From a virus, in the IMG/VR virus record IMGVR_UViG_3300008448_000032, positions 22,903 to 86,902 of that record: a DNA stretch of 64,000 nt; one strand, given 5' to 3'. Positions 1 through 64,000 of this stretch are shown here, piece by piece; within the stretch, counting starts at the first letter, position 1; every line of letters starts with the position of its first letter. The notes under the pieces were generated by a model that made no database searches, was not told the DNA's origin, and was given only the letters and a program-made list of their open reading frames with translations. Both the position numbers and the translations under genes were made by a program.

Positions 1-1215
1 CTTCCAGAAGTCATTGAAGGGATGAAGAAAATAATGGGAGACGAGAAAGCAAAAGAGTACATAAAACTTTCAAATGAAGTTAGTGATATAGCTCAAGCTT
101 ACTATTGGATAATTCCGGTAGAAGTACAGGAGAGAATGTGGAAAACCAATAAAGAGGGGATGAGTGGAGTAGTTGGCGTTGATTGGGAAGAAAAAACTGA
201 ATCTGAAGAAGACCTAGCTAAAAAAATTCTGGATAGTCTAAATAAAGACGGGGATCTTCCTAAAGAAGAGACCGAAGAACTTTTCTACGAAACTCAGCCA
301 ACAATAAAAGCAAGGGGGAAAGATTTTTCTATGCTTATCCACGAAACGGTTAAAGGAGTTTATGAACTAATCGCTGCTATTGCAATTCCTGACGGCGAAG
401 AGGTAGCGGGAACAGTTCTTATGAATACAGATTCATTAGCAGATGAAATAGAAGATCTTAGATATGGACCTAAGATAGCATCCGATATTAGAGACTACCT
501 AAATACGTTCCCTGAAGTTCAAAATGATGAAGTTCCTAATCTAAGAGAACACATCATGGGCAAACTCTACATCATGGATGCCCCAGAATTTCTAGATGTT
601 ATTCTTTCTATACTTAATGGGGATAATAGACACAGAAGAAATATAGAAGGAATAATTAAAGATGTAATTAAAGAGATAAGAGATTTTGAACTAGAAGGAG
701 CTTTAGGAGATTTTGGTATAGATAACGATGACGATTATATGCCAGAACCACAGGGTAAAAAAGATTATTCTCAAATGGATAATGTAGATCTTAAGAGACA
801 TCTGGATGATGCTTTAGATAGAAGGGATTTTGACGAGGCAAGAATAATCCATTCTTATATAAAGGAATCTAAAGAAGCAGACGAGGCTTGGGCTCTAATC
901 CACACTTACGGAGGATACCCTTCTAATTCAGATCCTTCCCAGATAAATGAATCCGAAGAATTCAATGATCTATATAAAGGAACAGTTCTGACAATGGACG
1001 TTATAGATGGAAAGACCAGAGAGAAAAAAGGAACCATAAAAACTAAAATAAACGAAATGGTTCTAGAGGGTAACTCTTATTTTCTAAGATGTTCCGGAGA
1101 CGTAAATATAGTTTACGATAAAGACACACAAGAATTTGTAGAAGGTTATAAACCCCAATATTTAGTTTATCAATTGGATGAATCAAATTCTCAAATTCTA
1201 GATTTTTTAAAATAA
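1..1215 (+). CDS. Unrecognised acidic protein with UVR-like helical motif (5' partial)
   Basis: The reading frame is open from the first base, with seven codons before the first ATG at 22, so the gene probably starts upstream and the N-terminus is missing. The visible 404 residues are strongly acidic. Around residues 255-285 a helical stretch (VDLKRHLDDALDRRDFDEAR) resembles the UVR motif seen in UvrB, UvrC and McsA, which mediates protein contacts. No catalytic motif is visible. It precedes a gene with a candidate capsid-targeting N-terminus, separated by a promoter-like box. I do not recognise the family; a structural or regulatory phage protein are both possible. Confidence 0.7.
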   Translation, partial: LPEVIEGMKKIMGDEKAKEYIKLSNEVSDIAQAYYWIIPVEVQERMWKTNKEGMSGVVGVDWEEKTESEEDLAKKILDSLNKDGDLPKEETEELFYETQPTIKARGKDFSMLIHETVKGVYELIAAIAIPDGEEVAGTVLMNTDSLADEIEDLRYGPKIASDIRDYLNTFPEVQNDEVPNLREHIMGKLYIMDAPEFLDVILSILNGDNRHRRNIEGIIKDVIKEIRDFELEGALGDFGIDNDDDYMPEPQGKKDYSQMDNVDLKRHLDDALDRRDFDEARIIHSYIKESKEADEAWALIHTYGGYPSNSDPSQINESEEFNDLYKGTVLTMDVIDGKTREKKGTIKTKINEMVLEGNSYFLRCSGDVNIVYDKDTQEFVEGYKPQYLVYQLDESNSQILDFLK

Positions 1216-1238
1216 ACCAAAAAAATAAAAACAAAAAG

Positions 1239-1248
1239 GATATATAAT
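1239..1248 (+). promoter_or_regulatory. Candidate late promoter box (GATATATAAT)
   Basis: This box matches the GATATATAAA motif repeated before many genes here and lies 29 bases before the ATG at 1278. It resembles the T4 late promoter TATAAATA. The function is inferred from position and recurrence. Confidence 0.55.
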
Positions 1249-1277
1249 TCAATTAACTTAAAAATAAATAATAAAAT

Positions 1278-2762
1278 ATGAAAACAACAAGACCAGTATT
1301 TGAAAGTTTTTATTCTTTCGTAGATTTTCTTAATGAATCTATTGATGGAGAATATTACGAAGATTATCTTTTAGAGGATGAAGGAGATCCGGGAGATGAA
1401 TTAGATTCTGACACAGAAACCGGAAAGCTTTCCGAATTTTCAAATAGTCTAAGAGGGATGGAAAAAATTAATCCAAAAATTGTAGAAAAACTTTCAGCTT
1501 CATTTAAAACATTGGTTACCGATGCAGGAGCAAAAGCTTTGGAATCTTATGCCCAAAAAATTGCATCTTTTGCTGCATCTACGAAATCAGGAGTTAAATT
1601 GATAAGAAACCAATTGACTGGAGGTGGCGCCGGAGCATATTATAAGTGGTTAATTAACGGGACTTGTAAAGTTAAAGGTCAGCCAGCAATGAATGAAGAA
1701 GGAGTTATTAGAGATCTAGCTTTAACTGTAGATGACGATGGATCGTCTTTCTACCCTCTTTCTGATGTTCTTATTGGAATATTACAGAGAAATTTGAAAG
1801 CTTTATCCGATGTATTGGCAACAAAAGATGAAAAAACAATCCAAAAAGCTGCTAATGGAGGTAAAAAAGGAGGAAATGGAATAATTGAAAAAAAACAATT
1901 GTTAACGATAGATCCAGCATCAATAAAAACCAGAATATTAGAAGTACTCCCGTACGAGAAAGAATTCCATACGGCGGCAAAAAAAGATATGAGAGACGGG
2001 ACTCAAGTGGGACCAAAAGACAGCTATGTAATTTCTGCTTCCCGACTAGACGGAAAAGATAAAGTTAAATTTGGGAGATATGAATATGCCTTTGTCCTTC
2101 CTATTTGGGCTTTAGTCCCATCGTCTATAAAAGCATCTACCAACAAGGTGGATGAAAAAACATATACGACTGTTCTTCCCCCTGCTCAGGGAACTGAAAT
2201 TAAAATTGTAGATAAGCCTTTTAATTCTTCTAAAGAGCAATTCTTTTCAGCAGGATCCGTAACTTTATTACAATCAGGGGTAAATGATATGAAAGCTATG
2301 CTTTCTCAATTTAATTCGATAGAAAAAATAAAAGTTGTAGGTGGAGCATCCCAAGCTCCTACTAAATATGTATCTTCTAATGAAGAAACAAAAAAAGAAA
2401 TTACCCAAGAAAATACAAAAGCAGCAAAAGTGTTAATAGGAAATGGATATCTTGCTTATGACCGAATGCTAGCAGGGGTAAGCGCTTTTGAAAAAATGAA
2501 GGAAGATGGAATCCAGCAACTTAAAAATTGTACTATAGAAAAATCTACGGCAGATGAAGTTCTTAAAAATGTACAAACGATAGATGCAGAAAGTGATCCT
2601 AAAATGCAACAAATTACTTTTTATGTTAGTGGTATGGTCAAAGGAGTAGATCAAATAGCAGATAATAAACCAACTATAATTAAAAGGACTGTTGACATAA
2701 CATCTCAACAGGTGAAAATTGTTCAATTTCAATATGTTTTAGCATTTGATATTAAGAAATAA
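1278..2762 (+). CDS. Candidate capsid-packaged internal protein, possible OmpA-like C-terminal region
   Basis: This 494-residue protein starts with a short motif (FVDFLNE then SI, Glu at residue 20). The motif matches the capsid-targeting sequences of T4 internal proteins, where the prohead protease cuts after L/I-x-E. An acidic linker follows (about residues 24-50). The middle is rich in Lys, Ala and Gly. The stretch from about residue 320 to 400 (FFSAGSVTLL, then KVVGGAS, then ENTKAAKVLIGNGYLAYDR) has the spacing of an OmpA-like peptidoglycan-binding domain, but the usual GHTD/NxxLSxxRA residues are only loosely matched. It has its own promoter box and ends at a strong terminator, so it is probably monocistronic. 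Packaging is inferred; the OmpA resemblance is tentative. Confidence 0.75.
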   Translation: MKTTRPVFESFYSFVDFLNESIDGEYYEDYLLEDEGDPGDELDSDTETGKLSEFSNSLRGMEKINPKIVEKLSASFKTLVTDAGAKALESYAQKIASFAASTKSGVKLIRNQLTGGGAGAYYKWLINGTCKVKGQPAMNEEGVIRDLALTVDDDGSSFYPLSDVLIGILQRNLKALSDVLATKDEKTIQKAANGGKKGGNGIIEKKQLLTIDPASIKTRILEVLPYEKEFHTAAKKDMRDGTQVGPKDSYVISASRLDGKDKVKFGRYEYAFVLPIWALVPSSIKASTNKVDEKTYTTVLPPAQGTEIKIVDKPFNSSKEQFFSAGSVTLLQSGVNDMKAMLSQFNSIEKIKVVGGASQAPTKYVSSNEETKKEITQENTKAAKVLIGNGYLAYDRMLAGVSAFEKMKEDGIQQLKNCTIEKSTADEVLKNVQTIDAESDPKMQQITFYVSGMVKGVDQIADNKPTIIKRTVDITSQQVKIVQFQYVLAFDIKK

Positions 2763-2780
2763 TAAGAAACAATAAGAAAC

Positions 2781-2814
2781 AAAAAAACCCAGATTTTTAA
2801 ATCTGGGTTTTTTT
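2781..2814. terminator. Bidirectional intrinsic terminator
   Basis: A perfect inverted repeat built on AAACCCAGATTT / AAATCTGGGTTT has a two-base loop, a run of A on its left and a run of T on its right. It therefore works as a hairpin plus U-tract on both strands. It sits between the convergent genes ending at 2762 (+) and 2829 (-). Confidence 0.9.
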
Positions 2815-2828
2815 GTTTCCCCAATTTT

Positions 2829-3332
2829 TTATTCTATCTCTGAAATTTCTGAAATTCCAGAAAGACTTTCCCTTGTTATATTATTATCAACAATTAATCC
2901 GTATCGGATTAATCCCCCATATTGTTTAGTAGCTACTGCTGAAAAATCTACATAATATTTTTTTATAGTTTTTTCTCCCCCAAAATTAGGACTGTTGTAT
3001 AAATATTCAACGTATTCCTTTACTATCCTTTTAGCTTCAGATAATTCATCTTTTTCGTGATTAACCATCCCTCCTCCTTTTGTACCAAAGCACATTGGAT
3101 CCCCTGCTTCTTCCTGACTAACTGCTTTTGCTGCATAGTTATTAGTAGTGTCTTCGATCATCCAAGGAAATGCTACGTACATTTCTTGAGTTAAATACTT
3201 TTGGAATAATTGGACATCAAATCCTTTGCTGATGTCGAATCCATCCGATTCACTAAAATCTTCGAATCCTGTCTTTTGTGCATTAATAGATGTTCCAAAT
3301 GCTAATGCTAAAACTAAAACTAACTTTTTCAT
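2829..3332 (-). CDS. Secreted protein with signal peptide, function unknown
   Basis: This 167-residue protein opens with a classic type I signal peptide (MKK, a hydrophobic core, then SINAQ), so the mature protein probably starts near residue 19 and is exported. The NAQ-type ending is very common in Bacteroidota secreted proteins. The mature part is acidic to neutral with two isolated Cys/Gly-rich spots and no recognised catalytic motif. It is a single gene on the minus strand, convergent with its left neighbour, with a TATAAATA-like box 26 bases upstream of its ATG. It could be a host-derived moron gene acting in the periplasm or on the surface; the sequence does not show which. Confidence 0.75.
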   Translation of the reverse strand: MKKLVLVLALAFGTSINAQKTGFEDFSESDGFDISKGFDVQLFQKYLTQEMYVAFPWMIEDTTNNYAAKAVSQEEAGDPMCFGTKGGGMVNHEKDELSEAKRIVKEYVEYLYNSPNFGGEKTIKKYYVDFSAVATKQYGGLIRYGLIVDNNITRESLSGISEISEIE

Positions 3333-3358
3333 GGCTTTTAAAAATTAAATTAATAAAT

Positions 3359-3367
3359 TATTTATAG
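3359..3367 (-). promoter_or_regulatory. Candidate late promoter box on minus strand (CTATAAATA)
   Basis: Read on the minus strand this contains TATAAATA, the exact T4 late promoter box, 26 bases upstream of the ATG at 3332. It would drive the secreted protein gene. Confidence 0.45.
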
Positions 3368-3459
3368 ATCAAATATACGGTATTTATCGTAGAAAAAAAA
3401 TTTCCGGTAAAAAAATTTAAAAAAAAGAAACTAAAAGAAATAAAATCATATAAGGGTCG

Positions 3460-4914
3460 ATGACTAAATTAAAAAAGAAAGAATTAATACCTAAGGTAGA
3501 CACATCTACACTAAACGAGGACCAGAAAAAGTCTTTTGATTCCCTGGTAGATTTTATAACGGATCTCAATGATGATTCTATATACGTTCTAAAGGGATGG
3601 GCAGGAACTGGAAAAACTTACACCATAAGTCTTCTCGTTAGATACGTTTTAGAAGTCATACAGCCGACTCGTCTCTGGTACAAAGTTGGTGTTACCGGTC
3701 CTACTAATAAATCCGTACGCGTAATAAGAAAAGCAACTGGCATATCCAGCTCTAGAGTTCAGTTTCAAACTGTCCATAAGATACTTGGGCTTTCAGAAAA
3801 GATCACCTCAGATGGACAGCAGATCTTTGTCAATGATGGGGATTTTAGACCACAGATAAGAACTCTAAAGCTTCTTATTGTTGATGAGGTATCTATGCTC
3901 AACGACGATCTTTTTGAGGAACTTCTTAAATATCGGGATAAAACCAAAATCATTTTTATGGGGGATCCAGCTCAGATTCCTCCCGTAGGAAGACCTGATT
4001 GTATTCCTTTTAGGGATGAGCTCCTAGATGGATATAGAATAAAAACTCTAAATCTCAGACAGATAATGAGACAAAAAGAGGGAAATCCCATAATAGAATC
4101 TTCTGTAAAGATAAGGAAGAATATAGGAAATTCTAATTCCGGAATCTCCCCCGAAAATAAAATAAATCAAATAGGTGAAGGAGTAGAATTTGTAAATCTA
4201 AATTCTCCGGAATCCAGATCTTCTTTCAGAACAATTTTAGAGAAATACTTTAAAACTGATAGATTTAAAGATGACCCAGAATACTGTAAGATAATAGGAT
4301 GGAGAAATAAAACTATATCCTCTATGAACGATCTAGTAAGAAAGGTTATCTACGGAGAAGAAGCTCTATCTTCTAAGATTCTAATTGGGGAAAAACTCAT
4401 AGCAAATTCTCCTATCCTCGAAAAAGACACGATAATATTTAATACCAATGACGAATTTACTGTGGAATCTTTCGAAGTAGAATCAGAAGATCTAAGGTTT
4501 AAAGTCTCCGATCATCCGGATGACGACCCGTACCCGATATCTCTAAAACATTACGAAGCCTTAGTTTCCTACTTGGACGAAGATGATGATTTGGTAAGAA
4601 GAACCATCCGTATCCTTCACGAAGACAGCGAAGAAGAATTTAAAAAATTAGCAAACGTACTTAAGCTTAGAGCTATAAATAAAAAGGGAAAGGATAAGAG
4701 CTGGCTTGTCTATTATAATTTCCTTAGAAGGTACGCAGATGTTATGTACAGTTATTCGATAACTGCACACAAGGCACAGGGAAGCACATACGACACGGTA
4801 TTCCTACTAGAAGACGATATAGATGTTAATTGGAACATCATAGAAAGAAACCGAATAAAATACACAGCTTATACGAGATCAAGTCGAAAACTCTATGTGG
4901 TCAAAAGATATTAA
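3460..4914 (+). CDS. dda: Dda-like superfamily 1 DNA helicase
   Basis: This 484-residue helicase belongs to the RecD/Dda branch of superfamily 1 and likely unwinds DNA 5'-3' during phage replication and recombination. Visible motifs in order are Walker A (GWAGTGKT, Lys52), a DE-box Walker B (LLIVDEVSM, Asp142-Glu143), motif III (MGDPAQIPPVG), a C-terminal TAHKAQGSTYD motif and the final YTAYTRSSRKLYVV block (motif VI). Length and motif order fit T4 Dda (439 residues). The ATG at 3460 follows an A-rich leader with a weak TCATATAAGG sequence just upstream. Its right neighbour is a small holin candidate with its own promoter box. Confidence 0.93.
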   Translation: MTKLKKKELIPKVDTSTLNEDQKKSFDSLVDFITDLNDDSIYVLKGWAGTGKTYTISLLVRYVLEVIQPTRLWYKVGVTGPTNKSVRVIRKATGISSSRVQFQTVHKILGLSEKITSDGQQIFVNDGDFRPQIRTLKLLIVDEVSMLNDDLFEELLKYRDKTKIIFMGDPAQIPPVGRPDCIPFRDELLDGYRIKTLNLRQIMRQKEGNPIIESSVKIRKNIGNSNSGISPENKINQIGEGVEFVNLNSPESRSSFRTILEKYFKTDRFKDDPEYCKIIGWRNKTISSMNDLVRKVIYGEEALSSKILIGEKLIANSPILEKDTIIFNTNDEFTVESFEVESEDLRFKVSDHPDDDPYPISLKHYEALVSYLDEDDDLVRRTIRILHEDSEEEFKKLANVLKLRAINKKGKDKSWLVYYNFLRRYADVMYSYSITAHKAQGSTYDTVFLLEDDIDVNWNIIERNRIKYTAYTRSSRKLYVVKRY

Positions 4915-4923
4915 GCAGAAAAA

Positions 4924-4934
4924 GATATATAAAA
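4924..4934 (+). promoter_or_regulatory. Candidate late promoter box before holin
   Basis: GATATATAAAA lies directly after the helicase stop codon and 25 bases before the ATG at 4960. This is an excellent match to the recurring box. Confidence 0.6.
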
Positions 4935-4959
4935 CATATTAACCTTAAAACTAATAAAA

Positions 4960-5121
4960 ATGAAAAAAGAACAAATTTTAGGAATTGCTAGACACACATT
5001 AACTTTTATCGGTGGTATTCTAGTAACAAAAGGACTTTTTGATGCATCTGTTTGGGCAGAAATTTCAGGAAGTGTTATCACGTTAGCTGGTCTTATCTGG
5101 TCAGTTATCGATAAAAAATAA
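4960..5121 (+). CDS. Small membrane protein, candidate holin
   Basis: This 53-residue ORF is preceded by a promoter box and followed by a clear terminator, so it is a transcription unit by itself. It has a charged start (MKKEQ), two hydrophobic segments (about residues 14-24 and 35-50) joined by a short acidic/Trp turn, and a charged tail DKK. Its layout (IARHTLTFIGGILVTKG, then SVITLAGLIWSVI) resembles small phage holins of the Pam3 gp28 type. The next genes include a muralytic enzyme, so a lysis cassette is plausible. The assignment as a real gene is strong; the holin function is inferred from topology and context. Confidence 0.75.
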   Translation: MKKEQILGIARHTLTFIGGILVTKGLFDASVWAEISGSVITLAGLIWSVIDKK

Positions 5122-5141
5122 GAACCTTCCCTATTCGTCAT

Positions 5142-5167
5142 CCCCAGGAGAAATTCTGGGGTTTTTT
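5142..5167 (+). terminator. Intrinsic terminator after holin candidate
   Basis: CCCCAG and CTGGGG pair across an eight-base loop and are followed by six T. It ends the short holin transcript immediately before the next promoter box. Confidence 0.85.
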
Positions 5168-5169
5168 GT

Positions 5170-5180
5170 GATATATAAAA
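5170..5180 (+). promoter_or_regulatory. Candidate late promoter box, very close to the start codon
   Basis: GATATATAAAA ends only five bases before the ATG at 5186. If it works like a T4 late promoter, the message would be nearly leaderless. Confidence 0.5.
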
Positions 5181-5185
5181 ATAAA

Positions 5186-5833
5186 ATGATCTATTCTTTT
5201 TCCGTATTCGAATCCATGAAAAATGGATCTAATCTATTGGATAAAGCAAGTCCAGATTTTGTACCCCATGAAACTTTTCATGAATTCTCTTGGGTAAAGC
5301 CAGAAGAATCTGAATGGTACTATTCTATAAAGAGAAATTCGCCTTTAGAGATTCCGAGAAATAGAAAATTCTATGACACGTTAGATTCCCCGTTAAGAGA
5401 AGGAGTGGAAATACTTCATAAAAAAGGAATCCCTACAACTCCTTCTTGCTCAGGTCATTTTAATCCGGACTCTTTCTATAATAAAATATACAAATCTCTT
5501 TGTTCCGAAGAAGAAGAAATAAGAGGGAAAGGGATAAATCTAAAAGATCCGGAAACGAACGAAAGGTATGTCTATAAAGATCCCAATTATAGAATACCCT
5601 GGGAGGAAAAATCATTTCTGGAAATATCTAGAGAGCATGGAAAAAAAGGAATAATAGGAATTTTAGATCCTATGGGTGAAATACAAAGGAGTCTAATGGA
5701 ATCTTCTGGATCTGATTGTCAGATAACAAGAAACGGAAATTTAACTTTTTTCATAACTTCTCCTAAAGATAAAAAATCATTGGATTCCTCTTGGGAGAAC
5801 TTTAACGATTCCATCAAAAATTTTTTTAAATAG
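5186..5833 (+). CDS. Unrecognised protein with capsid-targeting-like N-terminus and Cys-Ser-Gly-His motif
   Basis: I place the start at the ATG at 5186 (215 residues), because the longer GTG start at 5168 lies inside the promoter box. The N-terminus (MIYSFSVFE then SM, Glu at residue 9) fits the hydrophobic-x-Glu cleavage pattern shared with other proteins in this region. In the middle, a segment reading EILHKKGIPTTPSCSGHF resembles the TTxSCSGR motif of TYW3-like tRNA-wybutosine proteins, but the rest does not obviously match and the last residue differs. It lies between the holin candidate and a muralytic enzyme. The function is unknown; packaging in the capsid is an inference. Confidence 0.75.
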   Translation: MIYSFSVFESMKNGSNLLDKASPDFVPHETFHEFSWVKPEESEWYYSIKRNSPLEIPRNRKFYDTLDSPLREGVEILHKKGIPTTPSCSGHFNPDSFYNKIYKSLCSEEEEIRGKGINLKDPETNERYVYKDPNYRIPWEEKSFLEISREHGKKGIIGILDPMGEIQRSLMESSGSDCQITRNGNLTFFITSPKDKKSLDSSWENFNDSIKNFFK

Positions 5834-5843
5834 GATATATAAA
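5834..5843 (+). promoter_or_regulatory. Candidate late promoter box
   Basis: GATATATAAA begins right after the preceding stop codon, 21 bases before the ATG at 5865. It drives the muralytic enzyme gene. Confidence 0.6.
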
Positions 5844-5864
5844 TTAAAATCTAAATTTATAATT

Positions 5865-6473
5865 ATGTCATACACAAGAGAACAAATTGAAGCGACAGTA
5901 AAATCTAAAGGGTATGTTTGGTTTGAAGATTCTTCGAATAAAACTTACGATGTTAATATTGTAGGGGTTAGGAATACTTCTCCTGCGGTTTACAAAAAAG
6001 TAACAAACGTATTCGATGACCATCTAACTCTTTCCTTTAAAGATGAAAAGGGAGCTTGGCAATACTATTGCTGGATGGGAACTTGCGATCCCGGAAAAAA
6101 AGGAGTAGAACAATTCCACAATAAAAAAGGTGTTGCTAGACTAGTTCCTGGACAGTATAGAGGAGTATGGAAAATAGACCTACACCAAGGAAAATATGAA
6201 GCTCTTTGTCAAAGAAATGGAAATGTTACGGTTTGGAGAGATGCAAATAGGGATTTAGTTTTCGAAGAGAATGTAACGGATACTGGAATTTTTGGAATCA
6301 ATATCCACAAAGCAGGACAAGATTCAGCTTGGGTTGAAAATTGGTCCGAAGGATGCCAGGTGTTCAAAAGAGTTAAGGATTTTGATGTGTTTATGTCTAT
6401 ATGTAAAAAAGCATCAAAAATTCATGGAAACAAATTTAGCTATACTCTTCTAGAATCAACAGATATAAAATAG
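5865..6473 (+). CDS. L,D-transpeptidase-like muralytic enzyme, candidate endolysin
   Basis: This 202-residue protein has a C-terminal block INIHKAG (His148) followed about 16 residues later by WSEGCQVF (Cys164). That is the His...S-x-G-C arrangement of YkuD/L,D-transpeptidase-fold enzymes, which act on peptidoglycan peptides. The N-terminal part (IEATVKSKGYVWFED, then VPGQYRG) resembles a family I associate with Bacteroidota phages and putative lysins. There is no signal peptide, so export would need a holin, and a holin candidate lies about 750 bases upstream. It has its own promoter box and lacks the capsid-targeting motif of its neighbours. Enzyme class is fairly likely; the substrate bond is not determined. 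Confidence 0.75.
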   Translation: MSYTREQIEATVKSKGYVWFEDSSNKTYDVNIVGVRNTSPAVYKKVTNVFDDHLTLSFKDEKGAWQYYCWMGTCDPGKKGVEQFHNKKGVARLVPGQYRGVWKIDLHQGKYEALCQRNGNVTVWRDANRDLVFEENVTDTGIFGINIHKAGQDSAWVENWSEGCQVFKRVKDFDVFMSICKKASKIHGNKFSYTLLESTDIK

Positions 6474-6477
6474 TAAA

Positions 6478-7884
6478 ATGTCTAGAAGAGTTAAAAATTA
6501 TTGGAATTTTTTAAATGAAGGAAATGCCCTTACTAAAAGTAAGGCAGCAAAAACTATAACTGCTGTTATAGACCCCGATACAAGGAGAAACATTAAAAGA
6601 AAATCCCAAGGAGAAATAGAGCAAAGTAAATCCAAAGACGGACAGACTTGGGCTGCAGATACTAGATACACATATCTTCCAGAGGAAGAAGGATATGTGG
6701 GATGGTCCAAATTTCACTTCGGTAAAGTAGTTTTGAGGGAAATCGAAGAAGAAGGATCAACAGAAAATGTGTATGAAGTTTTAACCGGACTAAATAAAGG
6801 GGTAAAAGGACCTTACGAATGGCAATCCGGAAATATCGGAACCCCAATTTACAATCCTCCGTATGGAAAAAAATGGGCAGATCTCCTAGGTCCTGACGAG
6901 GAATTCTTCAACAATTATGAATGGAATTCTAATCCTCCGATGAAAATTACATCTGTTCCCGGAATCGAAATAGCTAAAGTTGGGAATAAAGGGGAATGCC
7001 AATTAATCTACACCGATAAATTTCAGCTTTACGGAAAAGTAAAAATATATCATGATTTTAATTCAGATTCTAATTTTTCTTATGAGGTTTCGGATGGAAA
7101 TAATAAAGGAAAAAAAGGAAAAGGATTTTCTTTTATAAAAAGGGAAGAACTAGAAACAAAAGAAATTACTCCTTCTACCGAATTCCCTATTTTAAATAAT
7201 TTTTCAAAGGACGGAGAAATAATAAAAGCTTATGTAAAATTCCCTTATCCAACTCACAATGGATCAGGGTTTGGTGCCCAGTATGCAGGAAGTCCTTCGG
7301 GTAAACCTTATTCAATACCTTCTTCGTCAATAAACCCGGATCATTATATATGGTTAGATACTTCTGAATTTGAATCTATAAATTCTTCTAGCCTAGATGT
7401 TTTCAAATCTCTTTACGGAGATTTGAAATATAAAGATAAATTCGGAGAAAAAACTCTCGGAAGTCAATATCAAGAAAAATCTAAATATTATTGGGCAGAC
7501 ATAGGATCAGAGATAAAAGGGAATAAATTATCAGGATCTTATCTTTTCAATTATTTAGGATCTGGAAGCTACATCTATCTATATAGTGTTAATTCAAAAA
7601 ACGAGAGTAATGCAAGATTAAAATGGGACGATGAAGTAGGATGTTTTGGTAATAATTTTTTCACTGGACTTTTTATTACGGGGTTTGATCTTAAAAATCC
7701 AGGGGATAAATATACTAGAGAATATCTAAAAGGAGAATGGTTTTGGGATTACAAGAACAATTATGTGTGTTTACTATATGCTTATAATTCAAAAGGAGAA
7801 AAGAAAAGTGTAATATATAATTTAGATTCTCCTTCAGAACCGGTTCCTTATGATAAATGGGGGGGAGCAGGAGGAGATTGGTAA
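6478..7884 (+). CDS. Unrecognised protein with capsid-targeting-like N-terminus
   Basis: This 468-residue protein starts four bases after the upstream stop. Its first residues (VKNYWNFLNE then GN, Glu at residue 14) are among the clearest matches to a T4-type capsid-targeting sequence, with cleavage expected after L-x-E. A Lys/Arg-rich stretch follows (about residues 17-45). The remainder is rich in Tyr, Trp, Gly, Ser and Asn with a beta-like pattern, and includes repeated surface-type turns around WLDTSEF, YYWADIG and WFWDYKNNY. No catalytic motif is recognised. Two antisense frames cover its 5' end but look like shadows. Likely translationally coupled to the endolysin candidate. Confidence 0.75.
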   Translation: MSRRVKNYWNFLNEGNALTKSKAAKTITAVIDPDTRRNIKRKSQGEIEQSKSKDGQTWAADTRYTYLPEEEGYVGWSKFHFGKVVLREIEEEGSTENVYEVLTGLNKGVKGPYEWQSGNIGTPIYNPPYGKKWADLLGPDEEFFNNYEWNSNPPMKITSVPGIEIAKVGNKGECQLIYTDKFQLYGKVKIYHDFNSDSNFSYEVSDGNNKGKKGKGFSFIKREELETKEITPSTEFPILNNFSKDGEIIKAYVKFPYPTHNGSGFGAQYAGSPSGKPYSIPSSSINPDHYIWLDTSEFESINSSSLDVFKSLYGDLKYKDKFGEKTLGSQYQEKSKYYWADIGSEIKGNKLSGSYLFNYLGSGSYIYLYSVNSKNESNARLKWDDEVGCFGNNFFTGLFITGFDLKNPGDKYTREYLKGEWFWDYKNNYVCLLYAYNSKGEKKSVIYNLDSPSEPVPYDKWGGAGGDW

Positions 7885-7897
7885 TTTAAAAATTAAA

Positions 7898-8794
7898 ATG
7901 AAAAAAATAAAACTATTCGAAAACTATTCTTTAGAGAATTATGAAAGAGAGATAGAAGAATCTATTTATGAAAAATGGTCTTCTAGAAATGGGGATTCTT
8001 TATATCTATTAGAATCCATGGGTTCTGAAGAGGAAGATAGGCTGGATTGGCTTGATGATGAGGAATTAACACCGGGAGAAATGAGAGCTTTGGAGAGAGA
8101 TCTTCAAGTTATTTCTAAAGAGCAACTAGCTGCTTTGTATCTAAAAGCTTTAGGACAATATGAATTCGGGGATCCAGAAAGAATGAAAGGAAGAAGATCT
8201 AAATCAGAGGTTGTTCAAGAAGACGTATATGTAACTGGAATCCCAGGAATAGAAGAATTTTGCTCTGAAGACTGGAAAAGCGGAAATCTATTTATTGGTC
8301 CTAGTGCTCTTTCTGATGCGATAGGACTGAGATCTTTGGGTACTGTAACAAGAACAGTTAATAAATTTAGACTTCTTTTAGACGGAGAATCAGAGGGAAG
8401 ATATGACGAGGTGGTTTACCCTAAAGTTATAAATGCGTTTGATTTTTTCAAAGGAAAATCTCCAGAAGTTATACAGGGAATAGCTGCAGGGGGAATACAA
8501 AATCCAGAAACTTCTAAAGAGCACAGATCTGTTCTTAAAGGATCTGGTATTTCTAAAGCTGATTCTCTAATAATAGGAAAATTGGTTCATTCTCTTTTTA
8601 AAGATTATATGTCTAATTCTTTTTTCAGGAAGAATGTTTGTAAAGCTCAAAGCTCTGCTATATCTTCTATTTCCAAATCTAAAAGAATATCTCCTGAAGA
8701 GCTGGAAACATCATATAAAAATTATCTAATATCTCAAAAAATGTTAGATAAATTCAATTGGTGCGGACTTTATTCTAAATATGGGATCTACTAA
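7898..8794 (+). CDS. Unrecognised alpha-helical protein, weak capsid-targeting-like N-terminus
   Basis: I place the start at the ATG at 7898 (298 residues), preceded by an A-rich leader, because the longer frame overlaps the upstream gene. The N-terminus (IKLFE then NY; also YSLE) has the length and aromatic/charged character of the neighbouring targeting motifs but is a weaker match. It is followed by a very acidic stretch (about residues 20-75). The C-terminal two thirds look helical, with a Lys/Ser-rich end. No domain is recognised. It converges with a minus-strand membrane protein whose stop codon overlaps this one by four bases. Confidence 0.72.
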   Translation: MKKIKLFENYSLENYEREIEESIYEKWSSRNGDSLYLLESMGSEEEDRLDWLDDEELTPGEMRALERDLQVISKEQLAALYLKALGQYEFGDPERMKGRRSKSEVVQEDVYVTGIPGIEEFCSEDWKSGNLFIGPSALSDAIGLRSLGTVTRTVNKFRLLLDGESEGRYDEVVYPKVINAFDFFKGKSPEVIQGIAAGGIQNPETSKEHRSVLKGSGISKADSLIIGKLVHSLFKDYMSNSFFRKNVCKAQSSAISSISKSKRISPEELETSYKNYLISQKMLDKFNWCGLYSKYGIY

Positions 8795-9273
8795 AAATTA
8801 AAATTTCCTAGAAAAAGAAGAAAGGAAATTACCAAAAGAAATTCATAATGTCTTTTTATGTAAATCTTAGGGTTTATACAATCAACATAATTTATTCTTT
8901 CATAGAAATAATCACATCTATCTCTATCTGATAAAGAAAATTCCATATTTGATTTTTCTAAAAATTCTGAATTTTGTTTAGATTCCCATTCGTAAAACAC
9001 CTCAGCTTCCATACACATATCCAATACGGTTTCCCGAGTAAGAATTACCCTCTTGTGTTCTGCAATTATTAAAAGGGGAATAAAAAATCCTAGGAAATAA
9101 GTATTATAATAAAATTCTATTCCAGCAGATACTAGGATTAGAAAAGAGTAGAGACCTAAACTAGATTTCTTACCCGTAAATAATATAGGAAAAATTCTAA
9201 ACATTTTAGAGGTCTCGGGACATTCCCGATATAAAGATCTGTAGAATTTTTCTGATTTCGATTCTTTTTCCAT
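8791..9273 (-). CDS. Small membrane protein, function unknown
   Basis: The best start is the ATG at 9273 (160 residues); the longer frame to 9345 would overlap the divergent gene and its promoter. A hydrophobic hairpin (about residues 40-67, SFLILVSAGIEFYY and FLGFFIPLLII) suggests two membrane passes. A third hydrophobic segment lies at the extreme C-terminus (FLLVISFLLFLG). The loop between is charged and Cys/Tyr-containing. It could be a superinfection-immunity or membrane-modifying protein, but nothing in the sequence decides this. It is one of only three minus-strand genes here and is divergent from a DUF1566-like gene. Confidence 0.62.
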   Translation of the reverse strand: MEKESKSEKFYRSLYRECPETSKMFRIFPILFTGKKSSLGLYSFLILVSAGIEFYYNTYFLGFFIPLLIIAEHKRVILTRETVLDMCMEAEVFYEWESKQNSEFLEKSNMEFSLSDRDRCDYFYERINYVDCINPKIYIKRHYEFLLVISFLLFLGNFNF

Positions 9274-9285
9274 TTTAAAATAATT

Positions 9286-9297
9286 GATATATAAATC
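9286..9297. promoter_or_regulatory. Candidate promoter box, possibly bidirectional
   Basis: GATATATAAATC lies in the 35-base gap between divergent ATGs at 9273 (-) and 9309 (+). Its TATATA core is self-complementary, so one box might serve both directions; the plus-strand match to the recurring motif is better. Confidence 0.5.
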
Positions 9298-9308
9298 AAA
9301 TATAAGAA

Positions 9309-9704
9309 ATGTCTCGTATAATAAAAATCGGCCATATAGAAGCATTAATAGATTATCCGGAAGATGTCGTAAATACTCATTGGGATCTAGCAGAAGAAAA
9401 GATAAAGAATAATTACGGAAAAGGATGGAGACTTCCTACAGTGGAAGAACTCCTTTATATAAAAGATTTATCCCTGGAGTTCGGTATTTTTTCAGATTTC
9501 AATGTCGACGATGATTATTGGACATCTAAATCCGGAGAGCCTGGTTATATTCCAGATCGTAATGAGTTCGGCGAAGATTTTAGATGGTTCTATCAGGTGA
9601 GAATGCCCAATAATAAAGATCTCCAGGGTTTCGAGGATTCCCAGAAAGAATTTCTTTGTCACGTAGATTATTACGGAAATATTTTACCGGTAAGAGATAT
9701 ATAA
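9309..9704 (+). CDS. DUF1566-like (Lcl C-terminal type) protein, paralogue 1
   Basis: This 131-residue protein carries the signature GWRLPTVEELLYI, followed about 30 residues later by DYWTS and ending with NILPVRDI. This is the typical frame of DUF1566/Lcl-type domains, which have a C-type-lectin-like fold in bacterial surface proteins. It has no signal peptide. Two shorter relatives follow at 10506 and 10880, around a cell-wall hydrolase gene. The family often binds ligands, so a receptor or carbohydrate-binding role is possible, but nothing here proves display on the virion. Confidence 0.75.
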   Translation: MSRIIKIGHIEALIDYPEDVVNTHWDLAEEKIKNNYGKGWRLPTVEELLYIKDLSLEFGIFSDFNVDDDYWTSKSGEPGYIPDRNEFGEDFRWFYQVRMPNNKDLQGFEDSQKEFLCHVDYYGNILPVRDI

Positions 9705-9706
9705 AA
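9696..9706 (+). promoter_or_regulatory. Candidate late promoter box overlapping gene end
   Basis: GATATATAAAA overlaps the last codons of the upstream gene and lies eight bases before the ATG at 9715. Confidence 0.5.
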
Positions 9707-9714
9707 TAAAAACT

Positions 9715-10506
9715 ATGAAAACTATTAAAAATTTTAACGAATTTGTATCCGAATCTATTTTAGATTCACCTATTTTCCAAAAAATTGGATCACTTGTTAA
9801 ATCCACCCTGAATAGATCGGTAAATACTACTGAATATGAAAATGAGGTGGAAAAAGGAGATGCTGCAGAACCCGGAGGAGTTATGGGAGAATCCCCTATA
9901 GGAAGAGGAACTTCATTAGAATCCGATATGAAATTTACCAAAGAAGAGATGGAAACCTTTGGAGAAAAAATAGGAATAACCGATAAAGGAGACAAGGCAA
10001 AATTGGAACAGCCCTCCACCGGTCCTATAGGAAATATATCAAATTCTGCGTATGCTAACCTAAATGTTTCTACAAGAGGAATCCCGGGTACGGATGGTGG
10101 AAATCTTGGATGTGCTGCTGCGACTTCTATAATGTTCTATCGGGCAACTGGATATTCCTTAGCCGGGGGAACGACGGTTTGTATAGGAACTCTTACCATA
10201 TATGACGAATTGGATAAGAAAAGTAAAGAACCTTTATCTCCTTGGAAAAAGGTAACAGATTGGAAAAATGATTACATGCCTGGTGATATTATCGTTACTA
10301 GAAGAAGATCCAGACCTGGACATATCGGGGTAGTGGTTAATGATGGAAATATAATTTCAAATTCTTCATCTGGATTTAAAGGAGATAAAATGGGACAAAT
10401 AGAAGAAAATTACACTATAAAATCCTGGGATAGCGTAGCTAGAAGAAATCCTACGGAAACCGCAATATTTAGATACCAAGGTCCTTACAAGAACAGCTGG
10501 TCTTAA
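9715..10506 (+). CDS. Candidate capsid-packaged cysteine peptidoglycan hydrolase (NlpC/P60- or CHAP-like)
   Basis: This 263-residue protein begins IKNFNEFVSE then SI (Glu at residue 13), one of the best matches to a T4-type capsid-targeting sequence. A low-complexity linker runs to about residue 105. The C-terminal domain has a catalytic-type Cys in NLGCAAATS (Cys133), a MPGDIIVT segment and His203 in RPGHIGVVVNDG, the order and spacing of NlpC/P60 and CHAP amidases/endopeptidases that cut peptidoglycan. There is no signal peptide. The final stop overlaps the next gene start (TAATG), so the two are probably coupled. If packaged, the enzyme would be released at infection rather than at lysis. 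The hydrolase call is fairly sure; packaging is inferred. Confidence 0.8.
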   Translation: MKTIKNFNEFVSESILDSPIFQKIGSLVKSTLNRSVNTTEYENEVEKGDAAEPGGVMGESPIGRGTSLESDMKFTKEEMETFGEKIGITDKGDKAKLEQPSTGPIGNISNSAYANLNVSTRGIPGTDGGNLGCAAATSIMFYRATGYSLAGGTTVCIGTLTIYDELDKKSKEPLSPWKKVTDWKNDYMPGDIIVTRRRSRPGHIGVVVNDGNIISNSSSGFKGDKMGQIEENYTIKSWDSVARRNPTETAIFRYQGPYKNSWS

Positions 10507-10883
10507 TGAAAAGATTTATAGCAGGAAGAGTAGAAGTTTGTCTCGGATATGATTTTGAAGAGATGGATAAATCTGATGCTATAGAAAAATGCAAACAATT
10601 AGGCCCCGAATGGAGATTGCCAAATGAGAATGAAATCAGGTACATTTGCCAAAATTTATCTTACGGAGGGAATTCTGATTTTTGGACTTCTAGTGGAACC
10701 TTGGGAGGAATAGTTAATCGAAGAGGAAAATTCCTTAATGAACCCTCATATTGGATGGGAGAGCCCGAAGGAAGGAGTAGGTCATATATATATGATTGTC
10801 AATTTACAGGAAATAGATGTTTTCAAGTATTCGATAGATCTAGAAAGACGAATTCTGTATTTATGGGCGTTAGAGAGATATGA
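10506..10883 (+). CDS. DUF1566-like protein, paralogue 2
   Basis: This 125-residue protein has the same frame as its neighbour at 9309: EWRLPNENEIRYI, then SDFWTSSG and a terminal GVREI. Gly- and Arg-rich loops lie between (about residues 65-100), where lectin-like folds usually vary. It starts on the stop codon of the hydrolase gene (TAATG) and its end overlaps the third paralogue by four bases. The three therefore read as one operon, which suggests a joint role. No signal peptide is seen. Fold assignment is by motif only. Confidence 0.72.
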   Translation: MKRFIAGRVEVCLGYDFEEMDKSDAIEKCKQLGPEWRLPNENEIRYICQNLSYGGNSDFWTSSGTLGGIVNRRGKFLNEPSYWMGEPEGRSRSYIYDCQFTGNRCFQVFDRSRKTNSVFMGVREI

Positions 10884-11203
10884 AAATGATAGATCTAGGA
10901 CATACAATAATGGAGATTTCTGAAGATTCTAAAGATGGAAAATGGAAGGATTTCAATGAGTTATCAGAGAAAGAGGGATTTAGATTTCCTACTTTAAATG
11001 AGCTAAGGTATTTATATTCACTAAAAAAAGATCTCGGAATAGGAGATTTTGCTGATAGATGGTTTTGGTCTTCTGAAGTTATGGAAAGAAACATATATTC
11101 TCCTGGATCTAAATATTATTTTAAAGATTTTAGGGATGGAATAGAAGATTGGGAATACGCATATATGAGATCTGCTTGTCTTATAAGAGTTTACGATAAA
11201 TAG
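10880..11203 (+). CDS. DUF1566-like protein, paralogue 3
   Basis: The shortest (107 residues) and most diverged member keeps FRFPTLNELRYL and RWFWSSEV, and ends with a diverged CLIRVYDK. It begins four bases inside the preceding paralogue and is followed within about 15 bases by a hairpin terminator, which ends the hydrolase/DUF1566 operon. The three paralogues are clearly different from one another, so the duplications are old or diversifying. Function unknown. Confidence 0.68.
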   Translation: MKMIDLGHTIMEISEDSKDGKWKDFNELSEKEGFRFPTLNELRYLYSLKKDLGIGDFADRWFWSSEVMERNIYSPGSKYYFKDFRDGIEDWEYAYMRSACLIRVYDK

Positions 11204-11213
11204 TCAAACAAAA

Positions 11214-11240
11214 AAACCAGAATCTTTTGGATCCTGGTTT
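11214..11240. terminator. Hairpin terminator between convergent genes
   Basis: AAACCAG and CTGGTTT form the base of a stem with one mismatch above it, flanked by A on the left and a short, broken T-rich stretch on the right. It separates the operon ending at 11203 (+) from the methyltransferase ending at 11262 (-). Confidence 0.65.
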
Positions 11241-11261
11241 ATCTTAAATCTATTTTATTTA

Positions 11262-12269
11262 TTATTTTAATTTTTTTCTTAAAATAACTCCCGCTTGGTA
11301 GGAAGGAACTGGAACACCCGGATACATTTTAGGGTAAGTTCTCATAAATAGAGTTTCTGGAATGTGTCTGTGCATATAAAGACCATAGTACTCCATATCC
11401 GGATTATTCTTAAGAACCTCATCCATAATCATAGAAGATAGTAAATAAGGTTTTTTATTCTGAATCATATCTTTGATTAGAGTAACAAAGTATCCACCTG
11501 GCTTTAAAAATTCAATACCTTGTGTGTACATACCATTAACAAGATCCCAATATTCGCTTCCTTTAGTTAGACCGATATTATTTGGATGCTCATAATCGAA
11601 AGTTTTATCATTTAAAGTTCCATCTGCATTTTTAGCCATTCCCCTTTGTGGAGCATCTGAAGATTTCCCACTTAATTTAGGATATGGAGTACCGTTAACG
11701 ATTAGGGATAATTGACCTCTCTCGATACCCGAGCTTTCTAAATTCTGAGTTGTATTTCTAGCATCTCCTTGAACCAACTTAGCAACAACATCATTTCTTT
11801 CTACCTGAGCTGCAATGTTGTTATAAGCAATCTGGGGATACTCTAGCTCAACTCCGATCGAATTCCTACCGTTATTATATGCTTCAACCAAAGTCGTTCC
11901 TGTTCCACATGTAGGATCAAATACCCAATCTCCTGGTTGAGTTAGATTCTGTATTGCCCATCTATACCCTTGCCAGTGTCCTGGACATAGGTGCTTATCC
12001 TCTTGCTTAGGATAATACTTATATCTTGCAGACTGAGAATAGTATTTGTCTCTTTGGGTATCGTAGATTTCACCTAAGAAATTTTGGGTATAATCCGTAG
12101 TGTGATAATCAGAAGGCAATTCCATTCTTACCAAAAGTTCTTCTGTAGGAGTAATATCGTTTCTGTAAACGCTTTTATCCTTAGGATCTTTTTTGATTTT
12201 TTCTACTGGAGCTGGAGCTTCTTTAGGTTTAGTTTTGTCCTCGAAAGGAACTTGTTTCATTTCAATCAT
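11262..12269 (-). CDS. DNA methyltransferase (N4-cytosine/N6-adenine type)
   Basis: This 335-residue protein has the SAM-binding motif I (VFDPTCGTGTTLVEA), followed by an acidic strand (SIGVELEYPQIA), as in amino-methyltransferases. The catalytic motif IV would be expected as S/D/N-P-P-Y; here the corresponding position reads NGTPYP, a departure. It is likely to modify phage DNA to evade host restriction, or to regulate it. About 90 N-terminal residues, Lys/Pro-rich at first, precede the domain. It is on the minus strand and divergent from the SleB-like gene. The ATG at 12269 and the in-frame ATG at 12260 are both possible starts. Family is fairly sure; activity is uncertain. Confidence 0.82.
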   Translation of the reverse strand: MIEMKQVPFEDKTKPKEAPAPVEKIKKDPKDKSVYRNDITPTEELLVRMELPSDYHTTDYTQNFLGEIYDTQRDKYYSQSARYKYYPKQEDKHLCPGHWQGYRWAIQNLTQPGDWVFDPTCGTGTTLVEAYNNGRNSIGVELEYPQIAYNNIAAQVERNDVVAKLVQGDARNTTQNLESSGIERGQLSLIVNGTPYPKLSGKSSDAPQRGMAKNADGTLNDKTFDYEHPNNIGLTKGSEYWDLVNGMYTQGIEFLKPGGYFVTLIKDMIQNKKPYLLSSMIMDEVLKNNPDMEYYGLYMHRHIPETLFMRTYPKMYPGVPVPSYQAGVILRKKLK

Positions 12270-12300
12270 TTCTCAATTTTTAATTAATTATTATAATGAA

Positions 12301-12310
12301 TTTTATATCT
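12301..12310 (-). promoter_or_regulatory. Candidate promoter box for the methyltransferase
   Basis: On the minus strand this reads AGATATAAAA, about 31 bases upstream of the ATG at 12269. It is a weaker match to the recurring box. Confidence 0.35.
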
Positions 12311-12332
12311 CGATTTTATAAAATTATTTCGG

Positions 12333-12342
12333 GATATATAAA
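12333..12342 (+). promoter_or_regulatory. Candidate late promoter box
   Basis: GATATATAAA lies 14 bases before the GTG start at 12357. It forms a divergent pair with the methyltransferase box on the other strand. Confidence 0.55.
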
Positions 12343-12356
12343 AAAATATTATTAAA

Positions 12357-13421
12357 GTGAACAATCTTAATAGATTCTGCGAATGGGCGATCAATGAAGC
12401 CTCTTATTTTACTAAATGGGCTTCTACCCCATCGAACATAACAGCAGCTCAAAAAAGAGACATTGAATCCAAAGTAGAAGCTTCTTCTTCTGTTGATATG
12501 GAAATTCTTAAAAATTTCAATCCTTCTTATAGCTCTAGATATTGGGAGGCTTTAAAAATAAGATTGGGAGAAAATAAAATAAAATTTAAATATGGAAACA
12601 CCTCAGCAATTCCTAAGCAGTGGATATATTGGGGAGAAAAGGTAATATATTCCGACAAAAGACCACTCCTTTCTAGAAATAACTCAACTAAAGAGGAGGT
12701 TTTAGCTTATTTTCCTATCCCATTCAACGGAGTAGTTCTAGATAAATTTTGGGTTGTTGCAGTATGGAAAAACGCTTCGGGAGTAAATATGTTAAGGGAA
12801 ATGTCTTTAAAGACATACCTTACTAAAAGTACTAGGGATATAATAGATATTTATTTTAAGGGATATTCTTCCCCGGTGACCAATAAATCAAATCCCAAAG
12901 ATTATTGGACCCTTATCGCTATAATGGCCTGTGAAAATTTTCCAGAACAATCTCAGGGAATGGCAGATGTTGCTCAATCTATATACAATAGATATTATGT
13001 TAATGGAAAGCCTTACGGTAAAACCATATCTGAAATAATACTTGCTAAAGGACAATACGAACCCGTTACAAAAGGATTAAAGAAAGGAGCAGACTGGAAA
13101 AATGTAAATAGCAGATCTAAAGCTATAAGTGTTTATATGAAGACTAAAGGAAGTACATCAGATGTAGCTAATAAAGCAATAAATAATGCTATAGCTGCAC
13201 AATCCGGTAAATCTTATGTCTCCCAGGCAAAATCCCACGTGAAGACAAGAACAGAATTTTTGGCTTCTTCTCCTAAGTCTTCTTCCGCGGTTTCTCCGGT
13301 AGAAAGATCTGATCCAAAAAAACACAATTCTTTTTTCTGGAACTATGCCGGAAAAAATCAATATTATGCTAAAAAAGATTTCTCAGCAAAGCCTATCCCA
13401 TCGGAAGTTAAGATCGCTTAA
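12357..13421 (+). CDS. Candidate capsid-packaged cell-wall hydrolase (SleB-like)
   Basis: This 354-residue protein uses a GTG start placed just after the promoter box. The N-terminus (LNRFCEWAINE then AS, Glu at residue 14) fits the capsid-targeting pattern. After an unassigned region, residues about 180-310 resemble the SleB/hydrolase_2 family, which cuts peptidoglycan glycan strands: IAIMACENFPEQSQGMADVA (Glu193 as the likely catalytic acid), SIYNRYY, TISEIILAKGQYEPV, and a later HNSFFWNYA. There is no signal peptide. It is the second muralytic enzyme in this region with such an N-terminus. Hydrolase family is fairly likely; packaging is inferred. Confidence 0.8.
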   Translation: MNNLNRFCEWAINEASYFTKWASTPSNITAAQKRDIESKVEASSSVDMEILKNFNPSYSSRYWEALKIRLGENKIKFKYGNTSAIPKQWIYWGEKVIYSDKRPLLSRNNSTKEEVLAYFPIPFNGVVLDKFWVVAVWKNASGVNMLREMSLKTYLTKSTRDIIDIYFKGYSSPVTNKSNPKDYWTLIAIMACENFPEQSQGMADVAQSIYNRYYVNGKPYGKTISEIILAKGQYEPVTKGLKKGADWKNVNSRSKAISVYMKTKGSTSDVANKAINNAIAAQSGKSYVSQAKSHVKTRTEFLASSPKSSSAVSPVERSDPKKHNSFFWNYAGKNQYYAKKDFSAKPIPSEVKIA

Positions 13422-13433
13422 GATATATAAATA
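13422..13433 (+). promoter_or_regulatory. Candidate late promoter box
   Basis: GATATATAAATA starts right after the preceding stop codon, eight bases before the ATG at 13442. Confidence 0.55.
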
Positions 13434-13441
13434 AAAAGAGG

Positions 13442-13876
13442 ATGTCAAGAATATACGATTACGGAGCTTTTTCAAATAATAAATCTAAATTTTCGGATTC
13501 GGGTAATAAATTTGGGTACGAGATGTCTTTTGTCGATATAGATATATCGGGAAAGCCTAAAGAATTTAGAGATATAATTGATGTTAAAGTTTTTATTGAA
13601 TATTCCACTAACGTCGTTTCCAATAAAAGAGGTCTAGAAAGAGTTGATTTTTCCGTAGATTGTATAGAGCTTATAATGGATATTGAAAATTCCGTCGGGA
13701 AGAACGAGGAGATAGATTTTGATCTTATCCCAGGAAAAACTATAGATTACGGCCAGGTTAAGTATACCATAAATGAATTTCCTATACCTTCTTATCCTCA
13801 AAGAATAGAAATAAATATGAACGGGTTTACAGATCCTACGAGGTTTGATGTAATGGTTTATTTTGGAAATAACTAG
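13442..13876 (+). CDS. Hypothetical protein
   Basis: This 144-residue protein has a beta-rich pattern (alternating hydrophobic strands, about residues 25-140), no signal peptide, no membrane segment and no recognised motif. It has its own promoter box and stops two bases before the next gene, whose N-terminus resembles a targeting sequence. It may work with that protein, but the sequence gives no function. Confidence 0.65.
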   Translation: MSRIYDYGAFSNNKSKFSDSGNKFGYEMSFVDIDISGKPKEFRDIIDVKVFIEYSTNVVSNKRGLERVDFSVDCIELIMDIENSVGKNEEIDFDLIPGKTIDYGQVKYTINEFPIPSYPQRIEINMNGFTDPTRFDVMVYFGNN

Positions 13877-13878
13877 GA

Positions 13879-14847
13879 ATGAGAGAAATTCTAGAATACG
13901 AAAGTTTTAATCCTCTTCACGAATCTAAAAAATATGAGGGCCTAAGATCTGTTAAAAAAACTTGGGGTGGAGAATACATTCTAGACGTTGACGATTATCA
14001 AAAGACAAACAGCAAACCTTTAAAGGGATCTATATTAATAGGAAAGGATAGCGGAAAAGCCGTTGCTCTTACATATTTAAATCCGGATGGAAGCGAATCT
14101 AAATACCTTTGGGTTCCTTATTTCGGAGCTTATATGAATAGAAATACCGCAGGAGGGATAAGCTCTATTAAAATAACACCTTATAAAAATTGGTTATCGC
14201 AGTCAGAAAATGAAAAAAAGCTTGAAGATTTTTTAGATGGATTTCAAGAATCTATAGAAAAAGAAAAAACTGAAAGCGAGAAAACCGTAGGACTTCAGGC
14301 ACAAAAAGATTTAGACCTTATATTAGACATGTACGGAATAAATTCTCCGATAGAAAAATTTGAAAAAGGGGATAGAGAAAATGAATGGAGAGCTATTCTA
14401 GAAAATGGATTTGTCGTCATAATAAAAAAGAGATCTTCTGAGGATCTTGTAGGAGAATTTAGAATTTACCCCAAGGAAAAAGAAGAATTTCCATATATAG
14501 AGATAAGCACGGAAAAAAATGAGAAAGGGTTTAAATTTAAAAGACCCGGAGAATATATGATTCGAAGAAGAATAGATATGACCGACCTCAAAAAAGATCC
14601 CGTAGCTTTATACCTGTTTAAGAATATAACAGGTCTCCAAGAATATGAGGACGAAAAATCATTATTGAACTATTTTGAATCTCTAGTAAAATCTCAGGAT
14701 ACTTCTTACCAAATGTCGGATGATTCCAGATCTTATAAGAGTGGACAGTCCGAAAGAGAAGAAATAAATCTGGTTTCCAAATTACTAGAGGATTTCTTAA
14801 CTTCTAAAAAAATAGAAGAAATCTACACAAAGAACAAAAAAAGATAG
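13879..14847 (+). CDS. Unrecognised protein with capsid-targeting-like N-terminus
   Basis: This 322-residue protein begins ILEYESFNPLHE then SK (Glu at residue 15), fitting the hydrophobic-x-Glu then Ser pattern of the other candidates. The next section (about residues 20-90) is beta-like with GSILIGKDSGKAVALTYLNPDG. Highly charged Glu/Lys helices follow (about residues 105-150), then a second mixed domain. No catalytic motif is recognised. It begins two bases after the upstream stop and is probably co-transcribed with it. Confidence 0.72.
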   Translation: MREILEYESFNPLHESKKYEGLRSVKKTWGGEYILDVDDYQKTNSKPLKGSILIGKDSGKAVALTYLNPDGSESKYLWVPYFGAYMNRNTAGGISSIKITPYKNWLSQSENEKKLEDFLDGFQESIEKEKTESEKTVGLQAQKDLDLILDMYGINSPIEKFEKGDRENEWRAILENGFVVIIKKRSSEDLVGEFRIYPKEKEEFPYIEISTEKNEKGFKFKRPGEYMIRRRIDMTDLKKDPVALYLFKNITGLQEYEDEKSLLNYFESLVKSQDTSYQMSDDSRSYKSGQSEREEINLVSKLLEDFLTSKKIEEIYTKNKKR

Positions 14848-14880
14848 AAACTTTTCTCTTTTATTTTTCTATTATCCTTG

Positions 14881-15162
14881 ATGGAAATAGATAAGTCTTT
14901 TATTCTCAATAAGGGAGAAACTTTAATACTTAAAAAGAAGGGTGGTTTTATTTATATGGAATTTACCAGAAGAAATGAGAAACACCTTCACGACATCATA
15001 GAATTAGAATATAGAAATTCTAGGAGTAAGAAGAAGGACCCTTCGACTTGGATAATCGAAAAAGATTTTATCTCTAGAATTCTTTACGAGATAAATTCTT
15101 GTGGGTTTGAATTTCACGAGATCAAAAAGGTAGAAAAAATAAACAAAAAAGAATCAAAATGA
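14881..15162 (+). CDS. Small charged hypothetical protein
   Basis: I take the ATG at 14881 (93 residues) over the TTG just before it. The protein is rich in Lys and Glu, with a short hydrophobic strand near the start (FILNKGETLILKKKGGFIYMEF) and a mostly helical, charged C-terminus. There is no recognised motif. It lies six bases upstream of another unrecognised gene. Confidence 0.55.
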   Translation: MEIDKSFILNKGETLILKKKGGFIYMEFTRRNEKHLHDIIELEYRNSRSKKKDPSTWIIEKDFISRILYEINSCGFEFHEIKKVEKINKKESK

Positions 15163-15168
15163 TTCATA

Positions 15169-15804
15169 ATGAGAAAATTAATTTCTTTTTTTAAAACAAA
15201 AAAACAGGATTCAAAAATGGAAACTAAGGAGAAAAATTTAGAAGATTTAACGTTAAAATATCGTGGAATGGTATTTGAATGGATCAAAGGTGATTTAGCA
15301 GGATCCTCTAATTTATTTAAAGGGGTCAAACAAACCGGGGAAAATTTCTTTATAGAGTTTGTAGAAGGAGGAAGAATAAACGAGGAACTAGTTGAGGAGT
15401 ATACTCTTTTTTATCCTGCTCCCCCTACCCCACAGTCTTTACAAATACCAGGATCCCCCGAAAAATCATCAACTGTTACATCTATAGTTTATGGGGAATC
15501 CCAAAAGGCTTCTAACCCCGATTCCCCTATTTATAATCTTCTGGTTAAGCAGAAGAAAAATATGGTAGAGGTTTCTATTAAAATAGAATTAAATCTTCCT
15601 TCCAAGGAATTATATAGCGTTCTTTCTTCCTCTTTCGAAGATGCAGAAAATGAAATTATAAAATTTGTTATCGACGGGGTAGATATAGAGGATATAAAAA
15701 AATCTCTGTCGGAGTCGATAAAAAGAAATTACTATTCCCCAGGATCTTCTCTGGAAAAAAATTCCGGAAAAAAGATAAATAAGGAAAAAGATACTAATGA
15801 ATAA
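15169..15804 (+). CDS. Hypothetical protein with proline-rich linker
   Basis: This 211-residue protein has a basic start (MRKLISFFKTKK), a small beta-rich domain (about residues 25-85: GMVFEWIKGDLAGSS, FFIEFVEGGRI), a Pro/Ser-rich linker (about 85-115) and a helical C-terminal half ending in a Lys/Ser-rich tail. I do not recognise it. Its end overlaps the Nudix gene start by eight bases, which suggests translational coupling. Confidence 0.65.
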   Translation: MRKLISFFKTKKQDSKMETKEKNLEDLTLKYRGMVFEWIKGDLAGSSNLFKGVKQTGENFFIEFVEGGRINEELVEEYTLFYPAPPTPQSLQIPGSPEKSSTVTSIVYGESQKASNPDSPIYNLLVKQKKNMVEVSIKIELNLPSKELYSVLSSSFEDAENEIIKFVIDGVDIEDIKKSLSESIKRNYYSPGSSLEKNSGKKINKEKDTNE

Positions 15805-16381
15805 GGAAGAAAAAATATTATACTCGTCCGATAGATTTGAAGTCGTGGATGCAGGAGAAAATAAAGGGGTTAGAACTAAATGGGATTCCGTGTTAATACT
15901 TCCTTTTGTTTCTGATGATAGGGGTCTTCCTTTAAGTCTGGGGGTTTTAAATGAGAGAAATTTTTTTAGAAATGGAGGGTATGCTCTATCAGTTATATCA
16001 GGGAGTCCGGAAGACGAAGATCCCAATACTCTAGCTACCGCACAGAGAGAACTTTTAGAAGAAACCGGATATGACGTTAAAGAAGAAGAAAGATGGTATT
16101 TTTTAGGAACATTGACCGGAAGTAAATTTGTCGATTCTATACATCCTTGTTATGGAGTGGATATTTCAAATCTAAACCCAGGAGAACCTTTAACTGATGG
16201 ATCAGAGCAAGAAAAACTTTCTCAATTTGTTCTTATTCCGTCGAACCAAGTTTTGTCTATAGAAGATCCTTTTGTTCCTTCTTTATTCCTTCGGATTTTT
16301 AAATATGTTGTGGGAATGGACATATATAATAGAGAGGATTCTATATTTTCTAAGAAAAAAGAAATAAACACCGAAATTTAA
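15797..16381 (+). CDS. Nudix hydrolase
   Basis: This 194-residue protein carries a Nudix box, the Mg-binding catalytic helix-loop: a Gly/acidic run (SGSPEDEDP) followed by TAQRELLEETGYDV, where RE..LEE.G is the conserved core. Family members hydrolyse nucleoside diphosphates linked to another group, for example ADP-ribose, NADH or modified dNTPs. The substrate cannot be read from the sequence. T4-like phages carry Nudix enzymes such as NudE.1. It overlaps its left neighbour and sits four bases before the next gene. Confidence 0.85.
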   Translation: MNKEEKILYSSDRFEVVDAGENKGVRTKWDSVLILPFVSDDRGLPLSLGVLNERNFFRNGGYALSVISGSPEDEDPNTLATAQRELLEETGYDVKEEERWYFLGTLTGSKFVDSIHPCYGVDISNLNPGEPLTDGSEQEKLSQFVLIPSNQVLSIEDPFVPSLFLRIFKYVVGMDIYNREDSIFSKKKEINTEI

Positions 16382-16385
16382 TAAA

Positions 16386-16679
16386 ATGAATCGAGCACAG
16401 AGAAGAAAAATGCTTAAAGATGCGGGCTTGTTAGGAAAGCAAGCAGAGAAAAACGGAATAAAAATAGACAAAAGAGAGCTAAATTCCCTTATTAAATCAG
16501 GAGAAGATAAAAGAAGATCGGATCTCCAAAGAATAAAAAATCAAAAGATAAGCGAGGGGAAAGTAGAAAAAAATACCTCAGAGGAATTCATACAATTTGT
16601 TACATATCCAACAGATACTTATAGTGGTCTATCCACTTTTTTAAGTAATCCGGATTGGGAAGATACCGGGAATGATTAA
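16386..16679 (+). CDS. Small basic hypothetical protein
   Basis: This 97-residue protein has a strongly basic N-terminus (MNRAQRRKMLKDAG) and a charged helical body, then an acidic, Tyr/Thr-containing end. The composition suits nucleic-acid or protein binding, for example an assembly chaperone, but no family is recognised. Its stop overlaps the next ATG (TAATG). Confidence 0.6.
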   Translation: MNRAQRRKMLKDAGLLGKQAEKNGIKIDKRELNSLIKSGEDKRRSDLQRIKNQKISEGKVEKNTSEEFIQFVTYPTDTYSGLSTFLSNPDWEDTGND

Positions 16680-17023
16680 TGGAAGTCCTTATGCCTGAAA
16701 CTAAGAACCTGGTTTTTTATATCTCTAAATATAGTCCCAAGGAATCTAAAAAAAGAATAGAAGATATTCTAGACTTTTATATAGTTGACATATCTAAAAT
16801 AATAAAAGATCTCGGGTATGACACTAAAAATTTGACCGTACAATCAGAATTTATACTCAATTATTCAATTCATAAAAAAATCATTCATGGAATATATAAT
16901 AGTAAATGTGAGGGTATTCTCATTTGCTATAGAGGTAATTCTCCGGATTTCGTGGATAATTTAATTTCATTCATCGAAGAATTACAGGAACCAATAGAAT
17001 ACTCTTTCAATTTTATAAATTGA
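16679..17023 (+). CDS. Small hypothetical protein
   Basis: This 114-residue protein alternates strands and helices (NLVFYIS, KRIEDILDFYIVDISKII, GILICYRG), like a small alpha/beta domain. No motif is recognised. It sits just before the tail and baseplate block, in the same direction and coupled to its left neighbour, so it may be a tail assembly accessory factor. An in-frame ATG 12 bases downstream is an alternative start. Confidence 0.55.
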   Translation: MEVLMPETKNLVFYISKYSPKESKKRIEDILDFYIVDISKIIKDLGYDTKNLTVQSEFILNYSIHKKIIHGIYNSKCEGILICYRGNSPDFVDNLISFIEELQEPIEYSFNFIN

Positions 17024-17035
17024 AATTAATTTTTT

Positions 17036-18946
17036 ATGTATTACTTTTCAGGGACAAACCCTAACGATGCAACAGATGGATTTAGCGCTGGGGAAAATTA
17101 TCCAGGGTCTCCTTTATATCAAAGTATATTACAGGAAAGATCAGGTCTTCTAAATTCCTATCTTAGCAACATAGGATCCGAAAATCCGACAAAAGCTAAA
17201 TTTGGACTTCCCAGATCTCTTTTTTACGACGGAGCAAAATTAGATCCCGATGTTAAACAGGCAGAAAAGTATGGGCTCTTTATGTTCTATTCTTTCGACG
17301 GATCAGGGGGAACTAATTTTTTCTTGGATCAATATTACCTATCTGAGAAACCAGAATATAATAAATTAATATCCTCTCCCGCTTCCAAAAATCCCACAGC
17401 TGCCCAGCTGGTAAGAAATAGCGATGCTTCTCTGTTATTATCAGCGGGAAAAAGTGCTGATGAGATTCAAAAGAATAATCCTATAAGAGGGGGAATACAC
17501 GCTCCTTATTATTGGAAAGATTTTGTTTATTGTAAATATTATGGGACTATACCTAATAATAGACTAATAACTCTAAGAAGGTTTTCTAGTCCGGTTTTAG
17601 ATAATTTTTCTCTTCCCCCGGGATTGAGAAATGCTGAAAACCTAAAGAAGGGGGTAGGTATGCCTGTCGCACAAGCGGTTACTTGGTTTGGAGGGAATAC
17701 CGGGAATACTTTAAGTACTCTCGTAGGATTTAGCACCGGATTAGCTTGGACCGATCAACAAATTGATGCTGAAAAAATACAGAAAGCTTTTGGGGATGGA
17801 CTTATTAATTCTACTGCATTCGAAACCCTTAGCGATTTAGTCTCCCAGGCAGGAGGTAACGGAACAGATGTAAAATTAAGGGAGGAGGAAAAAAAATTAG
17901 GAGTAGAAGCTTTAGCTACAGGTCTTAGCCCAGATAGAGAACAGCTAACAAGAGAAAGATACTATAAAGCTTTTTTCGATGCCGTTAAAACCGACACCGA
18001 AGGAAGATTTGGTATCCTTAATGAAAAAATATGGGTTCCTGTAGATGTTATAAAAAGCACATCAAAAAGAGATTTTGGATTAGATTTTACTTGGCAAGAT
18101 CTTGTTCTTAAATTTTCATACGATCTTACCTCAGTAGGAGAAGTTAATAGTAAAGCAGCTATGTTTGATATCCTAGGTAATTTGCTCTCAATAGGAACAA
18201 ACTATGGTAATTTTCTAACCCCTTATATAAGATATAATTCTGAATACTCAGCTTTAACTTTTCCTGGGGGGGATGCGGGGGCAAAACTTTTCTATACAGA
18301 TCTTAACCAATTTATTTTTAATAACATACAAAAAATGTTTATTAGCGATAATTCCAGTACTACCGGGGTAGGAGGAACTACGGTAGATAAGCCTAAAGTA
18401 GAAGGATTTGAAACGAAGCTAACGCAGTTACAAGCAGATCTAAATGATGGAGTAATTGACAATCCCGAATTGGCAAAAGAACTTTTTGATGCTATACAAT
18501 CCGTTTTTGGATCGAGAGCAGCCCAAGAATGGCAAGCTCCTATTTCTATGTACAGCGGAGCTGCGATAGGAGAATGGCATGTTGTTATAGGAAATCCATA
18601 TAATCCAATAGCAATGATAGGAAATCTTATATGTAAAGGGGTAGTTATTAAATTTTCAGATACATTAGGACCTGACGATTTCCCTTCTGGTTTAGAAGCT
18701 GAGATAACCGTAGGACACGCAAGACCTAGGGAGAGAGGAGAAATTGAAAGTATATTTAATAGAGGAGATGGAAGACTTTATCAAAGTGTTCAGACTACTT
18801 CTTCTAATGCACAAACGTACAATTCCGAATTTGATGTTTCTGGGCAGGTATTCAATCCCCTTACTATTCCTACTTTCTATAATCCTTCCGATGGAGGATT
18901 ACCAGGATCCGGAGGCCCAGTAACTTTTGATGACCTTGAATTGTAG
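17036..18946 (+). CDS. Tail/baseplate structural protein, unassigned
   Basis: This 636-residue protein opens the tail block. It is rich in Gly, Asn, Ser, Phe and Tyr and has no signal peptide. The C-terminal part (about residues 495-580) has a conserved-looking stretch, SGAAIGEWHVVIGNP then GVVIKFSDTLGPDDFPSGLE and HARPRERGEIESIFNR. It looks like a tube- or baseplate-type beta domain. I cannot match it to a T4 gene number. Its position next to LysM-like, hub and spike genes suggests a baseplate or tail-tube-associated role. Confidence 0.72.
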   Translation: MYYFSGTNPNDATDGFSAGENYPGSPLYQSILQERSGLLNSYLSNIGSENPTKAKFGLPRSLFYDGAKLDPDVKQAEKYGLFMFYSFDGSGGTNFFLDQYYLSEKPEYNKLISSPASKNPTAAQLVRNSDASLLLSAGKSADEIQKNNPIRGGIHAPYYWKDFVYCKYYGTIPNNRLITLRRFSSPVLDNFSLPPGLRNAENLKKGVGMPVAQAVTWFGGNTGNTLSTLVGFSTGLAWTDQQIDAEKIQKAFGDGLINSTAFETLSDLVSQAGGNGTDVKLREEEKKLGVEALATGLSPDREQLTRERYYKAFFDAVKTDTEGRFGILNEKIWVPVDVIKSTSKRDFGLDFTWQDLVLKFSYDLTSVGEVNSKAAMFDILGNLLSIGTNYGNFLTPYIRYNSEYSALTFPGGDAGAKLFYTDLNQFIFNNIQKMFISDNSSTTGVGGTTVDKPKVEGFETKLTQLQADLNDGVIDNPELAKELFDAIQSVFGSRAAQEWQAPISMYSGAAIGEWHVVIGNPYNPIAMIGNLICKGVVIKFSDTLGPDDFPSGLEAEITVGHARPRERGEIESIFNRGDGRLYQSVQTTSSNAQTYNSEFDVSGQVFNPLTIPTFYNPSDGGLPGSGGPVTFDDLEL

Positions 18947-18974
18947 GGGGATAAAATTAATTTAATATAAAGAC

Positions 18975-19553
18975 ATGCTAACTATAGACACATTATTCGT
19001 AAACAAAGAGATATTTAATCCTAATCCTGAAAATGAGGCTTCTTCTTTTGGTATATGGGATTTAACAAAATCTTCGGTAAATTATAATATAGGATTTATG
19101 AATTCCCGAAAGATTTATACGGTACCCGAAGGCCAGGAAATGAGACCAGATCTTATATCTCTTTACCAAACAGGGGATATCCAGTATTGCGGATCTATAA
19201 TGAAAATCAATGGAATATCAAATCCTTTTGCTATAGACAAAGGACAATCTATGTTTATACTAACCCCTTCGGTAATACAAAAAACCTACGAAAAGAAAAA
19301 GAATGAAAATACTCAGGGGGGATCTAATAAATCTTCCGCCCTGGATAACATTAAAAAAACACAGGAAGATAAAAAATTTAAAATTAGCCCCGGAAGAAAA
19401 AAATTCTTAGATAAATCGGTAAAAAATACTCCCCCTTTAATTTTACCTCCTAACGTCTCCCAGCCAGGGGATAGAAGATTTTCAAGGAAGGGAAGAGTAT
19501 TTACTTTTGCTCCTGATGCAGGAAAGGGAGGATTTAATAGACCTTTAATATAA
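18975..19553 (+). CDS. LysM-like baseplate wedge protein (gp53-like)
   Basis: This 192-residue protein has an N-terminal segment MRPDLISLYQTGDIQYCGSI followed by KINGISNPF and a KGQSMFILTP end. That is the signature of gp53-type baseplate proteins, which hold a LysM-like fold (the RPDLIS...GD...NGI.NPF...G.. pattern). The C-terminal half is Lys/Pro-rich and probably disordered. In T4, gp53 connects baseplate wedges. It lies next to hub and spike genes, as expected. Fold assignment is by pattern only. Confidence 0.7.
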   Translation: MLTIDTLFVNKEIFNPNPENEASSFGIWDLTKSSVNYNIGFMNSRKIYTVPEGQEMRPDLISLYQTGDIQYCGSIMKINGISNPFAIDKGQSMFILTPSVIQKTYEKKKNENTQGGSNKSSALDNIKKTQEDKKFKISPGRKKFLDKSVKNTPPLILPPNVSQPGDRRFSRKGRVFTFAPDAGKGGFNRPLI

Positions 19554-19556
19554 AAA

Positions 19557-21062
19557 ATGGCTTCTACCAGAATAAATCAAATATCTTTAAATGATATTAA
19601 ATTAGATCAGCAATTTCTAGTAGTAGAAGGAAATGATCCCAGAGATCAAGATTCAAATTCAGGCGAAAGGACAGGGGTTCTTTCTCCGTACATGACTATA
19701 AATGCTTATCCTGTTGGATATTACCTAAAATCATTTAAATTAGATTTAACCGGATTTTTACCGGTTATTAATTTCTCTTTTTCCGCAAAAAACTCCACTT
19801 TTATCTCTGTTAATTACCCCAAGGACGGGGATATAGTTTCGGTTTATATCGCTTCTCCTGAGGAATATTATAAACCGATGAGAATGGATTTCAATATACT
19901 GAATGTAAAGAGTGACGTTTCCAGTAGATATTCGGATTCAGGAAGTGCATCGGAGCCAGACTGGAGCCAATTGAAATTTCAGGTAATGGCAGAATGCAGG
20001 GTTCCTTCCCTATATACTCCAGTTATAAAAGCATTTAGAGAAAAAAGCTCCTGGCAAACCCTATTAGAGGTATCGGAAGATCTCGGTCTAGGGTTTTCGA
20101 CTAATGAGGATACGACAGAGGACATTATGACTTGGATATGCCCGAATTATTCCTATTATGATTTTATACAAGAAGTATCTTTAAGATCGTATAAAGATGA
20201 TAATGTTAGTTTTTTTGATTGCTGGATAGATCAATACTATAATCTAAATTTTGTAAATTTAGGTACTCAATTTGAACAGCAGGATATAGTAAAAGAAGAA
20301 ATTGTTTTTCTACCTGGGTATTATGCAAATTCGGTGTATAAAGCTGATGCCAAATTAAGTGCAAAAACTAAACTCGAACCAATTAAAACCCCCCTCATCT
20401 TACAGAATACCTTAGATAAAAATACATACCCTTTTGCTATAAATGGATACACTTTAATTTCAAATTCTGGTACTAATGTAAATAAAACCGGTTACATAGT
20501 AAATATTGGGTTTTATGATGAAAATCAGGAAGAGGAGAATCCTGAAAATAAGTATGTTAATTACGATATAGAATCTATAACTAATAACGATGCTATAATA
20601 TCAGGAAAAATATTACAGAAGGGAAGGGGAAATGAGGAAGAATACAAAAAAGAGAAAAGAAGAGAATGGCTCGGAATACTAAACAAAAAAGATGAAAGCG
20701 GAGGTGTTCACCTAAATTATCTCCATTCTAAATATCAAAATCTTATAAATTATAATGATTGCACCAAATTTACTCTCAAAGTCGAACTTGACGGTTATTT
20801 TGCTGGGATATACAGGGGTCAGGTAGTTCCTGTATTGATAGAAGTTAAAAATGTGAACCTTAGGAGAGAAAATGTAGGCAATAATAATTCTATCGGACCT
20901 AAAACTGATAATTTTCTATCCGGTAATTATGTGGTAATGGGATCGGAAGTTAATTGGGGAGATTCGGTAGGGTTTAAGCAGATACTATATTTATGCAAAA
21001 GAGATTGGATAGTAAACAGAGCAAGTGGGCTTCCTAAAGTTTATCCTTTCGTTTTAGAATAA
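19557..21062 (+). CDS. Baseplate hub-like protein (gp27/GpD type)
   Basis: This 501-residue protein has the layout of tail hub proteins: an N-terminal beta domain, a central stretch with SSWQTLLEVSEDLGLGFS followed by DIMTWICPNYSYYDFIQEVS and FFDCWIDQYYNLNFV, and a C-terminal beta domain with an internal charged insertion (about residues 320-390). The central block resembles the late control D and gp27-like hub family. It stands two genes before the spike protein, matching hub-spike neighbourhoods elsewhere. Homology is inferred from motif and context. Confidence 0.72.
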   Translation: MASTRINQISLNDIKLDQQFLVVEGNDPRDQDSNSGERTGVLSPYMTINAYPVGYYLKSFKLDLTGFLPVINFSFSAKNSTFISVNYPKDGDIVSVYIASPEEYYKPMRMDFNILNVKSDVSSRYSDSGSASEPDWSQLKFQVMAECRVPSLYTPVIKAFREKSSWQTLLEVSEDLGLGFSTNEDTTEDIMTWICPNYSYYDFIQEVSLRSYKDDNVSFFDCWIDQYYNLNFVNLGTQFEQQDIVKEEIVFLPGYYANSVYKADAKLSAKTKLEPIKTPLILQNTLDKNTYPFAINGYTLISNSGTNVNKTGYIVNIGFYDENQEEENPENKYVNYDIESITNNDAIISGKILQKGRGNEEEYKKEKRREWLGILNKKDESGGVHLNYLHSKYQNLINYNDCTKFTLKVELDGYFAGIYRGQVVPVLIEVKNVNLRRENVGNNNSIGPKTDNFLSGNYVVMGSEVNWGDSVGFKQILYLCKRDWIVNRASGLPKVYPFVLE

Positions 21063-21079
21063 ATCTAATTTTAGATAAA

Positions 21080-21087
21080 TATAAATA
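21080..21087 (+). promoter_or_regulatory. Exact T4-type late box TATAAATA
   Basis: TATAAATA lies six bases before the ATG at 21094, in the short gap after the hub gene. It is a good late promoter candidate. Confidence 0.45.
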
Positions 21088-21093
21088 AAAGTC

Positions 21094-23505
21094 ATGAGTT
21101 TTGGTTTTTCAGGAGCAACCGATAGGGATAGGTATAGGTTTTTAAGCGGGTTTAAGCTTAACGACCAGGGAAAAAATGAGGATCCAACATATCTCGGATT
21201 CTCCGTAGATTTTGTTTTTGATGATGGCCCGGGGATAGATTCGGATTATGGAACACCAATAAGTCCTTTATTTAGAGAGGGAAACTATTCCCCTATTGCT
21301 GGTCCGAATATATTCGGGCAAGACCAATATCAATTCAGAACCGGAGAAGTTTTGTTTTATTCTGCTCAAAGATATTTAGAGAATAGAGAGCAGAGGGAAA
21401 ATTTTACTACGGTCGGAAAAAGATCCCAGATGCTTAAACAATTTAAAATTCTTTTAAGGGATATAACAAAAAATCAGCCTTGGTTTTTTCAATCGATATC
21501 CGGTCTTGATGCCCTATATAAAGTTGCAAGACCAGGATTTCAGGATCAGGGGGGATCCGATGATTTTAATCCTTCTAGAGCTAATACCATAGAAATAAAA
21601 ACTTTAGAGTCTTTAAATTTAAGAATGACCGCTCTTGCGGATTTATATAATCACGCTACTTTCGATTACGTGAATATGAGAGAGACTATTCCTAGAAATT
21701 TAAGAAGATTCAGGATGAACATTTTTGTTACGGATCTTAGAAATTTCTTCAAAACGAATAGACTTATAAATTCTTCTACCACCCTAAGTACGATAGCCAA
21801 TACTGCAAATTTATTGGGCTCGGGAATAAATCCAGGAAATAATTTAGCTGCTTCTACTTTGGACAGCACGGGGAATTTTGCAACGGATAGCGGATCTGGA
21901 GGACTTCTCAATATTGGCCAAAATGCCTTAAGTTCTGAAGGATTGAGCAATCAGCAGGATCAAACTGGGATTAAGCCCATAATTGTTATACAGTGTAGTA
22001 ATTGCGAGTTTGATTTTACTGAAAGTTCTCCCATATCTTCCGATATAAATGCGGGAACCGACGCAGGACAACCCCTAGAACAATCCTTTAAAATCCACGT
22101 AGGAAGAGTAAGAATAAGAAGCCAGTATCCAAATATAAGGTTGGACAAAAGACAATTGATAATATCTGATGATGTGTTTACCGAAAAGAGCTCAGTCCAG
22201 GCTTACGAAGGAGATCCTTCGGGAAGAACTATTTTTGGTATTGATGTTTCGAATGGTCCAGCAGGGGATCTACTTGAACAAGGAGGAAATGCTGTTAATA
22301 ATTTAATAGGAAACACTGTAAATGACCTTTACAACCGGGGAGCTCAAATATTAGGGGATTCCCTTAGTGGAGTAGATCAATTGTTACTGGGAAATATATA
22401 CTCTTTTAATCCTTCCGAAATAATAAACGCTTCCGATTTAAGTTTAAACGATATTAGGGATTTTTCAAATCAAAAATCTAGTGTAAATATTTCTCGAGCT
22501 GAAAGAGAAGGGTTACCTAACCCTCAGACAATGGGAAAAGGGGGTCCTCCTGAAAATAAGTATTCTACCCGAAAATTAGGGGCAAAAGGACAGGACGAAT
22601 ATCCGAGAGTTCCTGGACGAGATCTAGGTGTTACGCCTCCAGGTTCTCCAACGATAGGAAGAGTTTATGACAATGTTGGGAGTCCTTCCGATGCTTATAC
22701 TAATGTTCCGGGAAAAGATTTAGGCCCACCGGGAAGAACTTACAGAGCTCCTAGAGAAGATGATAAATACAAAGGAGTTCCAGGAAAGGATCTTGGGGGT
22801 CAAAGAAGAATTTATAAGAACCCAACAGGAGATTCTTATAAGGGGGTTCCTGGTAAAGATTTAGGGGTTCCCCAAAGAGTTTATCCTACCACAAATGAGG
22901 ATTTTTATCCTGATGTACCCGGAAAAGATCTAGGTGTTCCCCAAAGAGTTTATCCGGATATTAAAGAGGATATTTACCCCGACGTACCAGGAAAAGATTT
23001 AGGAGTTCCCGAAAGAAGATATCCTTTGGTAAATGACGATATTTATCCTGACGTACCGGGTAAAGATTTAGGAGTTCCGGAAAGAAGATATCCTTTGCTA
23101 AATGACGATATTTACGCTGACGTACCTGGTAAAGATTTAGGGGTCCCTGGAAGAAAATACCCTTTGGTTAATGATAATTTATATAGAGACGCTATTGTAA
23201 AATCTAATGAGTTAAAATCTAGAGAAATAGTTTATAAAGAAGAAATAAAATCTAAAAACTCTGGGCTAGGAGATGCATATACGGACCCCAAAAAGGATTT
23301 ATCCCAGTTCGACACTAAACCTTCCCCGGTATACCCTCAGGAGAAAACAAAATATTTCAGAGGAGGTCTTGGCGATCTTTATCCCCCTACGCAAGAAGAT
23401 TTTAACCCAGATTCTCCAGGGGATTTAGGAAACTTAAAACCTAAAGGGTCGTATAATATAAGTCTTGGAGGTAAAAATCCAGACCCTACTAAATTTAATT
23501 CTTAA
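21094..23505 (+). CDS. Tail tube/baseplate-like protein with VPGKDLG repeats
   Basis: This 803-residue protein has an N-terminal globular part (about residues 1-385). It includes NLRRFRMNIFVTDLRNFF and a later IVIQCSNCEFDF, which resemble tube- or tube-initiator-type beta domains in contractile tails. After a low-complexity linker comes a proline- and glycine-rich region (about residues 500-695) with eight copies of VPG[KR]DLG spaced by about 20-30 residues and interspersed with RxYP. The C-terminus is similarly low-complexity. The stop overlaps the spike gene start (TAATG). The position between hub and spike suggests an inner baseplate or tube role; the repeat function is unknown. Confidence 0.75.
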   Translation: MSFGFSGATDRDRYRFLSGFKLNDQGKNEDPTYLGFSVDFVFDDGPGIDSDYGTPISPLFREGNYSPIAGPNIFGQDQYQFRTGEVLFYSAQRYLENREQRENFTTVGKRSQMLKQFKILLRDITKNQPWFFQSISGLDALYKVARPGFQDQGGSDDFNPSRANTIEIKTLESLNLRMTALADLYNHATFDYVNMRETIPRNLRRFRMNIFVTDLRNFFKTNRLINSSTTLSTIANTANLLGSGINPGNNLAASTLDSTGNFATDSGSGGLLNIGQNALSSEGLSNQQDQTGIKPIIVIQCSNCEFDFTESSPISSDINAGTDAGQPLEQSFKIHVGRVRIRSQYPNIRLDKRQLIISDDVFTEKSSVQAYEGDPSGRTIFGIDVSNGPAGDLLEQGGNAVNNLIGNTVNDLYNRGAQILGDSLSGVDQLLLGNIYSFNPSEIINASDLSLNDIRDFSNQKSSVNISRAEREGLPNPQTMGKGGPPENKYSTRKLGAKGQDEYPRVPGRDLGVTPPGSPTIGRVYDNVGSPSDAYTNVPGKDLGPPGRTYRAPREDDKYKGVPGKDLGGQRRIYKNPTGDSYKGVPGKDLGVPQRVYPTTNEDFYPDVPGKDLGVPQRVYPDIKEDIYPDVPGKDLGVPERRYPLVNDDIYPDVPGKDLGVPERRYPLLNDDIYADVPGKDLGVPGRKYPLVNDNLYRDAIVKSNELKSREIVYKEEIKSKNSGLGDAYTDPKKDLSQFDTKPSPVYPQEKTKYFRGGLGDLYPPTQEDFNPDSPGDLGNLKPKGSYNISLGGKNPDPTKFNS
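22597..23178 (+). repeat. Tandem coding repeat, VPGKDLG units
   Basis: Eight in-frame copies encode a VPGKDLG heptad followed by Pro/Arg/Tyr/Asp-rich spacers. The last four units are almost regular at 22 residues (66 bases). The spacers drift towards the left end, as in repeats that decay away from a recently expanded core. Confidence 0.85.
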
Positions 23506-24182
23506 TGTCATCTAGTAAGTCATATCTCGGGGTTATAGTAGATATAAACGACCCGTTAAAGCAGGGAAGAGCCAAAGTAAGAGTTTTTGGTATATTTGAT
23601 GATCTTGAGATTGAAGATATACCTTGGTCGGAACCAGGAACAGCTAGTGAATATTTCGGGGGAGGAAAAGGAGGGGGAGCAGTTAGTGTTCCTAGACTTG
23701 GGGCCGTAGTCTATTGTTCTTTTGAGTCTGAAAATTACTATAAGATGTATTTTGACATCATAAAAGAATTTTCTCCCGACCTCGTAGAGGAAATGAATGA
23801 AGAAAATTCTTACGAAGGATTCCATTCATTAATATATGATTCTGAAGCACAGCCAGGAAGTTTAAAATTATTCTATAGCCGAAAAAAAGGTTTAGTTTTT
23901 GAATTAGGGGATGCCAAAGTTCAATTGGATACCCAGAACGGAGGAGAATTAAGGGTTGTAATAAAAATGGGGGAAGACGAAATAAGAATGGAGAATAAAA
24001 AGGTCATAGTAAATTCGTCAAATATAGAATTAGGAGAAGGAGCAGCTCAGTCTGTAATACTCGGAGATTTGTTTAAAGATCTTTTTAATTCGCACACACA
24101 TCCCACCCCAGTAGGCCCATCCGGAACTCCTGTACCTTTGATGACTCCAGCTCAGTTAAGTCAAGTTTCTAAAACTAAATAA
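23505..24182 (+). CDS. Baseplate central spike protein (gp5/GpV-like), no lysozyme domain
   Basis: This 225-residue protein starts with an OB-fold type segment (YLGVIVDINDPLKQGRAKVRV, then DIPWSEP and GAVVYCSFE) typical of phage spike proteins. A beta-helix-like part follows (KVQLDTQNGGELRVVIKMG, then KKVIVNSSNIELGEG), and it ends with a HTHPTPVGPSGTPVP tail like those found at spike tips. T4 gp5 has a lysozyme domain between these parts; here there is no room for one. It begins on the stop codon of the repeat protein and follows the hub gene closely. The assignment is strong from motif order and context. Confidence 0.88.
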   Translation: MSSSKSYLGVIVDINDPLKQGRAKVRVFGIFDDLEIEDIPWSEPGTASEYFGGGKGGGAVSVPRLGAVVYCSFESENYYKMYFDIIKEFSPDLVEEMNEENSYEGFHSLIYDSEAQPGSLKLFYSRKKGLVFELGDAKVQLDTQNGGELRVVIKMGEDEIRMENKKVIVNSSNIELGEGAAQSVILGDLFKDLFNSHTHPTPVGPSGTPVPLMTPAQLSQVSKTK

Positions 24183-24185
24183 AAT

Positions 24186-25607
24186 ATGCCAGCTAATTGG
24201 GTCAAATTTACTAGTGATTTATCTCAGTACCTATCTTCGAAAAAGGAAAAAAGCTCCAAAGAAACTGCTGATAAGATAATAGATCTATATATAGAAGCTA
24301 TAGGTAATAAAGCCCAGCCACTCCCAGGAACTTCTTTTTTCAACCCAAATGATCCTAGAGTTATTTCAGGAAAGATCGCTTTAAAAGAGTCCTTTGCTAA
24401 AGCAATGGATATTATGTTAAAAGATCCAGATCAGCAAAAAATAACTTTTGAAAAGAAGAAAAAAGATAAAAACTTTTCCGATCCTGAGAAATTAGAAAAG
24501 GCTCAGAAGATACCAGATTCTCCCCCTGCTGAGCCTATAGAATTTCCACCTGTAGACGAAAAGTATTACGATGAGATTATAGCAAATTCAGGGATAACAT
24601 TTTTTATAAAACAAAAAGATAATAAAAAATCAAACAAAATATTCGATTATAATACTAAGGTTGATTTGACAGCTTACAATGGATATGGTATACCCCTGTC
24701 TATTTTCGGAAATGATCTGGAAGAGATAAAATCTACCTTAAATACTTATGGCAAACTTCCGGGTCTTCTTAAACTTATTTCTTATAATAATCCGGGATTT
24801 GATCTTTTGCCAGACATAAATAAAAAGGGGATTAATACTACTCACGGGGAACTTATAAAATATTTTATAGATCTTTATTCTAAAGGAGGATCATATAGGA
24901 TAATAGGGGACCAATACAGGAGTTCAACCGGATACGGGGAAGAAAATCTAACCCCGCAGATAGAAAAAGAGTTATCCGTTTTGGTAAATTTATATTCCGG
25001 GGAATTAGAAAAATGGTTTAAAGTTGCAGCTCCTTATATAGAAAAGACTGCGACGGATAAAGCTATAGAAGAGACTAAAAAAGAAGAAGAAATACAGGAA
25101 GGAGAAAAAGTAGAGGGATCTGAAACTGTTTTAAATAAAACAGTAGAAGAAATATCATCTTTCCTTTCCATAAGTCCAGAAAAAGATCCTTATATGATTA
25201 TGGCAAATTCTTTGGTTTTGTTTTGGACTGTTATAGGAATCTCATCTCCTACTATATTTTTAGGACCATCTGGGGTTCCTCCTTCAGTTTTACCGGTCCC
25301 GGGATTATACCAAATAATATTTCCAGGTATCCCTTTTATTCTAGGAAAATCACTGAAGATAGCTTTTAACGTAGGGTCAAATTCTAAATTTATCCCCGAC
25401 ATTCCATTTGAACAATTTCAAAAAAGTCCTGAATTGGCTAATAAAAAGATAGAAGAAATTGGAAAACTTTCATCTAAAGCGACTGCTTCGGCGATAGCAT
25501 CAGTTTTTGCTTCTCACCTTTTAACGATTAAATTTCTATATTTTGGATCGATACCTGCGGTTCCTAGTCCTATACCTTCTACTTCTTTTGTTTATGCCAT
25601 TTATTAA
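24186..25607 (+). CDS. Baseplate-region protein with hydrophobic C-terminal third
   Basis: This 473-residue protein follows the spike gene with a three-base gap. The first two thirds are Lys/Glu-rich and helical with Pro-rich linkers. The last third (about residues 335-470) is hydrophobic and Pro/Gly-rich (NSLVLFWTVIGISSPTIFLG, then PGLYQIIFPGIPFILG and ATASAIASVFASHL). It could touch a membrane, or fold inside the baseplate. I do not recognise it. The context suggests a structural role. Confidence 0.68.
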   Translation: MPANWVKFTSDLSQYLSSKKEKSSKETADKIIDLYIEAIGNKAQPLPGTSFFNPNDPRVISGKIALKESFAKAMDIMLKDPDQQKITFEKKKKDKNFSDPEKLEKAQKIPDSPPAEPIEFPPVDEKYYDEIIANSGITFFIKQKDNKKSNKIFDYNTKVDLTAYNGYGIPLSIFGNDLEEIKSTLNTYGKLPGLLKLISYNNPGFDLLPDINKKGINTTHGELIKYFIDLYSKGGSYRIIGDQYRSSTGYGEENLTPQIEKELSVLVNLYSGELEKWFKVAAPYIEKTATDKAIEETKKEEEIQEGEKVEGSETVLNKTVEEISSFLSISPEKDPYMIMANSLVLFWTVIGISSPTIFLGPSGVPPSVLPVPGLYQIIFPGIPFILGKSLKIAFNVGSNSKFIPDIPFEQFQKSPELANKKIEEIGKLSSKATASAIASVFASHLLTIKFLYFGSIPAVPSPIPSTSFVYAIY

Positions 25608-25617
25608 TTTTAAATAG

Positions 25618-25627
25618 GATATATAGA
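25618..25627 (+). promoter_or_regulatory. Candidate promoter box just before the start codon
   Basis: GATATATAGA lies three bases before the ATG at 25631, after a 10-base gap from the previous stop. A message from here would be nearly leaderless. Confidence 0.4.
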
Positions 25628-25630
25628 TAA

Positions 25631-27034
25631 ATGACCGAAAGAAATCACATAGATAAACTTAATGCACTCTCCTCTTCCGTTATAGGATTTGAGTTTGAAT
25701 TCTATACAAATATGCTTAAGGGTGAAGCTGCTGAATCTATAGGAAAAGAGGTTAAAAAGAAAGTTCAGGTATCTGAAAAATACCACTCGGACTTAAAAGT
25801 AACTTCTTCTCTTTTTAAATTAGAACCCGACTATTCAGGGGGAAATAAAATGGTCGAACTCATAACTGGTCCTATGGAATATTCTGAAGCTATTCCGGTA
25901 ATGATAAAGATCCTTAATTGGATTGAAAAAAATGGTTGGACCGATGACAGATGCGCTTTCCAATTTTCGGTTAGCTTTGATAAATTTAGAAGAGAAATAA
26001 AAGACAGAATAGAAAATTTAGATAAACTTAAATTTATATTGGGTCTGGACGAAAATTTCATTTATTCTAAATTTGGAAATAGATCTAATAATGTTTATGC
26101 AAATACCGTAAAGAGAGTAGTTCCTGTCAATAGATTTTCTATATTGGAAAATATAAATTACATAGATCCTAAAATGTTCAAAGTCCCAGACGAGAAATAT
26201 TATGGGGTCAACTTCACCAAATTAAAGGACGGGTATCTGGAATTTAGATATTTGGGGAATAGAGATTATCAGAAGAAAATAAGAGAGATAAGAGAAGTTA
26301 TCGATTATGTTATTTTATATCTTTATGATATTTTAAGTCATCGTTCAAATGGATACACTAAAGAAGATTTAGCTAAGCTGAGGGAAATGATGAAGGAGTA
26401 CAGCAAAGTCGTAAAATGCTATAGTAATCCTGAATTATTTTTTATGCACTACCCAGATTTTCACGTATTTGTAGATCTTAAAGGACTTGACGAAAATATA
26501 AAAACCTATTTTCCGATGATTAAAGATAAAATATTCGATCTTTTGGTAGACGGAAATATAAAATCTTGCTATTTCAACTATGATACTACAAACGGAAGGT
26601 ATCAGATAAAAGAAGCTAGGATAAGAGATTTTATGAAAATAAAAGATATTGATTTGATATCCTGCGATATTAAAGGCGGTGTTTTAGAAAATTGTAATTT
26701 GTATACCTGCGACATAAAAAAATCAAGAATAGAAAATTGCAATGTTGCAAATGGGTGTAAAATAGGATCCTCTAAAGTTAGTCAGAGCGTAATAGAATTT
26801 TCTAATGAATTAACAAATTGTTTTGTTGATTGCAAAGGGAAAAATGTTAACTGTAAAATGGTCGGGGGAGTTCTTAGGGATGGTAATATTGGGGAGTATG
26901 CAGAAATAAGTAAAGACACCATAAAGGTCAAAGGGTTTAATGACCTTAGAAATCAAAGATTTGTTACCGACAGTAGGTTAAAAGATCTAAATTTCGATTA
27001 TAAGAAACCCAAATTTGGAAACCTAAACTATTAA
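25631..27034 (+). CDS. Amidoligase-like enzyme fused to a pentapeptide-type beta helix
   Basis: This 467-residue protein has two parts. The N-terminal ~270 residues resemble the amidoligase_2 family (glutamine-synthetase fold, forms amide bonds): VIGFEFEFY, LEPDYSGGNKMVELITGP, and GVNFTKLKDGYLEFRYLG. The usual His-x-His element is replaced by FQFSVSF, so activity is uncertain. The last ~120 residues form short repeats such as ISCDIKGG, LENCNLYTCDIKKS and IENCNVANGCK, resembling a right-handed quadrilateral beta helix. It lies between baseplate genes under its own promoter box. It might modify a virion or host peptide. The family call is tentative. Confidence 0.65.
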   Translation: MTERNHIDKLNALSSSVIGFEFEFYTNMLKGEAAESIGKEVKKKVQVSEKYHSDLKVTSSLFKLEPDYSGGNKMVELITGPMEYSEAIPVMIKILNWIEKNGWTDDRCAFQFSVSFDKFRREIKDRIENLDKLKFILGLDENFIYSKFGNRSNNVYANTVKRVVPVNRFSILENINYIDPKMFKVPDEKYYGVNFTKLKDGYLEFRYLGNRDYQKKIREIREVIDYVILYLYDILSHRSNGYTKEDLAKLREMMKEYSKVVKCYSNPELFFMHYPDFHVFVDLKGLDENIKTYFPMIKDKIFDLLVDGNIKSCYFNYDTTNGRYQIKEARIRDFMKIKDIDLISCDIKGGVLENCNLYTCDIKKSRIENCNVANGCKIGSSKVSQSVIEFSNELTNCFVDCKGKNVNCKMVGGVLRDGNIGEYAEISKDTIKVKGFNDLRNQRFVTDSRLKDLNFDYKKPKFGNLNY

Positions 27035-27037
27035 AAA

Positions 27038-27832
27038 ATGACTCTAGATGAATTAGTACAAGAAATAGAGGATGCTATATCTTTTAGCTGCTCTCTTCCA
27101 TATAACCTAAATAGACAGGAAACTGAAAGAATTATAAAAAGAGCTAGAGCATGGTTTTATGATAACTATCAATATGCGGCGGAAGAAAGGATAATGGTTC
27201 TCGGTAACAATCTATTCAATCATGAAGAATTTAGAAAAACCAGACAGATCAAACTTCCTGATTCTATAGTAACTGTATATGACGTTAGAGAGGTCGGGGG
27301 AGCTGGTATTTCTGGAAACCCGGATAGAGATTTTAGCGATTCTAAATTACTAGGATCAGAATTACTCCTTTCCCCTTTTATCGGGGATAACCTAGTTTAT
27401 AGAACAGTTATGTATTCTTATTTCGATTTAGCTAAAGCATATCTATTACCTACTTATGCTTTTAAATGGAATAAGAACACTAAATTTTTAACTATATTGG
27501 GTAGAGATCCGGGGAGAAGCGGAAAAGGAGGAGGATCCCAACAAGCTCAATTGGCTCAAGGATTTGGTTCTGGCGGTAGCGACGTTGCCGTTAGATGCTT
27601 TGTTGCTATAAATGACGAATATTTATATGATGACGAATTGTTTGTTAGATATTGTATAGGAAAATGTAAAATAGCTTTAGGAACTATGCTTGGTGTATTT
27701 TCTTATACTCTTCCTGGGGGAGTACAGGTTAACTCCGGAGACATAAAAGCAAACGGGGAAGCGGAGGTTCAAGAAGTGATGGAGATGATAAATGGGGAGA
27801 ACACGGCTTCTTATTTTCTTCAATGGTCTTAA
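27038..27832 (+). CDS. Putative tail/neck structural protein
   Basis: This 264-residue protein starts three bases after the amidoligase-like gene. It has an N-terminal helix (LDELVQEIEDAI), a stretch reading ERIIKRARAWFYDNYQYAAEER, beta-type segments and a Gly/Ser/Gln-rich loop (about residues 160-180), then a helical end. The N-terminal helix arrangement is similar in flavour to adaptor or neck proteins that seat on the tail or portal, but I cannot assign a T4 equivalent. Confidence 0.65.
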   Translation: MTLDELVQEIEDAISFSCSLPYNLNRQETERIIKRARAWFYDNYQYAAEERIMVLGNNLFNHEEFRKTRQIKLPDSIVTVYDVREVGGAGISGNPDRDFSDSKLLGSELLLSPFIGDNLVYRTVMYSYFDLAKAYLLPTYAFKWNKNTKFLTILGRDPGRSGKGGGSQQAQLAQGFGSGGSDVAVRCFVAINDEYLYDDELFVRYCIGKCKIALGTMLGVFSYTLPGGVQVNSGDIKANGEAEVQEVMEMINGENTASYFLQWS

Positions 27833-27862
27833 TTCATATTATTTTTTAGATTTTTTTTCTCG

Positions 27863-27873
27863 GATATATAAAA
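27863..27873 (+). promoter_or_regulatory. Candidate late promoter box for gp25
   Basis: GATATATAAAA lies in the gap after the preceding gene, 11 bases before the ATG at 27885. Confidence 0.55.
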
Positions 27874-27884
27874 AAATAAATTAT

Positions 27885-28259
27885 ATGCTGAGAGAAATTT
27901 ATAATAGAGATCCCGAAGATCCAAATTATAAAGAGGATCAAATCGAAGTTACGGATCCTTTAGAAGCTTGTCTTGGAAAAATAAAAATGCTCCTATTTAC
28001 TAAAAAAGGAGAAGTTTTAGGAGATTCTAGTTTTGGATTAGACTTAGAAGGTATGGTGTATGAATTAGAACTATCCGAAGAAGCTATAAAAAAAGAAATA
28101 CAGGACAGTATAAGAGCTTATATTCCTGAATTTTACAGTTTGGGAGGAACTTATAAATTAAATTTTTATTTAGGTACTAATAGAGATATAGCAACCCTAG
28201 ATTTTAAATTTAATTCAAATTCCGGATTAAGCCCAATAGTTACATTGTTAATAACTTAA
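27885..28259 (+). CDS. gp25: Baseplate wedge protein gp25-like (lysozyme-like GPW family)
   Basis: I choose the ATG at 27885 (124 residues), 11 bases after the promoter box, over a longer frame that overlaps the previous gene. The order DPLEACLGKIKMLLFTKKGEVLGDSSFGLDLEGM, then an acidic helical segment and a C-terminal strand pattern, is typical of the gp25/GpW-type wedge family, which starts sheath assembly at the baseplate. Its neighbour is gp6-like, as in T4 and most contractile systems. High confidence in family. Confidence 0.88.
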   Translation: MLREIYNRDPEDPNYKEDQIEVTDPLEACLGKIKMLLFTKKGEVLGDSSFGLDLEGMVYELELSEEAIKKEIQDSIRAYIPEFYSLGGTYKLNFYLGTNRDIATLDFKFNSNSGLSPIVTLLIT

Positions 28260-28262
28260 AGA

Positions 28263-30074
28263 ATGAATATTTATAAAAAGAATAATATAGTTATAGGGGG
28301 ATTACTTTCTAGCACCTATAATTTTATATCCAGAACTTACTCGCAAAGTAAAAATTTATTTACAGTGGCTTCTGCATGGGGACAAATATTATTTGTTTTC
28401 CAGAACATATCTCAACTTATACTTTACTTTATAGAGGATTCAATTACTGAATTGAATATAGAACAAGCAACCAGAGAGTATTCGATAAGAAGTCTTGCAA
28501 GGATATCAGGATACGATCCCAGAAGGTCAGGAACTGCTCAGGGAGAAGTCATAGTTTCGTGGAATTCTTCTAATACACAAGCACAGGGCGGATCTATTAT
28601 AATACCAAGGAATACCCAAATAAGAAATCAACAAAATGGACAGATATACACTTTAATACTTCCTTCAGATAGAGTAACTGTTCCTCTCTCTTCCCAATTT
28701 ACCCCGTTGACGGTAAAAGTTGTCCAGGGATCTTTTACCTCTTCTAATTTCACTTCAAACGGAAATGTGTTATTTAGTTTTAATGTTCCTTCCCTAAATG
28801 GATTTGCTATAGATCAATTTTATATTGATGTTTATGTCAACGAAGAGAAATGGAGGAGATATGATTCTCTTTATGATATACCATTAAACGCAAAAGGATT
28901 TATAGTTAAAAGCGGAATATCTAGCGGGATAGATGTTTATTTTGGTAACTCTTTCTTCGGACAAATACCCCAAGCTGGATCTAGAATTAGAGTAGAATAT
29001 CTAAGTAGCATAGGAAGAAAAGGTAATTTAAATTCTACCCAAAATAATCCCCTTACCTGGAAATTTTTAACCAGCGGAACAGATTTATATGGAGCTTCTT
29101 TAGACCTAAATCAATATCTGAATATAGCAAACTCGATAGATCCAGATTTTGGAACGGATCCAGATGCTAGTTCTCTAATACGAATAGTAGCTCCAAAGAC
29201 CAGTAGATCTTTTGTTTTTGCAAATGCAGATAGCTATGAAATATTCTTAAATAAATTAGGGATATTTTCTCAGATACAAGCATATTCTACTTTCGATGAT
29301 GATTATTTGGATGACGATAATGTTATTTACATATACCTAATACCTGATGTAACTTTAAATATTTCTACGGATCAAGATTATTTTAGTATACCCGAACAAA
29401 ATTTTATATTAACCGAAAATCAAAAAAATAAAATTATAAATCTAATAGAAGATTCCGGTTCTATGATAGCTACTACAGTAGTTAAGATAACTTCTCCCGT
29501 CATAAAAAGATTTGTCCTTAATATAAGTATATCCATATTCCAGGGATTCGATCCCAATACGATAAGACAACAGATAAGAACTAAAATATCTGATTATATG
29601 TTAAACCTGAAAAGGAGGGACAAAATACCGAAATCTGATATCATAGCAATCGTGGAATCTATTTCGGGGATCGATTCTGTTAATGCAGAATTTATATCCC
29701 AAGACGATCAGGATAAAATAAATTCCATCTCAGCAAATACCCAGCTAAATCCTGTTGCAACTTCAGGATTAATTTCTTCAAATTTCCAAGCTCCCCAAAC
29801 CCCTTTAGGAACCCCGATTAATATTCCAGAAAATATAATATCTGCTAATTTTCAATCTTCCTCTATCGATGTTTTCGGGGACATCATAATAGGAAGAAAT
29901 CAATTGGTTTTGCTTAGAGGCGGGTGGGAAGATTCTAATGGAAATAGATATGAATCTAGCCCAATCCGAGGAAAATTAGGTCCTCTTAATATAATTATAT
30001 TAGGAAAACCAGTTCCTAATAATTTCAATACTCAATTAAATAAAACAACAAGACAATCGATTGTCAATGGATAA
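28263..30074 (+). CDS. gp6: Baseplate wedge protein gp6-like (baseplate J type)
   Basis: This 603-residue protein is the next gene after gp25. It has helical N-terminal residues including YSIRSLARISGYDPRRSGTAQGEV, a beta domain with repeats of glycine-rich strands, and a C-terminal half with FVLNISISIFQGFDPNTIRQ and RRDKIPKSDIIAIVESISGID. These are common in the baseplate J/gp6 family, which forms the wedge ring. The final residues overlap the next gene start by eight bases. Good confidence. Confidence 0.85.
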   Translation: MNIYKKNNIVIGGLLSSTYNFISRTYSQSKNLFTVASAWGQILFVFQNISQLILYFIEDSITELNIEQATREYSIRSLARISGYDPRRSGTAQGEVIVSWNSSNTQAQGGSIIIPRNTQIRNQQNGQIYTLILPSDRVTVPLSSQFTPLTVKVVQGSFTSSNFTSNGNVLFSFNVPSLNGFAIDQFYIDVYVNEEKWRRYDSLYDIPLNAKGFIVKSGISSGIDVYFGNSFFGQIPQAGSRIRVEYLSSIGRKGNLNSTQNNPLTWKFLTSGTDLYGASLDLNQYLNIANSIDPDFGTDPDASSLIRIVAPKTSRSFVFANADSYEIFLNKLGIFSQIQAYSTFDDDYLDDDNVIYIYLIPDVTLNISTDQDYFSIPEQNFILTENQKNKIINLIEDSGSMIATTVVKITSPVIKRFVLNISISIFQGFDPNTIRQQIRTKISDYMLNLKRRDKIPKSDIIAIVESISGIDSVNAEFISQDDQDKINSISANTQLNPVATSGLISSNFQAPQTPLGTPINIPENIISANFQSSSIDVFGDIIIGRNQLVLLRGGWEDSNGNRYESSPIRGKLGPLNIIILGKPVPNNFNTQLNKTTRQSIVNG

Positions 30075-30615
30075 TAAAGATCAAAACCAAAAATTTTCTC
30101 CATTTTTTCCGGGAGATGAATTAAAGATAAGTTATTCTGTTAATGGGGTAAAATATAGAACCAATAACACTACTTTCTATAACGATAAAGATCAATACAA
30201 AACCAAAGAAGAGGCTGAAGATAGATCTATAAATATAGGATGCTCTGGATATAGAAGCTCAATAATAAATTCTACCGGAGATGTAAAATTTTATCCTTGC
30301 TCGACTTCTTCTGAGTATTCCGAAATAATGAGGGAAATGTCAACTACAGAATTAGAAAGATCCTATTATGATTTCGATCAGAGAAATAATATATTCGATG
30401 TAATGTATAGTGTTAATGATAATGCTTATTCTGGTTTTGACTACAAAGGAAAAATTCTAAATAATACCTTATCTAAAATTTTATTTAAAGATCCGACAAA
30501 AGCTAATATATTATCATATTTCGAAAAAGGATTTTTTGCTTTAGTTGAAACAACTAAACAAATAAAAAATTATTTTAACTACACAGTACCTAAAAACAAT
30601 AGGAGGGTTTTTTAA
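30067..30615 (+). CDS. Baseplate-region protein, unassigned
   Basis: I take the ATG at 30067 (182 residues), which overlaps the gp6 end by eight bases. A TTG six bases earlier is possible. The protein is polar with many Tyr, Asn and Lys (SPFFPGDELKISYSVNGVKY, then MSTTELERSYYDFDQRNNIF) and a helical end. No family recognised. Its end carries AGGAGG, which may serve as a ribosome-binding site for the next gene. Confidence 0.65.
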   Translation: MDNKDQNQKFSPFFPGDELKISYSVNGVKYRTNNTTFYNDKDQYKTKEEAEDRSINIGCSGYRSSIINSTGDVKFYPCSTSSEYSEIMREMSTTELERSYYDFDQRNNIFDVMYSVNDNAYSGFDYKGKILNNTLSKILFKDPTKANILSYFEKGFFALVETTKQIKNYFNYTVPKNNRRVF

Positions 30616-30616
30616 T

Positions 30617-33600
30617 ATGGCAGATTTAAATCTTAAATTTTTTAATAAAAGAGGAAACCCGTTAAATTTTGAATACATTGGTCCTACTGGCCCTAGTCCT
30701 TTGGATAACGTGTTTAGGTATAAAACCAACGCGGTCTCTTCCTCAAATGGAGATGTTATTTTTCAGCAATCTGGACCAAATTACACATTTCAGTTCAATT
30801 ACGACGATGTTAATTTTTTCAATATAAAAGAATGGGCTTCTGAAGTAGATTATTCTATACAAAGAGGAGCAGAAGTTTTTCTTGAAGGAAAAGTTCTATC
30901 GGGAAATAAATTTAAAGGTAAAATTTATTCTTGTGTGGATAATGGTACCTTTATTTTAATAACTATACCTGTTAATTCTTTAACTGGACAAAATATAATA
31001 AGCGGGGGAAGCACTATAGCTTTCAATACGACCTACAAAAATAGACCAGGAGGATATTTTTTCGGAAATATGTATTTCGACCAGGTCTCTGCTGGACTAT
31101 ACGAGAACGAACAAATATTTATAACCCAACAAGTAATAGGACCTTCCGGGGGAAAGGAATATAGCTACCCTAGAACTCTTGCAACGGGATCAACCTCGGG
31201 AAAATGGAGAACGAGGTGGTCAAATAATAACTATGGAAATATAGACGTAACCGAAATTATATTTACGTATAAGATATTAGATTCTCTCCCTGAGGGAGAA
31301 GGCCATCCTCTCATAGTATCTTACCCTAACCTAGCTTATACCGATGTGATAGTTTCACCTTCGGATTATTATTCCAATGGAAATTTAATTTCTCCTACCT
31401 TTAATTCTTCCGAATCTAAATCGCTTTCCGTAAATGTTGGATTAAATGGGCCTGAAGAATCTGAAGAGGTATACGAGAGAAAACTAATACTAGAGGATAT
31501 AAGTTCTGGGGCAACAGGAGAAAATGTAAAGAAGATATTAGAAGTTAATTTTTATGGTCAAATAATAGCAGAAGATGAAAGGCTAAAAGTTTTAACAAAT
31601 AATTTGGGAAGATCTTTTGACCCTGTAGATTCTATAATTCTAAGAAATCATGACCCTAAGGAGCCTTTGCCCAATTACGAAGAAATAAACGAAAAGAGAA
31701 AAGAACTTCTTTTAGCAGGGGAAGATATATTTCCATATATAGGAAGTTATAAAGGTCTAATAAATGCTCTGAAATTTTTCGGATACCAAGACTTAAGAAT
31801 AAAAGAATACTGGCTAAATTTAGATTATACCTCGGTAGAAAACATAACTCCTCCTATAGTTCAAAATCAACAAGCCATAAATCAAATAAGATCCCAGGTA
31901 TTACAGTCTGGGAGTCAGTCATATCAGATAAAAGATGTTCTCTCCAATCCAAATAGTGGGAAATATAGATTAGAACAGACGTATGGTCCAGATTCGGAGG
32001 GGAATTATGTATTGGATGTATCGTCCCAATACACATTATTTCCTACCGATGTTTATAAGAAAACCTCTTTATTCGGTTTGTATTATGATATAAACAAGGT
32101 AACATCAGAAACTGATGAGTATGGATATCCCGTAGTGGTTGACGCTTTTGCTTTTACACAAGAAGAAGTTTTGATAAAATTATTTGGTCTTAAAAAAAAG
32201 TTAAAAGAAGAATATTTACCTTTAAATGCCAGAATAATTGATATAACCGGAGAAGGAGTTTATTTTACTGTTTATAATACAAGAGCTTGGACGGATGTCA
32301 ATTCGGATTTTGTTATTAGCTCCGGAAAGATTTTTGATTTTTATATAAACCCTGATGTTTCTTACATAGGGGATATTAGAAATTTTAATATAAGACCTCT
32401 AGATCTTTCCATACAAACTCCTAGCATTTATGGCGATTCCTATGACATAGGTGTAAATGTTTTGGGAGGAACCGGAAGCGCTCTTTATTTCTCCGGATTT
32501 CCGGATTTAGGAATAACCGGTCCTTCTGGGCCAAATCCTATTCTAAATGTAGTTTCAGGAAAATCTTATACATTTAGCCTTTCTACGGAGGGATTTACTT
32601 TTTACATAACCGAATCCCCTTCTTTTTCTCAACAAGACCCTTTGGGGATAATTGGGAACGGAGCAACCTCAGGGTCAGAAAGCATTGTGTGGAATGTATC
32701 CCCTAATCAATCAGGACCAGTATATTATTACTGCCCAGAAAATTACTCTATAAACGGAACTATTAATGTTAATCCTCCCCAGCTATCCGATTTAGGCAAC
32801 ACGATAAATCCTTTAGATTTTCAGCAGAACTACACGGCAGAACAAAATAGAAATTTGATAAAATCTATAAATGAATACTATCAGTTACAACAGGAGGGAA
32901 AAATAGAGTTTTTAGGGGATGGAAAATACGATCCCCCTTCTTATACTGATCCCTCTACAAATGAACAATATCGAAGACCCATAGGATCTCCTATAGTTTT
33001 AGAATTGGGACTCGATAGATGGTCTTGGGACGAAATGAATGTTACCTGGAGATCTGTAAATGTTCCTACTTTTAAGGTGGGAGATTTTGTCCAGATAAAA
33101 TCTCTTCAAGCTTCTTTAACTCCAGGAATTAGCGGGGGATCTATATCTTCAGTAACTATAAATAGTCCGGGGCTTGGATATTCTTCTACCCCTCTTATAA
33201 CGGTAACAGGTGGAGGAGGTATAGGAGCTTCTCTAGTTCCTGTCATAACCGGGACTAAAATAACTTCTATAAGTATACTTTCGGGAGGGTCCGGGTATAC
33301 TTCTCCCCCAACTTTGAATATTTCTTTTTTACCGTCCGGAGATTCCGGGTATGTAGTTTCTACCAATTATTCTTTGGGAACCTATGACGTACAGCTTACT
33401 TCCAATTCTATGGTTTATACTTTCGAAGATATAGATCTTATCTCTTCGAATCAGGTATATTCTTCCATGACTTGGGACAATATAGATTTTTCCAATCTCG
33501 TAGAGATAGAATGGATAATAAATAAGGATTCTACACAAGAAGGATCCCCTTATAATTTTGAATTTAGAGGGCCTATAGTCGATTTTTATAGTCTTGCCCA

Positions 33601-35050
33601 CTTTATCCCCTATGTTGGAGATTTCACGATCACCTGCAATCTATATGATGCCTTTAACGCGAAGTCAACTAAGATTAAAGGGAAAAGTTTAAATATACAA
33701 CCAAAGAAAATAAAATTAGAATCTTGGGCTTCCGAAGAAGCTAGCTCTTGGACTAGATATAGAGAAGTAGAAAATTATATCTGGGAAAATGTTATTAGGG
33801 GATGGGACTCTTATGAATCTATTTGGGAATTTCCGGCAGAAGGGAAAAGTGAATCTAAGATGAAAAATCTAATCCCCGAAGAGATATTAGATTTTGCATT
33901 TTATGGAAATAAAGCCGAAGAAGGACAAGATGTTTACGTTAAAGTCAAAACCACCCCGGTCGGAGCTACAGGAGAAATACTTTTATCACAATCGTTTTTG
34001 AACGTCTCTGAGATATATTCTTTAGAGGTAACACCTTCTCAATATGGATACGTGAGAATATCTTTCTCCTCCCCCCACGGATTAAGCACCGGGGATTACG
34101 CTTATATTGTAAATACGATTCCGGAATTAGAGGGAAGCTGGAACATAACTGTTATTTCCCCACTAGAGATAAGAATAAACACCGTATTAGAATCTGTATG
34201 GTCTGGAGTTATATCTTCTGTCTCGCCTAATAGATTAAATGTGGATTCTTCTATATACACTTCCCAGCAAATAACAGGAAGTGGAGATGTTTCGGTTGTA
34301 GTTGGAGGGGTTACTATAGGATCTACTATTGCAGGTGAATCCCTTTATAACACTACAAATTATTTAATTTCTTCGATAAACAATCTAACCACATATCCAG
34401 ATTATTTTGCAACCTGTTTAGACCCAACTTCTAACCCTACGTCAATAATCATAAATGCTTCCGATGATTTGGGTAGTACCCAAAATGGAGTTACCGTGAT
34501 TGTCAATACTGATGGTCTTTTATCCACTGTATATTACGATCCAACATTAGGTAATGGTTCTAGTCCTACAGAAACTTATGAATATTGGAGTGAGTCTAGT
34601 GAAAATTACCCTAATGAAAATTTAAAATTTTGGGGAACTAAAAGAATAAATTGGGATATATTCTTTAATAACACTTGGGAAGATGGATATGCTCATTCAT
34701 GGTTGGATTTTGAATTTAATAATGATTGGCTAGGAGGATTTGAATTACACAATTTAAGTATAGGGGATTTAATATCAGTTAGCTCTGGAATATTAACTCC
34801 TCCCGATACCAAAAATTATAATTCTTCTATTTACGGTTTAGGATTCTACGGGATAACAGGATCTACTATACAGGAAATAGCAAATGAATTAAACGGAAAT
34901 TCAAATTCCCACATAGGAAATTATTACTACAGGCCGGTTCCTAACGAAACAGGTTCCTTTAGTAGCGATTCCCCTCCGATTAATTTAGGAATAAGTAGTT
35001 TTGCCCCTTCGGTTTCTCCTTATCCGGCTCCTCCTTCGGTACCTGTGTAA
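30617..35050 (+). CDS. Large baseplate wedge protein with cupredoxin-like and Gly-rich repeat regions
   Basis: This 1477-residue protein is a candidate for the T4 gp7-type wedge position. Around residues 330-400 a stretch including NHDPKEPLPNYEEINEKRKE and SYKGLINALKFFGYQDLRIKEYW resembles tail proteins of the gpI/gp7 kind. Around residues 640-720 there is a cupredoxin-like domain (GKSYTFSLS, then SGPVYYYCPENY). Around residues 835-905 there are two repeats of the GLGYSSTP/GSGYTSPP pattern found in marine T4-like tail proteins. A strong AGGAGG lies 10 bases before the ATG, unusual for this genome. Structural, with multiple beta domains; details inferred. Confidence 0.78.
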   Translation: MADLNLKFFNKRGNPLNFEYIGPTGPSPLDNVFRYKTNAVSSSNGDVIFQQSGPNYTFQFNYDDVNFFNIKEWASEVDYSIQRGAEVFLEGKVLSGNKFKGKIYSCVDNGTFILITIPVNSLTGQNIISGGSTIAFNTTYKNRPGGYFFGNMYFDQVSAGLYENEQIFITQQVIGPSGGKEYSYPRTLATGSTSGKWRTRWSNNNYGNIDVTEIIFTYKILDSLPEGEGHPLIVSYPNLAYTDVIVSPSDYYSNGNLISPTFNSSESKSLSVNVGLNGPEESEEVYERKLILEDISSGATGENVKKILEVNFYGQIIAEDERLKVLTNNLGRSFDPVDSIILRNHDPKEPLPNYEEINEKRKELLLAGEDIFPYIGSYKGLINALKFFGYQDLRIKEYWLNLDYTSVENITPPIVQNQQAINQIRSQVLQSGSQSYQIKDVLSNPNSGKYRLEQTYGPDSEGNYVLDVSSQYTLFPTDVYKKTSLFGLYYDINKVTSETDEYGYPVVVDAFAFTQEEVLIKLFGLKKKLKEEYLPLNARIIDITGEGVYFTVYNTRAWTDVNSDFVISSGKIFDFYINPDVSYIGDIRNFNIRPLDLSIQTPSIYGDSYDIGVNVLGGTGSALYFSGFPDLGITGPSGPNPILNVVSGKSYTFSLSTEGFTFYITESPSFSQQDPLGIIGNGATSGSESIVWNVSPNQSGPVYYYCPENYSINGTINVNPPQLSDLGNTINPLDFQQNYTAEQNRNLIKSINEYYQLQQEGKIEFLGDGKYDPPSYTDPSTNEQYRRPIGSPIVLELGLDRWSWDEMNVTWRSVNVPTFKVGDFVQIKSLQASLTPGISGGSISSVTINSPGLGYSSTPLITVTGGGGIGASLVPVITGTKITSISILSGGSGYTSPPTLNISFLPSGDSGYVVSTNYSLGTYDVQLTSNSMVYTFEDIDLISSNQVYSSMTWDNIDFSNLVEIEWIINKDSTQEGSPYNFEFRGPIVDFYSLAHFIPYVGDFTITCNLYDAFNAKSTKIKGKSLNIQPKKIKLESWASEEASSWTRYREVENYIWENVIRGWDSYESIWEFPAEGKSESKMKNLIPEEILDFAFYGNKAEEGQDVYVKVKTTPVGATGEILLSQSFLNVSEIYSLEVTPSQYGYVRISFSSPHGLSTGDYAYIVNTIPELEGSWNITVISPLEIRINTVLESVWSGVISSVSPNRLNVDSSIYTSQQITGSGDVSVVVGGVTIGSTIAGESLYNTTNYLISSINNLTTYPDYFATCLDPTSNPTSIIINASDDLGSTQNGVTVIVNTDGLLSTVYYDPTLGNGSSPTETYEYWSESSENYPNENLKFWGTKRINWDIFFNNTWEDGYAHSWLDFEFNNDWLGGFELHNLSIGDLISVSSGILTPPDTKNYNSSIYGLGFYGITGSTIQEIANELNGNSNSHIGNYYYRPVPNETGSFSSDSPPINLGISSFAPSVSPYPAPPSVPV

Positions 35051-35076
35051 TGATAGATTATACCTTTTTTAAAAAG

Positions 35077-35088
35077 GAATATATAATA
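35077..35088 (+). promoter_or_regulatory. Candidate promoter box, variant
   Basis: GAATATATAATA lies 11 bases before the ATG at 35100, in a 49-base gap. It is a weaker match to the recurring box. Confidence 0.4.
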
Positions 35089-35099
35089 AAAAAAGATTA

Positions 35100-38000
35100 A
35101 TGCCAGGAAGTAGTATTTATATAAATCAAATAGATTTAGATCCCAATTTTTTTGTTTGGGCCACCGGACAGGATTTAAGAAAATTTAATGGAAACTCGTG
35201 GGAATATTACGACAGTACAAATTCCTCGGTTCCTAGTGGATCCCCTTATTATTTGGATACGAGATCTATATCTATAGATTCCTCGGGGTTAGCTTGGTGC
35301 GGGGTAGCTCAAGGACCAACAGCTTCTTATAATTCTCCTTGTGTATTTAATGTTTCGACCGAGGATGTTTCAGTAGGAGAAAAATGGGATTTTTCTGACC
35401 TTGGGAATTTTAATTTACCACAAGAGGTTTCCCTTGTATACTCTTCTCCTTACGGAAATGAAATTTTGACTTTTTTATCTCCTTTGAATGGGATAGGATC
35501 TACAGGAGCAACCTCTTATACAAGAATAAATGGGGTTACCGGGGGTAGACTATTCTTTTACGATAAAAATATAGAAAAATGGAACGAGACCCTTCCTGGA
35601 TATACGTGGCCCCATATATTTGAAATAAAGGCAAAAGGGTATAAAGGAAAAGAATATAAATATTTTCTAGGAACTACCCAAGGTTTATGGATAGTTCCCC
35701 CTGGAATTCTTTCTACTATTTCATTAGAAGGAGGAGGAGAAATAGTTAAACAATCAAAAGTTTACAATACAAGTACCAGTGGCATAATATCCAATCAAGT
35801 ATACACTTTAGATTTTGACGAAAATGGAAATCTTTGGATAGGAACGGATCAAGGGATATCCTTTTTCGATGGACATAAATTCTGGAATTACGATACTTCT
35901 GGCCCGGTCACATACATAAAATCGAGAGAAAATGGACACGTTTTCTATTCCATAGGGGACGGGGAGCTTTCCCAGGGAACTGGGCTTTGGCATTTTAATG
36001 GAACTACGCATACTAACATTAATTCTTCTAATTCGAATCTTCCGAATGATAATATAATAAATATAGATCTAATAGAAAATGGAACTAAGCAATCAAATTT
36101 AACTTTATATGAAAATTCTTTATGGATTCTTTGTTTGAATGAAATTTCATCTTTTACTTATGATCTTCCCCATGTTTATGCTTCTTCCAAAAGCGAAGGA
36201 GCTACTGGGTGGAATTTTACATATCGTGTTCCTTACGGGGGAACTGGAGCTACCGGAGCTCCCCCTCTAGCTAAAATGAATAAATATACATGGGGCTATC
36301 CGGAATGGCAAACTTATGATACTGAATTTGTATCTTCTAAACTTCCCGGAACGGATCCTAGAAACCTTTTCCTTACTGTTCCTCTTAAAGATATTTCAGA
36401 CGGAAAAGCTGGGGAGCAATACTATTGGAGTAATTCCCCGATAGCTAGTCATGAAGAAAAAGTTCTTAGCGAAAAAATAGGTCTTTCCATGTGGGAATCC
36501 CCTGTCGGGGTAGGAGGATCCGGTGGAGATGTTAAAATCACATGCTCGACGTCAATAGAAACAGATTTGGGTATTAAGTATTTTGTAGGAGGGTATATCA
36601 CCGGTGAAACCCAAGCTTTCTTTGGGTATTATAACGATTCTTCTCTAGCATATGTTAATAACTTAAATCCGACTATAGGAGGATCTGGGGGAACTGCTGG
36701 ATCTTCAAGTTATTATGGCGAAATGGGATTTGTTGTATGTTACGATTATTCTGGGTCTGTAGAAAGTATTTTACCTTTCAGGGGATATAAAACTAGAGTA
36801 GATTCTTTAGATCCTAGCCCTGATGATAATTCAATATCCGTTTCTGGAAGTTATTCCTGGTTCATAGAATCTGGACCTTGGGTATGGAATTCATGGGAGG
36901 GAGCTAATTCGTTTTCAGGAAATGGAGCTACCGGATCACCATACGGAGCGACTAATTTAAATTATCCAGGATTAACTTCAGGATCTTATCCTTGGATATA
37001 CGATCCGCTATCATCATTTTCAGTTTTATTTTCATCTTTTTGGACTTACGATCCAATGGCTACCTCTACAATTTCTTCTGGAGAATTTGATTTTTCATAT
37101 GATGGATCTGGATATAATATAGAAAATATAAATGGGATCTACATATCTTTTATTGATGATACTTCTATCGATTATACATCTCAGATGGAAAGTCTTGTTA
37201 CCGCAAATTCTATAGAAGTATCTCTATTCCCTTCTATTTATACTATTACTTCCATATCTTCGATACCATCAGGACTTTTTATAGGACTTATTTATCAATC
37301 TGGATCTACTGGGGTTATTCCTTTTGTTGGGGGAACTAGTTTAAGATTAGATTTTTACGAATGGAACAACGAAGCATATCCTCTAGTTAAAAATATAGGA
37401 TCTTTCCCTGGAACACCTGAAGCAAATTCATATGGCGTTTTCTCTGCGGAAATACACAGAGAGATAGGTGATAAATTCTCTTTTACCGGAATAACCGGCG
37501 ATTATAATTCGGGAATAAATTCTTCTTATCGGGTTAAAAAATTTAGGAATTTCCCTGTTAAAAATTTAAATACCCTTTCGGGAAATAATTATGTTCCCCT
37601 TACCTCAATACAAAGGACTAATTACCATACGCATTTATTAATACAGTCCAATCTTTCTGGAAATCTTGCAGATCTATCCACTTTAAAAAATGATTGGATC
37701 TGGACGAATGATAATTCTTCCGTTGATAATTACCTTTCGGATCCAGCTTATACCGGATTACTTTCTTATGTAAAGATAAATAATTTAGATTATTCTCTTC
37801 AATCCAATTATAATTCAAATACTCCTGGTTCTACTGGGGGATGGATAAGGGTTGGATCTGAAATAAATGCTTTAGATCTTGGTGAATCTGTTGTCATAAC
37901 CGGATCTGCTACTGGAGGATTTTATTTTTCTGGGAATTATCTTTCTCCTTCGGGATCTTCCAATTCTCCTTTTTATATATCGATAACCGATAACCCTGTA

Positions 38001-39158
38001 GGGTCTACTGGATTCTATTTAGAATCTTTTGGTCTTACCGGCAATAAAATAGATGTAACCAAGGATAAATCCCATTATTATATAACAACCGTTGTGGGAT
38101 CTTCAGGATCTTATTTTGGAAAAAATTTCGTAGCAGATCCAGATAAAACTTATTTTTTAACATCAAAGCTAACGGAACAAACGGTATGTAAAAGTATTTT
38201 TTATCCGTCAGTTACCGGATCGAATCCCTCTTTGGATTTAAAAAATACTTTGAAGCTTCCCAATGGACAATTTGTAGTTCATTATGAAGATTATGATGAT
38301 CTGTATACGGTAAAAGTTCTTAAGACTGATGAGGATTCTAGGATAAATGATATGATCACAGTATCCGGATTTAACGGGGATCTTTCTTTAAGTACAGATT
38401 CGGATTCGAATATATTATTTTCTGGATTTAATTCTCTTGGTCTTACCGGATCAGCATATGTCAATTTTGGATATGTTAATGTTGGGTATATCGTTAATGA
38501 AATACCAGAAACTTTTATAGACTTTGATTACATAGACGTAGGATATTTTGTCAATTCTGCAAGTGGATTCGTTTACCTTCTTAAACAATATAAGCCGAAT
38601 CTTGGTATAAATGAGGGAGAGATAATATCAAGACCGGGATCGGATCCTTGGGTATGGAGCGATTCCCACGTGAAAGAAGAGGGATCTTTTGAAGTACCGC
38701 TTATGTCTACGGTAATATTTAACAATTATTCTTCGGAAATATACGGAAAAAATAATAATAAATGGATATTAAGCAATTCAGCTACCGGGGAAGAAATTCT
38801 AAATATAAAATATTCTCCTTATTTCATTTATACTTTTACCGAAGAAGGGGAATACACTATATTTAATGAAGTTTCGGATTCGGAAGGAAATGTATATGCT
38901 ACTACCGGTAACGGATTTATAAAAGTCATAGACCATAAAAAAATGAGAATCCCTGGAGTAAAAAGTGGACCTATAAATTCTATAAATTACGGAGCAGAGG
39001 GTCCTTTTGATATTAAATCTTATCAAGGAAATAAAGTAGCAAGAGATATAGAAAAAGAGCAAAAGGAGATAGAAAAAAATAATAAAATCAGATTTGCTCC
39101 AGCCGTAACCATAGAAGATAATCCAGATATTGCTTACAAAAAAGTAAATATAAAATAG
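35100..39158 (+). CDS. Large tail protein with beta-propeller repeats
   Basis: This 1352-residue protein has an N-terminal region (about residues 1-360) with propeller-blade repeats: LAWCGVAQG, NLWIGTDQGISFFDG (near 245), GLWHFNGTTH and SLWILCLNEISSF. These match the regulator-propeller (Reg_prop) type common in Bacteroidota sensors, which bind ligands. The rest is a long Gly/Ser/Thr-rich beta-type region with short SGATG/GSTGATS motifs, and the C-terminal ~60 residues are charged. Probably an exposed fibre or wedge arm that contacts the host surface. Sugar or receptor binding is an inference. Confidence 0.72.
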   Translation: MPGSSIYINQIDLDPNFFVWATGQDLRKFNGNSWEYYDSTNSSVPSGSPYYLDTRSISIDSSGLAWCGVAQGPTASYNSPCVFNVSTEDVSVGEKWDFSDLGNFNLPQEVSLVYSSPYGNEILTFLSPLNGIGSTGATSYTRINGVTGGRLFFYDKNIEKWNETLPGYTWPHIFEIKAKGYKGKEYKYFLGTTQGLWIVPPGILSTISLEGGGEIVKQSKVYNTSTSGIISNQVYTLDFDENGNLWIGTDQGISFFDGHKFWNYDTSGPVTYIKSRENGHVFYSIGDGELSQGTGLWHFNGTTHTNINSSNSNLPNDNIINIDLIENGTKQSNLTLYENSLWILCLNEISSFTYDLPHVYASSKSEGATGWNFTYRVPYGGTGATGAPPLAKMNKYTWGYPEWQTYDTEFVSSKLPGTDPRNLFLTVPLKDISDGKAGEQYYWSNSPIASHEEKVLSEKIGLSMWESPVGVGGSGGDVKITCSTSIETDLGIKYFVGGYITGETQAFFGYYNDSSLAYVNNLNPTIGGSGGTAGSSSYYGEMGFVVCYDYSGSVESILPFRGYKTRVDSLDPSPDDNSISVSGSYSWFIESGPWVWNSWEGANSFSGNGATGSPYGATNLNYPGLTSGSYPWIYDPLSSFSVLFSSFWTYDPMATSTISSGEFDFSYDGSGYNIENINGIYISFIDDTSIDYTSQMESLVTANSIEVSLFPSIYTITSISSIPSGLFIGLIYQSGSTGVIPFVGGTSLRLDFYEWNNEAYPLVKNIGSFPGTPEANSYGVFSAEIHREIGDKFSFTGITGDYNSGINSSYRVKKFRNFPVKNLNTLSGNNYVPLTSIQRTNYHTHLLIQSNLSGNLADLSTLKNDWIWTNDNSSVDNYLSDPAYTGLLSYVKINNLDYSLQSNYNSNTPGSTGGWIRVGSEINALDLGESVVITGSATGGFYFSGNYLSPSGSSNSPFYISITDNPVGSTGFYLESFGLTGNKIDVTKDKSHYYITTVVGSSGSYFGKNFVADPDKTYFLTSKLTEQTVCKSIFYPSVTGSNPSLDLKNTLKLPNGQFVVHYEDYDDLYTVKVLKTDEDSRINDMITVSGFNGDLSLSTDSDSNILFSGFNSLGLTGSAYVNFGYVNVGYIVNEIPETFIDFDYIDVGYFVNSASGFVYLLKQYKPNLGINEGEIISRPGSDPWVWSDSHVKEEGSFEVPLMSTVIFNNYSSEIYGKNNNKWILSNSATGEEILNIKYSPYFIYTFTEEGEYTIFNEVSDSEGNVYATTGNGFIKVIDHKKMRIPGVKSGPINSINYGAEGPFDIKSYQGNKVARDIEKEQKEIEKNNKIRFAPAVTIEDNPDIAYKKVNIK

Positions 39159-39223
39159 GAAATTTTAATGGGTATCTGCTGTATAATAAATAAGAATTCT
39201 AATTTTTAATTATTCAAAAAAAC

Positions 39224-39233
39224 GATATATAAA
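39224..39233 (+). promoter_or_regulatory. Candidate late promoter box
   Basis: GATATATAAA lies 15 bases before the ATG at 39249, in a 90-base gap. Confidence 0.6.
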
Positions 39234-39248
39234 AATAAAAAATAAAAA

Positions 39249-40163
39249 ATGGCATCAACTGTAAACATTACTGAAATTTTAGGATCTGATTCGATATCAG
39301 GATCTAGAATTACTATTAATTCTAATTTTTTAATCCTACAAAACTGGGTAAACGGATACGTTCAGGTTTTTGGAGTAGATACAACTAATGGTATATTAGA
39401 TTTAACTACTGCATCAACCGGAAAAGTTGCAGCTAAGATAGGGAGATTCGATTCTCTTTCTTTACCTGCATCAGGAACCGCTTTAACCTCTTTTGATTCT
39501 TTAGGCGGATCTTCTTTTGTCTCCGTTTCCTCTACTAATGTTACAGTTTCTGGAGCCTTAACTGCTAATGGAACTATTACTTTTGGCTCAGGATCTTCTT
39601 TTGTCGCAGGAGGTACTTCGAGCTTCAATGGATCTTTAAGTGCAAATGCAGCCTTTAATTTAGGGGTTCAAGGTCACGTAATAAGTCAGAATACAACAGT
39701 TGCAACAGGATTAACTGCAGGGAGCCCATTTCCTTCTACATCTTTAGGAGGAGGGGGATATCAGACATCTACCTCTGCTTCTCCCTACGCAATAACTGGT
39801 CTAGAAGATGTCGTATTTGCAGATTGTGGGGCTCCTGCAGGATTTTATTTGAAAGTTGTAGATGGAACATCTCCAGTGGGCGGAACTTTACCGAATATAC
39901 CCCAGGGAACAAGAGTAACAGTAGTAAATACTAGTGCTGCAACCGGATACATTTGGACAGGACTTACTGGATCTACTACTTATTATACGGGATTCAATAC
40001 GGATTCTACTTATGGTGGGTATTCACCTTCGGGAATTGTAATACCGACATCTAAAGCATATAGATCTTCAGTTACTCTTCAATGGGAACCTAGAATAGGT
40101 CAGGGACAAGCTACGATGAATGGATCATGGGTAGTTATAGGATCTGCTAACGTTACGGTTTAA
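39249..40163 (+). CDS. Fibre-like structural protein
   Basis: This 304-residue protein is low in charge and rich in Ser, Thr, Gly and Val with regular beta spacing (SVSSTNVTVSGALTANGTIT), typical of trimeric fibre shafts. The N-terminal ITEILGSDSISGSRITINSN is a likely attachment helix. The C-terminal part has WTGLTGSTTYYTGF-like repeats. It is the first of a set of fibre and wedge genes under its own promoter box. Which T4 fibre it replaces is not determined. Confidence 0.75.
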   Translation: MASTVNITEILGSDSISGSRITINSNFLILQNWVNGYVQVFGVDTTNGILDLTTASTGKVAAKIGRFDSLSLPASGTALTSFDSLGGSSFVSVSSTNVTVSGALTANGTITFGSGSSFVAGGTSSFNGSLSANAAFNLGVQGHVISQNTTVATGLTAGSPFPSTSLGGGGYQTSTSASPYAITGLEDVVFADCGAPAGFYLKVVDGTSPVGGTLPNIPQGTRVTVVNTSAATGYIWTGLTGSTTYYTGFNTDSTYGGYSPSGIVIPTSKAYRSSVTLQWEPRIGQGQATMNGSWVVIGSANVTV

Positions 40164-40178
40164 TAATATTATTTAAAA

Positions 40179-42380
40179 ATGGCAAAAACCCCTTTTATTA
40201 GGCCACTTCAAGTACAGGGAGGTACTTTTTATACTTTTACCTCTTCTGCTGAGGATTTGGCTTTTACCTTTAACAATACTACAAATCAATTTAGGTTTTC
40301 TAAATTTGCCCTTTTAAATATACCCGATTTTGATAATAGTTCTTCGTCAGATACAAATTATGTTAGATTAAATGGTCCTGATGGAGCTTTTTTAGATTGG
40401 GCTAATAATACTCAGAAGATAATAACTGGAGATTCTAATATAGATTTTTCTCAAAGTTTTCAGAGTTATTGTTTAAATTTAGAATCTATTATAACTGGGG
40501 ACGATAATTACGATCCTACTAAAAAACAAAATATATCCGAAAGGGTATTTTTTAAATGGCTTAAAGAAATAGGTGCCATAAGATTTAGACCCTCAAATTC
40601 TAATGAGGTTTCTTCTTCTCTGGATCAGAATTTAGTGGTCAATGATTCAGAAGGACTTCCCATAACACAGAAGAGATATGTTGAAGGAGATGTTACCGCG
40701 GGTACTACTGGTGCTTATGGGATGACAGGATCTACATATAATAGAGTAGTTCAGTATTTAGGAAATTTGGATATAGTAAATTCTGTAACCAATAATAATA
40801 ATTCTTATTCTGAAGTTTATGTATATGTTCCTACGTCTGCAGGAAATACCCCAACGGTTTTATTTAAGAATGTGGTGGACAGTAATTATAAACCAGATTA
40901 CCAATGGACAAACAGCCCAATAAATCCATTAAATGATGAGTATTTATACGGAAGAAATTATACCGAAAATAATCCTAGTGGTTTAACTAATCTTGCAATA
41001 TACGACGACGATGTTCTAGGATCTCCTGTAGCAAATAGAATAGACACTGCTCTTAATGCTGGCGTTACTGGAAATTGGTATTCTCCTAGGGATACTGCAA
41101 ATACTTATTTTTCAGATCCCTCTTTTGTTGATCCCTCTAATTACATATTAACAAAAACAGCAAATTCTAATTCTTTGACATACGTCAGAAGCAAATTGGA
41201 TTCCATAGGAATAGATTTCGATCCGGATTCTTACAAAGCTATATCTACAGATTCTTCTATATCTAGTTTAGAAGAATACAACTCAACACCTTCAGCAGGA
41301 GATTTTGAATTTAACGCAGCTTTAATATACTATGACGTTTTCAACCCTACAGATCCGTTAGATGTAGCTACTAATTTATATGGGGTTCTATTTTTAGATG
41401 ATGTAAATTCTTCTTCCGGAGATATATTTATTCCCAGAACCCAAAAGAAGAAGCCAAATAACGTTACTGGACTAAATGGGAATTCATATGGATTCAAGAT
41501 AAATCTTAAATTTGATACCAATATAGATCAAACCGGTGTCGAACAAGCTATAAACGATTATTCTACCTTCTCTCTGAGTATGTTTATGGATGCTTTAACA
41601 GTTTTCCAAGAAGCTAGTTCCACTTTAAATAATTTATCTTCTCAATTGATTACTCTATCCAATAGGGTAACTTATTTGGAGAATCTTATTTTAACAACTG
41701 AAAATTCTATAAATTTTAATTCTAGAATATCTTCTATAGAACAATCTCTTTCTGCAAATCAAGCTCTTTTCAATAATACCCAATCAATATTAAATCTGAT
41801 AAATCAGAATTATGATTTAACCAGATCTATATTGAATAATGAAACGAGTGTAGAGGTTTCGTATAATTTAAATACCATTAACCAAGGAGTAGGAATTCAA
41901 GTAGATCGGAGTATAGAAAATGTAGTAACTATAAATAATACAAATCAAGATTTTAATATAGGAGAAGATAATGGATATGGAATTTTAACTCAGACGGGTC
42001 AAAATGTAATAGGTCTATTAAAATTTTCCAATTATTTTAAACACATTAATAACGGTATAGATATAAATCTAACCGGGGATATGACTATCCGAATAGATGA
42101 CAGTGTAAATAAATGGAAAAAAGGACAAAGATTTAGAATCTCTTTTGGTGATAAGATTTACCCTCAATCCTCTATAATAACTATAGTAACGGATTCCCAG
42201 GGTCTTTATCCTTTAAGTTCTCCTTCGGGGGGAATCTATTCAACTACAATAATAGTTTTAGACGATTCTATATTTTCACAATCGGATTATAAACCCGTTT
42301 TGGACATAGTTTGTATAGACGATCAAAATTTAATATTTCAAGTTGATTCGGTAGGAAAAAGTTTGACAGATAATCAATAA
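40179..42380 (+). CDS. Structural protein with central coiled coil
   Basis: This 733-residue protein starts 15 bases after the previous stop. Residues about 1-455 are beta-type and Asn/Asp/Ser-rich. Residues about 464-560 form a long amphipathic coiled coil (SSTLNNLSSQLITLSNRVTYL, NFNSRISSIEQSLSANQALF), and the C-terminal part is again beta-rich. This is the layout of a trimeric fibre or wedge protein. No T4 equivalent assigned. Confidence 0.75.
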   Translation: MAKTPFIRPLQVQGGTFYTFTSSAEDLAFTFNNTTNQFRFSKFALLNIPDFDNSSSSDTNYVRLNGPDGAFLDWANNTQKIITGDSNIDFSQSFQSYCLNLESIITGDDNYDPTKKQNISERVFFKWLKEIGAIRFRPSNSNEVSSSLDQNLVVNDSEGLPITQKRYVEGDVTAGTTGAYGMTGSTYNRVVQYLGNLDIVNSVTNNNNSYSEVYVYVPTSAGNTPTVLFKNVVDSNYKPDYQWTNSPINPLNDEYLYGRNYTENNPSGLTNLAIYDDDVLGSPVANRIDTALNAGVTGNWYSPRDTANTYFSDPSFVDPSNYILTKTANSNSLTYVRSKLDSIGIDFDPDSYKAISTDSSISSLEEYNSTPSAGDFEFNAALIYYDVFNPTDPLDVATNLYGVLFLDDVNSSSGDIFIPRTQKKKPNNVTGLNGNSYGFKINLKFDTNIDQTGVEQAINDYSTFSLSMFMDALTVFQEASSTLNNLSSQLITLSNRVTYLENLILTTENSINFNSRISSIEQSLSANQALFNNTQSILNLINQNYDLTRSILNNETSVEVSYNLNTINQGVGIQVDRSIENVVTINNTNQDFNIGEDNGYGILTQTGQNVIGLLKFSNYFKHINNGIDINLTGDMTIRIDDSVNKWKKGQRFRISFGDKIYPQSSIITIVTDSQGLYPLSSPSGGIYSTTIIVLDDSIFSQSDYKPVLDIVCIDDQNLIFQVDSVGKSLTDNQ

Positions 42381-42383
42381 AAA

Positions 42384-45300
42384 ATGGCAGGAACAAATAA
42401 CAGTATAAGCTCTTTGATATCTCAATTTTTGAGATTACAAGCTAACTCTTTAGAAATTATAAATGGCTTAAATGAGGTAGCTACTTCTACAAATGAATCC
42501 GTTAGCATACAGGTATTAGACGAAAATGGATTACCTAAAACAGTTAATATTCCTTCTTACGGGTATATGAGCGGGGAAATCCAGAGATTAAATAATAACG
42601 TAAAAGCTCTTTCTGGACTAGAAGAAAATTCTTCAACCGTTAGAAATTCAGATGGAACTTATTCTCAGATCTATAAAGCTAAAGCATTAAAAGAACCAGT
42701 AACTCCTACCGGTCTTCAGGTTCCTAGCTCATTTAAGGTGAGAGATAATTGGTTCTTTGAAAGTTTTTTAAGTCCTCTTCTTTATGTGAGTGTGGACGTA
42801 ACTGGAAAAATACCAGAAAATTCGGATAGGATAGTAATTAAAAGGATAATAGCCAATACGCAAACAGATGCCCAGAAGAATTTCTTCGATTTAAACCTCA
42901 AGGGAAAAAATGATATAACTCACGATGGATTTATATCTTCTTTGGAAGGATTTGGGATTTCTTATTTTACTGATGAAGCTGTAGTAGATCTTCCGCTGAA
43001 AGAAATAAGATACGTAGGTAATTTTGGGGTTCTGAATTTTATAGATGATGTTGTAAACCAGACAGACTCATCGGGGAATACGTTCCAGGTAACAGTTAGA
43101 AATTACAAATTAACTTCTTTAAATTATACAGATACAACCAGTTCTACGACAAATGGAGAGACCCTAAAAAATGGGGATACCCTTTCTACTACAGACGGAA
43201 CTAAATATAAAATTACTTCCGTTAACATATCGGATTCTACTGTTCAGATGGAAAGAGTTTCTGGCTACCAACCAGTTCTACTAGGAACTAATTCTCTTTC
43301 TATTGCTATTGCAGATTTTGCAAATAGATTTGCTGATGTTAATATAGGAAATGATGAGAGACAAGGGGTTTTCTTTAAAAGCATAGATGATGATTTTAAT
43401 ATAGTTGCTTCTACCTGGTCTACCGGTATTACTTTCTGGTCTAGCGAACTTGAAACTTTAACTTCAGACGGAAAGCTAGTTAATCTTACAACATATTATA
43501 AAAATAGTGTTTCTGATTTCGGAAAACTTTTTATAGGTCTTGCAAAAGAAAATACCGTAACTGCAATAGAAGGTTTAATTCCAAATACTCCTTCTCTTAC
43601 TCAGGATTCTTTTAGAGTAGTTCAGATAAATAAACAGGTTACAGATTCTACGTCTATAAAAACAGTAGACGATAAACTTAAGCTTAAAACTTCTTTAAAA
43701 AGCGAAATAGATTCTATAGATCAAGCTTTACAGCAAACAAGACTTCAGATAAATAATCTTAATTCAGGGAGAAATACCGGAAATGGTTCTACTTTTTCTA
43801 ATTTTACAAATCAAAAAGCTTCTTTAGAAAATAATGTAAAATCTTTAACCGAGGAGAGATCTAAAAAATCAGAACTCTATGCATCTTTAGTAACTGAGGT
43901 TTCTACTCTAACTAGAGATGTTCCTCAAATTACAGAAAGACCTAAATATAGGGTTAGAGGGTTTTGGCCTATTCCAGATCCTAAGATTAGCGGGGAAACT
44001 AAGCAGGAAGTTATTCAGTTTACGGTTAGATATAGATATCTTTCTGATTCTGGATCTTCACAGCCGACAGACCAAATTGAATATACAGATAGAGACGGAC
44101 TCAAAAAAAATGCTGCTTTTTCTAACTGGGTAGAATACAAAACACCAGAGAGAAAAAAAGTTTATGACTCATCAAAAGGAATTTATATTTGGGCTACAGA
44201 AGATCCTTCTAATGCTAATTCGGTTAATATAAATCAATTAGATATTGCTATAACTAAAGGAGAAAAAGTTGAAATTCAGGTAGCTTCAATATCAGAAGCA
44301 GGATGGCCTCAAAATCCATTAACCTCAGATTTTTCCCCCTCGGTTGTTATATCTTTTCCCGACAATTTAAACGTAAACGGAGCTTCTGATACTTTAATAA
44401 AAAATAATGAAGATTCTGCGGTCATTAAAGTTCAGCAGACTTTAAATTCCCAAGGTCTTCCCCAGCATTTATCTGAACAATTTACAGATGGATCTATAAC
44501 TTATTATCATAATTCTTCTAATATTGCTAGTGGATATTACACATCTTCTGGCTCAGTGATTAGTCTTTTTGATAAGATATCGGATCTTCAAAATCAAATA
44601 GAAGTTCTAAAAGCTCAGATTTCTAATACGAAAGGAATTCTTGAAGTTTATATAGTAGATTCTAACAATCAAACTATTAATGTTACTAAAGGATCCTTAG
44701 TTAGCTTAAATGCAGGATTTTACGATAGTATATTTAGTAATCCTTTAACTTTAGATGCTGGTAAAATAGCTTCAACAACATATAGTATACAGCTAGTTAA
44801 TACCCAAATGACCGCGGTAGAATTAGTTTCTATTATTCCCGGAGGGTTATCGGTTAAAGCTCCTAATGTCATTTCTGCATCTTCTCCGGTAGGGTATAAT
44901 GAAAATTTAAGATATGGACAGTGTCCTATTTCATTGAGCTCTTTAACTCTTCCCGAGGTTACCGATAATACAAATTTTAGACAGGTTTCTCCTTTTGCGT
45001 CGTCTAGTTCTTATTCCCAGTATTTATACCCTAGATTTAAAAGTGTAGGTCTAAATGAGATTCTTTATTGTGCAATAGATAATAACGTTTCGACAAATAC
45101 CCCTGTAGGAGATTCGCCAGCTGCTCCTACAATTCCAGGAGCTTTTACTTCTTCGTATGATCCAAATTATGCCTACGATGGGCAAACCCAAACTAATTTC
45201 GGGATAGCAGGAACTTATCCTCAGAACGGAACAGTACTTACCCCTTACGATCCCACAAATACCCCTATTACTGTGATAGGAGCTACAGCTTCTGCAGTTT

Positions 45301-45980
45301 GGTCGGGGGGAACGGCAGGAAATGTTCCGAATGGGGGAGGAAACGTTTCAGAATTCTGTATATCTATAGATCATCCTTATCTGGTAAGTTCAATATCTTC
45401 AAATACTTATACCACATATGATGAATTAGTAAAACCTTATTCTTCAGATACCAAGGTTTATCCTCCATTTAGGCATACGCAAACTTTTTGGGGTGATTCT
45501 TCTCTTTCAGATTATAAAGTTCAGCAGGCTTATAGAGATCCTATAACTTTTGCGTCAGGTCCTACCGCAGGAAGAGAGGATAGAATGTATGCAGATAAAC
45601 TAGGATTTTCTGCAAATGATGAATACCTAATAGGTAAATTCTCTTGCGGATCTTATCTATTCTTAAGTCCAGTAGATTCTTCTTTCCTTCAAGTTCCAGG
45701 AAGAAGCGCTTTATCTAGTATTTCGTTAGAAAATGGAAAGGTTAATGCTATAAACGTTCCTTTAATTTACCAATTTAGAGCGGTGGATAAATTAGGATAT
45801 ATCGGAGGATTTAGAAAAAGCGGAAATCTTTCTAATATAACTTATACTAAAAAAATAGGAATAGATATCCAAATAAAGAACGAGGACTCTTTTTCTTTTG
45901 ATATACAAGTTACGGGATCTTATAAGAATGAAACATTAGTTGCTCCTAATTTCGATAGTGCTATCGTTAGTAGATCTTAA
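42384..45980 (+). CDS. Large structural protein with coiled coils and an FN3-like domain
   Basis: This 1198-residue protein has a helical N-terminus, a beta region, a coiled coil at about residues 430-500 (KSEIDSIDQALQQTRLQINNL, NNVKSLTEERSKKSELYA), then a fibronectin-type-III-like stretch around residues 515-655 (RVRGFWPIPDP, EVIQFTVRYRYLS, EKVEIQVASISEAGWP). A second short coiled coil lies near residues 725-750, followed by a Ser/Thr-rich tip with Tyr. It starts three bases after its left neighbour. Likely part of a fibre or baseplate arm. Confidence 0.75.
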   Translation: MAGTNNSISSLISQFLRLQANSLEIINGLNEVATSTNESVSIQVLDENGLPKTVNIPSYGYMSGEIQRLNNNVKALSGLEENSSTVRNSDGTYSQIYKAKALKEPVTPTGLQVPSSFKVRDNWFFESFLSPLLYVSVDVTGKIPENSDRIVIKRIIANTQTDAQKNFFDLNLKGKNDITHDGFISSLEGFGISYFTDEAVVDLPLKEIRYVGNFGVLNFIDDVVNQTDSSGNTFQVTVRNYKLTSLNYTDTTSSTTNGETLKNGDTLSTTDGTKYKITSVNISDSTVQMERVSGYQPVLLGTNSLSIAIADFANRFADVNIGNDERQGVFFKSIDDDFNIVASTWSTGITFWSSELETLTSDGKLVNLTTYYKNSVSDFGKLFIGLAKENTVTAIEGLIPNTPSLTQDSFRVVQINKQVTDSTSIKTVDDKLKLKTSLKSEIDSIDQALQQTRLQINNLNSGRNTGNGSTFSNFTNQKASLENNVKSLTEERSKKSELYASLVTEVSTLTRDVPQITERPKYRVRGFWPIPDPKISGETKQEVIQFTVRYRYLSDSGSSQPTDQIEYTDRDGLKKNAAFSNWVEYKTPERKKVYDSSKGIYIWATEDPSNANSVNINQLDIAITKGEKVEIQVASISEAGWPQNPLTSDFSPSVVISFPDNLNVNGASDTLIKNNEDSAVIKVQQTLNSQGLPQHLSEQFTDGSITYYHNSSNIASGYYTSSGSVISLFDKISDLQNQIEVLKAQISNTKGILEVYIVDSNNQTINVTKGSLVSLNAGFYDSIFSNPLTLDAGKIASTTYSIQLVNTQMTAVELVSIIPGGLSVKAPNVISASSPVGYNENLRYGQCPISLSSLTLPEVTDNTNFRQVSPFASSSSYSQYLYPRFKSVGLNEILYCAIDNNVSTNTPVGDSPAAPTIPGAFTSSYDPNYAYDGQTQTNFGIAGTYPQNGTVLTPYDPTNTPITVIGATASAVWSGGTAGNVPNGGGNVSEFCISIDHPYLVSSISSNTYTTYDELVKPYSSDTKVYPPFRHTQTFWGDSSLSDYKVQQAYRDPITFASGPTAGREDRMYADKLGFSANDEYLIGKFSCGSYLFLSPVDSSFLQVPGRSALSSISLENGKVNAINVPLIYQFRAVDKLGYIGGFRKSGNLSNITYTKKIGIDIQIKNEDSFSFDIQVTGSYKNETLVAPNFDSAIVSRS

Positions 45981-45999
45981 TTAAAATATAAAAAATATA

Positions 46000-48900
46000 A
46001 TGGCAGAACCAAAATTATTCGATTATAATTCTTCCTTTTCTGTAATAAGAACAAACCCTAAAATAACAGGAAATCTTAAGATAACTGTGGATTCTTCGGG
46101 GTCAGTTTCTTTTAATACTTTTTCTGCTAATTCGACTTTAAGCTCAGATAGATTTAAAAAATTTAACGTAACGGGAAAAAATTCATTTAATGTAGATGTC
46201 TATAATTTTTTTCAACAAGGACAAACCCCCGTAGAATCTATATTTGAAGTTGCCAAGAAAACAAACGGAGAAACTAAAACAGCCACAGAATATTCTTCGC
46301 AATACGATTTTTTTTACGGGAGTGGAGCTTCTCTTTTTATAGACCCAAATTACCCAGAAGCTTTTAGCTATCTTTCCCCCTTGTGGATAAGAGATCAGCT
46401 TCCTGATTTTTTTGTTATATTTAAAGTTCCTGGACCTTTAAATTATTCTTATACCGAAAATGTAACCTCAATAAACGGCGGAACCTTCTATAAGGTAATT
46501 GCTGATTACGATAGCTCTTATTTAAATCCAGAAACAGGAATTCCGGACTATAGAATAAAATATGGAAAGGATCCTTTAGGGAATGATATTTTCTATTACA
46601 ATGGATCTATATTTGAAGGTAATCCTTCCTTTTTAAATTATACCCCAGTAGAAGGATCGGGTAAAGTAGTTATTTTCGATGAGCTTTACAATCTAGATAA
46701 TGTTAAAGACATAGAAAAAACTTTTTCCGATAAGATATTACCAAATGCAACAGCAATAAAAACATTTGACCTTAGAGAAAATACATTAATAGGAAATTAT
46801 ATAAGATCTATAATAAATAATAATAATTTTTCTAAATCCCCGATAGATATAAATTGGTCTCCGAATGGGTATTCGTATTGGAATGGAGTAGATGTGAATA
46901 ATGGAATTTTCACATCAAAGGGGGAAATCCTGTATGATTATATGAGATCTGCAGATTCAGATACTATGATAGATTTTGAAGATTATATCACTTCTGGGTT
47001 TTCTAGGAATGGTATAATATGTCCAAATCTTTTAAATTTAGAATTTCTTTTTGATGATGATGATTCTGACATATACACGATAAACCGATATTTCGGTATG
47101 TATGTTTCTAGAAATGATATAGCTTCTCTTAGAACTAATGGTAATTTTTATTATGAATTTAAAGATTTACCAGGAAATGAAAATCTTCCCAAACCTTCTA
47201 GAAATAATGTAGGATATTATTACAACACAGAAAATAGTATTTTGGGAGCAACTTCAGGGATTAAATTCTTCTATGAGAATTCTAGCGGATTTCTTCCTGG
47301 ATCTAATGACGTTAATGTAAATGACCCAAATAAACTTTTTTATCTTACCGATAAAAATGATAATTTTTACAGCTTAAAAAGATCTGAATTTTATAATCCT
47401 CTGGATTTAAATTCTCCTAGCTTTTTCGGTCCTTATGACTATTCAACTTTAACATTTGGCGGGACTGGAACAACAGGAGCTACTGCTGGATCTTTATCCC
47501 TTCATGACACTAAGTTGGATTTATTAGATTTTACCGGGGTTGGTAAAAAAATATCCACGATCAAAGGGGAAAAGCCTCAGGATGCAGGAAGATCTTATAT
47601 CGATATAGAATTTTTAAAACCCTACGATCCTTTCTTAACTCTTACTTTTAAGATATACTGGGAAAATGGATCTCAAAAAGAGGGAATAAGAAAATATGAT
47701 TTAGTAGAATCTAAAGATTTTTCTTCTATATTTCCTTGGCTTGCTGGAGCGTATTATTCCACAGGGGATTCTTATTATTTTAATGGATTTTTAGGCGGAG
47801 TCGATGACATTTCTGGAGCATTTGCGAATGTTTTAGATGAATTAAATCCTACTAGCTGGGATACTGGATCCAACGATGGGTACACAGTAATAAGACTGAA
47901 AAATACTGGAGTTTATGGTAACTCTACATTTTTTGTTAGTGTATTTGATGATTATTATAATTTTAATCTTTCTTATAAAAAAGAATGGAACAATACAGAT
48001 TCTTATTCTTCGGGAGATATAGTAATGTATTTAAATAAGTATTATAAATCCAATACTCCTGTACCTTCTCCTTCTATAGGAAATTTCAATACTTCTCCGG
48101 ATCAATCTTCTTCTTGGGATCCTTATTATACTTTTTCCTCTAGCGGATATATCAACATAAAGGGAATTGATGTCTCTTCTTCTAATGAAAATTTCAATTT
48201 TGTAGGCGGGACAAAAACCAGAAATAATAGGATTATATTCGGAATAGATTATTCAGATCAGGTTCAGGTAGGGGATTTTATCCAGACATTAACCGGATTT
48301 AATGAAATAAAAGCGGTAACAAGATATGTAGAATCTCCATCGATAGACGGAAATACAAAAAAAGTTATTTCTTTTAATGGATTTTTGGATAAATTGGTAG
48401 TTGAAATAGAAGATGATTATTCAAGAATAGATCTCGGGTCCGATGAATCTTTTAATACGTATTCTTCTCCGGAACTAAAAATCGGGGTTTTTACTTTTTT
48501 CGACACAAAAGAATTCGATTTTGATTTTTTTAGCTCTAGTTATTCTTATAATCCATTTCCTGAAACATATAAATATTATCAGATTCAGCCGGGAACTGAA
48601 GGAGTAATAGACCCAGGAGTTTTTTACTTTGTTAAACAGGGAGAAATAGTTTACAATTCTACTATCTATGCCCAAGGAGATATTTTTACAGGGGTCACTG
48701 GATCTACTTTATTTAATGAGGTTAATCCAAATCCAAATCTTCCTTCTGTTGTATTCCCCTCCCAATATTCTAATACCGTCTATAATAGTTCTATAACCAA
48801 TTACACTGGAATAGAATATGAGAATAATTTAAATAGCTTTAATGGATTCATAGGAATTCAAAAGCTAAATCCTGGAACTCCTTCTCCGAGTTCAACTAAA

Positions 48901-51513
48901 GAAGAAATATTTTCTTTCGGAAAATTGGATACCGAATATGATTATCTTTTGGAGAATTACAATATAAAATTTTCGAATTATTCTCGTATAGTTCCTTTTA
49001 TAAATAAATGGGCATACCAATCTGGTATAGATTCTAGAGGAAATTCTTATAGGTTAAATAGTACTCCTGCTTTTACCCCTACTAATTTTTCTCCTTCTCC
49101 GGAGAAAAACATAAGGGATCCTAAATACATGACAAATGAATGGTTTCTTTTAGAACAACCACCTTATAAATTTCCTATAGAATATATGGGGGATCAGAAT
49201 AGTTATTTGCCGGAAAAAATAAATATAACAAAAGCTAAGAATGCAGATCCAAATTCTGTAGATTCTTTATATCTCCCCTCTTATTTTACAGTAGAACCTT
49301 TAGATTATTCTATAGAATTCTCGGATACGAAAAATTACACTAAAGAATTATTCACTCCTTTTATCTATAATAAATCCAGCCAATACTACGAAACTTTATT
49401 TAGAGGGGTAAAAATTGTAATAAAAAAGAGATCGGATGTTCGGGGAAAAGATCCGGAGAACTCGGATAGATACGTTCCCGGATATAAAGGATTTGAAGAT
49501 TATAAATTTTCAGCTATTATTAGAGCTATACCAGAAGATTCTTCTATAATACAAAGCCCAGTAAAATACGAAATAATAGAAAATGCATCCCAGAAGTTTA
49601 TACTTTTTGTATGTGATGTTGTAGTAAAAGATCAAAAATCTTTAGAACTTGGGTACACTGGAGGAACAGGGGCTAATCCTATTTTAGATTATACTCTTTT
49701 GTACACTTTATCAGACAAGGAGAAATTGACATACCCTTTAGTAGACGGAGAAAAATTTAATTCAATAGACGATATAAAACTTAGTGTAGCATTAGACCTT
49801 TCTCTTGCATCGGGAAGCTCGGTGAATACAGTTAGTCCTAGCGGACTTATTTATTCCATACCAAATCCGGATTATAATACTGACCTTAGAGAAGAAATTT
49901 CCCGTGTTTTTCTTCCTAATTCACCCGGAGCAACTTCAGCACCTCCCTCTACAGGAATTTTAAGTTTCTATGCACCTACTATTTCTACCGGGTTAAATTA
50001 TCCTTGGCCTATAGGGGTTAATTCAAATTCTATAGAATTTGGAAAAATAACAACAGTCCCTGACTATACTTTTAATATACCATACTCTTTTGTCTCTCCT
50101 GCTACAATTCCTATAGGTCCTTCTTCAATATACAAGGATCAACCGGTTTTCCAGGTAGAAGGAGGATCTAGATATTATAATTCTATAATGAATAGAACAA
50201 CTGTAGGATACATATTTCAAGAGCTTCAAAATAATTCAAAATATATAAAGTATAAGACTTACTCGTGGGATTCTGAAACTTCCAGCACTGTAGAAACATC
50301 AGATTCTTTCGAAATATCTTTTATACGTCCGGATCTAATTTTAAAACCGCAGGGATCTGTACCAGTAGCTTCTTATTCTGGACCTATAACTTTAGGATCC
50401 AACGATCCTACTTCTTATGAGATAGTGGTGAATCAAAATCCAAATCTAGCATCTAGCTTAATTAGATATTCAGGAAAATATGAACCTATTTTTAGAAAAA
50501 TAATACACTTTGATAGAGATAAATCAGATACCATAGCAGGAGATACCTCTATAGATCTTTCTTTTAGAAATTGTAATTTTGCCCCGGATAAATACTATTT
50601 TGGAATATCCAGAAATCTTTGTTTTACTAAAGTTGATTTAGGGCAAAACATATTATCGGACACCGCTAATATTCCCCAAGGGAGTGTTTACCCTTTAGTA
50701 GGTCAAACCCCAATATCCAAAAAGAATTTTAATGTGTTCTCTTCTTCTTGGGACCCTGGATATTACGAAAGATTCGTTTTACCTGAATCTTCTATTGAAG
50801 TTGCGGGAACAAGATCGATGAAAGAGGATAAAACATTTATGGGATCTAAAATAATGAAAACTCCTTTTGAAATTTATTCTAATAATTATATAGTTCTCGA
50901 GGTATCTAGAACAACAGGAACGAATTCTGTAAATTCTATAAATTCCACAGCTTCTTCTTTTATTAAATCAATTCAGGATGTTAATAAGGATAACACAGGA
51001 ACAGGGATAGGATTTGCCGGAACTTATCTTTCTGGAGTTGATATATCCTCTTTAAATCAATCTTTATTTCCCGACGTAGAGGTATTTTATCAGTATCTAA
51101 CGGATACAAATAAAGTTATCGGAATACTGAGGCTGGATAGAATACTAAGAAGATTTCTTTTAAATTCCGGAATAAAAAATGTATTCCAGAATAATATAAT
51201 TTCAGAATTTGGAGTAGGGGATCCTAATTCAATAAATGATGATATAAATAATTACATAGATCTTAATATAGCTCCAGCTTATGAAGGGGGGAATTTTAAT
51301 TTATACGTAAAGAAAACTGCATCTGAAACTATACCGATTACTAAATTAGTTGTGGGCGATATAACTTCTTACCAAAGGGCTACTACGGGATATTCATTAA
51401 ATAATAATTATACCCTAACTAGAATAAATAATTTAACCTATAATTTTTCTTTTGATATGGAGAAAAACTTTAATTATTCTCTTTCATTTTCTATACCGAT
51501 TATTAAAATCTAG
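46000..51513 (+). CDS. Very large tail fibre/wedge protein
   Basis: This is the longest gene here (1837 residues). The beginning (AEPKLFDYNSSFSVIRTNPK, KITVDSSGSVSFN) is followed by SYLSPLWIRDQLPDFFVIFKVPGP and a long series of Gly/Ser/Asn/Tyr-rich beta segments; a GGTGTTGATAG run occurs near residue 490. There are no catalytic motifs and no signal peptide. It lies directly before the three collagen-like fibre genes with only a two-base gap. It is a structural protein of the distal tail; the exact role is unassigned. Confidence 0.75.
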   Translation: MAEPKLFDYNSSFSVIRTNPKITGNLKITVDSSGSVSFNTFSANSTLSSDRFKKFNVTGKNSFNVDVYNFFQQGQTPVESIFEVAKKTNGETKTATEYSSQYDFFYGSGASLFIDPNYPEAFSYLSPLWIRDQLPDFFVIFKVPGPLNYSYTENVTSINGGTFYKVIADYDSSYLNPETGIPDYRIKYGKDPLGNDIFYYNGSIFEGNPSFLNYTPVEGSGKVVIFDELYNLDNVKDIEKTFSDKILPNATAIKTFDLRENTLIGNYIRSIINNNNFSKSPIDINWSPNGYSYWNGVDVNNGIFTSKGEILYDYMRSADSDTMIDFEDYITSGFSRNGIICPNLLNLEFLFDDDDSDIYTINRYFGMYVSRNDIASLRTNGNFYYEFKDLPGNENLPKPSRNNVGYYYNTENSILGATSGIKFFYENSSGFLPGSNDVNVNDPNKLFYLTDKNDNFYSLKRSEFYNPLDLNSPSFFGPYDYSTLTFGGTGTTGATAGSLSLHDTKLDLLDFTGVGKKISTIKGEKPQDAGRSYIDIEFLKPYDPFLTLTFKIYWENGSQKEGIRKYDLVESKDFSSIFPWLAGAYYSTGDSYYFNGFLGGVDDISGAFANVLDELNPTSWDTGSNDGYTVIRLKNTGVYGNSTFFVSVFDDYYNFNLSYKKEWNNTDSYSSGDIVMYLNKYYKSNTPVPSPSIGNFNTSPDQSSSWDPYYTFSSSGYINIKGIDVSSSNENFNFVGGTKTRNNRIIFGIDYSDQVQVGDFIQTLTGFNEIKAVTRYVESPSIDGNTKKVISFNGFLDKLVVEIEDDYSRIDLGSDESFNTYSSPELKIGVFTFFDTKEFDFDFFSSSYSYNPFPETYKYYQIQPGTEGVIDPGVFYFVKQGEIVYNSTIYAQGDIFTGVTGSTLFNEVNPNPNLPSVVFPSQYSNTVYNSSITNYTGIEYENNLNSFNGFIGIQKLNPGTPSPSSTKEEIFSFGKLDTEYDYLLENYNIKFSNYSRIVPFINKWAYQSGIDSRGNSYRLNSTPAFTPTNFSPSPEKNIRDPKYMTNEWFLLEQPPYKFPIEYMGDQNSYLPEKINITKAKNADPNSVDSLYLPSYFTVEPLDYSIEFSDTKNYTKELFTPFIYNKSSQYYETLFRGVKIVIKKRSDVRGKDPENSDRYVPGYKGFEDYKFSAIIRAIPEDSSIIQSPVKYEIIENASQKFILFVCDVVVKDQKSLELGYTGGTGANPILDYTLLYTLSDKEKLTYPLVDGEKFNSIDDIKLSVALDLSLASGSSVNTVSPSGLIYSIPNPDYNTDLREEISRVFLPNSPGATSAPPSTGILSFYAPTISTGLNYPWPIGVNSNSIEFGKITTVPDYTFNIPYSFVSPATIPIGPSSIYKDQPVFQVEGGSRYYNSIMNRTTVGYIFQELQNNSKYIKYKTYSWDSETSSTVETSDSFEISFIRPDLILKPQGSVPVASYSGPITLGSNDPTSYEIVVNQNPNLASSLIRYSGKYEPIFRKIIHFDRDKSDTIAGDTSIDLSFRNCNFAPDKYYFGISRNLCFTKVDLGQNILSDTANIPQGSVYPLVGQTPISKKNFNVFSSSWDPGYYERFVLPESSIEVAGTRSMKEDKTFMGSKIMKTPFEIYSNNYIVLEVSRTTGTNSVNSINSTASSFIKSIQDVNKDNTGTGIGFAGTYLSGVDISSLNQSLFPDVEVFYQYLTDTNKVIGILRLDRILRRFLLNSGIKNVFQNNIISEFGVGDPNSINDDINNYIDLNIAPAYEGGNFNLYVKKTASETIPITKLVVGDITSYQRATTGYSLNNNYTLTRINNLTYNFSFDMEKNFNYSLSFSIPIIKI

Positions 51514-51515
51514 AT

Positions 51516-53099
51516 ATGCCAAATACAAATATAAAAAGTCTTAATTATTCGGATACCCAGAATGAGATAATACAGAAATTAAACAATAATTTTGATGATC
51601 TCATAGAAATACACGGGGGAGTTCAAGGAAATGGAGGGCCTACCGGTGGAAGAGGTCCGGTAGGAATACTAGGGGAAAAAGGAGCTACTGGTATTTCTGG
51701 ACCAAGAGGAACCAGATGGTTTGTTAGGTCTTCCCAGCCAGGAGGTACCGGAACATATGCAATCGAAGGAGATTATTGGGTGGAAATATCGACTACTAAG
51801 ATTTATATCTTTACGGATTCGGGGTGGGTGGATACCGGATATTTTCTATCATCCCAAGATATTTTGTTTAGGGACGTTCTATATAATTCCTTAGGAGGAT
51901 CCTCTGGAGTAGCAATAACAGAAAATAAATCTTCACCCTCTCTTTATACATTTGTGGTAGGAGATGAATCCCCAGAAAATTCACCTCTTATAAATCAAAA
52001 TCTTTCTAAATTTGTTATATCTACAGATAACTCAGTTAATGATGCACCTCTTTTGGAATTTTCTAAAAGCGATTTAGAAAATGGAACAATATCTGATTAT
52101 ACAAGTCACCCATATTTTTCATGGAGTAATTTTAGTCCTTCTAATGTTGATTTGCTTTTAGAAATTCCGGGAGGAAAATTTTATACTGGGGGAAGCGGAG
52201 GGATAGATATAAAAGCATCTAATATATCTATAGAATCTTACACCGGAATTACCTTTGATGGGGTTTTTAATATATGGGCAACAGGAGGAATAAATTTATC
52301 TTTCCCCTCAGGAAATACTAACATATCGGCGAATAATATAGAAATAGGACCTACTTTTTCTTCTATAGAAAGAACATTGTCTCTTTCTCCGGTCCTGTCT
52401 TCTCCTAGCCCCAGCATATATGTAAAATCAGGATCTACTGGAGCTTTAAAGACAGAGAGAACGGTAGACACGTATGATAGTATTTCTCATTCGATTTACA
52501 ATGTAATGCTAGAATCTAGTGGCCCAACTGCTTCTGAATCCCAATTTACTATAGACACCAAAGGGAAAATAAAAACCAATAAGGTAGATGGAGGAGTAAC
52601 TTATCCTTTATCCACCTTCGGGGCAACTTCATCTGCTGGATCTACCACGATATTTTGGTATCTGGTATCCCGAACTTCTTCCCCTCCACAGGCTTCTCCC
52701 ACCTCAACAATCTATAGACCTTTTGGGTTATCCAATGGAAATATAGCTGTTATAAATCCTTATATCAACGCATATTCTAGTTCTCTTTGCGGGATAGGTG
52801 TATATTCATATGCTGATTATTCATGGGGGTCTACCGGGGGGATACAAAGGGGAGAATCCATAAGATTCAGTGCTTATTGTAGCCAAAATCCTGGAGGGTC
52901 TACTCCTTTTTCTGGATTTAGATATATTGGATATGGGAGGAACTCCGCAAATATGGTCACAGCTGCTACCTTACCTTTCTATGCAACTTGTGTTGATTTT
53001 GTAATATCCAGGGGAGCAACCGGTTCAGGTACTAGTGTAAGCTATTTAGCATACGGAAGCTCAGGAGGATCCGGGGGTTCTTTTTATTTCGATATATAG
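51516..53099 (+). CDS. Collagen-like tail fibre protein, paralogue 1
   Basis: This 527-residue protein has an N-terminal helix (NEIIQKLNNNFDDLIEIHGG), then a collagen-like Gly-X-Y stretch (about residues 37-67, GNGGPTGGRGPVGILGEKG and ATGISGPRGT) and a short domain with EGDYWVEI. A beta-rich shaft follows, and a Ser/Gly-rich tip with GSSGGSGGSFYFD. It heads a series of three similar genes, consistent with gene duplication and tip diversification. Collagen repeats suggest a trimer. Confidence 0.82.
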   Translation: MPNTNIKSLNYSDTQNEIIQKLNNNFDDLIEIHGGVQGNGGPTGGRGPVGILGEKGATGISGPRGTRWFVRSSQPGGTGTYAIEGDYWVEISTTKIYIFTDSGWVDTGYFLSSQDILFRDVLYNSLGGSSGVAITENKSSPSLYTFVVGDESPENSPLINQNLSKFVISTDNSVNDAPLLEFSKSDLENGTISDYTSHPYFSWSNFSPSNVDLLLEIPGGKFYTGGSGGIDIKASNISIESYTGITFDGVFNIWATGGINLSFPSGNTNISANNIEIGPTFSSIERTLSLSPVLSSPSPSIYVKSGSTGALKTERTVDTYDSISHSIYNVMLESSGPTASESQFTIDTKGKIKTNKVDGGVTYPLSTFGATSSAGSTTIFWYLVSRTSSPPQASPTSTIYRPFGLSNGNIAVINPYINAYSSSLCGIGVYSYADYSWGSTGGIQRGESIRFSAYCSQNPGGSTPFSGFRYIGYGRNSANMVTAATLPFYATCVDFVISRGATGSGTSVSYLAYGSSGGSGGSFYFDI

Positions 53100-53107
53100 A
53101 TTAATAT

Positions 53108-54772
53108 ATGAAAGAACTTAAACTATTATTATTAGAAAAAGGAGATTCGCAAAAGAATTTAGTAGATAAGACTAATTTTAATTTTAGTCAAATAATTTCT
53201 TTTGATGGCGGACCTTATGGAAAAATGGGTCCTGAAGGAAAATCCGGTAATCCTGGAATTTCTGGTCCTAAAGGGTCTTTTGGCCCTCAAGGTAAAAGAG
53301 GAAACATATGGACCATTTTAGATTCACCTCCTTTAAATCCTTCGGAAGGAGATTATTGGATGAATCCCTCAAACAATAATGAGATAAGAGTATATAATTC
53401 TTCTACAGAAAATTGGGATTTATATTCAATCAATATAAATTCCCTTGATATATTTAGAGAATATAGTCCTATACAGACTTCATCAGGCCCTTCTTCTAAA
53501 GGGGGATACTTTATATCTCTTCCGTATCCTATTTTGACGACAATGGTCCTTAGCGATTCTTATCTTTCTAATGGATCCATTACTGCAAATCCACAGTATT
53601 CTAAATTTGTAATATCTACAGATTCGCAAAATTTAAATAGAAGAATACTAGAATTTACCAAAGGAGATTATCACGGAACCTCGTTCAATCAGGAAACCCC
53701 TTATTTCTTTTGGTCAACCGGGCCAACCGCAACTGAAGGAAATTATGCTCTTAATTTTCTTTCCCCTAAATCTTTAGGATTTGATCTCGGAGGAGATTTT
53801 TCTCTAAATTCTCTATCCGGATCCGCTATACTAAAATCTGCATCTTTTTCCTTAGGTTATAGACTAAATACACATATAAATGGAATTTACTCCTCTAATT
53901 CTCCTACCGGGGATCTAAATATAAATGTAAATTCGGGAGCGGGAAGCCTACTTTTTAGCGGAAAAAATATTTATTATCCGGTTAATACATTATTTACTAT
54001 TAACACGACGACAACTCTAGATATTCAAACATCCGGAACTACAGGTTCACAGCCTTCTCTTAACCTTATATCTAAAAACATAGATCTAGGGAATCTCTAT
54101 TATAAAATGGACGAAGTTTACCCTTCTACTAGATCAGGTTCTACCCTATTTAAAGCTACAAATTCTTCTAATACCATATTGGAGATTTCAGGAAAAGGCG
54201 ATTTTAAAATAGATAAAGCGGTTTATCCTTTACATCCTTTGGAATCCCCTTCCTCTGTTCAATTCACGCTTTCACCTTTTGCCGACAAATATATAATCTT
54301 TAATCCTTCTGTATCCTTAAATGGACAGACTAGCTCTAGTTCTTTTAATGTAAATAAAGGAATTGATTATTATTTGATACCTCCTTCCGTAAGTACATTT
54401 CCGTTACAGGAAAGGGGAATAATTTTATGGACGCCTTCAGATATTAATGCATCCAAAGGATGGACAGATCTCATAAACCAAAACGAATATATTAATTTTA
54501 GAATACATTCTAACGTAAATACACAAGGATTTAGATTCTTAACCATAAATACTTCTTCGACCAAAATAACAGCCCCGGTAGGAACAGGTATAGGGGATCT
54601 GGGGGTATCAGAATATTGTACTTCTGTGGAATTTACTATAATAAATTTAAGTAAAACTTCATCGGGAACATCTCCTACCGATAGATGGTTTAAAGTTTTG
54701 TATCAAGCATGGGGAGGAAGTTTAACCAGTCCGGTATGCGGGGAATTATACACTAATGGATCTACACCTTAA
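53108..54772 (+). CDS. Collagen-like tail fibre protein, paralogue 2
   Basis: This 554-residue protein shares with its neighbours an N-terminal helix (QKNLVDKTNFNFSQIISFDGG), a collagen-like segment (about residues 36-66, GKMGPEGKSGNPGISGPKG) and the following domain with EGDYWMNP. Its beta-rich shaft and distal part have diverged strongly from the first paralogue. The end is GlyGlySerLeuThr-type and polar. Likely a trimeric fibre whose tip recognises the host surface; the receptor cannot be read. Confidence 0.82.
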   Translation: MKELKLLLLEKGDSQKNLVDKTNFNFSQIISFDGGPYGKMGPEGKSGNPGISGPKGSFGPQGKRGNIWTILDSPPLNPSEGDYWMNPSNNNEIRVYNSSTENWDLYSININSLDIFREYSPIQTSSGPSSKGGYFISLPYPILTTMVLSDSYLSNGSITANPQYSKFVISTDSQNLNRRILEFTKGDYHGTSFNQETPYFFWSTGPTATEGNYALNFLSPKSLGFDLGGDFSLNSLSGSAILKSASFSLGYRLNTHINGIYSSNSPTGDLNINVNSGAGSLLFSGKNIYYPVNTLFTINTTTTLDIQTSGTTGSQPSLNLISKNIDLGNLYYKMDEVYPSTRSGSTLFKATNSSNTILEISGKGDFKIDKAVYPLHPLESPSSVQFTLSPFADKYIIFNPSVSLNGQTSSSSFNVNKGIDYYLIPPSVSTFPLQERGIILWTPSDINASKGWTDLINQNEYINFRIHSNVNTQGFRFLTINTSSTKITAPVGTGIGDLGVSEYCTSVEFTIINLSKTSSGTSPTDRWFKVLYQAWGGSLTSPVCGELYTNGSTP

Positions 54773-54777
54773 CAAAT

Positions 54778-56460
54778 ATGCACTTTAATACGAAATATAT
54801 AAATTTAGGAGACTCTGAAAAAGAGATAAAAGATAAGTCTAATTACAATTTTAATCAGATACTTTCTTTTGCTATTGGACATGAAGGACTAATAGGGCCT
54901 AAAGGAGCTACCGGGATCCCAGGACCATCTGGAAGAATAGGGGCAACTGGTAATACAGGCGATAGAGCATCTGAGTGGTTTAGAGGGACAACATTTCCTT
55001 CCCAAATCCCACAGGAATTTGATCTGTGGATAGATGATTCTTCCCCCTTAGGTGATGTCTATGAAAGAGATTCTTCTTCTTGGTTATATACCGGGTTTTC
55101 TTTATTTAATTCAGATTTTTTCGATGTTTATTCGGGAATAGTAGGTCCTTTAGGACTAACCGATAAATCTGCAATAGGGATAAATCCTTCTTATACACCA
55201 GATCAAACTTCCTTGGTTATAAGCGATACTTATTTTTCCCCCTCGGACGTAAATCCAAATAATTCCAAACTTTTAATATCCACATCTGATCAGGTAGATA
55301 CCCCTATTTTTTCTTTTGTAAAATCTAATAGCAGTTTATCCCAGTACCCTTCTTTTTATTGGAAAAATACGGGATTGTTATCGGATTTTTTATTTAAATC
55401 CCCAGGGAAATTATCAATAGGATCTCTTTTGGATTTAGAAATGTCTTCTGATGATTCTATATTAGGAGGAAATTTGATTTTAAACGGAGATTCTTTTTAT
55501 TCAACAACCCAAGGTAATTTAAATTTGATAACTGATTGGTCAGGGATTAGACTTTTTACCGATTTTACAATAAATTCCGTTTTAATAAATTCCCTAAATT
55601 TTGGAGTAGACACATCTAAATTATACACAAAAACTTTAACCGAAATATCATACAATTCGGGAATTATGGGCGGAGGAACCTATGTATTATCCTCTACACC
55701 TTCGGGATCTTCTACCGATAAATATTTTGGAGGAATATCCATAGATTCAAATTCAATCATATCAAGGGTTTTTGATTTTACCGGAATAAGTGGGGGATCT
55801 ATTCTATATGGTCTTCCTTCCGGATCTTCGAGTTCAGGAAATCACAAGCAAGTCGTTTTTGGAGAAACCGGAGGGGTTCCACCTGGTGCTACTTCAGGTC
55901 CTTACTCTTATCACGTAAAGAGATTAAATAATATATTAGTTTCTAGATCTACCCAAACTTTTATCTCGTATTCTAATAGGAACAATCCATCAGCCGGATT
56001 TGGGATCCCCCTTAATAACATTTTAAACATTTCCTCCCTTTCGAACTGGAATTCTAATATGATAGTGGCTACCATATACTCAGCATTGTATCCTACTGCA
56101 AATCCTTATATATGGATTCCCTCTTCCGATCAGCAATCATTAGAGCCAGTTTTTTATTCAGGGGAAGGAAACGAATATAGGGTTTATTTAAATGATACGG
56201 TTCTTGGGAATAAAAAAATAAAAGGGATAGTTTTCAACTATTATTATTCCAGCTCAATTATAAGTGAAGTTAGAAGAGTATATTTCGATTTTCCTTCTGC
56301 GTGTTCTTATGTTGATTTATTTTGGGCCTATCAGGGAAGTTCCGGTAATCTAAATGGAAGAATATTCTGGAAAACGTGTGACGGATCTGGAGGAATATTA
56401 GAAATGACTAATCGGTATGCCATAGAAGCGAACCAAGTACCTCCTATCTCCTCCAGATAA
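54778..56460 (+). CDS. Collagen-like tail fibre protein, paralogue 3
   Basis: This 560-residue protein is the third in the row, with the same start (EKEIKDKSNYNFNQILSFAIG), a Gly-X-Y segment (about residues 37-67, GPKGATGIPGPSGRIGATGN) and a shortened domain with EFDLWIDD. The shaft is beta-rich. The distal part differs from its paralogues and includes a Tyr-rich stretch (GIVFNYYYSSSIISEVRRVYF). Spacing between the three is five to eight bases, suggesting a single operon. Confidence 0.82.
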   Translation: MHFNTKYINLGDSEKEIKDKSNYNFNQILSFAIGHEGLIGPKGATGIPGPSGRIGATGNTGDRASEWFRGTTFPSQIPQEFDLWIDDSSPLGDVYERDSSSWLYTGFSLFNSDFFDVYSGIVGPLGLTDKSAIGINPSYTPDQTSLVISDTYFSPSDVNPNNSKLLISTSDQVDTPIFSFVKSNSSLSQYPSFYWKNTGLLSDFLFKSPGKLSIGSLLDLEMSSDDSILGGNLILNGDSFYSTTQGNLNLITDWSGIRLFTDFTINSVLINSLNFGVDTSKLYTKTLTEISYNSGIMGGGTYVLSSTPSGSSTDKYFGGISIDSNSIISRVFDFTGISGGSILYGLPSGSSSSGNHKQVVFGETGGVPPGATSGPYSYHVKRLNNILVSRSTQTFISYSNRNNPSAGFGIPLNNILNISSLSNWNSNMIVATIYSALYPTANPYIWIPSSDQQSLEPVFYSGEGNEYRVYLNDTVLGNKKIKGIVFNYYYSSSIISEVRRVYFDFPSACSYVDLFWAYQGSSGNLNGRIFWKTCDGSGGILEMTNRYAIEANQVPPISSR

Positions 56461-56526
56461 AAATGGAATTAATTATCTTTTTCTAAAAAAATATATAGTA
56501 AAAGAGAAATAGATTTTGGATCCTCT

Positions 56527-56536
56527 GATATAAAAA
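56527..56536 (+). promoter_or_regulatory. Candidate promoter box
   Basis: GATATAAAAA lies seven bases before the ATG at 56544, in the 83-base gap after the last fibre gene. A second ATATATAG-like stretch lies about 30 bases upstream. Confidence 0.4.
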
Positions 56537-56543
56537 TAAAACT

Positions 56544-56801
56544 ATGAAAAAATTAAATAAAAAAGAACAGGATGAAATACTAAATCTATCTAAAAGATTT
56601 ATAGATATACATTCTCAAATAGTTAAAGTAGAAAAAGAGATTCAATTTTTAGAAACCCAATCTTCTAATCTAATTTCAGATCTTGAATTTTGCAGAGAAA
56701 CCGAAATGGAATTCTGCAAAAAGATGGCTAAAAAATACGGGGAAGGAGAATTAGACCCTTTATCAATGACATGGAAAATCAAGACAGAAAAAGCAAAATA
56801 A
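56544..56801 (+). CDS. Small coiled-coil protein
   Basis: This 85-residue protein is almost entirely a charged amphipathic helix (KEQDEILNLSKRFIDIHSQI, then VEKEIQFLETQSSNLISDLE), ending in GELDPLSMTWKI. No signal peptide. It overlaps the start of a spanin-like membrane protein by 31 bases, so the two are coupled and may work together. Confidence 0.7.
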   Translation: MKKLNKKEQDEILNLSKRFIDIHSQIVKVEKEIQFLETQSSNLISDLEFCRETEMEFCKKMAKKYGEGELDPLSMTWKIKTEKAK

Positions 56802-57640
56802 AAAAAGTTAGTGAAACTTTAGAATCTATGTATAAAATAGTCTCCAATAGATTAGTTTTAATTGGGATAATAATTCTTTTAATATTCCTTTCGATAAGAC
56901 AATGCGAAAGAGCAAATGGAGCTGAAGCAGATTCCAAAAGACAACATAATAATTATCTGGCGATGAAGGATTCGGTTAGAGTCATAAAGAAAGAAAAAGA
57001 TCTTTTGGTAGTCGAAAAATCTGCGATGGAAATGAAGGTTTCCGAATTGACAGACGAACAAAAAGATCTAATAAAAAAATTAGGTCTAAAATCCAACGGG
57101 AAAAAAGAAACCCCGTCTGTAATAACAGAAATTCAGATAGTTTATGTTGATAGATTTATTGATGTTCCGACTAGAGTAGAAAAAGATAAAGACGGTAAAG
57201 AATCTATAACTTTCACGCATTCTCCTCAAATGAAGGGAAATAATAGTTTAACTATATCGGGAAAAATACCATATACTTTCGATGTCATAAAAAGCGACAA
57301 GACGGATCTGGTGTTTACTAAGTTAAACCCGGGAAAGGCGGAATTGGATATAAAGCAGAGTATCGAAATAACTACAGGAATTTACAGGGATTCTGAGACT
57401 AAGAGATTAATGACTAGAGTTTCTACCGAATACCCGAATATTGAATTTAAAGATATAAATTCTTTTACTATCCTGGATACCAAAGAAAACAGAGATGCTT
57501 TAAAGGCAGCAAGAAAACCTTATGGTATAGGAGTTAATTTTGGAATAGGACTAGCAGCAAATCAGAAAGGAATAGGCCCTGGAATTTATCTAGGCATAGG
57601 TCTTCAATACTCTCCTAAATTTTTACAATTCGGAAAATAA
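56771..57640 (+). CDS. Membrane-anchored coiled-coil protein, candidate spanin
   Basis: This 289-residue protein has one N-terminal membrane segment (about residues 28-44, RLVLIGIIILLIFLSIRQCE), a periplasm-type charged coiled coil (about 50-95), a beta-rich middle, and a Gly/hydrophobic end (GIGVNFGIGLAANQ, GIYLGIGLQYSP) that could insert in or dock to an outer membrane. That layout spans the envelope and resembles spanin-like proteins of Gram-negative phages; I recall a similar layout in Bacteroidota phage proteins of the DUF6808 kind. The lysis role is inferred from topology only. It overlaps the coiled-coil gene at its start. Confidence 0.68.
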   Translation: MENQDRKSKIKKVSETLESMYKIVSNRLVLIGIIILLIFLSIRQCERANGAEADSKRQHNNYLAMKDSVRVIKKEKDLLVVEKSAMEMKVSELTDEQKDLIKKLGLKSNGKKETPSVITEIQIVYVDRFIDVPTRVEKDKDGKESITFTHSPQMKGNNSLTISGKIPYTFDVIKSDKTDLVFTKLNPGKAELDIKQSIEITTGIYRDSETKRLMTRVSTEYPNIEFKDINSFTILDTKENRDALKAARKPYGIGVNFGIGLAANQKGIGPGIYLGIGLQYSPKFLQFGK

Positions 57641-57641
57641 T

Positions 57642-59933
57642 ATGTCTTTTAGCTACACCTCTAAATTCGTCCAAATTAATTCATATCTATTGATGGAATA
57701 TAGATATGCAGATCAGCCTAACCCAGAAACTAGATTTACGACCGATGTTGGATATGATAAGTTAATAAATGGATTTATTTCGGATTCCGTTCAAATATTT
57801 AATCCCCCTGCTGATTCTTCAATAACTAATAATACACCAAATAATAGTGTAGTTAAAATATCCGATTCATCATATGTTTCTTTAGATTCAAATTCAATAA
57901 TTCCCTTTAATGATTTTTCGGAGAAATTAACGAATACCGTAGATCTTCCGATAGTTTTCCCTTCTAATCTTTCTGTTGTATATGATAGCATTAGATATCA
58001 TATAAGAGCAGGATATAATTTAAATAATATAGACGGATTAATAGTAGGAGTAGGATTTCCAGACCAAAATGGAAATTATGTAACTGTATCCCAAATTCTA
58101 ATACAAAAAGGAACTAATCAAGATTATGATTTTAACCCAAGTCCGATAACTATAGGATCTGCTATATATGATAAATATTTAGAAATTAAAGTTCCTAATC
58201 TCAAGGACATGAACGATAAATATCTCGTTGCTTCTGATTTCTTTAAACCAAGTACTTTAGCAGGACTTATCAGTCAAAGTGGTAAAGGATTTATATACGG
58301 AGCTCCTTTAAGAATTACTTTTGATGAGGTACAAAATATAGATACTTATAATGGGTATAATAGGTATAACACATCTAATATAGCATTATTATCTTTAGAA
58401 CAAGAAGACCCTTTTTCCAATATAGGAGCAACCATAAAAGAATCGGACCAAGGTCAATTTTTCGAGTATTATGCAACAGACAATGAAGGGTTTATTGAAG
58501 ATTTTATACTTTTTCAAAATTCTATAGGAAATAGCTATTTTATATCTCACCAAATACAGGTTTTAGAACAAATAGGAGCTTCTTTCATAGAGACTTCCCG
58601 GTTCGAAAGTATACAGACCACAGCATATGATGTTCCAAATTTCTATAGACCTATAGTTAGAAATTCAGGAGTGGCTGCAAGTTTTACCCTTAGGTATATA
58701 ATGTCTTTGGTAAACAATAAAGATCAGTCTAGAGTAATAAGAATAGGATCCTATACGTCTCCTAATCCTTCTGAGTGGGGAGTTAATATCACTCCGATTA
58801 GACTTTCTAGTTTTCCCCAGGTTCAAAAAATATACAATAAAGTTTATGGACAGCAGAACCTACTTAACGAGAATGCAGCTTATCCAGTAAAAATAATAGA
58901 AAGACTAAAATACATAAACAATATAATAGATCAAAATTTAGTAAATAGCTCATTTAGAAATCTTACAGTTTCAAACGGGGCTTCGCAGTCCCAGGATACT
59001 ACTTCGGATACTACTGCTTTAGGATTTGGAAAAGTTTATATAGATGTTTCTCCTTTTCAGAATTTATATAAATTTAAATTTGTCCAAAAAGTAAAACAAA
59101 ATGGGACTGAAAATATTTTGCCATTAGATCTTACAACTTTAGGAATTCTTAGAATGTCTTTTATATTAAAAAAAGGGGAAAAATTAAACGTAAATGGGGT
59201 TACGAATAATTCTTTAGCGAATCCTTCAAAGGGAGAAGTTTTATTTAGAATAGACGAATCCGTTTCTAGTAGAATATTATTACTGACGGATAAGAGATTT
59301 TTTATAACTCTAGGTCCACAAATTCAAAGTCCGTCAAACTCTTTAGATCTTAATAGATCTTTAAATGTAGAAGAAAGGATAAATTCTTCGTCTAAAAAAG
59401 GTATCAAATCAAGAATATCAGAGAGGGCTAATATTCTAAATCAAGTAAGATCCCAATCTTCCTCCGACGATAATAATAATTCTGTTCTCTACTGGGGATA
59501 TTGGAAAGCTTCCGGGGATAGTGAACCTTCATCGCCTATAGACATTTCTCCTGAACAAGAAATAGTAAGACCTGTTTTACAAAGACCGATAAATGCTCCT
59601 TCTAAATCCCCAGCAAAACCTTCTATTAATTTGCTGAGCCCTGCTTCTAAACCAGATAGTACACTGGGAAATAGCGGATTCAATCAATCTCAGGCGGGAA
59701 TAAACTTAACTAATTCTATAATATCAGAGATAAAGAATATACTTATCGAAAATTCAAGCACCCTGAACCTAAATACTATAAATACCCAACTGGTAGATTT
59801 ATATTCCAAATATCCTCAGGTTACAAAAGATAAATTTTTAGGGGATTATGATAAAGCAACAAATGGTGGAATTACAGGGTATACTCCTTCGAATATATCT
59901 AACATAAAATCCAAACTTAGTAACCAAATATAA
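57642..59933 (+). CDS. Large structural protein, unassigned
   Basis: This 763-residue protein begins one base after the preceding stop (57640). It is beta-rich, with KFVQINSYLLMEYRYADQPNP near the start and a later stretch PFQNLYKFKFVQKVKQNG. A low-complexity Ser/Pro/Asn-rich stretch and a helical end (about residues 600-763) complete it. It sits immediately before a tail-tube-like gene. There is no tape-measure-like long coiled coil. A baseplate or tail-end structural role is likely; family unknown. Confidence 0.7.
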   Translation: MSFSYTSKFVQINSYLLMEYRYADQPNPETRFTTDVGYDKLINGFISDSVQIFNPPADSSITNNTPNNSVVKISDSSYVSLDSNSIIPFNDFSEKLTNTVDLPIVFPSNLSVVYDSIRYHIRAGYNLNNIDGLIVGVGFPDQNGNYVTVSQILIQKGTNQDYDFNPSPITIGSAIYDKYLEIKVPNLKDMNDKYLVASDFFKPSTLAGLISQSGKGFIYGAPLRITFDEVQNIDTYNGYNRYNTSNIALLSLEQEDPFSNIGATIKESDQGQFFEYYATDNEGFIEDFILFQNSIGNSYFISHQIQVLEQIGASFIETSRFESIQTTAYDVPNFYRPIVRNSGVAASFTLRYIMSLVNNKDQSRVIRIGSYTSPNPSEWGVNITPIRLSSFPQVQKIYNKVYGQQNLLNENAAYPVKIIERLKYINNIIDQNLVNSSFRNLTVSNGASQSQDTTSDTTALGFGKVYIDVSPFQNLYKFKFVQKVKQNGTENILPLDLTTLGILRMSFILKKGEKLNVNGVTNNSLANPSKGEVLFRIDESVSSRILLLTDKRFFITLGPQIQSPSNSLDLNRSLNVEERINSSSKKGIKSRISERANILNQVRSQSSSDDNNNSVLYWGYWKASGDSEPSSPIDISPEQEIVRPVLQRPINAPSKSPAKPSINLLSPASKPDSTLGNSGFNQSQAGINLTNSIISEIKNILIENSSTLNLNTINTQLVDLYSKYPQVTKDKFLGDYDKATNGGITGYTPSNISNIKSKLSNQI

Positions 59934-59936
59934 TAA

Positions 59937-60482
59937 ATGATTTTAAATCCAAGAGGAAATAGCTTTTATTTTAACTTCCCTAGGGGATTTTTCCCGACGA
60001 GGGTTACAGAAAAATATTTACCTTATATAAAAAAACAGCCAATTCCATTTGATACTGTGGATCAGTATATAAATAGTACTATACAGTCGGTTTCTTTTCC
60101 TAGTTTAGCCTTGGATTCTGTAGAACAAGTAAGAAAATTAGGAAAGAAAATTGCATATAAAGGATCTAATCCAGTTCAAGATCTATTTAGTAAAGAATTT
60201 AGCATCAATATGAAAATGACTGACGGATTTATGAGCTATTGGATAATGCTAGATACCATATTAGATTTTGTAAATTTTTCAAATCCTGATGTCTTCTTGG
60301 TGAATCTTCCTATAAGAATAATGGATAGTCAGGGAGGAATAGTAGCTTCTGTTGTTTTTCAAGAAGTTCTTTTTACTTCCTTTGGGGAAATAGAACTTAA
60401 TTACACTTCAAACAATCCTCAATTTTCTGCATTCTCTGTTGGCTTTAAATGTAATTATCTGGATATAAAAATGGAGATATGA
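59937..60482 (+). CDS. Tail-tube-like protein (gp19-type)
   Basis: This 181-residue protein resembles T4 gp19-type tube proteins: an N-terminal FYFNFPRGFFPTRV, then INSTIQSVSFPSL, a central strand region FSINMKMTDGFMSYWIML, and a C-terminal EIELNYTSNNPQFSAFSVGFK, matching the beta-sandwich of stacked tube or tube-initiator rings. The length fits. The stop overlaps the next gene by four bases. Whether it is the main tube or a tube-initiator is undecided. Good but not certain. Confidence 0.72.
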   Translation: MILNPRGNSFYFNFPRGFFPTRVTEKYLPYIKKQPIPFDTVDQYINSTIQSVSFPSLALDSVEQVRKLGKKIAYKGSNPVQDLFSKEFSINMKMTDGFMSYWIMLDTILDFVNFSNPDVFLVNLPIRIMDSQGGIVASVVFQEVLFTSFGEIELNYTSNNPQFSAFSVGFKCNYLDIKMEI

Positions 60483-60862
60483 CCGAAGAAGAAGAATTAA
60501 AATCATTTAAAAGTTTATTGGACATCAGAAAATATCCCTATGAAGAAGAGGGAGAGATTTTAATAATTACTGGGCATTCAAGTGTGGATTTACAAGATAT
60601 TAATTATATCCCAAAAAATGTTTGTTTCTCTAATAGAGGATTTGTTCATCTGGAAAAATTAATTCTCCCGGAAAACACAGTATTTAGAAATGAGGGAAAC
60701 ATATATTTAAATGATTTAATAGGACTTTCTAAAGGGGTTAGATTCGAAAATTACAATTATTTTCTATATGCTAACGATTTTTTCTTTTTAACAACAGTAA
60801 CTATCCCTGAGATTTCTTCTCAAAGGATAATTAATTGCTACATCAAACAAATATACGGATAA
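60479..60862 (+). CDS. Small protein with ~20-residue solenoid-type repeats
   Basis: This 127-residue protein contains three related units: IPKNVCFSNRGFVHLEKLI, LPENTVFRNEGNIYLNDLI and LSKGVRFENYNYFLYANDF, with the pattern L/I-P-x-x-x-x-F-x-N-x-G-x-x-x-L. Such repeats in T4-like phages build small beta-solenoid proteins, of unknown function. It begins four bases inside the tube-like gene. It may be an accessory of tail assembly or an effector. Confidence 0.65.
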   Translation: MTEEEELKSFKSLLDIRKYPYEEEGEILIITGHSSVDLQDINYIPKNVCFSNRGFVHLEKLILPENTVFRNEGNIYLNDLIGLSKGVRFENYNYFLYANDFFFLTTVTIPEISSQRIINCYIKQIYG

Positions 60863-60877
60863 AAATATTTTAAAAAA

Positions 60878-60887
60878 GATATATAAA
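60878..60887 (+). promoter_or_regulatory. Candidate late promoter box
   Basis: GATATATAAA lies 16 bases before the ATG at 60904, after a short A/T-rich gap. Confidence 0.55.
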
Positions 60888-60903
60888 CTAAAAAATAATA
60901 ATT

Positions 60904-61140
60904 ATGAGAACTTTTACGGAATTGAAGGAAATTAATGAAATGAAGTACGGTCAACCACTTTATAGTGCAAAAGACCAAATGAAAAATGCTCTAATAGCAG
61001 CTTCAGGTAACGATCAAAGAGTCTTAAATGATTTGGTAGATTGTCTTTCTGACCAACAAATGAAAGCTTGCTTTGATAAGTTGTCTAAAGAGTACGGTTA
61101 CACTGGAAGTGTAGGACAAAAAGAATCTGCTGATCTATAA
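60904..61140 (+). CDS. Small hypothetical protein, possible targeting-like N-terminus
   Basis: This 78-residue protein begins FTELKEINE then MK, which partly fits the I-x-Glu pattern of the other candidates, but the residue after Glu is Met. It is otherwise a helical, charged protein (DQRVLNDLVDCLSDQQMKACF). It has its own promoter box. It may be a small internal protein or a regulator. Low certainty on function. Confidence 0.6.
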   Translation: MRTFTELKEINEMKYGQPLYSAKDQMKNALIAASGNDQRVLNDLVDCLSDQQMKACFDKLSKEYGYTGSVGQKESADL

Positions 61141-61149
61141 TAACTTTTC

Positions 61150-61806
61150 ATGAATTTAGTCGGGATAGATTTTTCGATCAATTCCCCTTCTTTTTGTTGT
61201 CTTAAAGGCAATAAGTATATTTGGGGGTCTTTGACAAGATCGGACAGAACAGAAGAATCTCTTAAAAAGAATTCTAAAAAGCCATTCGCAATTCTTGGCG
61301 ATATGGAGAATTTAAGATTTATTTTTTTGGATAAAAAAGAACTCCCCTCGGAATATTCCGAAAGGGAAAGGGTAAAAATAGAATATTTTTTAGAAATAGT
61401 TGATAATCTATGGGATGCAATTTCTAAGGAGATAGGGGATGAACCATTTAAGGTGGCTATGGAAGGTCTTAGCTTTTCTTCAAATGGTAATTCTCTTGTT
61501 GATATAGCAATGGCTACTGCTCTACTAAGAGAAAGAATCATCAATTCTATAGGAGTGGAAAATTTTCATGTTTTTTCTCCCACATCAATTAAAAAGTTTG
61601 CAGTAAAGGGAAATGCCAAAAAGGATGAACTTTACCATGCTTTGGTTGATTTAAAAGAGGAGGGAACTAATATGAATGAATTGACCCAAATACTGGAACA
61701 AAATCGGGAGGAGTGGATAACTCCAAAGAAAGTAGTAAATAAACCGGTAGATGATATAGTAGATGCAACTTGGATTCTTTTATTTTTAAAAAATAATTTA
61801 AAATAA
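61150..61806 (+). CDS. RuvC-fold nuclease, candidate Holliday junction resolvase
   Basis: This 218-residue protein has the acidic active site of RuvC-type resolvases: Asp7 in LVGIDFS, Glu105 in KVAMEGLSF, and the Asp201/202/205 cluster in KPVDDIVDATW. The SPTSIKKFAVKGNAKKDEL segment suits DNA contacts. T4 uses endonuclease VII instead, so this is a different solution for resolving recombination or packaging intermediates. It precedes the gp32-like SSB gene. Nuclease fold is fairly sure; the substrate is inferred. Confidence 0.85.
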   Translation: MNLVGIDFSINSPSFCCLKGNKYIWGSLTRSDRTEESLKKNSKKPFAILGDMENLRFIFLDKKELPSEYSERERVKIEYFLEIVDNLWDAISKEIGDEPFKVAMEGLSFSSNGNSLVDIAMATALLRERIINSIGVENFHVFSPTSIKKFAVKGNAKKDELYHALVDLKEEGTNMNELTQILEQNREEWITPKKVVNKPVDDIVDATWILLFLKNNLK

Positions 61807-61830
61807 TCGGAAATATTTTTCTGATTTTAG

Positions 61831-61838
61831 TGTATAAT
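61831..61838 (+). promoter_or_regulatory. Candidate host-type promoter for gp32 (TGTATAAT)
   Basis: TGTATAAT is unlike the recurring late box and looks like an extended -10 element about 35 bases before the ATG at 61873. It suggests early or middle expression of the SSB. Confidence 0.4.
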
Positions 61839-61872
61839 TTATGTATTAATTTAAAAATTTAAAAAAACAATT

Positions 61873-62892
61873 ATGGAAAATTTGGACATCTTTAATTTAA
61901 GCGCAGATTCTTTAGTAACTAAAGTAAATGCAAAATCTGAAAAGGATTTGGAATTTTATAAACCATATCCTGAAAATGGGAAAGACGGGGTTTATAAATC
62001 TTTAATCCGTTTTGTTCCTAATCCGGTAGATCCGGCTAAATCTAAAATCCACAAATATTATGTTTACTTGAATGATCCGGTTTCCGGAGAATCATTTCCT
62101 GTAGACTGTCCTTCGACTGTGGGTAAAAAATCAATCGTAAAAGATCTTTTCTGGAAACTTAAAAATTCTCATTCTGCAGCAGATCAAGAATTAGCTAAGT
62201 CTTTTTCTAGAAAAGAAGATTTTTATGCTTTGATTCAAATAGTTCAGGATAAAAATTCACCTGAATTAGAAGGAAAGATTATGATTTTTAAGTTTGGTAA
62301 AAAACTTAATGACATGATCGAAGCACAATTAAAACCAGAATACGGGGACCCTTCAAATCCATTTGATTTATTTAACGGTAGAGAATTTGCTATCCAAGTA
62401 AGAAAGGTTGGGGAATGGAACAATTATGATCTTTGCTCTTTTGTTGGAAACCCATCTCCTATCAAAATCGAAGGAATTCCTATGGAAAGAAGCGAAGGAG
62501 ATATGAAAAAGATCGTTGATTATCTTAACAATGGTCCTAAGAATTTATCTTCTTTCGATTATAAGGATTGGGACGATTCTACAACTCAAAGAGTTATGTC
62601 GGTGATTAGAAATTCTGTTCCCGAAGGAAGATTAGTTAATGAAGTTATTGGAGGAGTTTCTTCTGCACCTTCTACTCCATCTAATAATTCTTACACTTCT
62701 CCGGTACAATCTTATACATCACAATCGGAGTCTGCTCCTAGAACTCAGGCTACTTCCGAACAAATATCGGATTTTAATAACTTCTACAGCGAAGCATCTA
62801 ATACAAAATCAGCTTCAGATAACACGACAGAAGCTTCTCCTAATAGCTCAGGAGGAATATCTTCTCTAGATGATCTTTACGCAGATCTTTAA
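61873..62892 (+). CDS. gp32: gp32-like single-strand DNA-binding protein
   Basis: This 339-residue protein matches T4 gp32 in layout: a basic N-terminal region, an OB-fold core with KSLIRFVPNP, HKYYVYLNDPVSGESFPVDCPS, EDFYALIQIVQD, NGREFAIQVRKVGEWNNYDLCSF, a Ser/Thr/Pro-rich linker and an acidic end (SSLDDLYADL) that recruits partners. T4 gp32 binds zinc through three Cys and one His; here only one Cys occurs in that position, so the zinc site appears lost. The next gene is the primase. High confidence. Confidence 0.9.
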   Translation: MENLDIFNLSADSLVTKVNAKSEKDLEFYKPYPENGKDGVYKSLIRFVPNPVDPAKSKIHKYYVYLNDPVSGESFPVDCPSTVGKKSIVKDLFWKLKNSHSAADQELAKSFSRKEDFYALIQIVQDKNSPELEGKIMIFKFGKKLNDMIEAQLKPEYGDPSNPFDLFNGREFAIQVRKVGEWNNYDLCSFVGNPSPIKIEGIPMERSEGDMKKIVDYLNNGPKNLSSFDYKDWDDSTTQRVMSVIRNSVPEGRLVNEVIGGVSSAPSTPSNNSYTSPVQSYTSQSESAPRTQATSEQISDFNNFYSEASNTKSASDNTTEASPNSSGGISSLDDLYADL

Positions 62893-62909
62893 TAGATAAA
62901 AAATAACTA

Positions 62910-62936
62910 AAGGCAGCTTTTAAGCTGCCTTTTTTA
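62910..62936 (+). terminator. Intrinsic terminator after gp32
   Basis: AGGCAGCTT and AAGCTGCCT form a nine-base-pair stem with a very short loop, followed by a run of T. It lies 18 bases after the SSB stop and before the primase. Confidence 0.9.
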
Positions 62937-62947
62937 TCCTAAATAGA

Positions 62948-64000
62948 ATGGAAGCTTCAAGAATTGAAGAATTAGTTTCGGGTGTTCTGAGAAAAGAATT
63001 TTCCGATTTTCCTCTAAAACAGAATATATCTAAATCTTTAAATAGATTAAATATAGCATGTCCTTACTGCGGAGACAGTAAGAATCCAAGAAAGAAAAGA
63101 GGTAATTTTTATCTGGATACTCTCACCTATAAATGTTATAATGGAGGATGTGGGGTATTTAAAGATTCGATCTCTTTCTTTAAAGATTTTGGTCTTTATG
63201 GTAGTTTATCTGGGGGAGAAAAGAAAGAAATTTCTCAAATATTAGAGGAGAACAAAAGTAAGAAAAATAATTCTTATGGAAAAATAGATTTTTCTTATTT
63301 TATAGATAATGATTTTAATTCGGTTTTAATAGACCGAAATGACTTTTGTAGATCTTTAAATCTAGTAAATGTCGAGGATTCCAAGATACTGGTTTATATA
63401 AAGAGAAGACACCAGTCTCCCGATTCTAGATTTGCATGGGATCCTAAAAAAGAAAGAATATTTCTTTTCAATTTAACTCCGGATAATAAAATAATGGGTT
63501 TACAAATTAGAAATATGAATTCTATAAAAGGATCTTCTAAATACCTTACGTATAGACTAAGCGGGATTTATTCTAAATTGCTCGGAATAAATGACGAATC
63601 CATAATAGGGAAAGCTCAAAAAGTTGATCCGGTTTCCCATGTTTTTGGACTTGGGTTTTTAGATTTCGGAAAGGACATAACCATATTTGAGGGACCAATG
63701 GATTCCTGGATTTGGGGGAATTCCGTAGGACTTTGCTCTATAGAAAATAGATTTCCTTTTGGGGTTAATAATTTAAGGTATTGGTATGACTGGGATAATG
63801 CAGGTATATCTAAATCCATAGAACTTTTGGGCGAAGGAAAAATGGTATTTAACTGGGGAAAATTTCTGGAAGAGCACGAAATAACGAAGAATAAAAAATG
63901 GGATCTTAATGATTTAGTAATACATTTAAGATCTTCAGGAAAGAAGATAAAAAGATTTGATAATTATTTTACTAAAGATGTACTGGACCTTAGATATTTT
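62948..64000 (+). CDS. gp61: DNA primase (gp61-like), 3' partial
   Basis: The frame is open from the ATG at 62948 to the window end (351 residues seen). It has an N-terminal zinc ribbon (CPYCGD, Cys38 and Cys41, then KCYNGGCG, Cys63 and Cys68) and a Toprim domain (IFEGPMDSW, Glu248, and YDWDNAG, Asp281/Asp283). These are the T4 gp61/DnaG-type primase motifs that make RNA primers on the lagging strand. It follows gp32 as in a replication cluster. It has no promoter box immediately upstream, so it may rely on read-through of the terminator, or on a promoter I did not recognise. High confidence in family. Confidence 0.88.
   Translation, partial: MEASRIEELVSGVLRKEFSDFPLKQNISKSLNRLNIACPYCGDSKNPRKKRGNFYLDTLTYKCYNGGCGVFKDSISFFKDFGLYGSLSGGEKKEISQILEENKSKKNNSYGKIDFSYFIDNDFNSVLIDRNDFCRSLNLVNVEDSKILVYIKRRHQSPDSRFAWDPKKERIFLFNLTPDNKIMGLQIRNMNSIKGSSKYLTYRLSGIYSKLLGINDESIIGKAQKVDPVSHVFGLGFLDFGKDITIFEGPMDSWIWGNSVGLCSIENRFPFGVNNLRYWYDWDNAGISKSIELLGEGKMVFNWGKFLEEHEITKNKKWDLNDLVIHLRSSGKKIKRFDNYFTKDVLDLRYF

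What the first reader, a model, noticed from the sequence alone, without database searches (positions are those of the whole stretch)
1278..14847. A family of proteins with T4-like capsid-targeting N-termini: a candidate packaged effector arsenal
Within 14 kb, at least six otherwise unrelated proteins start with a short motif ending hydrophobic-x-Glu and then Ser/Gly/Ala: FVDFLNE|SI (1278), SFSVFE|SM (5186), YWNFLNE|GN (6478), FNEFVSE|SI (9715), CEWAINE|AS (12357) and SFNPLHE|SK (13879). Weaker cases are at 7898 and 60904. In T4, internal proteins carry an N-terminal targeting sequence of this kind (MKTYQEFIAE in IPIII) that the gp21 protease cuts after L/I-x-E during prohead maturation. The shared, short, N-terminal and family-independent nature suggests a common targeting code and an expandable cargo set. 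That these proteins are packaged is inference.
Basis: partly seen in the sequence, partly recalled or inferred. Interest (0 to 1): 0.88.

Follow-up and report, generated by a model that had tools for sequence, protein, structure and literature searches.

The report
Giant phages tag proteins for packaging
A large bacterial virus marks many unrelated proteins with the same short front-end tag, which looks like a boarding pass into the virus head; one relative carries about ninety such proteins, and the tag resembles a repeat in the virus's own head scaffold.

Summary
All eight N-termini are real. The window lies in an 86.9-kb record of a T4-type (gp23) phage whose relatives reach 434 kb. A motif learned without supervision from one relative (MK-x-I-K-x-F-x-x-F…[LI]NE|S) is enriched here (12 of 78 ORFs, 1.4 expected) and marks 95 of 607 ORFs there (3.7 expected). 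Most of the finding lies in a 25-kb island; the same interval is 0.75–1.54 kb in 31 of 33 loci. In that relative, tagged genes share a late-type promoter word with head and tail genes. Tagged cargo in these records includes a superoxide dismutase, an adenylate kinase, wall hydrolases and an Acb1-like anti-CBASS protein. New: the scaffold half of the protease fusion repeats the tag's own core every 14 residues (YSEYLAEN) in 19 of 19 proteins from tag-bearing records, and not in T4, PTm1, PAU or Lak-A1. I propose that the tag mimics one scaffold repeat. Packaging and cleavage remain unshown. Verdict: an expanded variant of the T4 capsid-targeting system.

The parts
22..1215 (+). C-terminal part of a tagged protein whose start (MIKSFEQYLNE|AS) lies left of the window
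   Evidence: in frame with L003:9427, 498 bases upstream of position 22
1278..1337 (+). tag MKTTRPVFESFYSFVDFLNE of the 494-aa cargo protein 1278-2762
   Evidence: two G001 paralogs (26 and 38% identity) keep TRPVFES and, by eye, a hydrophobic-x-Glu further on; low PWM score
1239..1246 (+). late-type promoter word GATATATA, 39 bases before the start codon
5186..5212 (+). tag MIYSFSVFE of cargo protein 5186-5833
   Evidence: ortholog MIYSFSLFE|SI
6478..6519 (+). tag MSRRVKNYWNFLNE of cargo protein 6478-7884
   Evidence: ortholog MRRVKDYNTFLNE|NL at 32% identity
7898..7921 (+). tag core MKKIKLFE of cargo protein 7898-8794 (cut point uncertain)
   Evidence: 12 bits with the held-out PWM
9715..9753 (+). 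tag MKTIKNFNEFVSE of a cargo protein 9715-10506 with weak NlpC/P60 and lysin-type matches
   Evidence: phrog_1015 E 7e-5; NLPC_P60 16.9 bits, below its cut-off of 23; relatives MKNLKKFNDLVQE|GF and MKNLKRFNELIEE|GF
12357..12398 (+). tag VNNLNRFCEWAINE of a cell-wall-hydrolase cargo protein (Hydrolase_2, PF07486) 12357-13421
   Evidence: 28.9 bits, over the cut-off of 27; L193 ortholog MKNLEKFSNWDLNE|SY
12333..12340 (+). late-type promoter word GATATATA, 24 bases before the 12357 start
13879..13923 (+). tag MREILEYESFNPLHE of a 322-aa cargo protein conserved in the lineage (13879-14847)
   Evidence: 23-row alignment: 5 invariant columns of 350, one of them the P1 Glu E15; residues 1-5 and 9-16 have pLDDT under 50
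60904..60939 (+). weak tag MRTFTELKEINE of a 78-aa protein (60904-61140)
   Evidence: G005 ortholog MKTFSNLKELNE|AK; GATATATA at -26
1..13441 (.). right part of the 25.1-kb cargo island (record 11231-36343) between two conserved genes of the head region
   Evidence: interval 0.75-1.54 kb in 31 of 33 loci, 25.1 kb here and 27.1 kb in G001

Best explanation
The shared N-terminus is a T4-type capsid-targeting sequence, used as a portable tag of about 13 codons. Shown: the tag core [FY]-x-x-[FY]-[LIV]-x-E| recurs at the N-termini of many unrelated proteins. It has the spacing of the T4 peptide YQEFIAE. In one relative the tagged genes have a late-type promoter word. The scaffold half of the phage's protease-scaffold fusion is a tandem 14-residue repeat with the same core (YSEYLAEN). 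Inferred: during head assembly the tag binds into the scaffold core by mimicking one scaffold repeat, so cargo is built into the prohead. The S77 protease then cuts after the Glu, destroying the scaffold and freeing the cargo, and the cargo leaves with the DNA at infection. The cargo is a swappable set of enzymes and inhibitors (cell-wall hydrolases, superoxide dismutase, adenylate kinase, an Acb1-like anti-CBASS protein, many unknowns), not only small basic proteins as in T4.
For: Unsupervised motif discovery on 607 N-termini of G005 puts the tag in about 22%. It is position-specific: 106 of 607 N-termini at 8 bits or more, 6 expected from internal windows. With start-codon anchoring it is 95 of 607 (3.7 expected from internal start codons), 9 of 78 here (0 of 321 control spans), 14 of 93 in G001 (0.8) and 27 of 497 in LR756500 (2.5). 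Held-out tests agree. S77 in 11 of 12 relatives. Of 26 contigs reached only by the tag's DNA pattern, 18 have S77 and 19 have gp23. A scrambled pattern of equal composition hits 0 stretches in IMG/VR; the tag pattern hits at least 120. All 23 capsid N-termini matched by my search (12 distinct) read LNE|S. A hydrophobic-x-Glu lies at the core's end or just after it in 64 of 95, 8 of 9, 12 of 14 and 23 of 27 tags, against 30-37% in internal windows with a hydrophobic residue at the same place. The tag Glu is invariant in 23 aligned rows. In L220, 11 ORFs picked by their tag have 63-86% DNA identity over codons 1-15 and 30-44% outside. A superoxide dismutase and an adenylate kinase carry the tag as extensions of about 14 and 29 residues. 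Late word GATATATA at -20 to -40 in G005: 22 of 43 tagged, 5 of 12 untagged head-tail, 18 of 172 other genes. Scaffold repeats: 3-16 cores in 19 of 19 proteins from tag-bearing records (18 groups at 90% similarity), 0 in PTm1, PAU, Lak-A1 and T4 gp22. In G005 and G004 the scaffold leads the proteome with 13 and 12 internal copies, next best 2. In T4, IPIII residues 4 and 7 govern targeting, 8 and 10 processing (PMC9026906, passages).
Against: I found no virion proteomics or cleavage data for this lineage. About a third of G005 tags (31 of 95) lack a hydrophobic-x-Glu in the stretch tested. Some PWM hits look false (the Lar-like protein and DNA ligase of G005). T4 gp22 lacks the repeat although T4 has the tag, so scaffold mimicry in this simple form cannot explain T4. 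T4, PTm1 and PAU have S77 without a clear tag excess by this model; Lak-A1 has S77 and only a two-fold excess (14 against 6.8 at 8 bits). Eight of 26 tag contigs gave no S77 hit and seven no gp23 hit; they may be fragments, which I did not test. LR756500, L336 and L343 have only 3 scaffold cores (largest shuffle 2, 2 and 3). The GATATATA excess is significant only in G005, not in G000, G001 or G004 alone. In the window as a whole it is marginal (14 against 8.5; 5 of 100 shuffles reach it), and the word is missing before some structural-region genes (21094, 56544). The cargo is not basic, unlike T4 internal proteins.
Confidence: 0.82

Rival explanations
1. The motif is only a protease recognition site. 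These proteins reach the head by other means, and the resemblance to the scaffold repeat comes from S77 specificity, not from targeting.
For: Scaffold repeats, capsid precursor and tags all end in a hydrophobic-x-Glu.
Against: The capsid site (YHSLNE|S, 23 of 23 matched N-termini) has Ser at P4 and His at P7, so an aromatic pair is not part of that site. T4 mutants separate targeting (residues 4, 7) from processing (8, 10). A cleavage site alone need not be confined to N-termini.
Confidence: 0.12
2. The tag sends proteins elsewhere, such as the membrane, the tail or a replication compartment.
For: Several cargos are cell-wall enzymes; no packaging data were found.
Against: Late-type promoter word, S77/gp23 co-occurrence, cleavage-like ending and match to the scaffold repeat.
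Confidence: 0.06
3. The N-termini are alike because the proteins are paralogs of a few internal proteins, not because of a portable tag.
For: Some are paralogs (two copies of the 1278 family in G001; very similar tags in the L220 array).
Against: The 25 Pfam families shown (of 43) for 95 tagged G005 proteins are each hit by one member and span unrelated folds; mean column identity of those 95 is 5%; DNA identity in L220 falls to background right after the tag.
Confidence: 0.03
4. The motif is a chance or compositional pattern in AT-rich phage genes.
For: The short ending alone is only mildly enriched.
Against: Held-out, internal-window, shuffled, internal-start and scrambled-pattern controls.
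Confidence: 0.01

Closest known systems
T4 internal proteins IPI/IPII/IPIII and their capsid-targeting sequence, cut by gp21
   Same: Short N-terminal tag with the same aromatic-x-x-aromatic-hydrophobic-x-Glu spacing (MKTYQEFIAE read in two T4 ORFs at 65416 and 65834; recalled as IPII and IPIII); S77 protease; gp23 capsid; otherwise unrelated cargos. T4 IPs are injected anti-restriction inhibitors (PMC12373910, passages).
   Different: T4 has three IPs and related phages at least 10 reported in all; here about 95 in one genome. Cargo includes large, non-basic proteins and enzymes. The protease is fused to a scaffold with tag-like repeats; T4 gp22 has none.
P1 Dar proteins (DarB capsid-targeting sequence)
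   Same: N-terminal signal packages an anti-restriction protein and can carry a reporter (PMC9024508, passages).
   Different: That paper's BLAST found no consensus among Dar N-termini.
SPN3US and phiKZ ejection proteins with prohead-protease propeptides
   Same: Many head proteins and a Glu-specific head protease (PMC5694885 and PMC9026906, passages).
   Different: A-x-E or S/A-x-E sites and mostly long propeptides.
Tenacibaculum phage PTm1, Sphingomonas phage PAU, Prevotella phage Lak-A1
   Same: gp23-type capsid relatives with an S77 protease; in PTm1 annotated as fused protease and scaffold.
   Different: No clear tag excess in PTm1 and PAU, about two-fold in the 381 kb of Lak-A1 scanned; no tag-like core in their scaffolds.

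Membership tests
T4-type capsid-targeting sequence | short N-terminal peptide (10-20 aa) on unrelated proteins | tested here: met
T4-type capsid-targeting sequence | aromatics at IPIII positions 4 and 7, hydrophobic at 8, Glu at 10 | tested here: met
   same core; Glu three residues after the second aromatic is the commonest spacing (29%); T4 peptides read from the record
T4-type capsid-targeting sequence | gp21-family S77 protease in the genome | tested here: met
   in relatives, 11 of 12, and in 18 of 26 tag contigs; the window's own record is cut off before that gene
T4-type capsid-targeting sequence | gp23-type capsid precursor with the same kind of cleavage site | tested here: met
   PF07068 hit; LNE|S in 23 of 23 matched N-termini, 12 distinct; cutting itself not observed
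T4-type capsid-targeting sequence | late expression | tested here: inconclusive
   late-type word enriched in G005 (p 2.5e-8); not significant in the three smaller records alone; no expression data
T4-type capsid-targeting sequence | tag directs cargo into the head and is removed | not testable with these tools
   needs virions
T4 internal proteins IPI-III (as homologs) | basic cargo; sequence homology to IPI-III | tested here: not met
   net charge like untagged proteins; of 186 tagged proteins compared with T4 ORFs only two matched at E<=1e-3, one a DNA ligase, the other a 324-aa ORF that I did not identify; neither is at the places of the MKTYQEFIAE ORFs
phiKZ/SPN3US-type propeptides | A-x-E or S/A-x-E sites, mostly long propeptides | tested here: not met
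   L and I are the residues most enriched at P3; window tags are about 8-20 aa

The most novel reading that the evidence does not exclude
One short tag that imitates a single repeat of the phage's own scaffold is an open-access loading port: any gene that gains 13 codons becomes virion cargo. Large gp23-type phages have used it to load on the order of a hundred different proteins (about 15% of coding length in one genome), so that infection begins with a delivered starter proteome of wall-opening enzymes, an antioxidant enzyme, nucleotide enzymes and immune inhibitors instead of bare DNA.
Probability: 0.5. Interest if true: 0.93.

Novelty: new variant of a known kind. Interest (0 to 1): 0.85.

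Why it matters
It offers a sequence code that predicts, from genome alone, which unknown proteins of large environmental phages are likely packaged. That turns part of the 'dark' gene content of giant phages into a ranked list of candidate injected effectors and anti-defence proteins. It also suggests a concrete mechanism for capsid targeting, one-repeat mimicry of the scaffold; for T4 the passages read here map targeting to residues and say the propeptides have affinity for the core, without naming a binding site. It would widen the tag toolkit for phage-based protein delivery.

Tried and rejected
Simple regular expressions were too loose and were replaced by a trained, held-out PWM. A direct S77 search in the window's own record found nothing; the record begins inside the capsid gene. 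tblastn with two tag-like peptides against named phages was insensitive (one weak hit, none). Related-locus scans for 9715, 1278 and 6478 found no relative, and for 12357 two. The model of the 1278 protein was poor (pLDDT 48) and was not searched. The 13879 model is confident (pLDDT 85, pTM 0.59) but had no match at E<=0.001 in PDB or BFVD. PDB sequence searches for the Acb1-like and one NMNAT-like protein found nothing, so those names rest on Pfam scores and, for Acb1, on two HxT motifs in the protein I picked by eye. The Lar and DNA-ligase hits among tagged G005 proteins were set aside as likely PWM false positives. T4, PTm1, PAU and part of Lak-A1 were scanned as possible arsenal carriers. 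MaF61 gave no S77 hit and was not scanned for tags. Literature: no held paper contains any of five tag peptides; the listings of searches (top rows only where capped) show no report of such an arsenal; most subscription papers are not held.
Full report
WHAT WAS CHECKED. The eight N-termini are in the sequence as described. The window is positions 22903-86902 of an 86,902-base virus record. I read the left 23 kb as well. The record starts inside a T4 gp23-type major capsid gene (phrog_138, E 9e-17), so genes upstream of it are off the end. A direct protease search in this record is silent.

RELATIVES. The 144-residue capsid fragment found 80 loci (the best 80 of 199 confirmed) at 91-100% identity, in records of up to 434 kb. 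In 11 of 12 such records a gp21-family Peptidase_S77 is present over the curated cut-off, about 3 kb upstream of the capsid match on the same strand. It is the adjacent gene in the two records whose genes I listed with it. The twelfth, the nearest relative G001, starts inside the same protein (55% identity to its scaffold half). The capsid precursor of L005 matches Gp23 (PF07068, E 2e-41). My N-terminus search matched 23 precursors (12 distinct); all 23 read YHSLNE|SAGA. Named phages with the nearest capsids are an uncultured 462-kb phage (LR756500), Prevotella Lak phages, Flavobacterium MaF61, Tenacibaculum PTm1/pT24 and Sphingomonas PAU, all under 60% identity. A Bacteroidota host is inferred from these relatives and from TAnnTTTG words before untagged genes (recalled as the Bacteroidota promoter consensus).

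THE TAG IS REAL. A motif finder given only the first 35 residues of 607 ORFs of relative G005 (434 kb; best of 60 random starts) converged on x-[IL]-K-[TS]-[FY]-[ED]-[EQ]-[FYL], with about 22% of proteins carrying it. At 8 bits, 106 of 607 N-termini score, against 6.1 expected from 2475 internal windows and 8.2 from shuffles. Anchored to start codons it is 95 of 607, or 15% of coding length, with 3.7 expected from internal start codons. Held out: this record has 12 of 78 at 7 bits or more (expected 1.4); without homologs of the training genome it is 8 of 29 (expected 0.5, p 3e-8). Glu is commonest exactly three residues after the second aromatic (29% there, 5-16% at the other offsets up to 14). 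T4's own MKTYQEFIAE N-termini were read from its record. The PWM is not exhaustive: 1278, 5186 and 6478 score low and are recognised by eye and by their orthologs.

BREADTH. A scrambled pattern with the same codon classes hits 0. In the 80 listed loci, ORFs other than the pattern hits also carry the tag: 118 of 805 at 10 bits or more, against 4.5 expected. I examined 26 contigs: all 25 newly found contigs of 100 kb or more, plus the array L220; the already known relative behind L249 was left out. Of these, 18 have S77 (16 over cut-off) and 19 have Gp23. Some are near-duplicates (G020, G023, G030). L220 is an array of tagged ORFs. Over 11 ORFs picked by their tag, DNA identity is 86, 78 and 63% in successive 15-base blocks from the start codon and 30-44% on either side. 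Part of that is selection by the tag itself, but the edges are sharp.

CONSERVATION. The 13879 protein has 22 aligned orthologs at 21-82% identity. Of 350 columns only five are invariant, and one is the tag Glu, although the spacing between aromatic pair and Glu varies. In its model (pLDDT 85) residues 1-5 and 9-16 have pLDDT under 50 and the first strand starts at residue 25, as expected for a removable leader. By eye, island proteins compared with G001 and L193 keep the Glu while the rest diverges, for example MKTIKNFNEFVSE|SI, MKNLKKFNDLVQE|GF and MKNLKRFNELIEE|GF.

THE ISLAND. Two genes that flank the island are 0.75-1.54 kb apart in 31 of the 33 loci that hold both; they are 25.1 kb apart here and 27.1 kb in G001. 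The cargo of the finding from 1278 to 13421 is the right part of this island; 13879 and 60904 lie outside it. L193, a third record of this type, has two more genes with tag-like starts at one place in the island. The 1278 protein and its convergent secreted-type neighbour (2829-3332) are both duplicated in G001.

CARGO. Here: a cell-wall hydrolase (12357, over the Pfam cut-off) and a weak NlpC/P60- or lysin-like protein (9715, below the Pfam cut-off); left of the window a complete Fe/Mn superoxide dismutase (E 8e-34). The best-matching solved dismutase aligns from its residue 4 to residue 18 of this protein, so the 14-residue tag is an addition to a normal enzyme; the segments that hold the metal ligands (recalled) are present in that alignment. 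In G005: an adenylate kinase whose enzyme starts about 29 residues late, a RimK-like ATP-grasp ligase and a Tlde1/YkuD-like protein just under its cut-offs. By Pfam tally there are also SLT, CHAP, glucosaminidase and others, one member each (25 of 43 families shown); I did not check each of those for a good tag. In other contigs (91 pattern ORFs): an Acb1-like anti-CBASS protein (E 6e-7; two HxT motifs), two NMNAT-like proteins, a CHAP protein and nucleotidyltransferase-like proteins. Net charge does not differ from untagged proteins in four records, unlike the basic T4 internal proteins.

EXPRESSION. In G005, genes with at least 30 bases of upstream gap were compared. GATATATA at -20 to -40 precedes 22 of 43 tagged genes, 5 of 12 untagged genes of the head-tail region and 18 of 172 others (p 2.5e-8 and 0.009 against the others; shuffled upstream expectation 0.09 of 43). 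The host-type word TAnnTTTG shows the opposite trend (3 of 43 against 50 of 184). In the window, among genes with such a gap, the word stands before 1278, 5865, 12357, 39249 and 60904. It does not stand before 3460 (helicase), 11262 (methylase), 61873 (SSB) or 62948 (primase), nor before 2829, 14878, 21094, 35100 or 56544. It also ends shortly before 9715 and 13442. The smaller records are not significant alone.

THE SCAFFOLD. Aligning two protease-scaffold proteins showed a run of YSEYLAENVDKNIS repeats. I then counted the strict core [FYW]-x-x-[FYWHL]-[LIVMF]-x-E. It occurs 3-16 times in 19 of 19 such proteins from tag-bearing records (16 of the 18 S77-positive tag contigs were fetched; two near-copies were left out), with shuffle means of 0.2-0.4. 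It occurs 0 times in PTm1, PAU, Lak-A1 and T4 gp22. The 19 form 18 groups at 90% similarity. Spacing is mostly 14 residues (83 intervals; next 12 of 28). Proteome-wide the scaffold has the most internal copies in G005 (13; next protein 2; 638 proteins) and G004 (12; next 2; 130 proteins), and ties for first with 3 in LR756500. Repeat and tag share the aromatic, polar or acidic, aromatic or His, and small or Asn columns (the hydrophobic and Glu columns are fixed by the search pattern). The capsid site has no aromatic at P4 or P7, so the pair is not part of that cleavage site. In T4 the equivalent residues 4 and 7 govern targeting and 8 and 10 processing (PMC9026906, passages). Hence the proposed mechanism: the tag mimics one scaffold repeat, enters the core, and the S77 protease releases the cargo. 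Binding, cutting and packaging are all inferred.

LITERATURE. PMC12373910 (passages) states that T4 has three internal proteins and that related phages have at least 10 reported, many recognised by their signal sequence. Two recent papers on large Bacteroidota phages (PMC12619734, PMC12363816; passages) have no occurrence of 'internal protein'. I found no paper describing an arsenal of this size or the scaffold resemblance (listings of searches; open-access holdings only).

VERDICT. A real and much enlarged variant of the T4 capsid-targeting system. The kind is known; the scale, the enzyme cargo, the island and the scaffold-repeat resemblance are not described in what I could search.

Noticed in passing
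window 2829-3332 (minus) with 1278-2762: A small secreted-type protein (MKKLVLVLALAFGTSINAQ) lies tail to tail with the tagged 1278 protein, and both are duplicated in G001; this looks like a linked pair, perhaps effector and protective partner.
   Followed up: partly
window 9309-9704, 10506-10883, 10880-11203; L002:11362-11781: Four small proteins with a WRLP-type stretch (Lcl_C-like for 9309, weak) are interleaved with tagged genes; cross-matches link them.
   Followed up: partly
L002:12619-13290: A tagged complete Fe/Mn superoxide dismutase in a phage genome.
   Followed up: yes
L003:5205-5747 and L003:6816-7373: Two proteins carry the tag motif internally (MDYESFSNSLNE|GS and GRIKRFEEFIFE|NK), as if cut into two parts.
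   Followed up: no
L004:1590-3175: The capsid gene of the nearest relative is split into two ORFs; assembly error, frameshift or insertion not resolved.
   Followed up: no
G005 upstream regions; window 1239, 12333, 39224, 60878: GATATATA after a T-rich stretch, without an obvious -35 element, looks like a late promoter of this lineage, comparable to T4 TATAAATA (recalled).
   Followed up: partly
L131:3228-4922 (PTm1): PTm1's fused scaffold has a different tandem repeat (ELSEGIEKWIK-like, seen); if scaffold mimicry is general, its cargo tags should mimic that repeat.
   Followed up: no
L005:3121-3918; G005:293133-293948: A tagged nucleotidyltransferase (NTP_transf_2 over cut-off in L005) lies upstream of the protease and capsid genes in relatives.
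   Followed up: partly

What the first reader, a model, noticed from the sequence alone, without database searches (positions are those of the whole stretch)
9715..10506. NlpC/P60- or CHAP-like hydrolase with a capsid-targeting motif
Cys133 and His203 lie in the right motif order for a peptidoglycan-cutting enzyme, and the N-terminus FVSE|SI predicts packaging. Together they suggest a hydrolase carried inside the head and injected or released at entry, not at lysis.
Basis: partly seen in the sequence, partly recalled or inferred. Interest (0 to 1): 0.7.

Follow-up and report, generated by a model that had tools for sequence, protein, structure and literature searches.

The report
Head-packaged cell-wall hydrolase of phage
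A giant Bacteroidetes phage encodes a predicted cell-wall-cutting enzyme that carries the same kind of short N-terminal tag that phage T4 uses to load proteins inside its capsid, suggesting the enzyme travels with the DNA to help it through the cell wall at entry; nothing has yet been tested at the bench.

Summary
Window 9715-10506 is a 263-aa ORF. Residues 105-263 form an NlpC/P60-CHAP domain: a relative passes the Pfam CHAP cut-off, Foldseek's best solved structures are peptidoglycan hydrolases, and Cys133, His203 and Asn216 are invariant. Relatives are fused to phage lysozyme, glucosaminidase or PG-binding domains.

The N-terminus MKTIKNFNEFVSE|S matches all four positions that mutational work assigned to targeting and processing in T4 IPIII (MKTYQEFIAE|A). 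A model trained only on T4 and capsid-protein sites ranks it above all 254 internal control windows. Sister contigs encode a gp21-type prohead protease and a major capsid protein with the same type of cleavage site (YCHFHSLNE|SA).

The tag is not private to this protein. About a dozen proteins between the capsid and tail genes carry it, including a SleB-type hydrolase and an alpha/beta-hydrolase. Tag sequence follows phage clade rather than enzyme.

Best reading: a T4-style internal head protein ejected at entry to cut the cell wall. Packaging is well supported by inference; release into the periplasm is a guess. The same domain sits on a tail-module-type protein in other phages, so a tail location is the main structural rival.

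The parts
9715..9753 (+). Predicted capsid-targeting propeptide, residues 1-13 (MKTIKNFNEFVSE), cut predicted after Glu13
   Evidence: Matches T4 IPIII at P7 (F/Y), P4 (F), P3 (V/I) and P1 (E) (PMC9026906); score 9.7, above all 254 internal windows; Glu13 kept in all 10 aligned sequences with a leader
9754..9813 (+). Post-cleavage conserved segment, residues 14-33 (SILDSPIFQKIGSLVKSTLN), shared with unrelated proteins of the same clade
   Evidence: Cassette HMM hits on esterase-like C1:11834-12613 and on G010 95893 and 96562 proteins; within-clade identity between unrelated genes 0.36-0.45 v. 0.11-0.13 between orthologues of different clades
9814..10026 (+). Variable, largely low-confidence linker, residues 34-104
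   Evidence: AlphaFold2 pLDDT below 50 for residues 1-63, about 51-74 for 61-100; variable with gaps in alignment A1
10027..10503 (+). NlpC/P60-CHAP (papain-like) catalytic domain, residues 105-263
   Evidence: Foldseek v. PDB: Lys2972 endolysin E 6.8e-4, Tse1/Tae1 amidase 3.9e-3, MepS 1e-2; Pfam/PHROG
10111..10113 (+). Catalytic Cys133 codon
   Evidence: Invariant in A1
10321..10323 (+). Catalytic His203 codon
   Evidence: Invariant in A1
10360..10362 (+). Asn216 codon, candidate third catalytic residue (inferred)
   Evidence: Invariant in A1; in the strand that follows the His203 strand in the model
12357..13421 (+). Second tagged cell-wall hydrolase: SleB-type Hydrolase_2 domain with N-terminus MNNLNRFCEWAINE|AS (GTG start)
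   Evidence: Pfam PF07486 1.8e-6, above cut-off; leader F..W..NE conserved in L005 and G010. Its score with the T4-trained matrix is weak (3.9)
1278..2762 (+). Tagged cargo protein of unknown function (FVDFLNE|SI)
   Evidence: Score 11.6, above all internal controls
6478..7884 (+). Tagged cargo protein of unknown function (YWNFLNE|GN)
   Evidence: Score 8.1, above the 99th percentile of controls
1..1215 (+). C-terminal part of a tagged protein that starts upstream of the window at C1:22426 (MIKSFEQYLNE|AS)
   Evidence: Score 10.4, above all internal controls
13879..14847 (+). Probable tagged cargo protein (MREILEYESFNPLHES); orthologue in G010 is clearer (GFNSLNE|SK)
   Evidence: Regex hit; G010 orthologue score 7.6
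23505..24182 (+). gp5-like baseplate hub protein, 225 aa, no lysozyme domain detected (context)
   Evidence: phrog_430 1.7e-15 over residues 2-79 only; Pfam Phage_base_V, sub-threshold; PF00959 not found in the contig or 14 relatives

Best explanation
The protein is a peptidoglycan hydrolase of the NlpC/P60-CHAP fold loaded into the prohead by a T4-type capsid-targeting propeptide. Proposed steps: (1) the leader MKTIKNFNEFVSE binds the prohead core during assembly; (2) a gp21-type prohead protease cuts after Glu13, leaving a mature enzyme that starts SILDSPIF; (3) the enzyme stays in the head with the DNA, together with other tagged proteins including a SleB-type hydrolase and an alpha/beta-hydrolase; (4) it leaves with the DNA through the tail tube at infection and cuts peptidoglycan near the entry point. 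Shown here by sequence and structure comparison: fold, conserved Cys/His, leader similarity to T4, recurrence of the leader, and protease plus capsid cleavage-type site in sister contigs. Inferred: packaging, cleavage, ejection, and release on the periplasmic side.
For: Fold: Foldseek PDB hits to Lys2972, Tse1/Tae1, MepS, CwlO; CHAP above cut-off in L010; Cys133, His203, Asn216 invariant. Peptidoglycan as substrate: the domain is fused to Phage_lysozyme2 (L015), Glucosaminidase (L036), and PG_binding_1 + Phage_lysozyme2 + GDSL (L037). Packaging: T4 sequences fetched here align with the leader at the four IPIII determinants given in PMC9026906; matrix score above all 254 controls, with 8 of 46 genes in the MCP-to-hydrolase region over the 99th percentile of controls v. 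0 of 33 elsewhere (Fisher p 0.018) and N-termini of that region above internal windows (p 5.9e-5), replicated in sister contig G010 (11/49 v. 1/43, p 0.0045); simpler regex test p 2.9e-5 and 2.6e-9. Machinery: PF03420 protease in G004 (E 1e-10) and G003; G004 and G010 capsid proteins carry YCH[FY]HSLNE|SAGAY, and the G004 protease ORF runs on into tandem YLAE repeats. Leader behaves as a module: shared with unrelated proteins and following clade not gene. No T4-type lysozyme (PF00959) in this contig or 14 relatives.
Against: No virion proteomics exists for this phage. The contig (86.9 kb) starts inside the capsid gene and does not itself hold the protease. Leaders of the clade with EQLF after the hydrophobic stretch (L006-L013) score poorly with the T4-trained matrix, and genome-wide enrichment in G004 is weak (p 0.035). 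Three multidomain relatives (L015, L036, L037) lack a clear leader, and in L040-L043 the domain ends a 1030-1120-aa protein of tail-module type, so a head location is not a fixed property of the domain. No export signal was seen by eye, so how an ejected enzyme would reach peptidoglycan rather than the cytoplasm is unexplained.
Confidence: 0.62

Rival explanations
1. It is packaged and injected, but works in the host cytoplasm on something other than peptidoglycan (a papain-like protease or amidase, for example against a defence or regulatory protein), as T4 IPI and Alt act in the cytoplasm.
For: T4 internal proteins are delivered with the DNA and known ones act on host proteins (PMC3012670, PMC9958956). 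No export signal seen; other tagged proteins (for example NUDIX in L015, L037) look like cytoplasmic effectors.
Against: Close structural matches are cell-wall enzymes; relatives are fused to lysozyme, glucosaminidase and PG-binding domains; a SleB-type cell-wall hydrolase carries a similar leader.
Confidence: 0.15
2. It is a tail-tip lysin that docks in trans on the baseplate hub, replacing the lysozyme domain missing from the gp5-like protein; the N-terminal motif is a docking peptide, not a head signal.
For: Same domain is C-terminal in L040-L043 proteins whose N-terminal part is homologous to a Flavobacterium phage immuto protein encoded downstream of the tape measure gene, annotated there as carboxypeptidase; PHROG match to a tail protein with lysin activity; gp5-like protein has no detectable lysozyme domain.
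Against: Leader is shared with about a dozen proteins encoded between the capsid and tail genes and resembles the capsid-protein cleavage site; genes beyond that region, mostly tail genes, show no excess (p 0.41 against internal windows).
Confidence: 0.13
3. It is an ordinary endolysin used for lysis at the end of infection.
For: CHAP and NlpC/P60 domains are common in endolysins; best PDB match is an endolysin.
Against: A separate endolysin-like candidate without a leader lies at 5865-6473 (phrog_3000 1.9e-33, phrog_33083 endolysin 1.1e-9). A conserved T4-type propeptide has no obvious role in a lysis enzyme.
Confidence: 0.07

Closest known systems
T4 internal head proteins IPI, IPII, IPIII and Alt (capsid-targeting sequence, gp21 cleavage)
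   Same: Short N-terminal propeptide with aromatic P7/P4, hydrophobic P3, Glu P1; sister contigs have a gp21-type protease and a capsid protein with a like site
   Different: Known T4 cargo are anti-restriction or ADP-ribosylating proteins; none known to me is a cell-wall hydrolase. Here about a dozen tagged proteins and at least two cell-wall hydrolases
T7 gp16 ejection protein with lytic transglycosylase domain
   Same: Head-borne peptidoglycan hydrolase released into the periplasm at DNA entry (PMC8954989)
   Different: Different fold (transglycosylase v. cysteine hydrolase), podovirus core stack, no T4-type targeting propeptide; T7 gp16 also carries membrane and DNA-binding regions
NlpC/P60 and CHAP virion-associated peptidoglycan hydrolases of tailed phages (tail lysins; T4 gp5 for the tail-lysozyme principle)
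   Same: Same catalytic fold and the same presumed job of local wall cutting at entry; jumbo-phage NlpC/P60 proteins are reported as sometimes tail-associated (PMC7824862)
   Different: Those sit in the tail; this one has a head-type leader and no tail domain
Giant-phage ejection proteins of SPN3US and phiKZ (prohead-protease-processed)
   Same: Large set of processed inner-head proteins in a large-genome phage (PMC5694885)
   Different: Propeptides there are often over 100 residues with A-X-E or S/A-X-E sites; the leaders here are short and T4-like

Membership tests
NlpC/P60-CHAP peptidoglycan hydrolase | Papain-like NlpC/P60-CHAP fold | tested here: met
   AlphaFold2 model, domain pLDDT mostly 77-92 with lower-confidence stretches near residues 121-130 and 221-230; Foldseek v. 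PDB best E 6.8e-4, TM-score to many NlpC/P60 and Tse1 targets about 0.5-0.6 when normalised by target
NlpC/P60-CHAP peptidoglycan hydrolase | Conserved Cys and His in order, third polar residue | tested here: met
   C133, H203, N216 invariant in 11 sequences; active-site geometry was not measured
NlpC/P60-CHAP peptidoglycan hydrolase | Profile match above curated cut-off | tested here: inconclusive
   Query below cut-off; relative L010 above the CHAP cut-off
NlpC/P60-CHAP peptidoglycan hydrolase | Cleaves peptidoglycan | not testable with these tools
   Indirect only: fusions to lysozyme, glucosaminidase and PG-binding domains
T4-type CTS internal head protein | Short N-terminal propeptide with IPIII determinants and Glu at P1 | tested here: met
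   determinants from PMC9026906
T4-type CTS internal head protein | Phage encodes a gp21-type prohead protease and a capsid protein with a like cleavage site | tested here: inconclusive
   Met in sister contigs; own contig begins inside the capsid gene and has no match
T4-type CTS internal head protein | Present in head, cleaved after Glu | not testable with these tools
   No virion or proteomic data
Tail-associated lysin | Fused to or encoded with a tail-tip protein | tested here: not met
   Stand-alone 263-aa protein encoded upstream of the tail module; fusion to a tail-module-type protein seen only in distant relatives L040-L043

The most novel reading that the evidence does not exclude
In this lineage of Bacteroidetes giant phages the cell-wall-penetration function has moved from the tail tip to the head: the tail hub lacks a lysozyme domain and several envelope-degrading enzymes (CHAP, SleB, alpha/beta-hydrolase, GDSL) are delivered as free, CTS-addressed internal head proteins, with the leader acting as a swappable address label that co-evolves with the clade's prohead machinery.
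Probability: 0.35. Interest if true: 0.75.

Novelty: new variant of a known kind. Interest (0 to 1): 0.56.

Why it matters
T4 head cargo is known as anti-defence weaponry; a cell-wall hydrolase with the same address label would extend the internal-protein concept to envelope penetration in contractile-tailed giant phages. The label also offers a simple, testable way to read off the injected proteome of uncultured phages from sequence: in this contig it flags roughly a dozen proteins, most of unknown function. No paper found in the searches made here described a peptidoglycan hydrolase with a T4-type capsid-targeting sequence; those searches cover open-access full text only, and only titles, abstracts and chosen passages were read.

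Tried and rejected
Fusion of the VVVFGG esterase-like family to the CHAP domain in L037 looked attractive by eye but hhalign gave probability 0.2%, so it was dropped. Homology between the L041 tail-module-type protein and the window's hub proteins was not detectable, so equivalence of position is not claimed; L041 has no PHROG hub match either. tblastn against deposited phages found no relative of the hydrolase, nor did the bacterial genome scan. A strict four-determinant regex is enriched at N-termini in G000 (6 v. 0.9 expected) but not clearly in G010 or G004.

Full report
Where it lies. The window is bases 22903-86902 of an 86,902-base virus record. A tail-region protein (17036-18946) has its nearest deposited relatives in large phages of Bacteroidetes such as Prevotella Lak phages, Tenacibaculum PTm1 and Chryseobacterium MA9V-1. 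The record starts inside a T4 gp23-type capsid gene and runs to a gp32-like protein at window 61873. The hydrolase gene sits between the capsid gene and the tail module.

The enzyme. The ORF is confirmed. Pfam and PHROG matches on the protein alone are weak, but 11 relatives fetched from IMG/VR give an alignment in which Cys133, His203 and Asn216 never change, and one relative exceeds the CHAP cut-off. AlphaFold2 gives an ordered domain from about residue 105 and a disordered N-terminus. Foldseek against the PDB returns cell-wall enzymes of the NlpC/P60-CHAP fold: Lys2972, Tse1/Tae1, MepS, CwlO. The E-values are moderate, but the list is almost uniform in kind. A second search round shows the same domain joined to a glucosaminidase (L036), to PG-binding, phage lysozyme and GDSL domains (L037), to a phage lysozyme (L015) and to the end of a 1030-1120-aa protein (L040-L043). 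The N-terminal part of that last protein is related to a Flavobacterium phage immuto protein encoded downstream of the tape measure gene. Peptidoglycan is therefore the likely substrate, and the domain is mobile between protein contexts.

The leader. T4 sequences were fetched, not recalled: ipII and ipIII begin MKTYQEFIAE|A, gp24 MAKINELLRE|S, and gp23 has FGSFLTE|A at the end of its 65-residue propeptide (length from PMC9026906). The same review reports that IPIII positions 4 and 7 matter for targeting and 8 and 10 for processing. The window protein has Phe, Phe, Val and Glu at the four corresponding positions. A matrix trained on T4 sites and two capsid sites from sister contigs puts it above all 254 control windows. 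Sister contig G004 holds a gp21-type protease (PF03420, E 1e-10) whose frame runs on into tandem YLAE repeats, and both G004 and G010 capsid proteins carry HSLNE|SAGAY in the place expected of a propeptide end (the cut itself is inferred by analogy with T4 gp23).

Not a lone case. In the contig, 14 of 79 ORFs have a leader-like N-terminus against 7 of 242 internal controls (p 2.9e-5); in sister G010 it is 23 of 92 against 7 of 253 (p 2.6e-9). A few of these hits are plainly chance, for example in the capsid fragment itself. Matrix hits above the control 99th percentile fall in the capsid-to-hydrolase region (8 of 46) and never beyond it (0 of 33). Tagged proteins with a predicted activity include a SleB-type hydrolase whose leader is kept in three sequences (weak matrix score), a protein whose model matches alpha/beta-hydrolases with invariant Ser152, Asp186 and His245, and in G010 a GDSL-family protein. 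The hydrolase and the alpha/beta-hydrolase are neighbours in seven relatives.

Leader follows clade. In a 27-residue stretch around the cut site, hydrolase and alpha/beta-hydrolase leaders are on average 45% and 36% identical within each of two clades, whereas orthologues of the same enzyme in different clades are only 11-13% identical (permutation p 0.006 for same-genome pairs, with the caveat that the genomes within a clade are related). That is what a targeting label tuned to clade-specific head machinery, or repeatedly copied between genes, would show; it is not expected of an enzyme's own N-terminus.

How it would work, and where the argument is weakest. Packaging and cleavage follow the T4 model. 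Ejection with DNA is established for T4 IPI (PMC9958956). T7 gp16 is a precedent for a head-borne wall hydrolase acting in the periplasm (PMC8954989). The gp5-like protein of this phage is 225 aa with only the OB-type match, and PF00959 lysozyme is absent from this and 14 related records, so some other wall-cutting activity would be needed at entry. But all records may be fragments, no export signal was noticed, and relatives in other phages use the domain in a tail-type protein. My estimates: fold about 0.9; packaging about 0.75; periplasmic action at entry about 0.5.

Noticed in passing
window 9309-9704, 10506-10883, 10880-11203; C1:11362-11781: Small proteins with a WRLP/FRFPT motif (first one a sub-threshold Lcl_C match) flank the hydrolase, and another directly precedes the tagged alpha/beta-hydrolase; the arrangement around the hydrolase is kept in G010 and L005. 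Possible partner proteins of the tagged enzymes.
   Followed up: partly
C1:11774-11833 (L004:274-333) and relatives L006, L010, L012, L013, G010: The alpha/beta-hydrolase frame extends upstream of the leader Met with a hydrophobic stretch, similar between some relatives; possibly an alternative start giving a membrane-directed form.
   Followed up: no
L016 (G004:C1, around 167206): gp21-type protease fused in frame to a scaffold-like region of tandem repeats with a YLAEN core, which look like serial protease sites.
   Followed up: no
L019/L025 (G010:C1:1590-3300): The capsid gene of G010 is split over two frames; frameshift, intron or assembly error not resolved.
   Followed up: no
L015:9354-9824, L037:5457-5933: A NUDIX protein with a strong leader (FNKFINE|SE, FNDFINE|SW) lies directly upstream of the hydrolase.
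   Followed up: partly
window 5865-6473: YkuD-like protein (sub-threshold) with PHROG endolysin match and no leader; candidate lysis enzyme.
   Followed up: no
L048:15033-15884: A further tagged protein in G010 with Cys and His motifs reminiscent of NlpC/P60 by eye but no Pfam match.
   Followed up: no
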